A stretch of 64,000 nt of DNA from Tachypleus tridentatus (taxonomy: Eukaryota > Arthropoda > Merostomata > Xiphosura > Limulidae), in the NCBI RefSeq assembly GCF_004210375.1, contig NC_134825.1, positions 70,175,558 to 70,239,557 on the forward strand, in the 5' to 3' direction. Each line of letters starts with the position of its first letter. Position 1 is the first letter of the stretch. Positions 1 through 64,000 of the stretch are shown in pieces. The position numbers and the translations under genes were made by a program. The notes under the pieces are model-generated. The model was not told the DNA's origin. It saw nothing but the letters and a program-made list of their open reading frames with translations, and made no database searches.

Positions 1-86
1 CAACTGTAAATAAGTCTGACTTATCTTCTCACATCCATGAACGAGTCAATACTTTAATGTTACTCTCATACTGAACACAACTTGTT

Positions 87-217
87 CGTTGTTGTTGTTG
101 TTTTTGAATTAAGCACAAAGCTACAAAATGGGCTATCTGTGCTCTACCCACCACAGGTATCGAAACCCGGTTTTTAGCGGTGTAAGTCCGCAGACATACC
201 GCTGAGCCCCTGGGGGG
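87..217 (-). mobile_element. SINE B (tRNA-headed), minus strand
   Basis: Read on the minus strand, it starts with CCCCAGGGGCTCAGCGG, then a tRNA-like B box (GGTTTCGATACC), then the tail GCACAGATAGCCCATTTTGTA and a (CAA)n end. The flanks CAACTTGTT (78-86) and CAACGTGTT (218-226) form a 9-bp target-site duplication with one mismatch. This is the reference full-length copy of the family called SINE B here; it recurs at 23.8, 33.0, 40.1, 53.0 and 61.1 kb. Confidence 0.85.
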
Positions 218-319
218 CAACGTGTTAGTTAATATGTTTATGTGTCTGTCGCTCAATTTCAGAATTTTCCACAATTATACCTGACTGACATTTTACTACT
301 TGTTTACTTCAAACGGCAC

Positions 320-600
320 CCAGGTCCGGCATGGCCAGGTGGGTTAAGGCGTTAGACTCGTAATCTGAGGGTCGCGGGTTCGAGACCTCGTCCCACCAAA
401 CATGCTCGCCTTTTCAGCCATGGGGGCGTCATAATGTGACGGTCAATCCCATTATTCGTTGGTAATAGAGTAGCCCAAGAGTTGGCGGTGGGTGGTGATG
501 ACTAGCTGTCTTCCCTCTAGTCTTACACTGCGAAATTAGGGACGGCTAGCGCAGATAGCCCTTGAGTAGCTTTACGCGAAATTCAAAACAAACAATCAAA
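320..600 (+). mobile_element. SINE A (tRNA-headed), plus strand
   Basis: The head CCGGCATGGCCAGG and the B box GGGTTCGAGACC are tRNA-like. A central domain follows (AGAGTAGCCCAAGAGTTGGC, then CTTCCCTCTAGTCTTACACT), then the tail GCGCAGATAGCCC and an AAACAAACAA end. TCAAACGG occurs on both sides (from 309 and from 597), a probable short target duplication. This is the commonest element of the window and is called SINE A below. Confidence 0.88.
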
Positions 601-639
601 CGGTGCATGAACTTCTTGAAACAATAAAAAACACAAAAA

Positions 640-1786
640 CAAATCTTCGGGCGAAGATGAAATACAAGTCATCTTTCCAAAAAAAAGGCACTTTTTAACT
701 TATCTCTATACATACCAATTTCTTGGAAGCATGCTAATATATTAATGTTCCATAAGGAAGGAAAGCCAGCAAATAAACATAATAGCTACCGACCAATCAG
801 CCTGACCAGCTGGGTAGGTAAAATTCTCGAAAGAATAATCAGTAATAGACTTTTCACATTCTTGGAGATAACATCAAAATTACCAGAAGAACAAAATGGA
901 TTCAGGAAATTTAGACAAACAACAGATTATTTAATTAGATTAACCGAAACTATAATAAATAGCTTCAATAAAAAATAATGTACTGTCGCTTGCTTTCCTG
1001 ATGTCGAGAAAGCATTCGACACTGTGTGGCACAATGGTCTAAGGTTCCGAATGAATGAAACTGGACTACCGCGTGGAATTATTCACTGGTTATCAAACTT
1101 TTTGAAAAATAGAAAAAGCAGAGGGAACCTTTTCTGAGTACTTTACTCCAGAAGCTGGTGTCCCTCAGGGAGGGGTGGTTAGCCCTATACTCTTCATCAT
1201 GTATGTAAACAATATACCACTGAAGGATCCTAATCACGAATTCTTCTCACAGCTCGCTGATGATGTGGCAGTCTGGAAAAGTACTCCAACATCAGCAATA
1301 GCAGGCACAAACTTACAACCACAATTACATAGAATACGTGAATACTGCCAAAAATGTAGAATAAAAATAAATACAGCAAAAACACAACTAATCGTACTTA
1401 CCAAACTGACAAAGCACAAAAAAGTACAACTGGAAATATATATGAATGGAACACTATTTCAAACTGCCACATCGTCAAAATTTCTTGGTCTAACCTATGA
1501 CTCAAAATTAACATGGATTAATTATTTAAATGAAATTAAAACTAAAGTCTGGCGAAGAACAAACTATCTTAAGAATCTAACTGGCAAGTACAGTGAAGCA
1601 TCAACAGACAATATACTAAAAATGTACAAAACATACATTAGACCAGTAATCGACTATGCAGCTCCAGCTTGGATTACTGTAAGTGACAAAATAATCAAAA
1701 CCAAGCTACAAACAATCCAAAACACACTCCTTACAACCGCATATAGAGTTTCTAGAGCAACATCATCTTAATTTCTACATAAATAT
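640..1786 (+). mobile_element. Jockey-type LINE, first part (5'-truncated)
   Basis: This is a 5'-truncated non-LTR retrotransposon. It begins in the linker before the reverse transcriptase, matching the LINE sequence near 49,650 in this window, and it runs to a point inside the C-terminal part of ORF2. There it is cut by the element at 1,787-3,847 and resumes at 3,848. ORF1, the endonuclease and the 5' UTR are absent. It is the only copy in the window with the middle of the reverse transcriptase preserved, since the plus-strand copies near 20.7 and 49.9 kb have that part deleted. Confidence 0.9.
745..1771 (+). pseudogene. LINE reverse transcriptase fragment
   Basis: Three neighbouring reading frames together cover most of the reverse transcriptase core. 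The first (745-978) has SYRPISLTSWVGKILERII and NGFRKFRQTTD. A middle part (about 985-1,135) has DVEKAFDTVWHNGL, the first catalytic aspartate motif. The third (1,175-1,771) has GGVVSPILFIMYVNNI and QLADDVAVW, the FADD-type catalytic box with L for F, followed by the C-terminal region (IRPVIDYAAPAWITVS). This order and wording are typical of Jockey/I-group LINEs. The frame changes twice between 978 and 1,175, so the copy is dead. It reverse-transcribed its own mRNA when active. Confidence 0.88.
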
Positions 1787-3847
1787 CACTGCACAAAAAT
1801 TTTGAAAAGTTTTTGCTGATTGTGACAGGTACCTGATGGGTATGCACAAATATAGTTTTGGTTTTACTTCATCACGTAAGAACTCTGAGAAATAGACAGT
1901 TAACTGTTTACCGGCAATAACGTATTTAATTGCATTTGTGTTTCTAATACGCTATTACTGCATCACGTTGCAGTGTCCAACAGTAGTCAGCAAGCATTGA
2001 CGGAATCCAGTTGCCCTGATATCGTTTTTCCATCGTAGCAATGTCCTGGTGAAACCTTTCATCGTGTTCGTTACTGACAACACCGAGATTTGCCGGGAAG
2101 AAGTCCAAGTGTGAGTGGAGGAAATGAATCTTGAGTGACATGATGCATTTCATTGTTTTATATGCTTTGAGAAGTTTGTCTACCACCTTAATGTAATGTG
2201 GGGCTCTGTAATTGCCAAGAAAATTGTCAACAACGTCTTTGAAGGATTTCCAGGCAATCTTTTCCTGCCCAACTAACAGATCTTCGAACCGTTTGTCACT
2301 CATAACATGTCTGATCTGAGGGCCAACAAAAATGTCCTCTTTGATCTTGGCCTCAGTTATTCTTGGGAACATCTGTCTTAAATAAAAAAAAAAAACCTGT
2401 GCCTTCTTTGTTCATTGCTTACGCGAAATTCTTCATAAGTCCCAATTTTATGTAAAGAGGAGGCAAAAAAATCTTTGTCAGGTCGACAAGCAGTTTATGC
2501 GCCGCATTTTTCTGTCCTGGAACTAACTTTTTACGGAGTGGCCAGCTCTGTCTAGAATAATGTGACTCTTTGGCACAATAAAACAGATAAAACAACAGTA
2601 CTTTGTATAGCTGAGCTGCAGTCCCAGTAACAGAGCAACGACTTTCAGATCTCCACAGATACCCCAGTTGTACTTGCTGTACTGGATGTGCTTCAGCAAC
2701 ATTTCCATGTTCTCGTAGGTTTCTTTCATGTGTGCTGCATAGGCAACAGGTATTGAAGGGTGAACGTTGTCATTGAACAGCTTTGAGGCTTAAAATTGAT
2801 GAAACAATAAAGAGATGCCACTCTTGCGGGTCATGGTCACAACCCAAAGCAAAGAACAATCCTTTGATGTCAACACAGAAACAGAGACTGTCAACTTGTG
2901 AAAATAATTTGGTTATACCATCTTGGCGGCTTCGAAAAACAGAAATTTTCGTACCTGATGACAGCAAACACCATTCCTGCAGTCTCGAACCCAGCAATTC
3001 GGCTTTTGCTTTTGACAGACCCAAATCTCTGACCAGATCGTTTAATTCTGACTGTGTTATGAGATGTGGGTCACCTGAGGATCACGGTTTAAAATCGGAT
3101 CAATGTCACTGCCAGTTCCCTGCATTGCAGTTTCTTCATCTGGTTCGTCTAAGGCCCATTCTTCTGATGGTTTCGAAATTGGAAGACTGTCGTCATGTAG
3201 GACGGGTCTCATTGCTGAAGGCAGATTAGGGTATTCAAATGACATTTTGTTTTTGGCAGAGAAACCAGACACATTAGTCAAACGGAAGTAACAGTCCGTC
3301 ACATGGTCTTTCTGTTCTCGTCATATCATCGGGACAGCAAACAGCATTGTCTTTCGAGTGCCTCTGAGCCAAGCTCTCAGACAGACAGCACATGTCGTGC
3401 AACAAATGTGAGGCGCCCATTCCTGGTCTTGATCACCAATTTTACAGCCGAAGTATAGATGTTATGCTTTCTTCACAAGAGCAGTCATTGAACGTCTCTG
3501 ATGAACAAGCATCTGTATATGCAAGCCACTTTTATAACCTGCTGAGACAGTGTCAAGCTGACTCCGGCCTGTCCAGGCATGCCCGGGCTGCATACTTCTA
3601 AAAAACAGCTTCCAACTTGGCCTGATTTCATGCCTGGACAAGCCCAAACTGCACAAAACATTGTTCATAGGTCTCTTACAGAAACGAAAATGTTGTGTCA
3701 CAAATATAAGAAAAACATGACAAAACTGAATATTTCGATAAAACGGTACTGATGGGCAAATTTGGATGTGATTTTCGTGACAAGCAGCCAAAAATCTATA
3801 AGAAACACCCAACAGTGTTCCAGAAAGAAAAACTTTGTTGTGCTGTG
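1787..3847 (-). mobile_element. CACTA-like DNA transposon inserted in the LINE
   Basis: The LINE is interrupted cleanly here. The intact LINE copies at 20.9 and 50.2 kb read straight across the site. The insert starts CACTGCACAAAA and ends TTGTTGTGCTGTG, so its ends are imperfect inverted repeats (CACTGCACAA and CACAGCACAA). TAT lies directly outside both ends (1,784-1,786 and 3,848-3,850) and occurs once in the uninterrupted LINE, which makes a 3-bp target duplication. CAC[TA]G ends with a 3-bp duplication fit the CMC/CACTA superfamily best, but the coding remains do not let me confirm this. The length is 2,061 bp. All coding remains are on the minus strand. Confidence 0.72.
1944..3302 (-). 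pseudogene. Conserved uncharacterised invertebrate protein, broken
   Basis: Read on the minus strand, separate open stretches follow each other in family order. They are TDCYFRLTNVSGFSAKNK and YPNLPSAMRPV (3,302-3,057), then GLSKAKAELLGSRLQEW and SLCFCVDIKGLFFALGCDHD (3,024-2,770), then MKETYENMEMLLKHIQY with ICGDLKVVALLLGLQLSYTK (2,729-2,523), and last VFVGPQIRH-like sequence with NLGVVSNEHDERFHQDIATM (2,372-1,944). I recognise this as a family found in many invertebrate genomes (aphids, Hydra and others) as uncharacterised protein. I know of no assigned function. The GDLK...CCFIC region could be part of a DDE-type transposase core with a zinc-binding pair, which is speculation. It lies wholly inside the inverted-repeat element, so it may be that element's own gene. 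Confidence 0.7.
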
Positions 3848-4365
3848 TATACTAACATACCAACCATACCAGATAGACTTCTACATAACACAATAACGTA
3901 CTTCGATAAAAACTGGATGAAAAACGAATTACTATGCGAACTAGACAGGTACCTCATACATGATGAAAATAGTCCTAAACACCTCTCCCCGATCAATGTA
4001 TATTTTAAACATAAAAATAAGTAAAGAAAAATAATACCAATAATAATATAAATTAAAAAAAGAAAGAATATATATATATATATATACATATAAAAATATA
4101 ATGTAAAAAAAAGTGTCACCAACAAACTAGAAATCTTACTGATAGGGCAAAACGATATCGTTACATGTATATCAATACATGGACATTGCCCTGAAAAGGA
4201 TCGGAGTAAATTCAGTTTACACTGACCCAAAAATGTAGTAACTACCATCATCAAACACTGCATGATTATACAAGTAAAGAAAGGAGGAAGTAGTCAAAGA
4301 GAAACTGACCCTCCAGGGTATGCACATATCATACCCAAACCCCGAGAGAAAGAGAAAGAAATGGT
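3848..4365 (+). mobile_element. Jockey-type LINE, last part and 3' UTR
   Basis: The LINE resumes after the insertion with IPDRLLHNTITYFDKNW and ELLCELDRYLIHDENSP, the C-terminal end of ORF2, stopping near 4,024. An AT-rich stretch with an (AT)n run (4,068-4,087) follows. The rest (about 4,160-4,365) matches, in inverse orientation, 38,228-38,440 next to the minus-strand LINE: both have ATACATGGACATT, GAGTAAAT and ACTGACC...GGGTA...ATACCCAAAC. This shared stretch is therefore read as the LINE 3' UTR. Confidence 0.75.
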
Positions 4366-5592
4366 ACCCAACCGGACCCTAGTGTATGGATACTATAGTG
4401 GGTACTACTTGTTAAACCAGTGATGAATTAGAGACGGGACGAAACTAAAACAAAAATCGTAGAAGGTATTTAGTTTTTAAAGGAAAGACCTTACACTTTC
4501 CTGAACTAGGATGTTCATGGAAATCATAATCCATCTTTGTTCCGTTCCTGAAACGATAGAATTTTGATGAGATCGTGGGATTAAAATATAGTTCGTATCT
4601 ACTACAGGACAAAAATCGCGATAAAAACTTCAATTTAAGACAGTTGAGGCGTTAGGCTACTTGACTGGTAAGAAACACTACCCTCCCTTCAGAGACTAGT
4701 GATATCTTCTGGCCAAGTTGGTCAACCTCCACGTTAAAATAATGCTCATGAAAAGAATGACTATTTAGGACTAGTTCACCAAATTAGCAAGCTAACTAGA
4801 GGTAACAAGCACTTATGATGAAATCAGTGCTTCTCTGTATCCATACACCTGCGTATGTTAGAGAATCAGTAAACTCAAGTGCCTCATTATCCTTCGATGA
4901 TGTATGAATATCCTAAGCATGTGTGAATTTGTAGGACAGTGGGTACAAAAGACCTAAACAGACCTAAATGACATATTACATTTTTCAGATTATATACCGT
5001 TGCACTGATTAGTAGACGGTCGTTGCAGTTGAAAAAATAAAGTGTTTTTCATTGAAATACGTTAATGTAGGGTTTTAGAAACATCCGTGGATATGTTCTG
5101 AAACTGAAAGGCGTCCTTGTAAACAGGCTATAAAATTTCGTGAAACTTGTTCAAATTGTTGGCGTAGATAATTTAGTATTATGGAATATCGCTATTGGGC
5201 TTTCATTCTGATTTAAGAATGTGTTATATACTTTTTGAGTGAACTTGATGCCTTTGGAATAAAAGGAATAATGCAATAAGAATACGTTCACCCTTACTTG
5301 ACTTAGATAATGGTTAATGAAAACGATAAATATGACTCAAACAGTACGACATGTGACTTCACATTGATTCTTCGAAATTTTATAGCACTATCGTCCTTTG
5401 TTTTGGTTTGTTTTTACGAATACAGTTTATTATTTTGAAAGATATTGAGCTGAGAATTACGTGATTAATTTCTTAGGCCAGAACCACGACGAAGTTCAAA
5501 TTGAATATAAAAAATACTGCATCTTTTGTAAAAATAAGTGTATGTGTAGTTACCTTTCTGTGAGGTAGTAACATTTTCTTTCTCTTTGTCAG
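4366..5592. other. No gene recognised
   Basis: AT-rich single-copy DNA upstream of the first recognised BCL11-like exon. Short open frames such as 4,445-4,633 (minus) show no family features. I see no repeat shared with the rest of the window and no convincing earlier exon. Confidence 0.5.
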
Positions 5593-5953
5593 CTGACACC
5601 TTAACGTGCGGTGTTTGTCAAAAGAATTTTATCTTGCCCGACATTTTAAAATTTATCCAACACAAAGTAGAAAATCGTAATAAAAAAAACTGCATACCAT
5701 TCGACAAAGGCAACAATGATGACACATATATTTTGCCGACCAGAAAACTTAGATGGGTTGTAAACAGACAAACTGGATGACACAGTTATGTCTATCTTGA
5801 TTTCGTCTGAAGATCATAATTTTGAAGATGAAGCCAAAAAAAACCGATCATCACCATGTAAAATGAAACTAAGAAAACGGAGACATTCTTTGGATGAGTT
5901 ATGTCCACAGAAATCCACCAAAATGAGGGAAAACGACGAAGAAAAACCCAGAG
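5593..5953 (+). pseudogene. BCL11: BCL11-family gene copy, N-terminal zinc-finger exon
   Basis: BCL11 proteins are nuclear C2H2 zinc-finger transcription factors that act mostly as repressors. This exon encodes DTLTCGVCQKNFILPDILKF, then IQHKVENRNKKNCIPFDKG. It corresponds to the atypical N-terminal finger of BCL11A/B (LLTCGQCQMNFPLGDIL...FIEHK). It is preceded by a pyrimidine tract with acceptor AG at 5,591-5,592 and ends at a GT donor at 5,954. The frame opens to 5,780 (RWVVNRQTG then stop). From about 5,780 the downstream coding-like text (SSEDHNFEDEAKKNRSSPCK, RRHSLDELCPQKS) is in another frame, so a frameshift lies near 5,775. It could be a sequencing slip, but the state of the last exon argues for a decayed gene. 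Confidence 0.78.
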
Positions 5954-6574
5954 GTAGATCATTTTAGTCCATTTTGTCTACAAGATAAAATCGATTTTTT
6001 GTATCTTCCAAAATATTACTGAATATATGTGTGTTTGTTATCTTCGAGCTCCATATTTAAATTCTGAATTTATATGAGGAATGAACAGTTTAGCTTCTCT
6101 TCAAAATATTGTTGTATGAAATAATAATCAAGCAAAAGATATACACTGTTATTTAACAGTTTCAAACAAATATATTGTCTTGTTCACCTTTTATCAGTAT
6201 GTCTGAAAGTTTGCTAGTATCTGGAAGATAGATGGATAAACAGTTAGATGAACTGAGAGTAAAGCCAGCTGACACCATATAACTCAAATACTGGACTATA
6301 CGGAAAGACACTTCCTCTTACAACTGAAACAGAAACATATCTGATTAGATATATTCATCAATTTGCGTTGCTGTTGTACTCCAAGAACAGCGATATTGAA
6401 ATGTTGGCGTCATTCAATATTCACATTTATATAAGATTTACCGAAGTACCAGTATGTTAATTTTTGAGAGGTTACAGATACAGCAGGGTAGACACGTGCT
6501 CAAAGAACTTTAGTCCTTATTAACCAAATTATAGAAATCTTACGTATAATCAATACACGAATTGTTCTCTAATA

Positions 6575-7101
6575 CAGTGGAGCGCCATTAAGCCGCGGAC
6601 CAGTAAACCTCGAAATCGCTTAAGCCGCTGTAGCAAGTCTTGTGAGCGATGTGAGCGAGGATTATCGCGGCTCACCGCTAATTTAAGAACATGTAAAAAC
6701 GCGGCTTACGAATTTAATCCTGGCTTTATAACTTCAAGGGGATATTTAAAAAGGATTTGCTTTAATTTGGGAAATAAATAAAATACATTACAATAGAAAT
6801 CGACCGTTAATCTACCTTATCCGCTCTCTATGTCAGCTTTATGGAGGCCGCCATTGTTACCGAATCACACCTCTCCATACCTTAAAGGTAATCCGCGGTA
6901 AATCCGTGAAAAAAGTAATTAAAGTATTATTTTTAATTCGATAATCCGATATAATGATCACGCAATGGCCCGGATGAGGCTCCTCGGCGAAGCTGTTGGC
7001 GACTTCGGCTTTTCAGTCACAAAGGTTTAAGCCGCGGACCACTTAAGCCGCGGTTAAGCAGGTTGACCCCCCAAATACCGCAGCTTAACGGCGCTCCACT
7101 G
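6575..7101. mobile_element. Pogo/Tigger-type MITE with TA duplication
   Basis: A 527-bp non-coding element. Its ends are CAGTGGAGCGCCATTAAGCC and the inverse GGCGCTCCACTG, with TA on both sides (6,573-6,574 and 7,102-7,103). The inner sequence repeats the end motif (AAGCCGCGG) several times in both orientations, and it is richer in GC than its surroundings. CAGTGG ends with a TA target point to the pogo/Tigger branch of Tc1/mariner. No transposase remains, so it depended on a partner element. Confidence 0.8.
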
Positions 7102-7127
7102 TATTTATACACCTTTCCAAAATTAAT

Positions 7128-7408
7128 GTTTGGTTTGTTTTGGTTTGAATTTCTCGCAAAGCTACACGAAGGCTATCTCCACTAGCCGCCCCTAATTTAA
7201 CGGTGTAAGACTAGAGGGAAGACAGCTAGTCATAACCACCCACTGCCAACTCTTGGGCTGCTCTTTTACCAACGAATAACGGGATTGACGGTCACATTAT
7301 ATCGCTCCCACGGCTGGAAGGGTGAGCATGTTTGGTGTGACGGGGATTCACACCCGCGACCCTCAAATTATGAGTCGAGTGTCTTAACCACCTGGCCATG
7401 CTGGGCCA
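7128..7408 (-). mobile_element. SINE A, minus strand
   Basis: Near-complete copy read from GCCCAGCATGGCCAGG (minus strand) to a tail ending in AAACCAAACA. The central GTTGGCAGTGGGTGG and CTTCCCTCTAGTCTTACACC are kept. It lies in the BCL11-like intron. I see no clear target duplication. Confidence 0.85.
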
Positions 7409-7665
7409 TCCAAAGTAAATGTATTCAAACTTTTTGTGCCCTATTAGTTTAACAATTTACGTATGGTGTGACCCCATAAAATGTTCAATTTGATGAGTTA
7501 GAATCACACAGTTGTTATGAATGTGTTACTTTCTGCAAGTTTCATTGTACAATTTTCCAAATACCCTTAACTATATTTTTGCTAAATGTTACTTTTGTTT
7601 TTAGATGAAATTTTAATATTTTGGATATCACCTCATGTGTTATCATGACATTTTAATAATTAGTG

Positions 7666-7934
7666 TTTGTTTGTTTTGAATTTTGCGCAAAACTACACGA
7701 GGGCTATCTGCGCTAGCCGCCCATAATTTAGCAGTGTAAGACTAGAAGGAAGGCAGCTAGTCATCACCACCCACCGCCAACTCTTGGGCTACTCTTTTAC
7801 CAACAAATAGCGGGATTGATCGTCACATTATAATGCCCCCACGGCTGAAAGGGCGAGCATGTTCGGCGCGACGGGGATTCGCAACCCTCAAATTACGAGT
7901 CGAACGCCTTAACCCACTTGGCCATGCCGGGCCC
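7666..7934 (-). mobile_element. SINE A with 12-bp target duplication
   Basis: Complete minus-strand copy flanked by the perfect repeat TAATAATTAGTG at 7,654-7,665 and 7,935-7,946. The duplication fixes both ends: the head is GGGCCCGGCATGGCC (minus strand) and the tail ends AAACAAACAAA. The perfect duplication suggests a fairly young insertion in this intron. Confidence 0.93.
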
Positions 7935-8774
7935 TAATAATTAGTGAACTACCTGGTTATTTTCTTAACTAAAAGATTGTCTTGTTATTATGAGATGACA
8001 CATATTTAATATTTTACATTGTTGTTTTAGAATGATTTTTATACAAAATTTTCTAGTCTAAGTTATAAGCTTTGTTAAGAAAATAGCTCTTAAAATGTTG
8101 TTTTAAAATGTCTATTTTTTTAGAAATAAAAAATCGTTTAAAACCCGGACAAAATCCTTTCTTCTTTTTTTCAGAACCAAGTAGATATTTATATGCTCCA
8201 CTTGTATGCAGTATTTTACTAAAGCCCGGATGCTGTTACCATACGTGCAGCACATTCATGGTATTAAAATTTATTTGGACGCAAACAGCATCAAGGAAAC
8301 TGACTCATCTCCCACTCTCAGTACTTTACAAGAAAAAAAAAAAACCTCATATCTGGGAAAGCCAAATTGATTCACCCAGTTAAACAAGTGCAGAATATTC
8401 CCTTTGGTGAAAAAGAACTAAAAACTTGACTTGGCAGTGACTATTCAGGCAACCAAGCTGGATATTACTGAGGATTCTTACCAAAATGCAAAACCAAACA
8501 GTACCTCAGATGTTAGCTTACATCCCTCAAGTTATACCTTTAATAAAAATTACTGTGGTCACTCTCAGTTGGATTCTGTAGGTCTAAAACAGACTTTGGT
8601 TAAACAAAACTCAATATCTGGAGGAGGCAAGTCAATCTGCAGACACAACAAATTACCTTTGGTAAAAATCGGCTACACAGTCTGTCTAGTAAAGGATTCA
8701 GATTGAATATTCGTAAAGATGCTTATGAAAGGCTGAGCTCGAAGAGCACTTTAACTTTTGGCTTCCCAGTTGCA

Positions 8775-10230
8775 CATAGCTGGCTAAAATCTTAAGGCCA
8801 ATGAACATAAAAAAAAAAAGATGCATTTTGCGTTGTTAGACTCAACCACTTATTTAAATAGAGCTTCGAAAGATGAAAATAAGAAAAGGGAAAATAAAAA
8901 CAAAACTTTTCTAGCATTTAATAGAGAAAATGTGAATACTATGAGATTAGCCATTGGGTAAAACATGGCAAAGGCTAAAAAAGTCGACAGAGTTTGGACG
9001 TGGCAGAATTGTCGAGCTGCAAAAGCAAGGTTTCTCTCAACGTGACATCGCTGGTGAGATTGAGCGAAGTAAAACTGCTGTTGCAAATTTTTTAAAAGAC
9101 TCTGAGGGCTACAGAGCGAGAATTTCAAGTGGTCGGCCCATGAAAATTTTGCCGGCATTTAGCAGGAGGATTCGACGGGTTGTCCGGCAAGACACCAGTC
9201 GATCGTCAAACCAAATTCACCAGATCAAAGCAGATCTGCCCTTATGGACGCGGAATGCAGCTCAAGAACAATAAGGCGGTATCTACGAGAGAAAGGCTTT
9301 AAAAACCGTAAACGTCTTCAAAGGCCATGCCTCCTTTCACACCACGAAACAGCTCAGTTAAACTTTGCTGAGAAGCACCAAATATGGGACGTAGAAAATT
9401 GGACAAAAGTGTTGATCTCTGATAAGAAAAAAATTTATCTTTGATGGTCCAGATGGCTTCCAACGTCACTGGCACGATAAGGATATCCCATCGGAGGCAT
9501 TTTCTCCACGACACAGTGAGAAGATTCCATCATGATCTGGGTTGCTTTCTCCTTCCATAGAACAATGGAGCTTCAGGTTATACAGGGGCGTCAAACAGCA
9601 GCTGGCTACATTGGCATGTTGGAGAGAGCATCCTTTTTGACTGAAGGCCCTCACTTGTGTGGAAATGACTGGATCTTTCATCAGGAACACGCTGCAATCC
9701 ACAATGCCCGCAGGACAAAAGACTGTTTCATGACGAATAACGTGATTCTTTAGACCATCCAGCATGTTCGCCCGAACTGAACCCCATTGAAAATGTTTGG
9801 GGTTCATTGGCAAGGGAAGTCTGTAGAAATGGATGTCAATTCCAAACAGTGCAAGATCTTCGTGAATCCATCTTTACCAGTTGTAATAACAATTCCAGCC
9901 TTTTGCAAATGCTTATATCAACCATACCAAAGCAAATGTTTGAAGTTATTTGCAATGACGGCCGTGCAACTCACTACCGAGACCTCTTGTTGAGCATTTC
10001 CTACCCTGTTTAGGACTTATTTTTGGTATGGTCTTAAACTTTTGACCAGCTAGTATTTAGACTAATTTCACAGTGTTTACATTTTCTCTATTAAATGCTA
10101 AAAAAAGATTTTGATTTTCCTTTTCTTATTTTCATCTTTCGAAGCTCTACTCAAATAAGTGGTTGAGTCTAACAACGCAAAATGCATATTTTTTTTATGC
10201 TCATTGGCCTTAAAATTTTGGCCAGCAGTG
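8775..10230 (+). mobile_element. Tc1-like transposon inside the BCL11-like exon
   Basis: Long inverted repeats (about 170 bp each) bound the element. The right end read inward is CACTGCTGGCCAAAATTTTA and the left end is CATAGCTGGCTAAAATCTTA. Both continue AAGGCCAATGA...GCATTTTGCGTTG and later TCGAAAGATGAAAATAAG. TA follows the right end (10,231-10,232); the left flank has CA, a decayed TA. The length is 1,456 bp. It carries a broken transposase in the plus orientation, and BCL11-like coding text continues on both sides. Confidence 0.9.
8954..10012 (+). pseudogene. Tc1-like transposase, broken
   Basis: The enzyme cuts and re-inserts its own element. The N-terminal part holds the paired helix-turn-helix (RIVELQKQGFSQRDIAGEIE, then SSGRPMKILPAFSRRI). 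The catalytic part is spread over shifted frames: VLISDKKKI (first D), then GRQTAAGYIGMLERASFL, then GNDWIFHQEHAAIHNARRTK (the second D is expected near HQEHA, here E), then SPELNPIENVWG near 9,775 (E motif), and VCRNGCQFQTVQDLRESIF to the end at GRATHY. Several frameshifts and a replaced catalytic aspartate show it is inactive. The spacing suits the DD34E group. Confidence 0.88.
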
Positions 10231-11746
10231 TATTACCCTTTGTAAAAGCTACTCTGATCGTTCTAAAAAGTCTTCTATAGAGCTTGGTCTCGATCAGAAA
10301 AATGGCTTTTATTCAAACAGACTGCGACAGTTAGCAGGAGCTATATGCACTACCAGCAAGATCCCAGTTAAAACACCAAACCTATTTTTGCAACAACTGG
10401 GCTCTACAACTCAGTCAGCAACGCTTCATTTCGAAAATGCCATGGCTACTATTGCAAATAGAAAAATGACCAATCAGAATCAATTGCATTTCATTTATGT
10501 GAGTTTTCTGGAAGATCTATTAAGTTTCATGAAGGTCTAATGGCCCATCTCAAATTACATGCCTGTGAAAAAACTTACAAGTGTCGCATTTCTGTCCAGG
10601 CCTATTCACAAGATAGTAATCTCAGATAGCATTTGAAAACACATCAACAACAGGTTTTAAGTGCTGATTCAGAAGGGTCTACTCCAGAATATAACCAGAA
10701 TAATGAAGGAAGGATCAAACTGGAGAATGAGGAAAATGACGAAGAAGGTAATCTGGAAGAAGAGAAATTAGAGGAAAAGTTTGATAAATATCTTTCTGAA
10801 AATTTCATCTAATCAAACATCAGGAAAACTTCACTTAGTAAAACCTTAGAACCATCACTTCTGCTAGAAGTAACAGAAAATTTTGAAAAGTTACACCCAC
10901 GAATAAAGTCGTTTTGGTGTGAAATCTCAGAGAAAACTGAACTAGGCCAAATTCGTGATTATCAACAAACCGTGGAATTAAAATACTCTGTAAATATTCA
11001 AATGAAATATGACGTAACGTCCTCCAAAGCTTTCAACGAATTTCCCACACAAAATTCAGGCAAATATGAAAAGGGATCAGACATCTACGAGTATCCAAAA
11101 CATAAATAAAATATTGGCCAATCACCTTCATACTTTGGAAACAATTTTCACAGAGCTATGGACTTTAGCAAACATTCGGAACTTTATCTCGGCGACCATC
11201 ACAACGAAAGAAATAGCCTCTAAACAGGGTTGTGGTTGCCATATCCTCAAGATTACGAGTGTAAAAGAGATGAGTCCGCCAGTGACAAAATGTCAGTCGA
11301 TGAAAAAGCTTTAATGGTTACCACCTCCTATAGGTTGGATGTTCCATCTAGTTCCATTACTGGAACAAGCATGTCTACAACAACAACGGTTCAGTACGTG
11401 TGAATTCTGTGGGAAAATATTTAAGAACGTTGGCAACCTGGCAGTACACAGACGGTCCCACACAGGTGAAACACCATATAAATGTAGAATCTGTAATTAT
11501 GCATGTGCTCAGAGTTCCAAATTAACCCGTCATATGAAGACTCACGGTTCGTTCGTAAGGAATGTGTATCGTTGTCCTATTTGTGAAATGCCTTTCTCAG
11601 TGATAAGTACATCGGAGAAACACATGAAGAAATGTGTTATAGATCACGACTCGAAGTTAGTAAACAAGCATAAAGATTTCTTGACTAGCAAAATGAATAA
11701 ACGGTTAAGTGTAACTACCAAGTCGGACTCAAGAGAAACGTTTTAA

Positions 11747-12299
11747 AAACTTAAAACGTTTAGTTGAGTGTCATAATTATTGATGTTTGTACATGATTAA
11801 TACAATATGAATTGCTTTGGATAAAAACAATCAGTAACCAGTGTTTTGGATGCGACTATTCAAAAGTGCTTTAAACTAACTCGTTTAATATATCAGCGAT
11901 ACTTCTTTGTGTTCCGACGTTTCACATCGTGTTGGCAGACCAGCACAGATAAAAAATTAATTGTTAAATTTTTATAGTATATATTTTACTCTTTTTCAAG
12001 GTTTCTTTTTCTACGTTAAAGTATTGTTAAACATGGAAAAGTGTACATATTTTTTCTTGTGTTACGTAAGGTAAAATATTCAATCACATTTGTATTAAGG
12101 AAAAAACGAACGGTAAATAAAGAACTCCCTAATGAGGAACTCTGTTATGATTTTTAAGTTAGGAAAATAAAAAAGGATTTAGATTAAACAAAAATCTTCA
12201 TCACTCCCTTTATGTATTGAAACGGTGTTTATTTCTTCAACATTTTAATTAGCGTAAACACTGCGTTGGTTAGAAGTGTACTAAAAGATCAGAGTTTTG
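11747..12299. other. Downstream flank of the BCL11-like copy
   Basis: AT-rich DNA after the last stop. An AATAAA lies near 12,115 and could be an old polyadenylation signal of the gene copy. Nothing else is recognised. Confidence 0.4.
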
Positions 12300-12506
12300 A
12301 AATGTTTTGAATTTCGCGCAAAGCTACACGAGGGCTATCTGCGCTAGTCGTCCCTAATTTAGCAGTGTAAGACTAGAGGGATTGACAGTTACATTATAAC
12401 GCCTCCATGGCTGAAAGGGAAAGCATGTTTGGTGCGACAGGGATTCGAACCCGCGACTCTCAGATTACGAATCGAGCACCCTAACCACTTCGTCATGTCG
12501 AGCCCT
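12300..12506 (-). mobile_element. SINE A with internal deletion
   Basis: Tail and central domain (to AGACTAGAGGGA, 12,382) join directly to the inner head part (GATTGACAGTTACATTATAA). About 75 bp of the central region that other copies have are missing. The junction lies on a short shared GGGATT/GGGA, which suggests a microhomology deletion. The head reads GGGCTCGACATGACGAAG on the minus strand. Confidence 0.85.
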
Positions 12507-12834
12507 TCAGGCGGGAGTAGTCATGAAATTAGTTGGAAATTACTTCTTATTACATCAGTTCATTTGTTTTTGTGTATTACGTTGATTCATTTAGTACAAA
12601 AAATGGTAAAGACGAAAGAGTGTTATATTCAAGAATCAAAAATTACCTAAGAGACGTCAAATAGAAGCTCTTGATAAATGTTATCCCAATAAAACACTAT
12701 AGAATATATTCAATTCTCTGTACATATAAATATCTGATCACACATAAACACACCACACAACTGTTGCTAATAGGTCTCATTAAACCCAAAACACACAAAA
12801 ATACGCATATTTAAGCGTAATTAATAAAGTATCC

Positions 12835-13215
12835 TGTTAAATATCTCATCTTTACGATTATTTACAAACCTCCTGACTAAGTCGACTTCTTCGTCAAAAA
12901 AGATAGAGCTAAATAACTTACTATCAAGATTAATAATATTACTGGGAGTTTCAAGTTTCTTAAGAAGATCAAAGTGTTTATTATGTGTGTTGGAACAAAA
13001 TCCAAACCTTTACGAAATAGCCCTTATGTAAGCTACGACAGTTTTTCCGAGGGATAATCTCAGAGGAATACCTTCCTTATTATCTTTGGAAATATCATAA
13101 AGTTCAGGTGAGTTTCTAGTATTTGGACTAATATTATTTACTAAATGTTTTTTGAAATGTTAAGTTGATGTCTGTCTTCTTTATTATATATTTACATTTG
13201 CTCCCAATGCTAGTA
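12835..13215 (-). mobile_element. Penelope-like reverse transcriptase relic
   Basis: On the minus strand, coding-like text includes SPELYDISKDNKEGIPLRL and, further on, NTHNKHFDLLKKLETPSN and FFDEEVDLVRRFVNNRKDE. The order resembles the Penelope-like reverse transcriptase, which has a PKxYGLPKxHKEGxPLRP motif, then a VKNSFDFVKKL-type helix, then the SLFTNVPVDEA region. It is old and fragmentary, and it differs from the Penelope-like copies at 17.4 and 41.3 kb, so it would be a second family. A chance resemblance cannot be excluded without an alignment. Confidence 0.45.
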
Positions 13216-14666
13216 GTGTCGTCCATTATAGTTTTTTTATTGTTGTCGTTGTTTTGTTAATCTTTTATCATCTGAACATATCACTTTGTATCCATGACAA
13301 AAACCCTACCTTAATGTGAATTTTTAAAAATTAAGCTATCATTACTTTTTCTAGTTTTCACAGCTTTCTTTCTGAAATAGTAAATGTTATCTCTAGGTCT
13401 ATAACGCATAGAAATTTTGAGTAAAGGGCATACTTTATATCTAAACTTTTTACATTTAAGTTCCATGCCATTATCCACTTTTATAGCAAAGAATATAGTC
13501 AATCAAACACAAAAATTAAAATATTGTAATTGTGGTACAAAACCTAAATATAGAGCGACTATATTCGAAGCCGAAAAACCGGTACAGCCAACCCTTATCC
13601 TCATTATAAAAATGGTTATGACAAATTTGAAATAAGTTAACTTTCACTTCATTTATTTTAAATTTGACGAACTTTCTACAATAATTTTAGCATTATTTGA
13701 AAAGTTTTAAGACATATTTTTGTAAAGAAGTTCTTTATTATTATTAGTCATAAAATTCAGTACTTGTCAAGTGTGTTTTGACGATGAACACCATCTTAAC
13801 TGTCTGCACATTCAGACATGCGCAGACCTGGGTTTCTCAACAGCAAAGACGAAATTTTGAAGTAAGGTTAGGGCTATAGAGTCCGTTTTGGAATAATGAG
13901 CAAGTTAAATAGGCTTACTGAGTGACCGACAGTTTTATATCTTTACCGGAACACGAAACCCGATCTTTGAAGAGTCACACGTTAGATCTTGTTGAATTTT
14001 AGTTGCGCAGTTGATCACTCAAAGTAATCTCAGTTTCTTCGTCCTGACTATAATGTTTTCGTTATCACAAATTTAATAAGATGTCTGCCGTAATGAAGAT
14101 ATACATTTCTAGGCATATGTATTTAAATGAGTACAGGTAGAACAACAAAACCTGGGATACTTGATATCAAAGAGTTTCAATATTTCGAGGAGTGGATTAT
14201 GAGTTAAGTATATTTTGTTATCCATAAACGTTTTCATATTGGCAAAATTCCTAAACTTTGTCCAGCACGTCTTTCACTACAAATAGTATATGCTCTCTCA
14301 TCTACCAACCAACGAAAGTATTCATCATTATTACAATAACCGATTAAACCTTTGTTATTTTGGTTATATTTTTGTGACAGTTCTTTTTTTCTATGCTGTT
14401 ATTGACCACATTTGACAACAGTACTTATAAATATGTTTGACGTCTTGAAGTAAATCAATCTTTTCTACATTATCAAAAACTTATTATTAAGCCTATTATA
14501 TCAGTTTATACGTGTTTTGCAAGACCCGCTGAAGCCTTGAGAATGAAACACGAGCTTAAAAAGAATTAATTTCTTTTTCTGGGATAATAGGTCGTTTTTA
14601 TTACTGTTGAACCAAGTTGGTCTTTTTTTTTTTTTTTATCAGGAAATTACATGAAATTGGAAATGT
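13216..14666. other. No gene recognised
   Basis: AT-rich DNA. The minus-strand frame at 13,311-13,502 (basic, Lys/Arg-rich) lies just upstream, in minus-strand terms, of the Penelope-like relic and could belong to its N-terminal part, but there is no motif to show it. Poly-T runs near 14,625. Nothing else is seen. Confidence 0.4.
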
Positions 14667-14678
14667 CATATGAAACAG

Positions 14679-14960
14679 GGCCCGGCATGGCCTAGCGCGT
14701 AAGGCGTGCGACTCGTAATCCGAGGGTCGCGGGTTCGCGCCCGCGTCGCGCTGAACATGCTCGCCCTCCCAGTCGTGGGGGCGTTATAATGTGACGGTAA
14801 ATCCCACTATTCGTTGGTAAAAGAGTAGCCCAAGAGTTGGCGGTGGGTGGTGATGACTAGCTGCCTTCCCTCTAGTCTTACACTGCTAAATTAGGGACGG
14901 CTAGCACAGATAGCCCTCGAGTAGCTTTGTGCGAAATTCCCAAACAAACAAACAAACAAA
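14679..14960 (+). mobile_element. SINE A, complete, 12-bp target duplication
   Basis: Flanked by the perfect repeat CATATGAAACAG (14,667-14,678 and 14,961-14,972). The element starts GGCCCGGCATGGCCTAGCGC and ends with (CAAA)n, so both ends are certain. This is the best copy of the family for defining its length, 282 bp. The tRNA-like A box lies near 14,690 and the B box GGTTCGCGCCC near 14,730. Confidence 0.95.
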
Positions 14961-14972
14961 CATATGAAACAG

Positions 14973-16121
14973 ATATATTTATTATCAAACAAGTTACTAC
15001 TATGAACCAGATTTGTCCCTAACCTTAAATTTCAGAAGTAACTAGTATGATATATTATACATTAACAAAGTAATCGTCATCGTAAACTACTAATATGATT
15101 TACTGTTCCACATTGTTAGAGAATAGAAACTTCTGTTAACTTATCTATTTGTATAAAAAAACAACTGTTTGTTTGTAATTTGAACTATACAAAATATAGA
15201 TTTAATATTTAATTAATGGCTCATTCTACATATAAATCAATATTTTCATAATAGTTCTAGATCTCCCCATTGAGTCCAGACATTTCCAGCACAGCTTTAA
15301 AATGTTCAAACAAACGTGATGATATACTCAACACTTAATTTAATATCCCGCTTTCATCTTGCTTGATTATACCACGTGGAATATCTCGTGAGAGTAAAGG
15401 TCGTTCGTATCTGGTTTGCCCTTCAATAAATCAAACTTTTCCTGGCAACAAAATATGAGTTACAATTTTGTACTTTTTGCAAAAGGCAATAGATATATTC
15501 ATGCAACACACATATTGTAAATGAAAATTATGAAATCATATGTAATTATAACAATGAATATATGAGTATACCACATATTTATATGCCTTTGTGTTATAAT
15601 AGTATTTATTCTGAGTTTATCATTTACTCTGTAGATGTGCAGATTTTACATAACATGTGGTCAATAAAGTCGCAGCGTTCATTTCTGTCTAGCGTCCCCC
15701 CTACTCTTTTGTCAGTCTCTAAGCGATAATTCCTCTCCTGTCCTTAAAAATGTTTGTCATGCACACTGTTAAAAAATGTCGACTGCAGTTCTACAGTAGT
15801 AGTCAAGCATTCTGCGTCAAACATCTGATAAAAAGTTAAAATTAAAGTAAAATTCATAAAAGGAAATCAAGGTAAAACAAATCAAGTTTAATTTTTGATT
15901 TAAAACCTTAAATAACATTAAATCCAATTTTTACATCTAGTTTACAGCAGTAAGAGAAAAACTACAGTAATACAAGTTGTAAAGGACTTTCTGTAGCATA
16001 ACTGTAATTATAATTTGCCAGGATGACTAACGGGTAAGTTCAAAAATCAGCGTTAGTCACCTGAAGTTGGCCTTTTCAGTCCTGGTTTCGACTTACTTGA
16101 CGTTTTGGCCATTTTCAGAAA
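14973..16121. other. No gene recognised
   Basis: AT-rich single-copy sequence. I saw no repeat from elsewhere in the window, no long frame and no RNA gene. Confidence 0.45.
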
Positions 16122-16292
16122 GTTTTGTTTGTTTGTTTTGGAATTTCGCACAAAACTACTCGAGGGCTATCTGTGCTAGCCGTCCCTAATTTAGCAGTGT
16201 AAGACTAGAGGGAAGGCAGCTAGTCATCACCACCCACCGCCAACTCTTGGGCTACTCTTTTACCAACGAATAGTGGGATTGACCGTCACATT
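16122..16292 (-). mobile_element. SINE A tail half, truncated
   Basis: Only the tail and central domain remain, up to GATTGACCGTCACATT. The tRNA-like head is missing. The break meets the GC-rich stretch that starts at 16,293, so that stretch may have replaced or cut off the head. Confidence 0.85.
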
Positions 16293-16760
16293 TTATTTAA
16301 GTTTTTATTTGGAGGATCAATAATAAAAAAAGGAATATTTCGGTGCCTACTGACCTCACCCACCTTGGAAACCTACGAGAGGACGTACTACAATGCCAAA
16401 CAAGGATACTGCAGCAACGCCAGGGTTTCGTGAGCACTATACCCAAACACCAGCATAAGTTACAATGTCCAGAACACCTGTTGAGAACATCCAAGCCGAC
16501 TGACCCAGGGGAGCCCGCCCGTCTACAGGACTTCAAGACCAAAGTGGTGAGGTTTGGGTTGGACCCCTCAACAACCAGGATCCTCTCCTTCCCTTCACGG
16601 GTCACCACGCACGGCAGATACGTGGGTGGATGTTTAAATCCCAGAGGAGGTAAACTAAAAGAACAGAACATTCCCTGCGAGGTCCCCTTACCACGCACAG
16701 GAATCCACACCGAGGGGACAATAAAAGGAATAGCCCAGAAATTACTTTTATGACAAGAAA
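16293..16760. other. GC-rich stretch of unknown origin
   Basis: Clearly richer in G and C than anything around it (from about 16,340 to 16,720), with overlapping open frames on both strands: 16,343-16,753 plus (136 codons) and 16,297-16,710 minus (137 codons). Neither frame shows a family I recognise. The plus frame is Pro/Arg/Gln-rich (TSKPTDPGEPARLQDFKTKV). Open frames on both strands are expected in GC-rich non-coding DNA. Possible origins are the 5' UTR of a retroelement, an exon, or a captured fragment. Confidence 0.4.
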
Positions 16761-17414
16761 TAAAACATACTTTACTAAAGGTAGAAAGTTTTAGTTTACC
16801 ATTTCTTCAATACTGAAACTCAAAAATAAGTTACCAATGGCCAGTTTTACTATTGTTTGTTTTACCCACTATCATGCCCATAGTTGAACAACAAAAGGTG
16901 CCCTGGTTAACTAATGAATGATGAATGTTTGCTGTAAAGTTCTTATGAACGATATAATTATAGCTTACCAGTTTAGCCTCCTATTTTGATTTCAGTCTTT
17001 TTGATATTTTTGATTAAATATAAGTTTCCATGAGATAGTGATTGTGTGTAATTTTTACCTCATTATACAGGTCAGAACTTCAAGAACATGGCACAGATAG
17101 CCCAGCTGCTTTGTGCCATAAAACACCAAAATCAACTTTAAGAACTTTCCATGCCTAGTTAATAAATACGCCATAATCGCATACAGAACACTTACTTCGA
17201 AGTATAAGAAAGTTATATGAATATACATTTTACAGATATATTCTAAATTAGTTATAGAAGGGTAAAGTTACCGTTTATTCCATCTGTGACCCTGTAATAT
17301 ATTTTGAATAATTTATCACATTCAGTAAAACTTAACTTGGATTTTCCTCGTTTCTTCTGTTTACACAATTGACAATAATCTAGGCAGTAGTTCTCTTTCC
17401 TAAAACAAGACAGA
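16761..17414. other. No gene; remnant of a further SINE
   Basis: Mostly AT-rich and unrecognised. Near 17,090-17,140 lies GGCACAGATAGCCCAGCTGC followed by TTTGTGCCATAAAACACC. This resembles the tail of the SINE families here but with a different end, so it is read as a remnant of a fourth family. Confidence 0.45.
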
Positions 17415-19293
17415 AACCTAAAAAATCTGAAAGCAGATAAGGGAAACACTATAGTCAAAATGAATATGAATGAATACATCCAAAAAATGAAGAACATCCT
17501 ATCAGACACAAACAAATTTAACAATGACACACGAAACGCAACTAAACAAAATACTACTAAAAATGAAAAAAGCCAACACAATTTCACAAACACTTTATTC
17601 CTACCTACGCAAAACTGACTCACGCACACCACAAATATACGGCATCCCCAAACCTCATAAACCAGATTGTCCATTACGACCAATAATGACCACATATGAT
17701 CGTTTAATTACAGTCTTGGTAAATACATAGCATGGGCATTCTTCAAATATGTAACATCAGCCAGCTCATTGATCAAAGACTCTTAACTTCAAGTCTAATC
17801 TTAAGCAAGTTAATCATAAAGCCTCAATGGCCAATTTCGATGTTATATCCCTCTTTACAGTTCCAACTGCTGAAGCCTGTTAAATAGCCTTAGAACACTA
17901 TTTCCGAAACCTAATCCATCAATACATTCCCAGCGACCAATTAGCAACTCTCATAGAATTCACTACGATGAAGACAAACTTCAAGTTCAACAACCACAAC
18001 AACATATAAACAAATGGCCTGAGCTTGGGCAACCCAGTACCACCAGTTCTAGCCAATATTTTTATGACACTAGTTGAAACACAAGCAATTAACACAGCAT
18101 TATATCCACCACTACACTGATACAGTTATGTTGATGACACAATTGCGGGATTCAGATTTACAGAACACACACTTAATTTTTTCAATCACATTAACTCTAT
18201 ACATCCCAACATTAACTTCACATGTGAACAGGAAGAAAACAATCACATATTATTTCTTAACCTCAAAATTACAAGAACCGATACACAATTTAAAACAGAA
18301 GTCCACCGAAAAATCACCCATACTGGACTATACATTCCTTGGGACTCAGCACATGAAACAAAACAAAAACTTAACATACTAAGAAACCAAATAAACACAG
18401 CCATAAAACTATGTTCACCAGATAAAATTAACGACGAATTAGACAACATGAAACAATACTTCATCAACATAAATAAGTTTTCTCCATAAACCGTAGAAAA
18501 CATTATATGCACACCTAGACATAAAGCAAAATCAACTAACAAAAGCAAATATATCCCACGAATTAAAAAATCACGAAACCATATACTGCTGCATACAATA
18601 TATTCTCGACATCAGCAGAAAATTAACCAATATTTGGCAAAAACGTTTAACAAAATATGACATTCCAGTTAATACCAAATTTATTCAAAACCAGGCACAA
18701 AACTGAGGTCTATACTATGTAAAAACTACACTGACAAACACCACACCAACATTAATTATAAAATACAATGTGATAACTGCCACGACTTCTATATTGGAGA
18801 AACAAGTAGAAAAATGGAAACCAGATTCAAAGAACATAAAAAAGTCACCTTCACACGTTTTCGAACACTGCAAGTCAAATAAACACAACATAACCATAGA
18901 AAACACTCAAATACTAAATAAAAAAACAAACATAAACAAACGCAAAATTACAGAAGCCTTACTTATACAACTCAAGCCCAAAATAAACCAATACAAAGGA
19001 ACACCTTTATATCTATATTAAAAAATAATAATAATAAAATAAATAATACAAAATTATATATTCAAACATCTAAGCACGCCCTCTACATTCCGACACTCAG
19101 TTACACAACCCCTTTTTTAACATGTGGTCAGCTTCCGGTCAGTTACCTCTTTCTTTCTTTGTAAACATGACGATGACCGAAGAAGGTCGTAACGTTGTTC
19201 GCTCCTCTACGTAAAAAAAACAAACTCTCAACCCAAACGAGCCGTTTTTACATATATATTTTTCTCTACAACTGGGTTTTCTCGACATCACTG
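17415..19293 (+). mobile_element. Penelope-like element, broken, 5'-truncated
   Basis: Penelope-like elements encode one protein with a reverse transcriptase and, in this branch, a C-terminal GIY-YIG endonuclease. Visible parts in order are LKADKGNTIVKMNMNEYI (near 17,430), PQIYGIPKPHKPDCPLRPIM (near 17,630), the catalytic SYVDDTIAGF (near 18,125), NFTCEQEENNHILFLNLKI, and the GIY-YIG part with CDNCHDFYIGETSRKME (near 18,775) and FEHCKSNKHNITIENTQIL. A hammerhead-like motif follows at 19,161-19,203. The 3' end reads CTACAACTGGGTTTTCTCG...ATCACTG, as in the copy at 41.3 kb. The element is a fossil with several breaks. Confidence 0.88.
19161..19203 (+). ncRNA. Hammerhead-ribozyme-like motif of the Penelope-like element
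   Basis: The order of parts matches a type I hammerhead. A 5' arm (GTAAAC) is followed by TGACGA with an extra T, then helix II GACC-GAAGAA-GGTC, then a GNAA core remnant, then CGTT as a very short helix III, then the 3' arm (GTTCGC). Hammerheads are known from Penelope-like elements, where they often have a minimal helix III. This copy departs from the conserved core in places and its outer arms pair poorly, so it is probably inactive. Confidence 0.55.
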
Positions 19294-19760
19294 AGTACTC
19301 TTTCGTTGTATTAAGTTTGAATAATTCTTAAGCGCTTAAAAATAGTTACATTTGTAAGTTCTAAATCTACCTCAATTCTTGCAACACAGAGGTGACCACA
19401 AGTCCTTTACAGACAATGGATAGTAACCGTGCTGAATTTTTTTTTAAAAAAAACGTTGATAAAAATAAGAAATGACTTATCTAAATAGTTTTTTGTTTTA
19501 TTCAAAAGTTATTTTGGAAATTAGTATTCAACAGAAAATATTTAAAGAAATATGATCTTTCGAATCCAGGAAAAAAAGCCACAATACGAACACATGTATT
19601 TAGAAGCGCTTCCACATAATAAAATCTGATCCCTTCAGCTGCGTCTTTATTTAAGCGACAGTAAGCACCATTATACAACAGAAAGCTATTGTCAACCCAC
19701 CTCAACGAAGAATTCATCGACACCATGTGCAAGCTACAAGAACGTTTTCACAACTTGTGT
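19294..19760. other. No gene recognised
   Basis: AT-rich, with short frames only (19,502-19,732 minus) and no motif. Confidence 0.4.
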
Positions 19761-20016
19761 GGGCACGGCATGGCCAAGCGTGTTAAGGCGTTCGCGGGTT
19801 CGAATCCCGGTCGCACCAAACATGCTCGTCCTTTTCAGCCGTGTGGGTGTTATAATGTGACGGTCAATCCCACTACTGGTTGGTAAAAGAGTAGGCCAAG
19901 AGTTGACGGTGGATGGTGATGACTAGCTGCCTTTCTTCTAGTCTTTCACTGGTAAATTAAGGATAGCTAGCGCAGATAGCCCTCGTGTAGCTTTGCGCGA
20001 AATTCAAAACAAACAA
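19761..20016 (+). mobile_element. SINE A with a gap in the head
   Basis: Starts GGGCACGGCATGGCCAAGCG and ends with CAAAACAAACAA. About 20 bp between the A-box side and the B box are missing (TTAAGGCG joins TTCGCGGGTTCGAATCCC). The rest is close to full length, with more substitutions than the copy at 14,679. Confidence 0.85.
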
Positions 20017-20109
20017 TTTTCTTTAACTGACGTTACCTCTACATCTTTATAATTACCTTTTACCACTTTTCTGTCCGTTTAATTTAATTTTTCCAGCATT
20101 CTTATTTAT

Positions 20110-20609
20110 NNNNNNNNNNNNNNNNNNNNNNNNNNNNNNNNNNNNNNNNNNNNNNNNNNNNNNNNNNNNNNNNNNNNNNNNNNNNNNNNNNNNNNNNNNN
20201 NNNNNNNNNNNNNNNNNNNNNNNNNNNNNNNNNNNNNNNNNNNNNNNNNNNNNNNNNNNNNNNNNNNNNNNNNNNNNNNNNNNNNNNNNNNNNNNNNNNN
20301 NNNNNNNNNNNNNNNNNNNNNNNNNNNNNNNNNNNNNNNNNNNNNNNNNNNNNNNNNNNNNNNNNNNNNNNNNNNNNNNNNNNNNNNNNNNNNNNNNNNN
20401 NNNNNNNNNNNNNNNNNNNNNNNNNNNNNNNNNNNNNNNNNNNNNNNNNNNNNNNNNNNNNNNNNNNNNNNNNNNNNNNNNNNNNNNNNNNNNNNNNNNN
20501 NNNNNNNNNNNNNNNNNNNNNNNNNNNNNNNNNNNNNNNNNNNNNNNNNNNNNNNNNNNNNNNNNNNNNNNNNNNNNNNNNNNNNNNNNNNNNNNNNNNN
20601 NNNNNNNNN
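20110..20609. other. Assembly gap of 500 N
   Basis: A round-number run of N. Sequence to its left is ordinary AT-rich DNA. Sequence to its right is already inside the tRNA-Thr repeat array and matches 49,789 onward. The boundary of the array therefore lies in, or was collapsed into, this gap. Frames that cross it are artefacts. Confidence 0.98.
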
Positions 20610-21180
20610 ATCGACCAATCAGCCTGACCAGCTGTGTATGAAAAATTCTTGAACGAATAATCAGTAATAGACTCTCCACATTTTTGGAAATAACGTCAAA
20701 ATTACTCGAGAGACAAAACGGATTCAGAAAACTTAGACAAAAGGCATATCACTTAGTAAGGTTAACTGAAACAATAATAATCAGATTTAACAACAAAAGT
20801 ATTAGGCGAAGAACAAACTATCCTAGGAGCCTAACTGGTAAAAACAATAGAGTAACAGCTGAAACCATCCTCAAAATATACAAAACGTATATAACTGTAA
20901 TAGACTATGCAGCTCCAGCGTGGATTAACGTTAGCAAAGAACAATTCTAAACCAAACAAGAGTCAATATAAAATATACTACTTTCGACAGCATGTAGAGT
21001 GCCCAAAAACCACTTCTTCAAAGTTTATGCATAAATATTCAAACCCACAAACAATAGTAGATAGAACCCTACATACTACAATAAAATATTTCGATAAAAT
21101 GTTTTGAAAAAATGAACTATTATGCGAACTCGATAGGTATTGCATATAGATAGTCCTGAACACCTCTCCGCGATTAATAT
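20610..21180 (+). mobile_element. LINE ORF2 3' part with RT core deleted
   Basis: The frame 20,684-20,950 reads NGFRKLRQKAYHLVRLTETI and then jumps to SIRRRTNYPRSLTGKN. The catalytic middle of the reverse transcriptase (about 580 bp in the copy at 640) is cleanly missing. It then continues YAAPAWINVS to the C-terminal end (ELLCELDRY near 21,120). The same deletion is in the copy at 49,864, so it predates the duplication. Confidence 0.9.
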
Positions 21181-21381
21181 ACAGATTATATACCTGAACA
21201 GAGGAGGAAACAGCACAATACCTTACCGTTGAAAATGTTGTCGAAGAGATGTTCTTAATACTATATTTTTTACGTGTGATTGTTTTAACAATGCTATATT
21301 AATATTTTGAACGATAAGTTGATATTAAACATGCTGTATAGTTTCTTAACGAAATTATACGTTTTTCAAATAAAGCAACGA

Positions 21382-21453
21382 GCCATCATAGGTCAGAGGT
21401 AGAGCAATGGTTTCGTAAACCAGGGGTCGTGAGTTCGAACCTCACTGGTGGCT
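21382..21453 (+). tRNA. tRNA-Thr-CGT: tRNA-Thr(CGT), copy 1, slightly degraded
   Basis: A 72-nt cloverleaf. Acceptor GCCATCA pairs with TGGTGGC (one T-G wobble), discriminator T, T arm GTGAG-TTCGAAC-CTCAC, anticodon loop TTCGTAA with anticodon CGT. Against the sister copy at 50,548 it has GGTC for GCTC in the D stem and ATGGT for CTGGT in the anticodon stem. Each change breaks a pair, so this copy is probably weak or dead. It lies about 200 bp after the LINE end, as do copies 2 and 6. Confidence 0.85.
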
Positions 21454-21559
21454 TGCACACCCTTAACATGATGAATGCTTATACTTCTATCATATCCAGT
21501 TGAACAAATTCATGTGAAATTACTTTAGGATAAAGATGACGATACATTATTCTTAACGT

Positions 21560-21892
21560 ATTTTAAATTTTCATTAAAATAGACACCTTTGTTTAAAAAA
21601 ATTAAACTGCGTTTTCCATGCTTCTATTGATGTTACACAGCTTGTGGAAATCAATATTTTCGAAACTGCTTTAGAATAAGCCTGTTTTTGACATATGTGT
21701 TACCAAAATCTTATATTAATATAAATCCCGAGTTTGACATTACTAAACTTGACAAATACCTAAGACATGGAGTAAAAATAGAAATTTCTGGTTCGAAAAC
21801 ATGATGTAGACACCACTTCCAGCCTTGTTTCTTTACTTTCTTAGAGCACCTAGTTTTAGGCTGGAAAATACAATATTTGGATTCACCGTTTT
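21560..21892 (+). repeat. Block D (downstream of tRNA-Thr)
   Basis: Anonymous block that follows nearly every tRNA-Thr copy. Landmarks are AAACTGCGTTTTCCATGCTT, TGTGGAAATCAATATTT, TAATATAAATCCC, and CACCACTTCCAGCCTTGTTT. Further copies are at 30.2, 37.9, 48.1, 50.75 and 58.2 kb, and partial ones without a tRNA at 31.5 and 59.5 kb. No coding sign. Confidence 0.8.
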
Positions 21893-22340
21893 CTTATTTT
21901 CATTATTTATTTATTTTTAATAATTTTATGTTAATTATCGCTCTCAGATCGGAATGTCTATAAAGATAATTCATATTCTGAGGCATATTAGAACCGACTT
22001 CTTTTCTTGCCGAAAACCTTTATTCCGGTTACGCGTGGATAAAAGAACAGGACAAACTCTACGAACAGAGACCAAAGACTGCCTGAAGGGGTCACCTGTT
22101 CTTACCACTCGTACAACTGTACACTAATGTGTTGTCTACCAGCCAATCATTAGAAACTAAAATGTCACATAAAGGACACTTAGCGTTGCAATTTGTACTG
22201 TTGTGACATCAGTAAAAAATGTGCTCATGCAATGAATCACTGAAATGATTATGTACTCTGAAGGCTATAACACCTTGAGACATATAAATTTGAAAAGCAA
22301 TAAATAAAAAAAAAAACAATTTGCTACTGTTAATTTTTGT
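21893..22340 (-). repeat. Block R, inverted, with LINE 3' remnant
   Basis: The first 55 bp or so (ATTTTCATTATTTATTTATT) match the 3' end region of the minus-strand LINE near 38.64 kb and are its leftover. Block R follows in reverse (CTCTCAGATCGGAATGTCTA, GGTCACCTGTTCTTACC, GTACTGTTGTGACATC). In the plus-oriented copies (28.2, 32.1, 36.2, 46.0, 56.3, 60.1 kb) R comes right after a minus-strand SINE A. Here both are flipped together. Confidence 0.75.
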
Positions 22341-22368
22341 TTTATTTCGTTTTGAAGAAGAACACTTT

Positions 22369-22626
22369 CAGAGGCGTGGTCAGGTGGTTAATACTCTCGA
22401 ATCGTAATGTGAGGTTTCGTGTTCAAACATGCTCGCTCTTTCGATAGTAGGGCTGTTATAATGTGATAGATTAATCCCACTATTCATTGGTAAAAGAGTA
22501 GCCCAAGAGTTGGCGGTGGTTGGTAAAGACTAGTTGCCTTTCATCTAGTCTTTCACTGCTAAATTAATGTCGGCTAGCGCAGGTATCCGTATGTGGCTTT
22601 GCGCGAAATTCAAAACAAACAAACAA
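22369..22626 (+). mobile_element. Old SINE A next to block R
   Basis: Diverged copy (AGGCGTGGTCAGGTGGTTAA head, AAATTCAAAACAAACAAACA tail). The same SINE sits between R and the LINE 5' end at 45.80 kb and 51.54 kb, and next to R in other units. The insertion is therefore older than the whole array. Confidence 0.85.
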
Positions 22627-23559
22627 TTCTAAACAATGAGATCAGGAGACCTTCAGTGAGAATAAGCAAGAAGAATGGAGAAAAGCTCCTGAACATACAG
22701 GAAGAAAAAACTTTTAACCTTCCTTCTGAGTGAGATATCTACACTTATGTGGGCTAAAGAGCACTTAGAAATACTCATATAAGTTAGAGAAACTGTTAAA
22801 CGCGAGGAAGCCTAAGACTTCACCTGGACGACGAAAGTGCGGGTCGCCTAACCTGGAGCGATGGCGACAACCGCTTAGAACAAAATGAACATGACCTCTA
22901 AAAAAAAGACGCACGCTCTTCCAGTGGCCTGAAAAACAAGCTAAGTAAATCTAGTTCATTTGGTGGCCAGAAATCAGATGTAATTTCAAATGCAGTTAAT
23001 AATACCCCATTCATGGTGATATGTAATGTGGCCAAAACACAATTATCATCTTTTGATGATGATAAAGTTATTAATATAAGGAGAAAACGAGAAACAAGAA
23101 GAAAAATAGTCACCGTTACGACAGAAAGTGTTCGTACACCTGCGTCCCGAGTAGTCTTTTGCTCATAACTTAAAAAGTATTACGAATTGGCTAATACATG
23201 TATTATAAACATTATACTAACACACATTTACATAAACGTGTATGTAAATTAAACGACAAATAAATTGTTTATAAAGAAATAACCAAAAATAGAAGGAGCA
23301 GAAAGTGTTCGTACAGTTCAGAACCTGTCAAAAAACTGATGTTCCCGTAAAAATTTTGTTTTTCTTGGCGAGTAAACTACATTATACCATTCCAGAACTA
23401 GACACTATGTTTATAATTATTAAAATTTAGCCAGTAAAAAATTTACTTCCGGCAATTTAGCGCCATCTCCGTCATTATCTGCTTGGTCATCATGACGAAC
23501 AGGAAACAACTGTCCAATGATTAAAAAAAAAACCGAATTATTGTAAAATACAAGTCTCA

Positions 23560-23830
23560 TGTGTCTCTTTCCGGTATTGCTACACAAATTAATGTGCCGA
23601 AATTTACTGTTCAAAGAATAATTGCCAAGTTTAAGCTTATAGAATCAACCGCTAACCTTCCTCGTTCCAGACGCCCCACCAAAATTCGAGAGAGAACCAA
23701 GTGGAAGGTTTTCAGAAGGTTAGTAGGAATTCTCGTTTAACACGTAATGACATATAGAAACTGGTAAGGGAAACTGGAGTGAAGTAAGCACCTTTACAGT
23801 TACGAACATGTTACGCTCTTCTGGGTTCAA
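23560..23830 (+). pseudogene. Tc1-like transposase, N-terminal DNA-binding part
   Basis: Coding text SGIATQINVPKFTVQRIIAK and LPRSRRPTKIRERTKWK gives the paired helix-turn-helix with a GRP-like linker, which binds the element ends. The frame is lost after about 23,710, and a SINE B (23,839) separates it from the catalytic part. The sister copy (52,733-52,960) keeps a longer open frame, NSRLTGNDIQKLVRKTG. Confidence 0.8.
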
Positions 23831-23838
23831 AGCATGCC

Positions 23839-23971
23839 TGCCCCCCAATGGCTTAGCGGTACGTCTGCGGAATTACAACGCTAAAAACCGGGTTTCGATA
23901 CTCGTGGTGGGCAGAGCACAGATAGCCCAGTGTGTAGCTCTGTGCTTATTTTAAAACAGCAACAACAACAT
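23839..23971 (+). mobile_element. SINE B inside the Tc1-like transposase, copy A
   Basis: Flanked by the perfect 11-bp repeat CAAAGCATGCC (23,828-23,838 and 23,972-23,982). Head CCCCAATGGCTTAGCGGTA, B box GGGTTTCGATACTC, tail GCACAGATAGCCCAGTGTGT, (CAA)n end. It splits the transposase gene. The same insertion is present at 53,012 in the duplicate. Confidence 0.95.
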
Positions 23972-24029
23972 CAAAGCATGCCGTCCTCGTAGAACTCCAT
24001 ATTTAAAGCCTGTTCATTTAGAAACACGA

Positions 24030-24623
24030 TTGAGGTATGCAAGAAAACATGTAGTTAAACCCTTTACCTATTGGAAGAATATTCTTTGGTCAGACGAGAC
24101 TAAAATCGAGCTTTTCGGCCACAGCGATGTTCGCTATATTTTCCGTAAGAAGGGGGAACGAAATCTTCCAAAGAACACCGTCCATACAGTTAAATACGGA
24201 AGTGGCTCGATCATGCTATGGGGTTCCTTCAGCTCTTCTGGTGTAGGCAGCCTTCACCACGTCAACGGAATCAAGAAAAAAGAAGAGTACGTTGATATAT
24301 TAGGCACTTATATCGAGAATGATGGTTGTAACTTGCGGCTTGGGCGTCGTTGGATCTTCCAGCACGACAATGACCCTAGGCACACATCGAAATATGTGCA
24401 CACCTGGTTGCAGAGGAACCATATAAGCGTTCTGGAGTGGCCATCACAGTCACACGATCTCAACCCAATTGAAAACGTTTGGCATGAGTCGAAGACCAGG
24501 GTTTATCAGCGTCATCGGAAAAACTTGGAAGAGTTGGAGGCCTTCTGTAAAGAAGAATGGAAAAAAAATACCAGTACTGTCAAACGATCATGGAGGGCTA
24601 TGAGGAGAGATTGCGCCAAGTAA
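24030..24623 (+). CDS. Tc1-like transposase, catalytic part (partial)
   Basis: An open frame of 197 codons, the longest clean coding stretch of a transposase here. The DDE triad is visible: D in NILWSDETKIELFG (about residue 22), D in FQHDNDPRHTS (about residue 113), E in LNPIENVWHESK (about residue 148). The 34 residues between the last two make it DD34E, as in Tc1. The N-terminal domain lies upstream behind a SINE insertion and frame loss, so no complete enzyme can be made here. The frame ends at TGCGCCAAGTAA. The sister copy at 53,203 has a stop in the middle. Confidence 0.9.
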   Translation: MRYARKHVVKPFTYWKNILWSDETKIELFGHSDVRYIFRKKGERNLPKNTVHTVKYGSGSIMLWGSFSSSGVGSLHHVNGIKKKEEYVDILGTYIENDGCNLRLGRRWIFQHDNDPRHTSKYVHTWLQRNHISVLEWPSQSHDLNPIENVWHESKTRVYQRHRKNLEELEAFCKEEWKKNTSTVKRSWRAMRRDCAK

Positions 24624-24862
24624 TGTTACACAACTGACCATTAAAGTGGACGCACGAACACTTTCTGCTTCTCTATGTTTGGTTATTTGTTTATAAACAG
24701 TTTATTTGTCGTTCAATTTACATAAATATGTATGTAAAGTGTGTTAGAAGAATATTTATAATATACTCTACTTTCATTATCCTAATCTTGATACTTTTTA
24801 AGTTGTGACGAACAAAACTACTCACGACGCAGGGGTACGAACACTTTCTGTCGTAACTGTGG

Positions 24863-25240
24863 TACCAAAATTTTCAAGTAGAGCAATTGAAAACACCAGC
24901 AATTGTAGTTATACAATGCTAAAATTGCCAAAGATATGGTCACGTATCAGCGGCACGTTTGACAACACCGAGGTGACGTGGACATGGCGGTAAGCACCAT
25001 ATATTTGTCTGTAAAAAATAGTAAGAAAAACCTAATAGTTGCAACTGCATAAAACACTCATAGCAAACTACAAAGTTTGCGACAAGTACAAAAAAATAAA
25101 GCAACATATCTATGAAATAAAAACAACAAGACCAATTCCAAACGATATAACTAACACAACTGCATAAGAAACACACGCTGCTACAACAACAGATACAGTG
25201 ACAAATGCAGAAAAGCTGAAGGAAAACATCACACAACAAA
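24863..25240 (+). pseudogene. LINE ORF1, zinc-knuckle end
   Basis: A frame containing NCQRYGHVSAARLTTP and GGKHHIFVCKK, with stops, resembles the CCHC knuckles at the end of Jockey ORF1 proteins (CYNCQRYGHV..., then CxxCxxxHxxxxC). These bind the element RNA. Cysteines are missing in the first knuckle. The minus-strand LINE at 44.5 kb carries the same region. Confidence 0.65.
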
Positions 25241-26250
25241 AATCACACACAAGAGAAGAACAAAACCCAACCAAAATAGTGAACAATACACAAGAACTTA
25301 ACAAAAACACAGACACAACAAACATTCAAGAGAACAACACTCATACAATAAAAGAGAGCAGAAACGACGAAACAAGTTTAATAGTAAATATAAATAAAAC
25401 ATCTTTACAGATTTTATTGCAGAATACACAAATCTATCCCAAACTAAAAACTGCTTTGATCTCTTCACACGCGATGCAAAAAAATAATAAAGAAAGCCAT
25501 ACCTACCACAACGATCACTGGATACTTACTAAAAGCAAATTCACAATTCTAGGTATCAACATCAAAGGTTCACTAACTTCCAAGAACCACGAGATCGAAG
25601 ACATTATAATAGTAATTAAACCTGATATTATTATTCTAAGTGAAACCCGGATTTATGTTAACAATAAATTTAAAATATGTAATTTTACGCCAGTTAGAAA
25701 AGTTAGAATAAACAACCATGATACTAACAGAGGAATTATTTTGTTATATAAGTACATTCTTTCAGTTATTCAAAATTAAAATGAACGGTAATAATGAAAA
25801 TATAATTGTTGATATCCTGCGAGTTAACCATTAATTTTTAACACTAGCAGGTATTTACTGTTCACCAACAAAATGTATTGACATAAATGTATTCCACAAC
25901 ATCTTTTCCCACTACCAAAATACAATTGTAATAAGTGATCTGAATAGTAAACATAAAAACTTTGGACGTAAATCCACCAACAGAAATGGAAGACACTTAT
26001 TGCAATTCATTGATGAAAATAACATCGTCCTAAAATTGACAGTAAACCTACGCATACTACGTATGCTACAAATAAAAGTGATATCCTAGGCAACTGCCTC
26101 ACCTCCTTAAATATCAGACAAAAGTTATTAAGTTCTAATGTGGGAAAAGATGTTGACAGTAATTATCTACCAATATGGTGTGCTTTCGATCTCGCTCCCC
26201 ATAAAGATATAACCTTTAAACAATACAAAATTCAACTACCAGAAAGCTAA
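25198..26250 (+). pseudogene. LINE ORF2 N-terminal part with endonuclease
   Basis: The frame 25,198-25,779 ends in ILGINIKGSLTSKNHEIEDI and IKPDIIILSETRIYVNN, the start of the APE-type endonuclease (family wording: N..GL..K..EL......PDI..L.ET). Further endonuclease motifs follow in shifted frames: IYCSPTKCIDINVFHNIFS, VISDLNSKHKNFG (GDxNAxH-type), GRHLLQFIDENNIVL, and SNYLPIWCAF at the SDHLP site. The endonuclease nicks target DNA for integration. The catalytic histidine of SDH is changed and the frame is broken. Confidence 0.78.
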
Positions 26251-26880
26251 TTGCCAAGAATATCAGAAAGAATTAGACAACATATTACCAGAAAATGTTG
26301 AGCATACAGCCAACAACAAAGTAGAAGTTGGTAGTTGTAGTCAAATAATCACTGAGTGCCGACTAAAAGCAGCAACTAACACTGTACCACAGGAACAACA
26401 TAAAACTATAAATAACGCATAGAAACAAAGAAACAACTAATAACACTAATAAAACAACGAAGACAATTAAGAAGACAGTTCATGGCAACAAGAGATAAAG
26501 AAATAAAAACACCAATAAACAGTATCTGAAAAAAAAATGAGACCAGAAAAATGGGATAAGAAAACGAAAAAAAACCGACCCTAGAAAGTTTCGATCGCAG
26601 TTACAAAGAGGAACCAAAGATACCACAAAAAAAATACCCAACACTAAAATAAAATAACACATCAGCACACCTAACAAAGAAAAAGCAGAAGGCTTCAGAC
26701 AAGAACTGCAAAACACTTTCAAAACACAACGACACAGGCGTGAAAACCTATTTTTACAATACAGTAAACGACCATATCATATTAATACAGAATTATACAA
26801 ACCATATTTCCCAGTCAATATCAACAACAATAACACGAATAACATAAATGACTATAATAAGCTAATGTTTGTCGAAAACG

Positions 26881-27162
26881 GTTTGGTTTGGGTTTTGGAA
26901 TTTCGCACAAATCTACTCGAGGGCTATCTGTGCTAGCCGTCCCTAATTTAGCAGTGTAAGACTAGAGGGAAGGCAGCTAGTCATCACCACCCACCGCCAA
27001 CTCTTGGGCTACTCTTTTACCAACGAATAGTGAGATTGACTGCACATTATAACGCCCCCACGGCTGGGAGGGCGAGGATGTTTGGCGCGACTCGGGCGCG
27101 AACCCTCGACCCTCAGATTACGAAGCGCACGCCTTAACGCGCTAGGCCATGCCAGGCCCCTT
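26881..27162 (-). mobile_element. SINE A in LINE copy A, with target duplication
   Basis: Flanked by the perfect repeat TCGAAAACG (26,872-26,880 and 27,163-27,171), and LINE sequence reads on at both sides. The head on the minus strand is GGGGCCTGGCATGGCC. It is close to the copy at 14,679 and so looks young. It is one of the two recombination partners proposed for the deletion in copy 2. Confidence 0.93.
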
Positions 27163-27736
27163 TCGAAAACGTTATGTTACAAGAACTCAAACAAGAAGTT
27201 AAGATTTCATAAAACAAATCACCAGATAGTGACAGCATATAAGAAATTGTCTTTAAAAAAGGCACTTCGAAATTATTTGATCATCTAGTAGCAATTTTTC
27301 GTTTATCGTTCTACCCTAAGAACAAACTATGGTAGGAATCTTACTGGCAAAACAATGGAGTTACAGTTGAAAACATCCTCAAAATATACAAAACATATAT
27401 AGACCTATGTAGGCTCCTACATACTACAATAAAATATTTCAATAAAAGTTGGAGAAAAAATGAACTATTATGCGAGCTCGTCAGGTATTGCATATATGAT
27501 GAAGATAGTACAAAACACCTGTTTCCGATTAATTTACAAATTATATTCCTGAGCAGAGGAGAAAACAGTACAATACCTTACCTTTGAAAATGTTGTTGAA
27601 GAAATGTTATTAATACTATATTTTACACGTGTGATTGTTTTAACAGTGCTATATTAATAGTTTGAACGATAAGTTAATATTAAACATACTGTATAGTTTC
27701 ATAAAGAAATTATATGTTTTACAAACGAAGTAACAA

Positions 27737-27808
27737 GCTATCATAACTTAGAGGTAAAGCACTGGTTTCGTAAACCAGCGGTCATGAGTTCGAACCTCAC
27801 TGGTTGTT
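27737..27808 (+). pseudogene. tRNA-Thr(CGT) pseudogene, copy 2
   Basis: Same position relative to the LINE end as copies 1 and 6. The anticodon arm CTGGT-TTCGTAA-ACCAG and T arm are readable, but the acceptor (GCTATCA against TGGTTGT) has a T-T mismatch and wobbles, the D stem reads ACTT against AAGC, and the T stem has ATGAG against CTCAC. It is missing from the second segmental copy. Confidence 0.8.
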
Positions 27809-27971
27809 TGTATATCTTAAACGAGACGAATGATTATACTTCTATTGCCTGCAATTGAGCTAAATAACCTAAAATTATGTTAAAGTAAATATGGCGATAC
27901 ATTGTTTTTCACATCATATTTTACAGTTTCAATGAATAAGATCAAAATTACCCGAGGGAAAAAACTTTTTT

Positions 27972-28240
27972 GTTTGTTTTTGAATGTCGCACAAATCTAC
28001 CCGTAAGCTCTCTGTGCTAGCCGTTTATAATTTAGCAGTGTGAAACTAGAGGGAAGGCAACTTGTCATCACCAACCACCGCCAACTCTTTGGCTACTCTT
28101 TTACCAATGAATAGTGGGATTGACCTATCACATTATAACGGCCCGACCGCTAAAAGGACGAGCATGTTTAGAGTAACGGGGATTCGAACTCGTGACCCTC
28201 AGATTACGATTCGACTGTCGTAACCACCTGACCACGCCTC
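27972..28240 (-). mobile_element. Old SINE A next to block R (plus units)
   Basis: Diverged copy with the private change TTTATAATTTAGCAG in the centre and head AGAGGCGTGGTCAGGTGGTT on the minus strand, directly followed by block R. It is the second partner in the proposed SINE-SINE recombination. Confidence 0.85.
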
Positions 28241-28690
28241 TGAAAGCTTTCTGCTTTAAGAGTGAATTAAACTGAAATTAAGTGTAGCCAACTGTTTTTT
28301 ATTTATTGCTTTTCAAATTTATATGTCATATGGTGTTATTTCCAGAGTACATAAATATGTTAGTGATTTATGTCATGAGCACCTTTTTTACTGACGTCAA
28401 AAGAGTACAAATTGCAACTGTAGGTGTCCCTTATGTGGCATTTTAGTTTCTAATGACTGGCTGGTAGACAACACATTAATGTAGAATTATGCGAATGGTT
28501 ACTACAAAGTGACCTCTTCAGGCGGTCTTTTGTTCTTGTTCGTAATGTTTGCCGTATCATCTTACCCGCGCGTCACCAGAATAAAAGTTTTCCCAAGAAC
28601 AAAGTCGGTGGCAAAATTCCTAAGAAAATTAATTATCTTCATAGACATTCCGATCTGAGAGCGATAATTTTTAATAAAGAAATGTCTTTA
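28241..28690 (+). repeat. Block R
   Basis: Anonymous block shared by eight places in the window. Landmarks are TTTATTTATTGCTTTTCAAA, GTACAAATTGCAAC, GACTGGCTGGTAGACAACAC and GACATTCCGATCTGAGAGCG. No open frame is conserved among copies, so it is non-coding. Confidence 0.75.
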
Positions 28691-29650
28691 TAACTATAAC
28701 TACAACATGCAAGAAAATCTCGTATTTTGATATTATTGTGATATCATTCATAATTAAATATAGTTAAAATTACGAAGCAGAAGAATAACACAGAAAAAAG
28801 TTTTAGTTATTTGTTCAATTAAATTCATGAATAATTCATAGTATAACTATGTCGATAATTTAATTGAATTATTTCAAATACCTTCTAACCACATAAACAT
28901 TTTCATCGATTTTGATATTTTTAAACAAACAAGAGAAGAAATCCACTGCTAAATTGTAATAGTTTGAATGTGAAAATATGAAACCCAACTGGAAGGATAG
29001 CACTTACAACATTTAGGTTACTAGACCAGTACTCTACTACTGCTCCTTATAGCACTGTACGATTGTTTTTTTAAACATATAATTTATAGAGAATAATATG
29101 TAGGTTGGGTATGTGCTGAGATAAGTATCTTGCATTTTATTCAAGCGATGCATATACCACAACTAAATAATTGCAATATTGATATTCTAATATAATTAAA
29201 GCTTGGACACAACAACTTTAGTTTAAATGAATATTATTTCTATTGTAACTCCTAAATGAGAAAGTAGATTCGAAGAAAGAATATTCTATTGATCTTCGAT
29301 GTTCCTGTCGCTTGGGAAAAGTGTTAAGGTTTTTCTGTTTTAATCATCTTGTTAAATAATTTGTAAGAGTCTCACAAATAAATGTCTATAAAAGGATTAG
29401 CACCGGTTTCTTCGGTTTTTAAGATGGTTTATTTTATGATATATGGCTGTACTTTTTTGATCAGATGACTACCTTCGTAAACAGATATATTCGTGTACCA
29501 CCATTTTCGATGATGATTTATTAATGTTTCAAAAACATTCTTCACACAGGTGGCAGGTTGATATTTATGTGTAGAAAAATCTAAAGAGTAAAATTCAAAT
29601 AAATGCTTTCTTTATGCAGTGATTGGAGAAAAGCAAACACAATTGTACTA
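28691..29650 (+). repeat. Block E
   Basis: Follows R in every plus-oriented unit (full length also at 46.6 and 56.7 kb, shorter at 32.5, 36.8 and 60.5 kb). Landmarks are TTGATATTATTGTGATATCA, GAAGCAGAAGAATAACAC, TGGTTTATTTTATGATATAT and TTGATCAGATGACTACC. No coding sign and no terminal repeats were found. Confidence 0.7.
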
Positions 29651-29654
29651 CTGT

Positions 29655-29795
29655 GTTTGCCACCTCCACTAGTTGCACAGCCAAATATCTGCTGACTTAC
29701 GATAATAAAAACAGGGTTTCGATACCCATTGTGGGTAGAGCACAGACAGTCCGCGGTGTATCTTTATGCGTAATTTAAAACAACAACTTTTATAT
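29655..29795 (+). mobile_element. Degraded SINE B upstream of tRNA-Thr
   Basis: Readable as CCTCCACTAGTTGCACAGCC, GGGTTTCGATACCC and GGTAGAGCACAGACAGTCCG with a tail AATTTAAAACAACAAC. The same copy precedes the tRNA-Thr at 37.7, 47.9 and 58.0 kb, so it belongs to the ancestral unit. Confidence 0.75.
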
Positions 29796-29984
29796 ACTGA
29801 ACAGAGGAGAAAATAGTACAATACCTTAATGTTGAAAATGTTGTCGAAGATGTGTTCTCAATATTATATTTTCTTTACGTGTGATTGTTTTAACAATGCT
29901 AAAATATTCCACTGAACGATAAGCGAATATTCAATATACTGTAGAACATTAAAGAGAAACAATGCATTTTAAAAAATATGTGTG

Positions 29985-30061
29985 TGCTATTAGAGCTCTG
30001 ATTGGGGTAGAGCACTGGTTTTGTAAACCAGGAGTCGTGAGTTCGAATCTCACTGGTGGCT
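29985..30061 (+). tRNA. tRNA-Thr-TGT: tRNA-Thr(TGT), copy 3, enlarged D loop
   Basis: Acceptor GCTATTA can still pair fully with TGGTGGC using three wobbles. D stem GCTC/GAGC with an 11-nt loop (TGATTGGGGTA), longer than in the other copies. Anticodon arm CTGGT-TTTGTAA-ACCAG, anticodon TGT. T arm GTGAG-TTCGAAT-CTCAC. The cloverleaf is intact but the acceptor is weak. The identical form is at 58,020. Confidence 0.75.
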
Positions 30062-30179
30062 TGTATATCTTGAACTTGACGGATACTTTTATTTTCATTA
30101 CTTGTAATTGAACAAAATAACATAATATTATTTTACGATAAATATGACGATACATTATTTTTCATATAATTTAAATTTT

Positions 30180-30444
30180 CAATAAAAGCGACATTGTTAT
30201 TTAAAAATATAAACTGCGTTTTCTCTGCTCCTATTAATTTTATACAGCGTGTGGAAATCAATATTTCCCAAACTGCTTGAAGTATAACCCTGTTTTTGAT
30301 ATATCTATTATAAAATTCTAAAATTAATATAAATCAAAAAATTTGACTTTACTAAAGTTGATAAATGCTGTAGACATGGAGAGAAAAAAGAATTTTTTGT
30401 TCGAAAACATAATGTGGACACTACTTTCAGCCTTGTTTCTTTTC
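30180..30444 (+). repeat. Block D after tRNA copy 3
   Basis: Has AAACTGCGTTTTCTCTGCTC, ATCAATATTTCCCAAACTGC and ACACTACTTTCAGCCTTGTT. It runs directly into an inverted LINE fragment at 30,445. Confidence 0.75.
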
Positions 30445-31475
30445 TGAGGGCCCGTAGATTTGCTAATGTTATTTTTCTGGTTAGCAGTAGATTGTAAAAG
30501 TCATTTATGTTATTGGTGTTATTGTTGTTAATATTGACTAGGAAATATGGTTTGTATAATTCTGTGTTATTTGTTACATAATTATTTACTGTATTGAAAA
30601 AATAGGTGTTCACGTCTGGGTCGTTGTGTTTTGAAAGTGTTTTGTAGTTGTTGTCTGAAGGCTTCTGGGTTTTCTTTGTCGGTGTGTGCTAATGCGTTAT
30701 TTTGTTCTTATGTTGGGTATTTTCTTGTTGTGGCTTTTTTAGTGAGTCTTTTTAGGTGCGACCAAAGCTCTCTAGGGTCGGTTTTTCCATTTAGTTTGCA
30801 GCAGAAATTGTCCCATTTTTCTTGTTTTAACAATTTAATTTCTGCTCTGATTTTATTTCTGATACTTTTTAGTTGTGTTTTGATTTCTTTATCTCTTGTT
30901 GCCATGAACTATCTTCTTAATTGTCTTCGTTGTTTTATGAGTGTTATTAGTTGTTTGTTTGATTTCCATGCGTTATTTGTAGCTATTTGCTGCTTTTAGT
31001 AGGCACTCCGTGATTATTTGACTACAGCTATCAAATTCTACTTTGTTGTTGGCTGTATGCTCAACATTTTCTGGTAATATGTTGTCTAATTCTTACTCAC
31101 ATTTTTGCCAATTAGCTTCTTTCTAGTCGAATTTGTCTTCTTTAAAGGTTATATCTTTATGGGGGGGGCGAGATCGAAAGTACACCATATTGGTAGAAGA
31201 TCACTGTCAACATCTTTTCCCACGTTAAAATTTAATAACTTTTTTTTAATATTAAAGATGTCACTTGTATTTGTAGCATACGTGGTATGCGTAGGTTCAC
31301 TGTCGTTTATTGGAGCGATGCTATTTCATCAATGAATTGCAATAGGTGTCCTCCATTTGTGTTTGTGGATTTATGCCAAAGTTTTTACATTTACTATTTA
31401 GATCACCTATTACCATTGTATTTTGGTTGTGGGAAAGATGTTGTGGAATAGGTTTATGTCAATACATTTGGTTGG
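30445..31475 (-). mobile_element. LINE ORF2 fragment, minus strand
   Basis: Minus-strand LINE piece from the endonuclease end (about 31,470) to the linker before the reverse transcriptase (about 30,445). Readable parts are MATRDKEIKTQLKSIRNKI and NGKTDPRELWSHLKRLTKK (30,905-30,708), then VNNYVTNNTELYKPYFLVNI (30,570-30,500). The reverse transcriptase and 3' UTR are absent. It is close to the fragment at 58.5-59.5 kb. Confidence 0.85.
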
Positions 31476-31792
31476 TGATATATCTACTATAAAATACTTA
31501 AATTAATATAAATCCCTAGTTTGACTTTACTAAAATTGGTAAACGCTGTATATATGGAGTGAAAATAGAAATTTTTTGTTCGAAAACATAATGTAGACAC
31601 CACTTCCAGCCTTGTTTCTTTACTTTCTTAGAACCCCTAGTTTTTGGCTGGAAAATATAATATTTACATTTGGATTCAACGTTTTTCTGCATTCTTTTAA
31701 TGGTCCCTATTTCTCCTTTTCCAATTAACAGTTTTTACTGATCTTGTTCCAAAATGTATCTGACTCTGATCTTGTTGTTTAGAATTGCTTGT
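31476..31792 (+). repeat. Second, tRNA-less block D
   Basis: Starts within TCTACTATAAAATACTTAAA and keeps GACACCACTTCCAGCCTTGT and GGCTGGAAAATATAATATTT. After about 31,690 comes LINE 5' boundary-like text (CTGATCTTGTTGTTTAGAAT). No tRNA precedes this D copy, so it marks a broken unit junction. Confidence 0.65.
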
Positions 31793-32062
31793 TTGTTTCG
31801 AATTTCTCGCAAATTACATGAGGGCTATCTGCGGTAGCCGTCTCTAATTTAGCAGTGTAAGACTAGAGGGAAGTTCAGCTTGTCATCACCAACCACCGCC
31901 AACTCTTAGGCTACTCTTTTACCAAGGAATAATGGGATTGATTTATCACATCATAACGGTCCCGCCACTGAAAGGGCGAACATGTGTGGTGTAACGGGGA
32001 TTCGAACCCCTGACCCTCAGATTACGATTCGACTGCTTCAACAATTGACCACGTCTCGGAAA
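31793..32062 (-). mobile_element. Old SINE A next to block R
   Basis: Minus-strand copy with CTTCCCTCTAGTCTTACACT read inversely and a head ACGTGGTCAATTGTTGAAGC. Followed directly by R. Confidence 0.8.
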
Positions 32063-32789
32063 GCGTTCTGCTTCAAGAGTGAATAAAACAAAAATTAAGA
32101 GTAGCCAATTGGTTTTTTTATTTATTGCTTTTTAAATTTATATATTTTATGGTGTTACAGCCTTCAAAGTACATAATTATGCTCGTGATTTATGGCACGA
32201 GCACCTTTTTTTACTGACGTCACAACAGTACAAATTGCAACGGTAAGCGTCCTTTATGTGACATTTTAGATTCTAATGACTGGCCCGGAAGACAACACAT
32301 TAGTGTAGAGTTGTGCGAATGGGTTATTCCTTCAGGTGACTCCTTCAGGCGGTCTTGTCATCTTGCAGGTGCGTCGCCGGAATAAACGTTTTCGGCAAGA
32401 AAAAAAGTCGGTGGTAAAATTCCTAAGAAATGAATTATCTTTATAGACATTCCGATCTGAGAGCGGTAATTTTAATGAAGAAATATTTTTAGAACTATAA
32501 GGACCATATTTTATAAAAGTGATATTCTGTAATGGTAAGTAAATCTAGTGTATTGATATCATTGTGCTATCATTTTTCACTTAATTTTGTTACTATTACG
32601 AAGCAGAAGAATAACACGGAAAAGGTTTTAGTTATTTGTTGAAGTAAACTGATTAAGGTATAATTATATCAATAATTTTATTGATAATCTGAAACACCTT
32701 CTGAACGCATAAACTTTTTAATCGATTTAGATACTTTTAAACTTTGATGTTTCGTAAGTAAGGGTAGCCTAATAAACGAGAGACGGCGT
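32063..32789 (+). repeat. Blocks R and partial E
   Basis: R (to about 32,490) has GACTGGCCCGGAAGACAACA and GACATTCCGATCTGAGAGCG. The E part stops near 32,760 at GATTTAGATACTTTTAAACT. The rest of E, the SINE B and the tRNA of the regular unit are absent here. Confidence 0.65.
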
Positions 32790-32916
32790 TTGTATTTTCT
32801 TATTACAAAGCCACATCGGACTCTCTGCTGAACCTACTGAGGTGAATCGAACCCCTGACTTTAGCTTTGTAAGTACGTAGACATACCGTTGTATTAGCGG
32901 GGGAAGTGAAAGAAGG
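32790..32916 (-). mobile_element. SINE C (tRNA-headed), minus strand
   Basis: Read on the minus strand: CCCCCGCTAATACAACGGTA, then GTCAGGGGTTCGATTCACC (B box), then a tail AGCAGAGAGTCCGATGTGGC and TTTGTAATAAGAAAATAC. The family differs from A and B in its head but has a related tail. Confidence 0.8.
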
Positions 32917-32944
32917 AATCAACTATAAAATTTTAACAGTTTGA

Positions 32945-33206
32945 ATTATATATCTATCACGTTATAACTGCCCCAATGTTAAAGGGCGAGCATATTTGGT
33001 GTAACGGGGATTCGAACCTGCGACCCGAAGGCCCCAGTGGCTCGGCGGTATGTCTGCGGACTTACAACGCTAAAATATGGGTTTCGATATCCGTGGTGGG
33101 CAGAGCACAGATAGCCCATTGTGTAGCTTTGTGCTTAATTCAAAACAACAAGAACAACAACAACAACAGCGACCCTGAGATTAAGAATTGAGTGTTTTAA
33201 CTGGTC
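32945..33206 (-). mobile_element. SINE A head half, carrying SINE B
   Basis: Only the head half is kept (GTTATAACTGCCCCAATGTT, then GGGGATTCGAACCTGCGACC). It is split at the B box by a SINE B and ends near ACTGGTCAAAT. Old, with many substitutions. Confidence 0.8.
33027..33168 (+). mobile_element. SINE B inserted into SINE A
   Basis: Flanked by the perfect 7-bp repeat GCGACCC (33,020-33,026 and 33,169-33,175), which occurs once in an unsplit SINE A. Head CCCCAGTGGCTCGGCGGTAT, tail GCACAGATAGCCCATTGTGT, then (CAA)n. The same event is at 61,061. Confidence 0.93.
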
Positions 33207-33963
33207 AAATGAGTCTGAGATTACCAGTGAAAAATAGCAGCTGAATTAATTATAAATTTATAATTTACTTTGAGGCTGCTAATTTAAAAAAACCGGTAAT
33301 TGATTTCTGTACTTTTAACCTTCTTCCCTGTGTTTGACAAATATTTTGGGCCCTCATTAGCGGCTGGATTGCATTATTTATGAAGAATGAACTAATGATA
33401 TGGAAAAAAGTAGTGGTTATGAGTTCACTCTGTTCTGCTTAATAGTGCCTGATCAAACAAAAATATATTAAGTTAAAGGATGCAGGTCTTTATAGCAATT
33501 TCTTTATTTGTGTTTATTTAGATTAATATAAAATATCGCTTGAAGGTTTGTTTATTTATATAAGTAAGATAGTGCATTAGTTAAAATTATTTTAAATACT
33601 GATGTTGTATTATGAGCTTCAAAATATCGATAGATGCAGTGAACTGAAATAGCTTTCCATGTTTTTGAATTTTACATTAAAATGTAACGAAACAGAGTTT
33701 ATAGACAAAGTTCTACTTGCTTTTTTTTCCGTTTCGGAAGTTATCTTCCAGTTGTTTATATCTCTTGAAACAATAAGATGTTAAATATTCACAACTTTGT
33801 CCAATGTTTGTTTGTTTGTATACTGTTAAATATTGATGTCATTGTTTACATGTATGGAGTAGTTACTAAGTAAATGTCCAAGCAGTAACACAGAAGATAG
33901 ATGTGACCGGATAAATATACACGAGTTGTTTTTCTGGTCCATATAAGTTGTTATGAGAATCTG
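33207..33963. other. No gene recognised
   Basis: AT-rich DNA, duplicated at 61,241-61,990. No element ends and no frame of note. Confidence 0.45.
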
Positions 33964-34062
33964 TGCCTCCCGCTAGTACCCCGGTAAGTCTCCGGATTCA
34001 CAACGGTGGGCTCGGCAGATAGTCCGATGTGGTTTTACTATAAGAAGAACACACACATATCT
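33964..34062 (+). mobile_element. SINE C, internally deleted
   Basis: GCCTCCCGCTAGTACCCCGG head and AACGGTGGGCTCGGCAGATA joined, so the B-box part is missing. The tail is GTCCGATGTGGTTTTACTAT then AACACACACA. Confidence 0.75.
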
Positions 34063-34099
34063 GTTTGGTATAAAAGAGTTTGTTTTTGGTATAGTCTTT

Positions 34100-35075
34100 T
34101 GTGAAATAATTTAAAGCTTCGTTCATACAATTTATCTGTGCTTGGTGAGGATGGAGTCCACACGCGCCAGAAATTATAGATCGTCAAATTGTTCGACTGT
34201 TCAGAAATGGTATGAAGCAAACTGAAATTTTCAGAACACCTCAGTGTACTGTTTCCAGAATCCTAGAACGTCTCGGATTACAGGAAACGCTGTTTCAAAA
34301 AGTATAGTGGTAAACGTCGGAAATTGTTACCTGAGATTATCGTATTTTGGTGATTTTAACACATCAAGGTTAAAAGACGTCTTGCAACCCATTAAGACAG
34401 GAATAGCATGAACACGTTTATTACAGGGTATTCAAAACAACTTGAATAGGAAGCCGACTAAACAAGATTATTTTGCAAGAACGGTTGTCTGAAAACCGAT
34501 ATTAACCAGAATTCACAGCTCTCGCCGTGCTACTTAGCCAAAACGGCATGCCAACTTACAGTTATGACACTGGCGACATGCCAACTTACAGTTATGACAC
34601 TGGCGACATGCCAGCTTACAGTTATGACACTGGCGGCATGTCATCTTTTTACGGGAGGTGGCGCAGAACATGTTTGAGCAGTTATTGATTATGGGAGATA
34701 AACCGCTCTTCATATCTTCCGGAGAAACACCAATGATGCCTTCTAAAGGCATAATGTGAAGACAATATTTCTGCCATATGCTAGGGAAAGGTTTAGCAAT
34801 AATTTGTGATCCAGGATCACAATGCCAATGCCCACACTGATTGTACCGTACAGGATTATCTCGACTGGGAGAACGTTACAATAATGGTATGGCCATCAAA
34901 GTCTCCAGGTTGTAATTTCATTGAAAACTGTTGAGCAGAACTGAGCCTTAAAATTTCTAACCACAACCAGCTACTGTAGCTGAGTTACACCACTTTCTAG
35001 TGACAAATTGGGATGAAATCACAGTGGTTTATATCAATAACCTCATCGACAGCATGCCACGTCATCTTTGGAGGT
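34100..35075 (+). mobile_element. Second Tc1-like transposon relic, copy 1
   Basis: A family distinct from the other two Tc1-like elements. Coding-like text: PEIIDRQIVRLFRNGMKQTE with TPQCTVSRILERLGLQ (helix-turn-helix), later WPSKSP..NFIENC (E motif, about 34,890-34,935) and a C-terminal LVTNWDEITVVYINNLIDSM. The first catalytic region (SEESCLWLVKAGGRIRVH in the sister copy) is deleted here, and a 30-bp tandem repeat lies beside the deletion. I could not define its inverted repeats. Confidence 0.75.
34545..34634. repeat. 30-bp tandem repeat, three copies
   Basis: Unit GACATGCCAACTTACAGTTA plus TGACACTGGC, repeated three times with a fourth started (GGCATGTC). The unit is ten codons long. 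It lies inside the Tc1-like relic. The duplicate locus (62,576) has two units. Confidence 0.92.
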
Positions 35076-35596
35076 GAGTAGAATAAGAGGAGGACCAAGT
35101 ACTTTATGTTAAATATGAACTGATATAAGATTATAAACGCTCTTGATAATAACTTGATATTATATTTTGTTTTGGTAAGGTTTTGTTTTGATAGGTAAAG
35201 TTCTGAATTACACATCTTTCTGCAGGTGTCTGATAAAATTGTTTGCTTTTCTAATAAATCGATGATGATGTGTCTAGAACTTGTCTCATTATACAGATTA
35301 TATACTTAGATGTTTAATACAATGTTTTCAGCTTGACATATTAAGTTTATTTATATTCCATCTTAATAATAACTATCCTATTCGTTGCAAAATATACAAA
35401 CATTTTGGTCAAGACTGTATTTCAAGTTTAGATTTCTGTGAAATATTTCAGAATAAAGTAACTACCAATCCCAAGATGAAATATTTTTTAGATTTATGTT
35501 TAATTATACGCAGTTCGGATAAAGTTATATTAATTTGTAATCTGAAACCTCTGGACAATTACCTACACTACTAAGAAGATGGAGAGGAAGTTGGAA
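35076..35596. other. No gene recognised
   Basis: AT-rich DNA. The frame 35,281-35,574 (97 codons) has no recognised motif and is less open in the duplicate near 63.4 kb, where a small insertion (TTTCTCAGC) shifts it, so it is unlikely to be coding. Confidence 0.45.
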
Positions 35597-36240
35597 AATT
35601 TTGCGTAAAACTATACACATGAAATTTGCGTATAACCGTTCCTAATTTGGAGTACAAAGGAATCACTTCAAAGTGATAACTCATATAAAATTAAAGGATA
35701 CCAATATGTATCCTATATACAGTTATAGGATATCATTATGTATGATATATACAGCTAATAAGTTGTATTTCAGTTATCTAATAATTTATAATATTGAATT
35801 GAGAGGCGTAACTTGTTTCATAACAGAGATTTTGGCATTGTTGAAGTTATAATATTAGAAATTTCGATTACACTTTATTGTTCAGAATAATATATATCAT
35901 CTATAAAAATTCATTGTCAATATGCAAAATGCCAAGTTACGAAAAGAGTTCAACAATATAAAGTGGAGATTTCAGACAGATAAGTTGAGTTAGAAACAAT
36001 ATAGAAATTTTTTTGTACTTGTGTAATGTTAGTAGTGTAAGACTAGAGGGAAGGCAACGAGTTATCACCAACAACCGTCAACTCTTTGGCTACTCTTTTA
36101 CCAATGAAGAGTGGAATTGACCGTAACCTTAATACTCCCCACGGCTGAAAGGGCGAGCGTGTTTGGTGTATTGGGTATTCGAACTCGTGACCCTCAGATT
36201 ACGATTTGACTGCCTTAGCCACCTGACCACGTCTGTAAAA
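35597..36240 (-). mobile_element. SINE A split by a probable MITE
   Basis: The tail part (about 35,597-35,647, GTTCCTAATTTGG end) and the rest (36,023-36,240, TAGTAGTGTAAGACTAGAGG onward) lie on either side of a 375-bp stretch foreign to the SINE. The head on the minus strand is AGACGTGGTCAGGTGGCTAA, followed by R. Confidence 0.75.
35648..36022. mobile_element. Probable small MITE inside SINE A
   Basis: The stretch begins GAGTACAAAGGAAT and ends ATTTTTTTGTACTTGTG, so AGTACAAA pairs with TTTGTACT as short inverted ends. TAATTT on the left and TAATGT on the right may be the target duplication. It is AT-rich and non-coding, with a nearby palindrome GGATAC...GTATCC (about 35,697-35,714). The superfamily is unclear. 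Confidence 0.5.
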
Positions 36241-36485
36241 GCGTTCTGCTTCAATGGTAAATACAACCAAAATTAAGTGTAGACAATTGTTTTTTTATTT
36301 ATTGATTTTCAAATTTATATGTCTTAAGGTGTTACAACCTTCTGAGTTCATAATTATGCTGGTGATTTATGGCATGAGTACCTTTTTTAATGACGTCACA
36401 ACAGTACAAATTGCAACGGTAAGCGTCATTTATGTGACATTTTAGTTTCTCATGACTGGCTGGAAGACAACACATTAGTGTAGAG

Positions 36486-36580
36486 AAATATATATGTAAA
36501 ATCGGCTCGTTTGGGTTGAGAAAATATTTTACGTAGAAGAGCGAACAACGTTTCGACCTTCTTCGGTCATCGTCATGTTC
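36486..36580 (-). mobile_element. 95-bp Penelope-like end fragment with target duplication
   Basis: Flanked by the perfect 12-bp repeat ATTAGTGTAGAG (36,474-36,485 and 36,581-36,592) that occurs once in other R copies. The insert consists only of the non-coding end of the Penelope-like family: hammerhead-like motif, then CTCTTCTACGTAAAA, then CTCAACCCAAACGAGCCG and an AT-rich end. No coding sequence is present. It lacks the last 30 bases or so of the element at 19.29 kb. Confidence 0.9.
36541..36580 (-). ncRNA. Hammerhead-like motif in the 95-bp insert
   Basis: On the minus strand: GAAC arm, TGACGA core with an extra T, helix II GACC-GAAGAA-GGTC, conserved GAAAC, then GTT and the arm GTTCGC. 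The helix II and GAAA parts are the best preserved of the three copies, while the first core base is not C. The insertion begins exactly at the 5' arm. Confidence 0.6.
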
Positions 36581-37394
36581 ATTAGTGTAGAGTTGTGTGA
36601 GTGGTTAAAATAGGTGATCCTTCCAGGCTGTCTTTGGTCTCTGTTCATTGAGTTTATCGTGTCATCTTACACGCACATTACTGGAATAAAATCTTTCGGC
36701 AAAGAAACATCACGTTGATAAAATGACAAAGAAAATGCCTTTAGACATTTTATAGACATCTTTATAGACATTCCGATCTCAGGGAGCGATAACTTTTAAG
36801 GAAGAAATGAGTTTAGAACTAAAACTATGTAATAAAAGTGATATGCTAGAATTGTAAGTAAATCTAGTATGTTGATATCATTGTGATATCATTTATAATT
36901 TAATATTGTTACAATTACAAAGAAAAAGAATAACACGGAAAAAGTTTTAGTTATTTGTTCAAGAACATTTGTTAATGCTTTTCCTTAGTATAATTATATG
37001 AATAATTTAATTGGATTATCTCAAATACCTTCTAAACGAGCTAAATTTTCATCGATTTCGATATTTTTATACTTTGAAGTTTTGTCCGTAAGGGCAACAT
37101 AACAAACGAGAGGTGGAATCCAGTTCCAAATTTTACTAGTTTGAATGTTAAAATACGAAATCCAACTGAGAGGATGGAACTCATAACATTTGGGTTACTA
37201 GACCAACACTCTACTACTGATTTTAAAATTTATGCTTGCATTTTAAATATATGATTTATAGAGAGTAATATTTACCTTACGTAAGTGTTAACATAATTAA
37301 GAGGCTTCTTGTACAGGTGATGCATATAACACAATGAAATAACAACAATATTCATATTGAATCATAATCAATGCTTGAACACAATTGAACTATT

Positions 37395-37530
37395 ATATGT
37401 GTCGCCTCCACTAGTAGCACAGCGGAATGTCTTGCAATAACAAAAACCGGGTTTCCATACCCATGGTGGGTGGAGCACAGACAGTCCGCGGTGTCGCTTT
37501 ACGCTTAATTTAAAACAACAACTATTATAT
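37395..37530 (+). mobile_element. Degraded SINE B upstream of tRNA-Thr copy 4
   Basis: CCTCCACTAGTAGCACAGCG head, CGGGTTTCCATACCCATGG, GGAGCACAGACAGTCCGCGG and AACAACAAC tail. It sits as at 29.66 kb. Confidence 0.75.
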
Positions 37531-37720
37531 ATCTGAACAGAGGAGAAAACAGTACAATACCTTACTGTTGGAAATGTTGTCGAAGAGATGTTCTTAATAT
37601 TATATTTTTTTCACGTGTGATCGTTTTAACAATGCTAAATTAATTCACTGAACAATAAGCGAATATTCAAAAACTGTAGAAGATTAAAGAGAAAGAATGC
37701 GTTTTAAAAAATATGTATAA

Positions 37721-37791
37721 GCCATCATAGCTCAGGGTAGAGCACTGGTCTTGTAAACCAGGAGTCGTGAGTTCGAACCTCACTGGTGGCT
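37721..37791 (+). tRNA. tRNA-Thr-TGT: tRNA-Thr(TGT), copy 4, intact
   Basis: The best-formed TGT member. Acceptor GCCATCA/TGGTGGC, D arm GCTC-AGGGTA-GAGC (loop one base shorter than in copy 6), anticodon arm CTGGT-CTTGTAA-ACCAG, T arm GTGAG-TTCGAAC-CTCAC, discriminator T, no CCA. Internal promoter boxes are good (TAGCTCAGGG and AGTTCGAACCT). A TTTT stretch about 20 bp downstream could end Pol III transcription. It would read ACA and, by wobble, other Thr codons. Confidence 0.92.
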
Positions 37792-37899
37792 TGTATAACT
37801 TGACGGATGCTTTTATTTTCATCAACTGCAATTGAACAAAATAACATAATAATGTTTTACGATAAATATAGCGATACATTATTTTTCATATAATTTAAA

Positions 37900-38227
37900 T
37901 TATCAATAAAAGCGACATTGTTATTCAAAAAATTAAGCTGAGTTTTCTCTGCTCCTATTAATTTTGTACGGCTTGTGGAAATCAATATTTCCAAAACTGC
38001 TTGAAGAATAATCCTGTTCTGGATATATCTATTATAAAATTCTTGAATTAATATAAATCTCTAGTTTGACTTCATTAAAATCGATAAATGCTGTAGACAT
38101 GGAGGAAAAACAGAATTTTTTTGTTCGAAAACATAATGTAGACACTACTTCCAACCCTGTTTCTTTACTTTCTGAGAGCCCCTAGATTTGGGCTGGAAAT
38201 TATATGTGCATATGGATTGAACGTTTG
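37900..38227 (+). repeat. Block D after tRNA copy 4
   Basis: Ends at ATATGGATTGAACG, exactly where the 3' end of the minus-strand LINE copy C begins (TTTGGGTATATATGTATGTG). This junction shows that the LINE entered next to D in the ancestral unit. Confidence 0.78.
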
Positions 38228-38485
38228 GGTATATATGTATGTGTACCCAGGAAGGTCAGTTGCACTGGACCTTTTCCTCTTTTTTTTTTTTTTTGTTAGA
38301 GTGAAATGTTTAGTATATTAAAAATTATTATATGAGGATTAGAGTAACCCATATTTACTCAGACCCCCTTCGGGGTAATGTCCATGTATTTTGCACTATC
38401 AGTTCCTTCACTAATGTCTCGCTCATAGGTGGCATGTTTTTATTTTAGTATTTATTATTATTATGTATGTATATATATATTATAT

Positions 38486-38612
38486 TTGCCCCCCCGCTAG
38501 TATAGCGGTGTGTCTTCGGATTTAAACAAAACCGCTAAAACCAGGGATTCGATTTCCCTTGATCGGCTAAGCAGATAGCCCCTTGTGGCTTTGTGATAAG
38601 AAAATACACATA
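38486..38612 (+). mobile_element. SINE C in the LINE 3' UTR
   Basis: GCCCCCCCGCTAGTATAGCG head, AGGGATTCGATTTCCCTTGA B box, GCAGATAGCCCCTTGTGGCT tail, TTTGTGATAAGAAAATACAC end. This is the most complete plus-strand member of the family. Confidence 0.85.
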
Positions 38613-38730
38613 CTCATTTTATTTTTATTTATTTATTTTCATTATTTCTTTATTTTTAAAATAATTTTATGTTAATAATCTAATTTGTCAAATAATCGGG
38701 AGAGGTGTTTAGGACTCTCTTTATCACATA

Positions 38731-39630
38731 CGAGGGCTGTTCACAAAGTACTCGGACTGACGTCATAAAACAAAATGTACTTTATTTAGAAGTTACAGGT
38801 CTGGGACCCCTTCAAGGTACTCTCCTCCCCAACGCACACACTTATCCCAACGGTGTTTCCACTTGTTGAAACAGTCCTGGTCCGCTTCTTTTGTAATGTC
38901 CTCCAGCTCCTTCGTCGCATTTGCCTTAATCTCGGGAATCGTCTCAAATCTTCTTCCTTTCAAGGGTCTTTTGAGTTTGGGGAACAAGAAAACATTGCAA
39001 GGAGCAAGGTCAGGTGAGTAGGGGGGGAGAACAGTGATCGAGTGTTTGGCCAAAAACGCACGAGTTCTGAGGCACAAATTTCGCAGCAACGCGGTGCATC
39101 TTCAATTTTTCGGTCAAAATCTCGTAACAAGATCCAACTGATATCCCAAACTCTTCAGCAAGCTCCCTAACAGTCAGACGTCGATTTTCCCGCACCAGGG
39201 TGTTGATTTTGTCGACGTGTGGGTCGTCAGTTGACGTGGAAGGACGTCCAGGACGCTCATCATCTTCAATGGACTGTCGACCATCCTTAAAACGTTCATG
39301 CCACTTGAAACATGCCGTACGCTTCATAGCAACATCACCGTAAGCCGTGTTAAGCATAGCAAAAGTTTCAGTCGCAGATTTTCCAAGTTTAACACAAATT
39401 TTCACAGCAAGTCGTTGCTCCTTCAGGTCATTCATTCTGAAATCCACCAAACGAAAAATCGCACTTCACTTAAAACCGCGTAGCTAATACACAAATGAAG
39501 ATATCTGCAATCGGGAAATGGCGTCGTAATCAGCTGATCTGTGCAAACCTAGCGACAGCATGCGGATTCCACTGGAACCAACTGGAGCCGCGTAATTCAA
39601 ACAGTCCGCGTATTTTTTGAACAGACCTCG
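38731..39630 (-). mobile_element. Mariner transposon with internally deleted transposase
   Basis: A 900-bp element with inverted ends (CGAGGGCTGTTCACAAAGTA and inverse CGAGGTCTGTTCAAAAAATA, then CGGACTG) and TA outside both (38,729-38,730, 39,631-39,632). Minus-strand frames give the N-terminal domain (39,450-39,055: AVKICVKLGKSATETFAMLN, FKWHERFKDGRQSIEDDERP, GRPSTST, then the second helix-turn-helix RRLTVRELAEEFGISVGS) and the C-terminal part (39,089-38,793: PPYSPDLAPCNVFLFPKLKR). The third D is present (YSPDLAP). The part with the first two catalytic aspartates is deleted, so it cannot transpose itself. The LINE continues on both sides. Confidence 0.92.
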
Positions 39631-40130
39631 TATGCAATACCTATCGAGTTCGCATAATAGTTCACTTTTTCTCCAAATTTTACCGAATAATTTTATTTTA
39701 CTAGGTAGGATCTATCTACTATTGTTTGTGTATTTGAATATTTATGCATAAACTTTGAAGTGGTTTTGGGTACTCTATATGCTGTCCTATGTAGTATATT
39801 CTATAATGACTCTAGTTTGGCTGATTGGTCGATAACTGTTTGGTTTATTGGCTGGCATACCTTCTTTATGAAACATGAATGTATAAGCTTACTTCCCAGA
39901 GTAACCAGGGTAAAAGGATAAATGAAAAATTGCTTATAGATGATCAAATAATTTCAAAGTGCCTTTTTTGAAGATAATTGCTTGTTTGCCGTCAGTTTCT
40001 GGTGATTTGTTTTTGGTATTCTTAGCTGCTTGTTTGAGTTTTGTTAATGCAAATTTTTGGTAAGCATTACATTATGATAGTCATTTATGTTATTGGTGTT
40101 ATTGTAGTTAGTATTGATTGGGAAAATGTT

Positions 40131-40262
40131 GTTTTGTTGTTTGTTGTTGTGTTGAATTACGCACAAAGGTACACAATGAGTTACGTGTGCTCTGCCCGCC
40201 GCGGATATCGAAACCCGGTTTCAGGCGTTGTAAATGCGCAGGCATACCGGAGGGGGCTGTTT
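40131..40262 (-). mobile_element. SINE B in the LINE linker
   Basis: Minus-strand copy with the (CAA)n end at 40,131 and the head GCCCCCTCCGGTATGCCTGC on the right. GAAAATGT and GAAAATAT flank it as a likely degraded target duplication. The LINE at 30.55 kb lacks it. Confidence 0.85.
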
Positions 40263-41302
40263 TGAAAATATGGGCTTTCTAATTCTGTGTTATTTGTTAC
40301 GTTATTGTTTACTCTATTGTAAAAATAGGTGTTCACGTCTGGGTCGTTGTGTTTTGAAAGTGTTTTGTAGTTCTTGTCTGAAGGCTTCTGCTTTTTCTTT
40401 GTTGGTGTGCGCTAATGTGTTATTTTATTCTGCTGTTGGGTATTTTCTTGTTGTGGCTTCTTTGATGAGTCTTTATAGGTGCGACCGAAACTTTCTAGGA
40501 TCGTTTTTTTTTTTTTTTCGTTTAGTTGGAAGCAAATGTTATCCGATTTTTCTTCGTTTAACAATATAATTTCTGGTCTGATTTTATTTCTCATACTGCT
40601 TATTTGTGTTTTTATTTCTTTGTCTCTTGTTGCCATGATCTGTCTATTTAATTGTCTTTTTTCTGTTTTATTAGTTGTTTGTTCGATTTCCATGCGTTAT
40701 TTATAGTTTTATGTTGTTCGTATGGTACAGTATCCGATGCTGGTTTTGGTAGGCACTCTGTGATTATTTGACTATAACTATCAACTTTTACTTTGTTGTT
40801 GGCTGTATGCTCAACATTTTCTGGTAATATGTTGTCTAATTCTTTCTGATATTCTTGGCAATTAGCTTAATTGTATTTGAATTTGTCTTGTTTAAAGGTT
40901 ACATCTTTATGGGGATCGAGATCGAAGGTACACCATATTGGAAGAAGATCACTGTCAAAATCTTTTCTCACATTAAAATTTTATAACTTTTGTTTGATAT
41001 TAAAGAATGTGAGGCAGAAGTCTAAGATATCTCTTGTATTTATAGCGTACGTAGTATGCGTAGGTGTACTGTCGTTTATTACGGCTATATTATTTTCATC
41101 AATGAATTGCAATAGATGTCTTCCGTTTGTGTTGGTGGATTTACGTCCAAAGTTTTATATTCACCATTCAGATCACCTATTACAATTGTATATGGTTGTG
41201 GGAAAAGATATTGTGGAATAGGTTTATGTCAATACATTAGGTTGGTGAACAATAAATACCTGCTTCTGTTATAATTGAATGGTTATCTAGCAGGATATCA
41301 AT

Positions 41303-43742
41303 CAGTGATAACGAGAAATCCCACTTGTAGAAAAAAATATACATGTAAAACGGCTGGTTTGGGTTGTAAAAAATTTTTATGTAGAGGAGTGAACAACGTT
41401 TCGACCTACTTCGGTGATGGTCAGGTTCACAAAGAAAGAAGGAGGTAACTGACCGATAGCTGACTATGTGTTTGAAGAGGGATGTTTAACTGAGTTTAGG
41501 AATGTAGAGGGCGTGCTTAGATGTTTGATTATATTTATTAATATGCGTATAAAGGTGTTTCTTTGTATTGGTTTATTTAGGGTTTGAGTTGTTGTGTAAG
41601 CAAGGCTTCTTTAATTCTGCGTTTGTTTATGTTTGTTTCTTTATTTAGTAATTGGGTGTTTTGTATGGTTAAGTTGTGTTTATTTGAGTTGCAGTGTTCG
41701 AAAACGTGTGAAGGTGACTTTTTGTGTTCTTTGAATCTGGTTTCCATTTTCCTACTTGTTTCACCAATACAGAAGTCGTGGCAGTTATCACATTGTATTT
41801 TATAAACAATGTTGGTGTGGTGTTTTTCAGTGTAATATTTACATAGTATATACGTCAGTTTTGTGCCTAGTTTTTAAATAAATTTGGTATTAACTGAAAT
41901 GTCATATTTTGTTCCTAGATTTTGCCAAATATTGGTTATTTTTCTGCTGATGTCGAGAATATATACCGCAGTATATGGTTTCGTGATTTTTTAATTGTGG
42001 ATATATTTGCTTTTGTTAGTTGATTTTGCTTTATGTCTAGGTGTGCATATATGTTTATGGAGAAAACTTATTTATGTTGATGAAGTATTGTTTCATGTTG
42101 TCTAATTCGTCGTTAATTTTATCTGGTGAACATAGTTTTATGGCTGTGTTTATTTGGTTTCTTAGTATGCTAAGTGTTTGTTTCGTTTCATGTGCTGAGT
42201 CCTAAGGAATGTATAGTCCAGTATGGGTGATTTTTCGGTGGACTTCTGTTTTAAATTGTGTATCGGTTCTTGTAATTTTAAGGTTGAGAAATAATATGTG
42301 ATTGTTTTCTTCCTGTTCACACGTGAAGTTAATGTTGGGATGTACAGAGTTAATGTGATTGAAAAAATTGAGTGTGTTTTCTGTAGATATGACACCCCAC
42401 AATCGTGTCGTCTACGCATCTGTACCAGTATAGTGGTGAATGTATTGCCATGTTAATTGTTTGTGTTTCAACTTGTGTGATAAACATATTAGCTAGAACT
42501 GGTGATACTGGGTTGCCCAAGCTTAGACCACTTGTTTAGATGTAGTTGTGGTTGTTGAACATTAAGTTTGTCTTCATCGTGGTGAATTCTATGAGGGTTG
42601 CTAATTGGTCACTGGGAATGTCTATTGATGGATTAGGGTTTTGGATATAGAGTTCTAAGGCTATAACAGAGAGGGATATAACATTGAAACTGGCCATTAA
42701 GTCTTTATTATTAAGTTGATATAGGTTAGATTTCAAATTTAAAGAGTCTTTGATGAATGATCTGGCTGATGTTACATGTTTGGAGAAGGCCCATGCCATG
42801 TATTTATTAAGACTGTAATTTAACGATTCATAAGTGAACATTATTGGTCATAATAGACAATCTGGTTTATGAGGCTTGGGGATGCCTTATATTTGTGGTG
42901 TGCGTGAGTCGGTCTTGTGTAGCTAGGACTAAAGTGATTTTGAAATTGTGTTGGCTTTTTTCAATTTTGGTAGTATTTTGTTTAGTTGCATTTCGCGTGT
43001 TTTTGTTTGATTTGTTTGTAATGGTTTAAATTTGTATGTGTCTGATAGGATATTCTTCATTTTTTGGATGCATTCATTCGTATTCATTATGACTATAGCG
43101 TTTCTTTTATCTGCTTTTAGAATTTTTATGCTTTTGTTTTGTAATGGAATTAATGTCTTGTTCTGTGAAATTGTTTGTTAGCTTTCTGTTTTGTGAAATT
43201 ATATTGATGGTTTCATGAGAAAATTCTTTGAAAAATCGTTTAAGATGTTTTAGGTGTTTCTGGAAAATATAAAATTTTTAATTTTTGTCTTGGAAGTTTG
43301 GATGTTGTATGTCAATAAAATTTTGAAGTTGTCTTCTTTCTGTCTGATGTTTTCAGTTGTTTTCTTGTTTTTTGTTTTCTGGGGAAAGTATCGCAAGTCT
43401 CCTGACTAGGTCTTCTAAACTTGTATTAATTTCTAAGGTTGGAATGTACCTAGGTGTTATTACGAAGTTGAATCCTTTGTTAAGTAGATGTATCACGTCT
43501 GTGTTTAATTGTCGGTCGTATCTGTTAATTATGAGTTCAATTAATGGTTTGTCGTGTTGGTGACTTTTCTGTTGTTTGCATTTTAGATTTTCTAGTTTTT
43601 TTGTGGCAGATCTTTTGTATTTGTCATTCCCAGTGGTCATTTGGTTTATGTTTCGTTGTATAAGTCCGCAAATCTCTGGTTTCATGCAGCATGCCAGTTG
43701 AAGTTCTAGGTTCATTTTTTTGTTAATGTAAGTCATATAGTT
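41303..43742 (-). mobile_element. Penelope-like element inside LINE copy C, broken
   Basis: Longer than the copy at 17.4 kb and of the same family. On the minus strand the N-terminal part (43,740-43,353) reads LELQLACCMKPEICGLIQRN and later LLNKGFNFVITPRYIPTLE with INTSLEDLVRRLAILSPEN. A reverse transcriptase (about 43,150-42,200, with PSDQLATLIEFTTMKTN) and a GIY-YIG endonuclease (about 41,870-41,640) follow, then the hammerhead-like motif (41,389-41,430) and the 3' end. The LINE is interrupted in its endonuclease, and about 65 bp of LINE are missing at the site. It is a fossil with several breaks. Confidence 0.87.
41389..41430 (-). ncRNA. Hammerhead-like motif, best arms
   Basis: On the minus strand the outer arms GTGAAC and GTTCAC pair perfectly over 6 bp (helix I). 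The core begins CTGA as in the conserved hammerhead. Helix II is ACC-GAAGTA-GGT, then CGAAAC and GTT. One core base and one helix II pair differ from the other copies, so activity is doubtful, but the fold is clearest here. Confidence 0.62.
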
Positions 43743-44479
43743 TTTATATAATAACATAATTCCTCTGTTAACATCATGGTTGTTTTATCTTTTCTAATTG
43801 CCATATATTTTCATATTTTAAATCTATTGTTATGATAAATCAGGGTTTCACTTAGAATAATAATATCAGGGCTAATTTCTATTATTATGTCTACGCTTTC
43901 GTGTTTCTTGGAAGTAAGTGAGCCTAAAATTGTGAACTTATGTTTTTAGTAAGCATTTAGTGATTGTTGTAATTAGTTGTGGTATGTATTTTCTTGCAGC
44001 GCTTATGAATAGATCAAAGCAGTTTTTAGTTTGGGATAAATTTGTGTATTCTGCAATGAAATCTGTAAAGATGTTTTATTTACATTTACTATTAAACTTG
44101 TTTCGTCGTTTGTGCTCTCTTTTATTGTATGAGTGTTGTTCTCTTGGGGTTTGTTTTGTCTGTGTTTTTTGTTAAGTTGTTGTGTATTGTTTACTGTTTT
44201 CGTTGAGTTTTGTTGTTCTTTTGTTTGTCATTTTGTTGTGTGATGTTTTCCTTCAGCTTTTGTGCATTTGTCATTGTATGTCTTTTGTAGCAGTGTGTGT
44301 TTGTTGTGCAGTTTTATTACTTATATCGTTTGGAATTTGTTTTGTTGTTTTATTTCATAGATACGCTGTTTTATTTTCTTGTACAAGTGGCAAACTTTGT
44401 AGTTTGCTGTGTGTGTTTCTAGGTAGTTGCAACAATTAGGAATTACTTACTATTTTTACAGACAAATATATGGTACTTA

Positions 44480-45690
44480 CCGCCATGTATACAGCACCTC
44501 GGTGTTGCTAAACGTGCCGCTGATACGTGACCATATCTTTGTCAATTGTTGCATTGTATAACTACAATTGCTGGTCTTTTCAATTGCTCTACTTGAAAAT
44601 TTTGGTACCACAGAGTTAATACCGATGTTTATTAGGTCCAGAATGTTGTAATTTTTTCTGTGTCTACTCTTATTAAGTTTGTTTGTTTGTTTGTTTGGAT
44701 ATTATTCTTTCGACTTTACTGTAAGGTATATTTTGATCCTGTAGTGCCTGTTGTGTGTCTTCTATGTTAATTGCGTAGTGCACCCAACGAATTACGATTA
44801 CCTTGGGCTGTGGTATGCTACCTGGTAGGTGGATATTAATGTTTTCAGGTGTAAAAAGCGTCCTTTGGCCATTCTTTTAGTAGCTTTTTGAGGTCAGCAG
44901 CTCCTTTTCCACGAACAAGGACACCGCCACTGGGTAAACGCTTGTCATTGGCGATTTCCACAACTGGATTACATCGTCTGATTTCCACCGCAATTTGCGG
45001 TTGGTTGTATGTGCGAGGTACACTTTGGATTATAGAAGACTTTGGGGTTGTTTAGATTTTGGTGTTATTTTTCGGACCTTATAGTATCATTTTGTGATGA
45101 ATTTCGTCTTTTTGTTTTTGATAGCACTAGTGTAAAACCTTGTTTTTCAGTGTTTTGTTCCTCATTTTGTTAATGGATTTCGGCTATATCATTAATTGTT
45201 GTGTATCAGCATTCAAGGTGTTATTTGGGCCAGTTGGTTTGTTTTTAGTATTTATAAAGGTGGAGGAAACTATCACAGTATGAGAAGTTTCTCCACTTTC
45301 TTCTTCATTTTCATAATTTTCACTGGAGTTAGTTAACAATTTTTATTCTTGCTTTTCATTTTCCCCTTATATTAATATCTTTATCTTTATCAAAAGATGA
45401 TAATTTTGGCCACATTACATCAGGCCATGAATGGGGTTTTATTAACTGCATTTGAAATTAAATTGATATCTGGCCACCTAATGAACTAGATTTACTTAGC
45501 TTGTTTTTCAGGCCACTGGAAGGGCGTGCGTCTTGGTTTTTAGACGTCATGTTCTTTTACTAAGTGGTTGTCAGCGTCGCTCTAGGTTAGGCGACCCGCA
45601 CTTTCGTCGTCCAGGTGAAGTCTTAGGGTTCCTCACGTTAAACAGGTTCTGTAACTTATTTGAGTATTTCTTAGCGCTCTTTCACCCATA
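44480..45690 (-). pseudogene. LINE ORF1 (gag-like), undisturbed by Tc1
   Basis: This region holds the ORF1 sequence that is replaced by a Tc1-like element in copies A and B. Both flanks match those copies: GGTACCAAAATTTTC on the 3' side (about 44,605-44,620, inverse) and the GAAAA..AAGAATAAAAAT stretch on the 5' side (near 45,340-45,360). The zinc-knuckle end lies near 44,500. ORF1 of Jockey LINEs makes an RNA-binding protein. No long frame survives. The plus-strand frame 43,960-44,439 is the antisense of the Asn/Lys-rich linker. Confidence 0.7.
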
Positions 45691-45803
45691 TAAGTGTATA
45701 TATCTCACTCAGAAGGAAGTTCTTCTTTCCCTGTGTATTCGATAGCTCTTTAAAACCTCTCTCTTCTTCTCGCTAAAGGTCTCCTGATCTCATTATTTAA
45801 AAT

Positions 45804-46045
45804 TGTTTGTTTGTTTTGAATTTCGCGTACCTAAATTAGCAGTGTAAGACCAGAGGGAAGGCAACTAGCCATCACCAACCACGGTCAACTCTTTGGCTAC
45901 TCATTTACCAATGAAGAGTGGAATTGATCTGTCACATCATAACGGCACGACCGCTGAAAGGGCGAACATGTTTGTTGTAAAGGAATGCGAACCCGTGAAC
46001 CTCACATTACGATTTCACTGCCTTCATACCTGGCTTCGTCTCTGA
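45804..46045 (-). mobile_element. Old SINE A between LINE 5' end and block R
   Basis: Shortened tail (GAATTTCGCGTACCTAAATT joins directly, about 35 bp missing). The head on the minus strand is AGACGAAGCCAGGTATGAAG. Same position as at 22,369 and 51,535. Confidence 0.82.
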
Positions 46046-47600
46046 AAGCGTTCTACTTCAAGAGTAAATACAACCAAAATTAAGATTAGCCAATTGTTTT
46101 TGTATTTATTGCTTTTCAATTTTTTATATCTTAAGGTCTTATAACCTTCAGAGTTCATAATTATGCTTGTGATTTATGGCATGAGAACCTTTTTTACTTA
46201 CTTTACAAGAACACAAATTGCAACGGCAAGCGTCCCTTGTGTGACTGGCTGGTGGACAATATATTCGTGTATTGCTTTACGAATGGCCACGACAGGTGAC
46301 CCCTTCAATCGGTCTTTGCTTCATGTTCGTTGCGTTCGTCGTGCCATCTTACACACGCGCGTGTGTGTGTTTTTCGTATAGCAAAGCCACAAAAGGCTAT
46401 CTGCTCAGCCCACCGAGGGGAATCGAACCCCTGATTTTTGCGTTGTAAATCCGGTGACATACCGCTGTATTAGCGGGGGTTTTACACACGCATCATCGAA
46501 ATAAAAGTGTTCAGCAAGAAAAAAGTCGATGGTAAGAAAATGAATTATTTTTATAGACATTCCGATCAGGGTGCGATAATTTCTAATGAAGAAATATGTT
46601 TATAAAAATAATAACCATATGTAATAAAAGTAATATTCTAGAATAAGTAAATCTAGAATTTTGATATCTTTGTGATATCATTTATAATCTGAGATAGTTA
46701 CAGTTACTAAGTAGTAAAATAATTAGGAAAAATTTTAGTTACTGGTTGAAGTAAATTAATGAATGTTTTCCTTAGTATAATTATATCTATAATTTAATTG
46801 GATTATCTCAAACAGCTTCTAAACGCATAAACACTTTCGTCGATTTCGATATTTTTAAACAAACGAGAGAAGGAATCCACTACTAAATTTTAATAGTTTG
46901 AATGTTAAAGTACGAAATCCAACTGCGAGGATGGAACTCATAACATATGGGTTATTTGACCAACACTCTACTACTGATTTTAACAATTTATGCTTGCATT
47001 TTTAAATGTATGATTTATAGAGAATAATATTTACCTTACGTAAGTGTTAACATAATGAAGAGGCTTCTTGTACAGGTGATGCATATAACACAATGAAATA
47101 ATAGTAGTATTCATATTGAATCAAAATTAATGCTTGAACACAATATCTTTAGTTTAAATATTATTTCTATTGTAACTCCTAAATCAGGAAGTAGATTCGA
47201 AGAAAGAATATTATATTGATCTTTGTTGTCGCTGTTGTGTGTAAAAAGTGTTAAGGTTTCTCTGTTTTAATTATCTTGTTAAATAATTTGTGAAAAAATT
47301 ATGTATATCATAAGACTCTCACAAATAAATGTCTATAAAATGATCAGCACCTGTTTTTGCAGTTTTAAGATGGTTTATTTTATGATATATGGCTGTACTT
47401 TTTTGATCAGATGACCACCTTCGTAAACAGATATATTTATACGACACCATTTTCAATGATGCTTCATTAATGTTTGAAAAAATTCTTTTCATAACTGGTA
47501 GGTTGATATTTATGTGTAGAAAAATCTAAAAAATAAAATTCAAATAAATGCTTTCTTTATGCAGTGTTTGGAGAATAACAAACAGAATTGAACTATTGTG
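46046..47600 (+). repeat. Blocks R and E before tRNA copy 5
   Basis: R is interrupted by a SINE C (46,365-46,482). E is full length, with TGGTTTATTTTATGATATAT near 47,375. Confidence 0.72.
46365..46482 (-). mobile_element. SINE C inside block R
   Basis: Minus-strand copy. Inverse reading gives CCCCCGCTAATACAGCGGTA head, AGGGGTTCGATTCCCCTCGG and AGCAGATAGCCTTTTGTGGC. The left side has a (GT)n run and the R text ACACGC continues on both sides. Confidence 0.85.
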
Positions 47601-47604
47601 TGTG

Positions 47605-47695
47605 CTGCCTCCACTGGTAGCGCAGCCGAATGTATGCTTGCTTACAATAATAAAAAGCGGTGTAGCTTAATGCGTAATTTCAAAAAACAACTGTT
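47605..47695 (+). mobile_element. Degraded SINE B upstream of tRNA-Thr copy 5
   Basis: CCTCCACTGGTAGCGCAGCC head. The B box and middle are deleted (AAAAGCGGTGTAGCTTAATG). Same ancestral copy as at 29.66 and 37.40 kb. Confidence 0.68.
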
Positions 47696-47889
47696 ATATA
47701 TCTGAACAGAGGAGAAAACAGTACAAAACCTTACTGCTGGAAATGTTGTCGAAGAGATGTTCTTAATATGTTTTTTTTTACGTGTGATCGTTTTAACAAA
47801 GCTAAATTAATCCATTGAACGACAAGCGATTATTTAATATACTGTATAAGATTGAAGAGAAATAATGCGTTTTTAACCGATTTATACGA

Positions 47890-47961
47890 GCCATCATAAC
47901 TCAGGGGTAGAGCACTGGTTTTGTAAACCAGGAGTCGTGAGTTCGAATCTTACTGGTGGCT
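47890..47961 (+). tRNA. tRNA-Thr-TGT: tRNA-Thr(TGT), copy 5, nearly intact
   Basis: Acceptor GCCATCA/TGGTGGC, anticodon arm CTGGT-TTTGTAA-ACCAG, T arm GTGAG-TTCGAAT-CTTAC (one wobble). The D stem ACTC/GAGC has its first pair lost. It could still fold. Confidence 0.82.
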
Positions 47962-48089
47962 TGTATATCTTGAACTTGACGGATGCTTTTATTTTCATTA
48001 CCTGTAATTGAACAAAATAACATAATATTATTTTACGATAAATATGGGGATACATTATTTTTCATATAATTTAAATTTTCAATAAAAGC

Positions 48090-48370
48090 GACATTGTTAT
48101 TTAAAAAATTAAACTGCGTTTTCTATGCTCCTATTAATTTTATACAGCGTGTGGAAATCAATATTTCCAAAATTGCTTGGAAAATAACCTGTTTTTGATA
48201 TATCAATTATAAAATTCTAAAATTAATATAAATCACAAGTTCGACTTTACTAAAGTTGATAAATGCTGTAGACATGGAGGGAAAATAGAATTTGTTGCTC
48301 AAAAACATAATGTAGACACTACTTCCTGCCTTGTTTCTTTACTTTCTGAAAGCCCGCAGATTTGCTTATG
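48090..48370 (+). repeat. Block D after tRNA copy 5
   Basis: AAACTGCGTTTTCTATGCTC, ATCAATATTTCCAAAATTGC and ACACTACTTCCTGCCTTGTT. It joins a minus-strand LINE fragment at about 48,371, as at 30,445. Confidence 0.75.
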
Positions 48371-48952
48371 TTATTTTTCTGGTAAGCAGAAGATTGTAAA
48401 AGTCATTTATGTTATTGGTGTTATTGTTGTTATTATTGTCTAGAAAATATGATTTGTATAATTCTGTGTTATTTGTTACATAATTATTTACTGTATTGAA
48501 AAAATAGGCGTTCACGTCTGGGTCGTTGTGTTTTGCAGTTGTTGTCTGAAGGCTTCTGGTTTTTTCTTTGTCGATGTGCGCTAATGTGTTATTTTGTTTT
48601 AATGTTGCGTATTTTCTTGTTGTGGCTTCTTTAGTGAGTCTATTTAGGTGCGATCGAAACTTTCTAGGGTCGGTTTTTCCATTTAGTTTGCAGCAAAAGT
48701 TGTCAATTTTTCTTGTTTTAACAATATAATTTCTGGTCTAATTTTATTTCTCATACTGCTTATTTGTATTTTTATATCTTTGTCTCTTGTTGCCATGAAC
48801 TGTCTTCTTAATTGTCTTCGTTGTTTTATGAGTGATATTAGTTGTTTGTTTGATTTCCATGCGTTATTTTTAGTTATTTGCTGCTTTTAGTAGGCACACC
48901 GTGATTATTTGACTACAACTATCAGCTTCTTTGTAGTCGAATTTGTCACTTA
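48371..48952 (-). mobile_element. LINE linker fragment, minus strand
   Basis: Same part as 30,445-31,000 (inverse: TGGCAACAAGAGACAAAGAT). It stops at 48,952, where it meets a plus-strand LINE head to head. Confidence 0.82.
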
Positions 48953-50345
48953 TATGGGTGAAAGAGCGCTAAAAAATACTCAAATACAGAAACTGTTAAA
49001 CGTGAGGAAGTCTAAGACTTAAATTGGACAACGAAAGTGCCGGTCGCCTAACCTGGAGCGATGCCGACAACCACTTAGTAGAAAAAGAACATGACATCTA
49101 GAAACCAAGACAATCAAGAAGACAGCTCATGACAACAAGAGACAAAGAAATAAAAACACAAATAAGCAGTATGAGAAATAAAATCAGACCAGGATTATAT
49201 TGTTAAAAGAAGAAAAATCGGATAACATCTGCTCCCAACTAAACGAAAAAAAAACCGATCCTAGAAAGTTTCGGTCGCACCTATAAAGGCTCACCAAAGA
49301 AGCCACAACAAGAAAATACCCAACACTAGAATAAAATAACACATTAGCGCACACGAACAAAGAAAAAGCAGAAGCCTCCAGACAACAACTACAAAACACT
49401 TTCAAAACAAAACGACCCTGACGTGAACACCTATTTTTACAATAGAGTAAACAGTCATGTAACAAATAACACAGAATTATCCAAACCATATTTCCCAATC
49501 AATATTAACAACGATAACACCACAACATAAATGACTATAATAATCTACCGCTTCTTAAAATTTACATTAACATAACTCAAACAAGCAATTAAGAATTCAA
49601 GAAACAAATCACCAGAAAAGGACGGCATACAAGAAATTCTCTTCAAGAAAGGCACTTCGAAATTATTTGATCATCTATTAGAAATTTTTCATTTATCGTT
49701 CTACCCTTGCTACATCTCAGTTTCTTGGAAGCAAGCTAATACATTAATGTTCCATAAAGAAGGTATGGTAGCCAATAAACTAAACAGTTATCGACCAATC
49801 AGCCTGACCAGCTGTGTATGAAAAATTCTTGAACGAATAATCAGTAATAGACTCTCCACATTTTTGGAAATAACGTCAAAATTACTCGAGAGACAAAACG
49901 GATTCAGAAAACTTATACAAAAGGCATATCACTTAGTAAGGTTAACTGAAACAATAATAATCAGATTTAACAACAAAAGTATTAGGCGAAGAACAAACTA
50001 TCCCAGGAGCCTAACTGGTAAAAACAATGGAGTAACAGCTGAAACCATTCTCAAAATATACAAAACGTATATAACTGTAATAGACTATGCAGCTCCAGCG
50101 TGGATTAACGTTAGCAAAAAACAATTCTAAACCAAACAAGAGTCATTATAAAATATACTACTTTCGACAGCATGTAGAGTGCGCAAAAACCACTTCTTCA
50201 AAGTTTATGCATAAATATTCAAACCCACAAACAATAGTAGATAGAACTATACATACTACAATAAAATATTTCGATAAAATGTTTTGAAAAAATGAACTAT
50301 TATACGAACTCGATAGGTATTGCATATAGATAGTCCTGAACACCT
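48953..50345 (+). mobile_element. LINE with two internal deletions, plus strand
   Basis: Starts in ORF1 (48,953-49,108, CTAACCTGGAGCGATGCCGA), jumps to the ORF2 linker (49,109, CAATCAAGAAGACAGCTCAT), and continues to the reverse transcriptase start and, after the second deletion, to its C-terminal end (frame 49,864-50,130: NGFRKLIQKAYHLVRLTETI then SIRRRTNYPRSLTGKN). From about 49,789 it equals copy 1 at 20,610. The part to the left corresponds to what the assembly gap hides there. Confidence 0.88.
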
Positions 50346-50547
50346 CTCCGCGATTAATATACAGATTATACACCTGAACAGAGGAGGAAACAGCACAATA
50401 CCTTACCGTTGAAAATGTTCTTAATATTATATTTTTTACGTGTGATTGTTTTAACAATGCTATATTAATATTTTGAACGATAAGTTGATATTAAACATGC
50501 TGTATAGTTTCTTCACGAAATTATACGTTTTTCAAATAAAGCAACGA

Positions 50548-50619
50548 GCCATCATAGCTCAGAGGTAGAGCACTGGTTTCGTAAACCAGGGGTCGTGAGT
50601 TCGAACCTCACTGGTGGCT
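50548..50619 (+). tRNA. tRNA-Thr-CGT: tRNA-Thr(CGT), copy 6, intact
   Basis: Full cloverleaf without mismatches except one T-G wobble in the acceptor: GCCATCA, D arm GCTC-AGAGGTA-GAGC, anticodon arm CTGGT-TTCGTAA-ACCAG, T arm GTGAG-TTCGAAC-CTCAC, TGGTGGC, discriminator T. Promoter boxes are intact. It would read ACG. No TTTT occurs within the first 50 bp or so downstream, which may weaken termination. Confidence 0.93.
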
Positions 50620-50749
50620 TGCACACCTTTAACATGATGAATGCTTATACTTCTATCATATCCAGTTGAACAAATTCATGTGAAATTACTTTAGGATAAA
50701 GATGACGATACATCATTCTTTACGTATTTTAAATTTTCATTAAGATATA

Positions 50750-51065
50750 CATCTTTGTTTAAAAAAATTAAACTGCGTTTTCCATGCTTCTATTAATGTT
50801 ACACATCTTGTGGAAATCAATATTTTTGAAACTGCTTTTAGAATAAGCCTGTTTTTGACATATGTGTTACCAAAATCTTATATTAATATAAATCCCGAGT
50901 TTGACTTTACTAAACTTGACAAATACCTAAGACATGGAGTAAAAATAGAAATTTCTGGTTCGAAAACATGATGTAGACACCACTTCCATCCTTATTTCTT
51001 TACTTTCTTAGAGCACCTAGTTTTAGGCTGGAAAATACAATATTTGCATTTGGATTCACCGTTTT
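50750..51065 (+). repeat. Block D after tRNA copy 6
   Basis: As at 21,560, with AAACTGCGTTTTCCATGCTT and CACCACTTCCATCCTTATTT. Confidence 0.78.
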
Positions 51066-51520
51066 TTTTATTTTCATTATTTATTTATTTTTTAATAATT
51101 TTATGTTAATTATCGCTCTCAGATCGGAATGTCTATAAAGATAATTCATATTCTGAGGCATATTAGAACCGACTTCTTTTCTTGCCGAAAACTTTTATTC
51201 CGGTTACGCGTGGATAAAAGAACAGGACAAACTCTACGAACAGAGACCAAAGACCGCCTGAAGGGGTCACCTGTTCTTACCACTCGTACAACTGTACACT
51301 AATGTGTTGTCTACCAGCCAATCATTAGAAACTAAAATGTCACATAAAGGACAATTAGCGTTGCAATTTGTACTGTTGTGACATCAGTAAAAAATGTGCT
51401 CATGCAATGAATCATTGAAATGATTATGAAGGCTATAACACCTTGAGACATATAAATTTGAAAAGCAATAAATAAAAAACAATTTGCTACTGTTAATTTT
51501 TGTTTTATTTCGTTTTGGAG
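51066..51520 (-). repeat. Block R, inverted, with LINE 3' remnant
   Basis: Counterpart of 21,893-22,340, with a small deletion (TTATGAAGGC for TTATGTACTCTGAAGGC). Confidence 0.75.
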
Positions 51521-51534
51521 AAGAACACTTTCAG

Positions 51535-51789
51535 AGGCGTGGTCAGGTGGTTAATACTCTCGAATCGTAATGTGAGGTTTCGTGTTCAAACATCCTCGCT
51601 CTTTCGATAGTAGGGCTGTTATAATGTGATAGGTCTATCCCACTATTCATTGGTAAAAGAGTAGCCCAAGAGTTGGCGGTGGTTGGTAAAGACTAGTTGC
51701 CTTTCATCTAGTCTTTCACTGCTAAATTAATGTCGGCTAGCGCAGGTATCCGTATGTGGCTTTGCGCGAAATTCAAAACAAACAAACAA
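51535..51789 (+). mobile_element. Old SINE A next to block R
   Basis: Counterpart of 22,369-22,626 with very few differences. Confidence 0.85.
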
Positions 51790-53011
51790 TTCTAAACAAT
51801 GAGATAAGGAGACCTTCAGTGAGAATAAGCAAGAAGAATGGTGAAAAGCTACTGAACATACAGGAAAAAAAAACACTTTTAACCTTCCTTCTGAGTGAGA
51901 TATCTACACTTATGTGAGCGAAAGAGCACTAAGAAATACTCATATAAGTTAGAGAAACTGTTAAACGCGAGGAAGCCTAAGACTTCACCTGGACGACGAA
52001 AGTGCGGGTCGCCTAACCTGGAGCGATGGCGACAACCGCTTAGAACAAAATGAACATGACCTCTAAAAACCAAGACGCATGCCCTTAAAGTGGCCTGAAA
52101 AACAAGCTAAGTAAATCTAGTTCATTAGGTGGCCAGAAATCAGATGTAATTTTAAATGGAGTTAATAATACCCCATTCATGGTCAAATGTAATGTGGCCA
52201 AAACACAATTATCATCTTTTGATGATGATAAAGATATTAATATAAGGAGAAAACGAAAAACAAGAAAAAAAATAGTCACCGTTACGACAGAAAGTGTTTG
52301 TACACCTGCGTCCCGAGTAGTCTTTTGCTCATAACTTAAAAAGTATTATGATTAGGCTAATAGATGTATGGTATGTTATAAACATTATACTAACACACAT
52401 TTACATAAACTTGTATGTAAATTAAACGACAAATAAATTGTTTATAAAGAAATAACCAAAAATAGGAAGAGCAGAAAGTGATCGTACAGTTCAAAACGTG
52501 TCAAAAAACTGATGTTCCCGTAAAAATTTTGTTTTTTTTTGGCAAGTAAACTACATTATACCATTCCAGAACTAGACACTGGGTTCATAATTATTGGAAT
52601 TTCGCCAGCAAAAAATTTACTTCCGGCAATTTAGCGCCATCTCCGTCATTATCTGCTTGGTCATCATGACGAACAGGAAAGAACTGTGCAATGATTTAAA
52701 AGAACCGAATTATTGTAAAATACAAGTCTCGTGTGTCTCTTTCCGGTATTGCTACACAAATTAATGTGCCGAAATTTACTGTTCAAAGCATAATTGCCAA
52801 GTTTAAGCTTATAGAATCAACCGCTAACCTTCCTCGTTCCAGAAGCTCCCACCAAAATTCGAGAGAGAACCAAGTGGAAGGTTTTCAGAAGGTTAGTAGG
52901 AATTCTCGTTTAACAGGTAATGACATACAGAAACTGGTAAGGAAAACTGGAGTGAAGTAAGCACCTTTAGAGTTACGAACATGTTACGTTCTTCTGGGTT
53001 CAAAGCATGCC

Positions 53012-53144
53012 TGCGCCCCAGTGGTTTAGCGGTATGTCTGCGGATTTACAACGCTAAAAACAGGGTTTCGATACACATGGTGAGCACAGCACAGATAGCC
53101 CAGTGTGTAGCTCTGTGCTTATTTTAAAACAGCAACAACAACAT
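53012..53144 (+). mobile_element. SINE B inside the Tc1-like transposase, copy B
   Basis: Same insertion and same CAAAGCATGCC duplication (53,001-53,011 and 53,145-53,155) as at 23,839. Confidence 0.94.
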
Positions 53145-53202
53145 CAAAGCATGCCGTCCTCGTAGAACTCCATATTTAAAGCCTGTTCATTTAGAAACAC
53201 GA

Positions 53203-53796
53203 TTGAGGTATCCAAGAAAACATGTAGTTAAACCCTTTACCTATTGGAAGAATATTCTTTGGTCAGACGAGACTAAAATCGAGCTTTTCGGCCACAGCGA
53301 TGTTTGCTATATTTTCCGTAAGAAGGGGGAACGAAATCTTCCAAAGAACACCGTCCATACAGTTAAATACGGAAGTGGCTCGATCATGCTATGGGGTTCC
53401 TTCAGCTCTTCTGGTGTAGATAGCCTTCACCACGTCAACGGAATCATGAAATAAGAAGAGTACGTTGATATATTAGGCACTTATATCGAGAATGATGGTT
53501 GTAACTTGCGGCTTGGGCGTCGTTGGATCTTCCAGCACGACAATGACCCTAGGCACACATCGAAATATGTGCACACCTGGTTGCAGAGGAACCATATAAG
53601 CGTTCTGGAGTGGCCATCACAGTCACCCGATCTCAACCCAATTGAAAACGTTTGGCATGAGTCGAAGACCAGGGTTTATCAGAGTCATCGGAAAAACTTG
53701 GAAGAGTTGGAGGCCTTCTGTAAAGAAGAATGGAAAAAAAATACCAGTACTGTCAAACGATCATGGAGGGCTATGAGGAGAGATTGCGCCAAGTAA
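53203..53796 (+). pseudogene. Tc1-like transposase, catalytic part, copy B
   Basis: All three catalytic motifs are as in copy A (WSDETKIELFG, FQHDNDPRHTS, LNPIENVWHESK), but a stop at 53,452-53,454 (after GIMK) divides it into 53,203-53,454 and 53,506-53,796. In copy A the same place reads KKK. SPDLNP here is the family form, where copy A has SHDLNP. Confidence 0.9.
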
Positions 53797-55998
53797 TGTT
53801 ACACAACTGACCATTAAAGTGGACGCACGAACACTTTCTGCTTCTCCTATATTTGGTTATTTGTTTATAAACAGTTTATTTGTCGTTCAATTTACATAAA
53901 TATGTATGTAAAAGTGTGTTAGAAGAATATTTATAATATACTCTACTTTCATTATCCTAATCTTGATACTTTTTAAGTTGTGAGGAACAAAACTACTCAC
54001 GACACAGGGGTACGAACACTTTCTGTCGTAACTGTGGTACCAAAATTTTCAAGTAGAGCAATTGAAAACACCAGCAATTGTAGTTATACAATGCTAAAAT
54101 TGCCAAAGATATGGTCACGTATCAGCGGCACGTTTGACAACACCGAGGTGACGTGGACATGGCGGTAAGCACCATATATTTGTCTGTAAAAAATAGTAAT
54201 AAAAACCTAATTGTTGCAACTGCATAAAACACACACAGCAAACTACAAAGTTTGCGACAAGTACAAAAAAATAAAGCAACATATCTATGAAATAAAAACA
54301 ACAAGACCAATTCCAAACGATATAACTAACACAACTGCATAAGAAACACACACTGCTACAACAACAGATACAGTGACAAATGCAGAAAAGCTGAAGGAAA
54401 ACATCAGACAACGAAAATCACACACAAGAGAACAACGAAACCAAACCAAAATAGTGAACAATACACAAGAACTTAACAAACACACAGACACAACAAACAC
54501 CCAAGAGAACAACACTCATATAATAAAAGAGAGCAGAAACGACGAAACAAGTTTAATAGTAAATATAAATAAAACATCTTTACAAATTTTATTGCAGAAT
54601 ACACAAATCCATCCCATACTAAAAACTGCTTTGATCTCTTCACACGCGACGCAGAAAAATAATAAAGAAAGCCATACATACCACAACGATCACTGTGTTA
54701 AATAAACGTGTTAAATAAACCTCCTGATAGCAAAACTATGAGTCTGATATTATTATTCTAAGTGAAACCCGGATTTATGTTAACAATAAATTTAAAATAT
54801 GTAATTTTACGCCAGTTAGAAAAGTTAGAATAAACAACCATGATACTAACAGAGGAATTATTTTGTTATATAAGTACATTCTTTCAGTTATTCAAAATTA
54901 AAATGAACGGTAATAATGAAAATATAATTGTTGATTTCCTGCGAGTTAACCATTAATTTTTAACACTAGCAGGTATTTACTGTTCACCAACAAAATGTAT
55001 TGACATAAATGTATTCCACAACATCTTTTCCCACTACCAAAATACAATTGTAATAAGTGATCTGAATAGTAAACATAAAAACTTTTGACGTAAATCCACC
55101 AACAGAAATGGATGACACTTATTGCAATTCATTGATGAAAATAACATCGTCCTAATAAATGACAGTAAACCTACGCATACTATGTTTGCTAGAAATAGAA
55201 GTGATATCCTAGGCAACTGCCTCACCTCCTTAAATATCAGACAAAAGTTATTAAGTTTTAATGTGGGAAAATATGTTGACAGTAATCATCTACCAATATG
55301 GTGTGCTTTCCATCTCGCTCCCCATAAAGATATAACCTTTAAACAATACAAAATTCAACTACCAGAAAGCTAATTGCCAAGAATATCAGAAGGAACTAGA
55401 CAACAAATTACCAGAAAATGTTGAGCATACATCCAACAACAAAGTAGAAGTTGGTAGTTGTAGTCAAATAATCACTGAGTGCCGACTAAAAGCAGCAACT
55501 AACACTGTACCACAGGAACAACATAAAACTATAAATAACGCATAGAAACAAACAAACAACTAATAACACTAATAAAACAACGAACACAATTAAGAAGACA
55601 GTTCATGGCAACAAGAAACAAAGAAATAAAAACACCAATAAACAGTATCTGGAAAAAAAATGAGGCCAGAAAAATGGGATAACTAAACGAAAAAAAACCG
55701 ATCCTAGAACGTTTCGATCGCAGTTACAAAGAGGAAACAAAGATACCACAAAAAAAAATAATACCCAACACGAGAATAAAATAACACACCAAAAAAGAAA
55801 AAGCAGAAGCCTTCAGACAAGAACTGCAAAACACTTTCAAAACACAACGACACAGGCGTGAAAACCTATTTTTACAATACAGTAAACGATCATATCATAT
55901 TAATACAGAATTATACAAACCATATTTCCCAGTCAATATCAACAACAATAACACGAATAACATAAATGACTATAATAAGCTAATGTTTGTCGAAAACG

Positions 55999-56275
55999 GT
56001 TTGGTTTGGTTTTTGGAATTTCTCACAAATTTACTCGAGGGCTATCTGTGCTAGCCATTTATAATTTAGCAGTGTAAAACTAAAGGGAAGGCAGCTAGTC
56101 ATCACCAACCACCGCCGACTCTTTGGCTACTCTTTTACCAATGAATAGTGGGATTGACCTATCACATTATAACGGCCCGACCGCTAAAAGAACGAGCATG
56201 TTTAGAGTAACGGGGATTCGAACTCGTGACCCTCAGATTAGGATTCGACTGTCGTAACCACCTGACCACGCCTCT
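55999..56275 (-). mobile_element. Chimeric SINE A (SINE-SINE recombinant)
   Basis: Its tail side (TTGGAATTTCTCACAAATTT, CTCGAGGGCTATCTGTGCTA) and its left flank match the SINE at 26,881. From ATTTATAATTTAGCAG onward it matches the older SINE at 27,972, including its head AGAGGCGTGGTCAGGTGGTT and the following block R. See the finding for this locus. Confidence 0.88.
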
Positions 56276-57685
56276 GAAAGCTTTCTGCTTCAAGAGTGAA
56301 TAAAACTGAAATTAAGGGTAGCCAACTGTATTTTATTTATTGCTTTTCAAATTTATATGTCATATGGTGTTATTTCCAGAATACATAAATATGTTAGTGA
56401 TTTATGGCATGAGCACCTTTTTTACTGACGTCAAAAGAGTACAAATTGCAACGGTAGGTGTCTTTTATGTGGCATTTTAGTTTCTAATGACTGGCTGGTA
56501 GACAACACATTAATGTAGAATTGCGCGAATGGTTACTACAAAGTGACCTTTTCAGGCCGTCTTTGGTTCCTGTTCGTCGTGTTTTCCCTGTCATCTTACC
56601 CACGCGTCACCAAAATAAAAGTTTTCGCAAGAAAAAAGTCGGTGGTAAAATTCCTAAGAAAATTAATTATCTTCCTAGACATTCCGATCTGAGAGCGATA
56701 ATTTTTAATAAAGAAATGTCTTTATAACTATAACTACAACATGCAAGAAAATCTCGTATTTTGATATTATTGTGATATCATTCATAATTAAATATAGTTA
56801 CAATTACGAAGCAGAAGAATAACACAGAAAAAAGTTTTAGTTATTTGTTCAATTAAATTCATTAATGTTTTTCCTTCGTATAACTATGTCGATAATTTAA
56901 TTGAATTATTTCAAATACCTTCTAACCACATAAACATTTTCATCGATTTTGATATTTTTAAACAAACGAGAGAAGAAATCCACTACTAAATTGTAATAGT
57001 TTGAATGTGAAAATATGAAATCCAACTGGAAGGATAGCACTTACAACATTTAGGTTACTAGACCAATACTCTACTACTGCTCCTTATAGCACTGTACGAT
57101 TGTTTTTTTAAACATATAATTTATAGAGAATAATATGTAGGTTGGGTATGTGCTGAGATAAGTACCTTGCATTTTATTCAAGCGATGCATATAACACAAC
57201 TAAATAATTGCAATATTGATATTCTAATATAATTAAAGCTTGGACACAACAACTTTAGTTTAAATGAATATTATTTCTATTGTAACTCCTAAATGAGAAA
57301 GTAGATTCGAAGAAAGAATATTCTATTGATCTTCGATGTTCTTGTCGCTTGGGAAAAGTGTTAAGGTTTTTCTGTTTTAATCATCTTGTTAAATAATTTG
57401 TAAGAGTCTCACAAATAAATGTCTATAAAAGGATTAGCACCGGTTTCTTCGGTTTTTAAGATGGTTTATTTTATGATATATGGCTGTACTTTTTTGATCA
57501 GATGACTACCTTCGTAAACAGATATATTCGTGTACCACCATTTTCAATGATGATTTATTAATGTTTCAAAAACATACTTCACACAGGTGGCAGGTTGATA
57601 TTTATATGTAGAAAAATCTAAAGAATAAAATTCAAATAAATGCTTTCTTTATGCAGTGTTTGGAGAAAAGCAAACACAATTGAAC
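56276..57685 (+). repeat. Blocks R and E before tRNA copy 7
   Basis: Counterpart of 28,241-29,650 with scattered substitutions and a small insertion (TTTTTCCTTC near 56,870). Confidence 0.75.
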
Positions 57686-57689
57686 TACT

Positions 57690-57826
57690 GTGTTTGCCAC
57701 CTCCACTAGTTGCACAGCCGAATATCTGCTGACTTACGATAATAAAAACCGGGTTTCGATACCCATTGTGGGTAGAGCACAGACAGTCCGCGGTGTATCT
57801 TTATGCGTAATTTAAAACAACAATTT
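57690..57826 (+). mobile_element. Degraded SINE B upstream of tRNA-Thr copy 7
   Basis: CCTCCACTAGTTGCACAGCC, CGGGTTTCGATACCCATTG, AGAGCACAGACAGTCCGCGG, counterpart of 29,655. Confidence 0.75.
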
Positions 57827-58019
57827 TTATATACTGAACAGAGGAGAAAATAGTACAATACCTTACTGTTGAAAATGTTGTCGAAGAGGTGTTCTTAATA
57901 TGTTTTTTTACGTGTGATTGTTTTAACAATGCTAAAATAATCCACTGAACGATAAGCGAATATTCAATATACTGTAGAACATTAAAGAGAAACAATGCAT
58001 TTTTAAAAAATATGTGCGA

Positions 58020-58095
58020 GCTATTAGAGCTCTGATTGGGGTAGAGCACTGGTTTTGTAAACCAGGAGTCGTGAGTTCGAATCTCACTGGTGGCT
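58020..58095 (+). tRNA. tRNA-Thr-TGT: tRNA-Thr(TGT), copy 7, enlarged D loop
   Basis: Counterpart of copy 3 with the same 11-nt D loop and wobble-rich acceptor. Anticodon arm CTGGT-TTTGTAA-ACCAG. Confidence 0.75.
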
Positions 58096-58214
58096 TGTAT
58101 ATCTTGAACTTGACGGATACTTTTATTTTCATTACTTGTAATTGAACAAAATAACATAATATTATTTTACGATAAATATGACGATACATTATTTTTCATA
58201 AAATTTAAATTTTC

Positions 58215-58478
58215 AATAAAAGCGACATTGTTATTTTAAAATATAAACTGCGTTTTCTCTGCTCCTATTAATTTTATACAGCGTGTGGAAATCAATATTT
58301 CCCAAACTGCTTGAAGTATAACCCTGTTTTTGATATATCTATTATAAAATTCTAAAATTAATATAAATCCAAAATTTGACTTTACTAAAGTTGATAAATG
58401 CTGTAGACATGGAGGGAAAAAAGAATTTTTTGTTCGAAAACATAATGTGGACACTACTTTCAGCATTGTTTCTTTTCT
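58215..58478 (+). repeat. Block D after tRNA copy 7
   Basis: Counterpart of 30,180-30,444. Confidence 0.75.
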
Positions 58479-59495
58479 GAGAGCCCGTAGATTTGCTAAT
58501 GTTATTTTTCTGGTAAGCAGTAGATCGTAAAAGTCATTTATGTTATTGGTGTTATTGTTGTTAATATTGACTAGGAAATAGGGTTTGTATAATTCTGTGT
58601 TATTTGTTACATAATTATTTACTGTTTTGAAAAAATAGGTGTTCACGCCTGGGTCGTTGTGTTTTGAGAGTGTTTTCTAGTTGTTGTCTGAAGGCTTCTG
58701 GGTTTTCTTTGTTGGTGTGTGCTAATGTGTTATTTTGTTCTTATATTGGGTATTTTCTTGTTGTGGCTTCTTTAGTGAGTCTTTTTAGGTGCGACCAAAG
58801 CTCTCTGGGGTCGGTTTTTCCATTTAGTTTGCAGCAGAAATTGTCCCATTTTTCTTGTTTTAACAATTTAATTTCTGCTCTGATTTTATTTCTGATACTG
58901 TTTAGTTGTGTTTTTATTTCTTTATCTCTTGTTGCCATGAACTGTCTTCTTAATTGTCTTCGTTGTTTTATGAGTGTTATTAGTTGATTGTTTGATTTCC
59001 ATGCATTATTTGTAGCTATTTGCTACTTTTAGTAGGAACTACTACTAAATTCTACTTTGTTGTTAGCTGTATGCTCAACATTTTCTGGTAATATGTTGTC
59101 TAATTCTTACTCACATTTTTGCCAATTAGCTTCTTTCTAGTGGAATTTGCCTTCTTTAAAGGTTATATCTTTATGGGGGGCGAGATCGAAAGTACACCAT
59201 ATTGATAGAAGATCACTGTCAACATCTTTTCCCACGTTAAAATTTAATAACTTTTTTTTAATATTAAAGATGTCACTTGTATTTGTAGCATGCGTGGTAT
59301 GCGTAGGTTCACTGTCGTTTATTGGGGCGATGCTATTTCATCAATGAATTGCAGTAGGTGTCCTCCATTTGTGTTTGTGGATTTATGCCAAAGTTTTTAC
59401 GTTTACTATTTGGATCACCTATTACCATTGTATTTTGGTTGTGGGAAAGATGTTGTGGAATAGGTTTATGTCAATACATTTGGTTGGTGATATAT
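58479..59495 (-). mobile_element. LINE ORF2 fragment, minus strand
   Basis: Counterpart of 30,445-31,475. MATRDKEIKTQLNSIRNKI and NGKTDPRELWSHLKRLTKE are at 58,938-58,741. A deletion near 59,040 removes about 30 bp present at 31.0 kb. Confidence 0.85.
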
Positions 59496-59812
59496 CTACT
59501 ATAAAATACTTAAATTAATATAAATCCCTAGTTTGACTTTACTAAAATTGATAAACGCTGTATATATGGAGTGAAAATATAAATTTATTGTTCGAAAACA
59601 TAATGTAGACACCACTTCCAGCCTTGTTTTTTTACTTTCTTAGAACCCCTGGTTTTTGGCTGGAAAATATAATATTTACATTTGGATTCAACGTTTTTCT
59701 GCATTCTTTTAACGGTCCCTATACCACCTTTTCCAATTAACAGTTTTTACTGATCTTGTTCCAAAATGTATCTGACTCTGATCTCGTTGTTTAGAATTGC
59801 TTGTTTGTTTCG
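59496..59812 (+). repeat. tRNA-less block D
   Basis: Counterpart of 31,476-31,792. Confidence 0.65.
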
Positions 59813-60078
59813 AATTTCTCGCAAACTACATGAGGGCTATCTGCGGTAGCCGTCTCTAATTTAGCAGTGTAAGACTAGAGGGAAGTTCAGCTTGTCATCA
59901 CCAACCACCGCCAACTCTTAGGCTACTCTTTTACCAAGGAATAATGGGATTGATTTATCACATCATAACGGTCCCGCCACTGATAGGGCGAACATGTGTG
60001 GTGTAACGGGGATTCGAACCCCTGACCCTCAGATTACGATTCGACTGCTTCAACAATTGACCACGTCTCGGAAAGCGT
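59813..60078 (-). mobile_element. Old SINE A next to block R
   Basis: Counterpart of 31,793-32,062. Confidence 0.8.
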
Positions 60079-60825
60079 TCTGCTTCAAGAGTGAATAAAA
60101 CAAAAATTAAGAGTAGCCAATTGGTTTTTTTATTTATTGCTTTTTAAATTTATATATTTTATGGTGTTACAGCCTTCAAAGTACATAATTATGCTCGTGA
60201 TTTATGGCACGAGCACCTATTTTTACTGACGTCACAACAGTACAAATTGCAACGGTAAGCGTCCTTCATGTGACATTTTAGATTCTAATGACTGGCCCGG
60301 AAGACAACACATTAGTGTAGAGTTGTGCGAATGGGTTATAACAGGTGACCCCTTCAGGCGGTCTTTGGTTTCTGTTCGTGGAGTTTGTCGGGTCATCTTG
60401 CACGTGCGTCGCCGGAATAAACGTTTTCTGCAAGAAAAAAAGTCGGTGGTAAAATTCCTAAGAAAATGAATTATCTTTATAGACATTCCGATCTGAGAGC
60501 GGTACTATTTAATGAAGAAATAATTTTAGAACTATAACGACCATATTTAGTAAAAGTGATATTTTGTAATGTAAGTAAATCTAGTATATTGATATCATTG
60601 TGATATCATTTTTCACTTAATTTTGTTACTATTACGAAGCAGAAGAATAACACGGAAAAGGTTTTAGTTATTTGTTGAAGTAAACTGATTAAGGTATACT
60701 TATATCAATAATTTTATTGATAATCTGAAACACCTTCTGAATGCATAAACTTTTTAATCGATTTAGATACTTTTAAACTTTGATGTTTCGTAAGTAAGGG
60801 TAGCCTAATAAACGAGAGACGGAGT
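60079..60825 (+). repeat. Blocks R and partial E
   Basis: Counterpart of 32,063-32,789. R here keeps GTTATAACAGGTGACCCCTT and GTTTCTGTTCGTGGAG, where copy 1 has a short deletion. Confidence 0.65.
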
Positions 60826-60945
60826 TTGTATTTTCTTATTACAAAGCCACATCGGACTCTCTGCTGAACCTACTGAGGTGAATCGAACCCCTGACTTTAG
60901 CTTTGTAAGTCCGTAGACATACCGTTGTATTAGCGGGGGAAGTGA
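60826..60945 (-). mobile_element. SINE C, minus strand
   Basis: Counterpart of 32,790-32,916. Confidence 0.8.
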
Positions 60946-60974
60946 AAGAAGGAATCAACTATAAAATTTTAACA

Positions 60975-61240
60975 GTTTGAATTGATCTATCACGTTATAA
61001 CTGCCCCAATGTTAAAAGGGCGAGCATATTTGGTGTAACGGGGATTCGAACCTGCGACCCCGAAGGCCCCCAGTGGCTCGGCGGTATGTCTGCGGACTTA
61101 CAACGCTAAAATATGGGTTTCGATATCCGTGGTGGGCAGAGCACAGATAGCCCATTGTGTAGCTTTGTGCTTAATTCAAAACAACAAGAACAACAACAAC
61201 AACAGCGACCCTGAGATTAAGAATTGAGTGTTTTAACTGG
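60975..61240 (-). mobile_element. SINE A head half, carrying SINE B
   Basis: Counterpart of 32,945-33,206. Confidence 0.8.
61061..61204 (+). mobile_element. SINE B inserted into SINE A
   Basis: Counterpart of 33,027-33,168 with the same GCGACCC duplication. Confidence 0.92.
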
Positions 61241-61990
61241 TCAAATGAGTCTGAGATTACCAGTGAAAAATAGCAGCTGAATTAATTATAAATTTATAAT
61301 TTACTTTGAGGCTGCTAATTTAAAAAACCGGTAATTGACTTCTGTACTTTTAACCTTCTTCCCTATGTTTGACAAATATTTTGGGCCCTTATTAGCGGCT
61401 GGATTGCATTATTTATGAAGAATGAACTAATGATATGGAAAAAAGTAGTGGTTATGAGTTCACTCTGTTCTGCTTAATAGTGCCTGATCAAACAAAAATA
61501 TATTAAGTTAAAGGATGCAGGTCTTTATAGCAATTTCTTTATTTGTGTTTATTTAGATTAATATAAAATATCGCTTGAAGGTTTGTTTATTTATATAAGT
61601 AAGATAGTGCATTAGTTAAAATTATTTTAAATACTGATGTTGTTTATGAGCTTCAAAATATCGATAGATGCAGTGAACTGAAATAGCTTTCCATGTTTTT
61701 GAATTTTACATTAAAATGTAACGAAACAGAGTTTATAGACAAAGTTCTACTTGCTTTTTTTTTTCTGTTTCGGAAGTTATCTTCCAGTTGTTTATATCTC
61801 TTGAAACAAAAAAATGTTAAATATTCACAACTTTGTCCAAGATGTTTGTATACTGTTAAATATTGATGTCATTGTTTACATGTATGGAGTAGTTACTAAG
61901 TAAATGTCCAAGCAGTAACAGAGAAGATAAATGTGACCGGATAAATATACACGAGTTGTTTTTCTGGTCCATATAAGTTGTTTTGAGAAT
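61241..61990. other. No gene recognised
   Basis: Counterpart of 33,207-33,963, AT-rich. Confidence 0.45.
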
Positions 61991-62086
61991 CTGTGCCTCC
62001 CGCTAGTACCCCGGTAAGTCTCCGGATTCACAACGGTGGGCTCGGCAGATAGTCCGATGTGGTTTTACTATAAGAAGAACACACAC
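61991..62086 (+). mobile_element. SINE C, internally deleted
   Basis: Counterpart of 33,964-34,062 with the same internal deletion, so the deletion predates the duplication. Confidence 0.75.
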
Positions 62087-62109
62087 ATATCTGTTTGGTA
62101 TAAAATAGT

Positions 62110-63170
62110 TTGTTTTTGGTATAATCTTTTCTGAAATAACTTAAAGCTTCGTTCATACAATTTATCTGTGCTTGGTGTGGATGGAGTCCACACGCGCCAG
62201 AAATTATAGATCGTCAAATTGTTCGACTGTTCAGAAATGGTATGAAGAAAACTGAAATTTTCAGAACACCTCAGTGTACTGTTTCCAGAATCCTAGAACG
62301 TCTCGGATTACAGAAAACGCTGTTTCAAAAAAGTATAGTGGTAAACATCGGAAATTGTTACCTGAGATTATCGTATTTTGGTCATTTTAACACATCAAGG
62401 TTAAAAGAAGTCTTGCAACCCATTAAGATAGGAATGACATGGACACGTTCATTACAGGGTATTCAAAACAACTTGAATAGGAAGCCGACTAAACAAGATT
62501 ATTTTGCCAGAACGGTTGTCTGAAAACCGATATTAACCAGAATTCACAGCTCTCGCCGTGCTACTTAGCCAAAACGGCATGCCAACTTACAGTTATGACA
62601 CTGGCGACATGCCAACTTACAGTTATGACACTGGCGACATGTCATCTTTTCAGAAGAGTCTTGTTTGTGGCTTGTTAAAGCTGGTGGTAGGATTCGTGTT
62701 CATTGTTTGCCTGGAAAACAAATGTGGGTAGACTGTTTCCTAAGGGAGGTGGCGCAGAACATGTTTGAGCAGTTTTTGATTATGGGAGATAAACCGCTCT
62801 TCATATCTTCCGGAGAAACACCAATGGTGCCTTCTAAAGGCATAATGTGAAGACAATATTTCTGCCATATGCTAGGGAAAGGTTTAGCAATAATTTGTGA
62901 TCCAGGATCACAATGCCAATGCCCACACTGCTTGTACTGTACAGGATTATCTCGACTGGAAGAACGTTACAATAATGGCATGGCCATCAAAGTCTCCAGA
63001 TTGTAATTTCATTGAAAACTGTTGGGCAGAACTGAGCCTTAAAATTTCTAATTACAACCAGCTACTGTAGCTGAGTTACACCACTTTCTAGTGACAAATT
63101 GGGATGAAATCACAGTGGTTTATATCAATAACCTCATCGACAGCATGCCACGTCATCTTTGGAGGTGAGT
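62110..63170 (+). mobile_element. Second Tc1-like transposon relic, copy 2
   Basis: Fuller than its counterpart at 34,100. The frame 62,242-62,523 holds TPQCTVSRILERLGLQKTLF and LNRKPTKQDYFARTVV. About 62,650-62,850 adds SLVCGLLKLVVGFVFIV-like text; its better frame is WLVKAGGRIRVHCLPGKQMW, VDCFLREVAQNMFEQFLIMG, GDKPLFISSGETPMVPSKG, the region after the first catalytic D. Later come ITMPMPTL-like text (second D region) and WPSKSPDCNFIENCWAELS (third motif, E present). Stops and frame changes throughout. The host-joining ends were not found. Confidence 0.8.
62576..62635. repeat. 30-bp tandem repeat, two copies
   Basis: Same unit as at 34,545, followed by a partial unit GACATGTCATC that leads into the transposase region kept here. 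Confidence 0.9.
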
Positions 63171-64000
63171 AGAATAAGAGGAGGACCAAGTACTTTATGT
63201 TAAATATGAACTGATATAAGATTATAAACGCTCTTGATAATAACTTGATATTATATTTTGTTTTGGTAAGGTTTTGTTTTGATAGGTAAAGTTCTGAATT
63301 ACACATCTTTCTGCAGGTGTCTGATAAAATTGTTTGCTTTTCTAATAAATCGATGATGATGTGTCTAGAACTTGTCTCATTATACAGATTATATACTTAG
63401 ATGTTTAATACAATGTTTCTCAGCTTGACATATTAAGTTTATTTATATTCCATCTTAATAATAACTATCCTATTCGTTGCAAAATATACAAACATTTTGG
63501 TCAAGACTGTATTTCAAGTTTAGATTTCTGTGAAATATTTGAGAATAAAGTAACTACCAATCCCAAGATGAAATATTTTTTAGATTTATGTTTAATTATA
63601 CGCAGTTCGGATAAAGTTATATTAACTTGTAATCTGAAACCTCTGGACAATTACCTACATTACTAAGAAGATGGAGAGGAAGTTGGGAAATTTTGCGTAA
63701 AACTATACACATGAAATTTGCGTATAACCGTTCCTAATTTGGAGTACAAAGGAATCACTTCAAAGTGATAACTCATATAAAATTAAAGGATACCAATATG
63801 TATCCTATATACAGTTATAGGATATCATTATGTATGATATATACAGCTAATAAGTTGTATTTCAGTTATCTAATAATTTATAATATTGAATTGAGAGGCG
63901 TAACTTGTTTCATAACAGAGATTTTGGCATTGTTGAAGTTATAATATTAGAAATTTGGATTACACTTTTATTGTTCAGAATAATATATATCATCTATAAA
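63171..64000. other. Unrecognised DNA, then start of SINE A and MITE
   Basis: 63,171-63,690 equals 35,100-35,596 with few changes. From about 63,690 the degraded SINE A tail and from about 63,738 the probable MITE (GAGTACAAAGGAATCAC) begin. The window ends inside the MITE. Confidence 0.6.

What the first reader, a model, noticed from the sequence alone, without database searches (positions are those of the whole stretch)
21382..58095. Array of seven threonine tRNA genes built into a mobile-element composite repeat
Seven tRNA-Thr copies, all on the + strand, lie at 21,382, 27,737, 29,985, 37,721, 47,890, 50,548 and 58,020. Each has the same block D on one side or a clear derivative, and the same 190-bp stretch upstream (CTGAACAGAGGA..., TTTTTTACGTGTGA). 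Units also share SINE A, block R, block E and a LINE. tRNA genes are often multicopy, but here the amplified unit is mostly transposon sequence, and several copies keep a complete cloverleaf. At least copies 4 and 6 look usable.
Basis: partly seen in the sequence, partly recalled or inferred. Interest (0 to 1): 0.72.

Follow-up and report, generated by a model that had tools for sequence, protein, structure and literature searches.

The report
Large threonine tRNA gene array
Seven threonine tRNA genes in this horseshoe-crab window are one end of a much larger block of about seventy such genes that grew by copying long stretches of chromosome, with old transposons carried along; it is a large example of a familiar kind of gene cluster, and many copies look worn.

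Summary
The seven tRNA-Thr genes are real and at the stated places. The genome is Tachypleus tridentatus. The window holds most of a 10-unit array ending near window position 74,560; a sister array at C1:67.93-68.28 Mb adds 64 units. A 32-nt upstream tag gives 73 hits in 2.17 Gb, all in these two arrays, so the tRNA unit is not a dispersed mobile element. It spread by segmental/tandem duplication: a five-gene super-unit (T1-T5) recurs at about 96% identity as T6-T9. A SINE lies exactly 68 bp before the tag in 10 units: one insertion, then copied. Each array stops at a 500-N gap, so the two may be one array split by a misoriented scaffold piece. 73 of 74 units pass Rfam's tRNA cut-off and ARAGORN of 74 Thr, but only 27 of the 59 units with exactly 72 nt have no stem mismatch plus a Thr anticodon. 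In the two large subfamilies the tRNA body shows no clear extra conservation; in the small CGT_B subfamily it does. 29 of 38 CGT-type units lack a T-run within 95 nt. Expression is untested.

The parts
21382..21453 (+). T1, tRNA-Thr (CGT), subfamily CGT_A; one D-stem and one anticodon-stem mismatch
   Evidence: (52.8 bits)
27737..27808 (+). T2, tRNA-Thr (CGT), subfamily CGT_B; mismatches in acceptor, D and T stems; no partner in super-unit B
   Evidence: (46.6 bits)
29986..30061 (+). T3, tRNA-Thr (TGT) with a 4-nt insertion in the D arm
   Evidence: (50.5 bits)
37721..37791 (+). T4, tRNA-Thr (TGT), 71 nt, best Rfam score in the window; T-run 20 nt downstream
   Evidence: (68.7 bits)
47890..47961 (+). 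T5, tRNA-Thr (TGT), one D-stem mismatch
   Evidence: (58.5 bits)
50548..50619 (+). T6, tRNA-Thr (CGT), subfamily CGT_A, no stem mismatch; first T-run only 108 nt downstream
   Evidence: (68.3 bits)
58020..58095 (+). T7, tRNA-Thr (TGT), same 76-nt sequence as T3
   Evidence: (50.5 bits)
20610..48947 (+). Super-unit A (T1-T5); starts at the first base after an assembly gap
49790..64000 (+). Super-unit B (T6, T7 in the window; T8, T9 beyond it, to about 71,097); about 96% identical to A; lacks the counterparts of 27124-27960 (with T2) and 41504-47448
20110..20609 (.). Assembly gap of exactly 500 N abutting the left edge of the array
37533..37564 (+). Upstream tag of T4 (CTGAACAGAGGAG...CCTTA), the 32-nt pattern used to count units genome-wide; tags of the other six window copies lie about 205-215 bp before their tRNAs
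   Evidence: C1:70213090-70213121
37465..37487 (+). Diagnostic stretch of the dispersed SINE ('SINE A') before T4, 68 bp before the tag
27958..28239 (.). About 280 bp piece of a block repeated in the array; its family is dispersed (up to 52 matches in 204 kb of flanks)
23955..24623 (+). Tc1-type transposase fragment (DDE_3, HTH_Tnp_Tc3_2), copied with the super-unit (second copy at 53128-53793, broken)
39010..39465 (-). Mos1/mariner-type transposase fragment (HTH_48)

Best explanation
A nuclear tRNA-Thr gene array of a horseshoe crab (Tachypleus tridentatus). An ancestral tRNA-Thr gene with about 190 bp of upstream and about 440 bp of downstream sequence was duplicated and diverged into a TGT-anticodon line and two CGT-anticodon lines. 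Transposons landed in and between the units. Unequal exchange and segmental duplication then copied multi-gene stretches (in the window a five-gene super-unit of about 28 kb) with their transposons, giving at least 74 units. The two assembled blocks are probably one array broken at an assembly gap. The best copies should be transcribed by RNA polymerase III as ordinary threonine tRNAs; many others carry stem or anticodon changes. Shown: unit structure, pairing of super-units, confinement to C1, fixed SINE offset, chimeric units, gaps. Inferred: unequal exchange as the mechanism, the single-array reading, expression.
For: 7 of 7 window tRNAs confirmed. Tag confined to two C1 arrays, 73 of 73 hits; 40 of 40 scored matches to the whole unit also lie there. 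Super-units A and B are 94-97% identical over blocks up to 13.7 kb, with tRNA-unit pairs at 97-98% and non-paired window units at 74-92%. Both super-units lie in one stretch without N from 20,610 to 164,000, so they are not alleles split over contigs. SINE at exactly 68 bp from the tag in 10 units, 71 other hits elsewhere. Four units (L032, L034, L064, L066) join a CGT_A upstream and tRNA to a TGT-type downstream flank, a recombination signature. 73 of 74 units reach Rfam's tRNA cut-off; ARAGORN of 74 tRNA-Thr. 35 of 36 TGT units have a T-run 20-32 nt downstream.
Against: No expression data. In the large TGT and CGT_A subfamilies the tRNA body is not clearly more conserved than its flanks, and among the four recent pairs it differs more (13 of 291 against 61 of 2482 bases, p 0.053), so many copies may not matter to the animal. 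21 of 30 CGT_A and 8 of 8 CGT_B units lack a T-run within 95 nt. Unequal exchange is inferred from the products only; replication-based duplication would look alike. A few hundred kb of the sister array was sampled as 401-bp units plus three longer pieces, not read through.
Confidence: 0.87

Rival explanations
1. The unit is itself a mobile element or a tRNA-derived SINE that multiplied by transposition.
For: Units carry dispersed repeats, and tRNA genes are the usual ancestors of SINEs (general knowledge; PMC2888827 passages).
Against: 73 of 73 tag hits lie in two places on one chromosome. Recent copies are collinear over up to 13.7 kb, far beyond a SINE. The tag-to-SINE distance is constant in 10 units.
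Confidence: 0.03
2. Mostly pseudogenes: a dead array that expanded neutrally, with the animal's working Thr tRNAs coming from elsewhere.
For: Only 27 of the 59 exactly-72-nt units have a flawless cloverleaf and Thr anticodon (15 of 74 units with other lengths not scored). No clear extra conservation of the tRNA body in TGT and CGT_A. 58 of 126 matches to a Thr anticodon-arm pattern lie outside the arrays, and most of the outside copies scanned score 62-73 bits.
Against: 17 CGT_A and 10 TGT units are intact by that strict test, and T4-like 71-nt copies score as high. 12 units share one CGT sequence and 10 share one TGT sequence. CGT_B tRNAs are nearly invariant (7 of 8 identical). Between subfamilies the tRNA is more conserved than the proximal upstream and downstream flanks.
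Confidence: 0.3
3. Assembly artefact: the repeats are false duplications.
For: Both arrays abut 500-N gaps; the assembly is an older long-read plus Hi-C one with contig N50 1.69 Mb (table in PMC7815833; sequencing method recalled).
Against: Seven window copies and three beyond lie in one gap-free stretch, and non-paired copies differ by 8-26%, too much for false duplication. Copy number and the 2-Mb separation of the two arrays remain unsafe.
Confidence: 0.05

Closest known systems
Human 1q23.3 tRNA tandem repeat (PMC4041453; abstract and one results section read)
   Same: tRNA genes inside kilobase-scale repeat units amplified in tandem, with transposon fragments inside units; arrays prone to copy-number change.
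   Different: Human: 7.3-kb GC-rich units about 98% alike, several tRNA genes per unit, 9-43 units per allele, CTCF-bound. Here: AT-rich, older and diverged (74-98%), a single isotype (Thr), mixed orientation in the sister array, super-unit about 28 kb; CTCF not tested.
Entamoeba tRNA gene arrays (PMC2652664; abstract and outline seen)
   Same: Tandem arrays whose units hold up to five tRNA genes.
   Different: There nearly all tRNA genes are in 25 array types with short tandem repeats between genes; here one isotype in long transposon-bearing units, with other Thr genes elsewhere.
tDNA clusters of other animals such as zebrafish and stickleback (PMC2888827; passages seen)
   Same: Lineage-specific bursts of clustered tRNA genes and pseudogenes.
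   Different: That survey counts tRNA genes under 1 kb apart as clustered; here spacing is 2-10 kb, so such counts would miss it.

Membership tests
Nuclear tRNA-Thr gene | Cloverleaf above the tRNA covariance-model cut-off | tested here: met
   73 of 74 units; 7 of 7 in the window
Nuclear tRNA-Thr gene | Thr anticodon (NGT) | tested here: met
   67 of 74 units called Thr by ARAGORN; 7 of 7 in the window. Exceptions: T9 TTT, L062, L066, L070, L091 altered; L057, L082 not called
Nuclear tRNA-Thr gene | Pol III terminator (run of four or more T) close downstream | tested here: inconclusive
   35 of 36 TGT units within 32 nt; 9 of 30 CGT_A within 32 nt and 21 at 96-108 nt; 0 of 8 CGT_B within 95 nt
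Nuclear tRNA-Thr gene | Expressed and charged with threonine | not testable with these tools
   No RNA data available
Tandem tRNA gene array | Repeated units with long shared sequence in one region | tested here: met
   92.9% of 20,601-76,000 has another copy inside that stretch
Tandem tRNA gene array | Copy-number variation between individuals | not testable with these tools
   One assembly only
tRNA-derived SINE / mobile element | Dispersed through the genome | tested here: not met
   73 of 73 tag hits in two C1 arrays
tRNA-derived SINE / mobile element | Own boundaries with target-site duplications | not tested
   No script looked for them; copies are collinear for many kb

The most novel reading that the evidence does not exclude
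The two blocks are one mega-array of threonine tRNA genes, expressed, in which relaxed selection on single copies exposes transcription-associated mutation directly: one-off changes peak at -60 to +100 of TGT genes and appear to shift downstream in CGT genes that have lost their terminator and so make long-trailer transcripts. Such an array would be a natural experiment in tRNA gene mutation, terminator loss and rescue by recombination.
Probability: 0.2. Interest if true: 0.55.

Novelty: new member of a known kind. Interest (0 to 1): 0.36.

Why it matters
It shows how a single tRNA isotype can be amplified into dozens of copies by large segmental duplications that sweep transposons along, and it gives many near-neutral replicate tRNA genes in which decay, recombination and terminator loss can be read side by side. 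It also flags a probable orientation error of about 2.27 Mb in a published horseshoe-crab chromosome.

Tried and rejected
Mobile-element reading: tested by tag, unit and block searches and rejected for the tRNA unit. (block 27970-28669) is only partly informative: its 40 scored hits all lie in the arrays, but 9885 candidates were seen and not scored, and part of that block is dispersed.

Conserved upstream promoter: -195 to -66 is as conserved between subfamilies as the tRNA (0.09-0.20 against 0.10-0.17 differences). I considered a control element, but one-off changes are also fewer there in the TGT family, so a lower mutation rate explains it as well; not resolved.

Transcription-associated mutation: in TGT units one-off changes are 44 of 5392 cells at -60..+100 against 18 of 7759 elsewhere (p 3e-6; p 1e-6 without five mutated copies). 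In CGT_A 41 of 5191 from the tRNA onward against 17 of 4862 upstream (p 0.004), but p 0.10 after dropping the four most mutated copies. The bin limits were chosen, so these p values are optimistic. Counts left out the four chimeras and L057, L091, L092.

Pfam on the ORFs at 41580-41873 and 42539-42847 (my recalled reading: Penelope-like element) gave no family, so that label is recall only. Literature searches for a nuclear tRNA array in horseshoe crabs (plus word counts in two horseshoe-crab genome papers: 'tRNA' 0 times in each) showed none in the rows listed; the assembly's own paper is not held.
Full report
OBSERVATION. Rfam scores run from 46.6 (T2) to 68.7 bits (T4), all above the 29-bit cut-off. 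Aligned units show the shared upstream stretch and the tRNA, and self-comparison shows a shared unit of about 660-715 bp, shorter for T2.

WHERE IT IS. The window is G000:C1:70175558-70239557 of a 2,167,478,450-base genome in 205 contigs. Strong Coagulin (PF02035) matches, best E 1.5e-25, point to a horseshoe crab. I take the species as settled.

THE WHOLE ARRAY. A 32-nt pattern from the upstream stretch, with up to 3 mismatches, gives 73 hits, all on C1: 10 at 70.20-70.25 Mb (7 in the window, 3 just beyond) and 63 at 67.93-68.28 Mb; the reversed-pattern control gives 0. One more unit without the tag (L092) was found through tRNA patterns, making 74. Searching with the whole T6 unit gives 40 scored matches, all in the same two places, out of 155 candidates. 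The last window-array unit, T10, starts at window coordinate 74,239, and its homology ends near 74,559. Beyond 76,000 only one weak (65%) stretch of 350 bp or more resembles the array.

UNIT PAIRS. T1/T6, T3/T7, T4/T8 and T5/T9 are 97.1, 98.0, 97.1 and 97.3% identical over 700 bp, against 74-92% for the other comparisons. Blocks of up to 13.7 kb align at 94-97% between 20,610-48,947 and 49,790-71,097. So a super-unit of five genes was duplicated. The second copy lacks the piece with T2 (27,124-27,960) and the piece 41,504-47,448. In the first copy the T2 piece is flanked by stretches that both match 55,993-56,243, which fits loss by recombination between direct repeats. There is no N from 20,610 to 164,000, so this is one contig stretch.

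TRANSPOSONS ARE PASSENGERS. A 23-nt stretch of 'SINE A' has 81 hits genome-wide with up to 1 mismatch: 10 lie in the arrays, each exactly 68 bp before the tag (compare), and 71 lie elsewhere. One insertion was copied with its tRNA unit. Tc1- and Mos1-type transposase pieces also lie in the super-units. Sequence matching the 204 kb of flanks covers 11,974 of 55,400 array bases (21.6%), and the flanks match themselves over 40,201 of 204,200 (19.7%). Both are lower bounds, but the array is not richer in dispersed repeats than its surroundings by this test. 92.9% of 20,601-76,000 has another copy inside that same stretch.

SUBFAMILIES. The 74 units fall into TGT (36), CGT_A (30) and CGT_B (8), with 40 distinct tRNA sequences. 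Four units (L032, L034, L064, L066) join a CGT_A upstream and tRNA to a TGT-type downstream flank, evidence of exchange between units. ARAGORN of 74 as Thr; T9 has anticodon TTT, L062, L066, L070 and L091 are altered, L057 is a 25-nt fragment and L082 is not called. 73 of 74 pass Rfam.

INTACTNESS. Among the 59 units of exactly 72 nt, 27 (17 CGT_A, 10 TGT, 0 CGT_B) have no stem mismatch and a Thr anticodon; 15 units of other length, T3, T4 and T7 among them, were not scored this way. A run of four or more T lies 20-32 nt downstream in 35 of 36 TGT units. In CGT_A it is within 32 nt in 9 of 30 and at 96-108 nt in 21; in CGT_B none of 8 has one within 95 nt. Of the nine CGT_A units with a near run, four are the chimeras, so exchange with a TGT unit brought a terminator with it.

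SELECTION. Results are mixed. Mean pairwise difference of the tRNA body within TGT is 0.059 against 0.056-0.114 in flanks, within CGT_A 0.028 against 0.022-0.122, but within CGT_B 0.004 against 0.025-0.232. One-off changes per cell are 0.0078 in TGT tRNAs against 0.0053 upstream and 0.0019 downstream, 0.0080 in CGT_A against 0.0035 and 0.0084, and 0.0020 in CGT_B against 0.0084 and 0.0573 (the CGT_B contrast with upstream is not significant, p 0.20). In the four recent pairs the tRNA differs at 13 of 291 positions and the flanks at 61 of 2482 (p 0.053). So the two large subfamilies show no clear constraint on single copies. Between subfamilies the tRNA (0.10-0.17) is as conserved as the distal upstream part (0.09-0.20) and more conserved than the proximal upstream (0.17-0.39) and downstream flanks (0.23-0.38). 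Older constraint with recent relaxation is my reading.

MUTATION PROFILE. In TGT units one-off changes peak from -60 to +100 (p 3e-6 with bins chosen afterwards). This resembles transcription-associated mutation around active tRNA genes as described in a passage of PMC8113476, which cites Thornlow et al. 2018; I did not read the latter. The CGT_A pattern (raised from the tRNA onward) would fit read-through after terminator loss, but it weakens to p 0.10 without four copies.

ASSEMBLY. A 500-N gap at window 20,110-20,609 touches the first array base, and another 500-N gap at C1:67,927,215-67,927,714 touches the first base of the sister array. The far ends of both arrays run into non-array sequence without N in the 10 kb (sister) and about 90 kb (window) fetched. 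At its gapped end the sister array has its tRNAs on the minus strand; turning the 2.27-Mb piece between the gaps around would bring the two gapped ends together on one strand. No array sequence lies on the other side of either gap in what I fetched. A misoriented scaffold piece is therefore likely (about 0.7, inference), a real inversion possible. Copy number at the gap is unknown.

OTHER THR GENES. Of 126 genome matches to a Thr anticodon-arm pattern (up to 1 mismatch), 68 are array units, so at least 58 lie elsewhere. Of 14 outside copies scanned (L093-L106) 11 score 62-73 bits, and the rest 32.3, 32.3 and 46.6. The animal does not depend on the array alone.

COMPARISON. The closest described cases are the human 1q23.3 tRNA tandem repeat (PMC4041453) and the Entamoeba arrays (PMC2652664); PMC2888827 describes bursts of clustered tRNA genes in many animals. 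This is a new member of that kind, notable for size, for one isotype, and for the long transposon-bearing super-unit.

Noticed in passing
window 20110-20609 and G000:C1:67927215-67927714: Two 500-N assembly gaps each touch the first base of an array; the 2.27-Mb piece between them may be drawn in the wrong orientation.
   Followed up: partly
L009:6030-6101 (T9, just beyond the window): An array tRNA whose anticodon is TTT (Lys) while its pair T5 has TGT; also an acceptor-stem mismatch, so perhaps a pseudogene rather than an anticodon switch.
   Followed up: partly
G000:C10:56711260-56744488: Another regular array: five CGT-type Thr pattern hits on the minus strand about 8.3 kb apart, with related hits on the plus strand between them.
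   Followed up: no
G000:C1:67989710-67990100: A half unit that begins inside the tRNA gene (matches only positions 246-635 of the 635-base query), near the place where gene orientation in the sister array switches from minus to plus; possibly an inversion breakpoint.
   Followed up: no
G000:C13:57856293-58092570 and G000:C7:20512463-21374087: Further groups of Thr anticodon-arm hits outside the array (7 and 8 exact hits listed).
   Followed up: no
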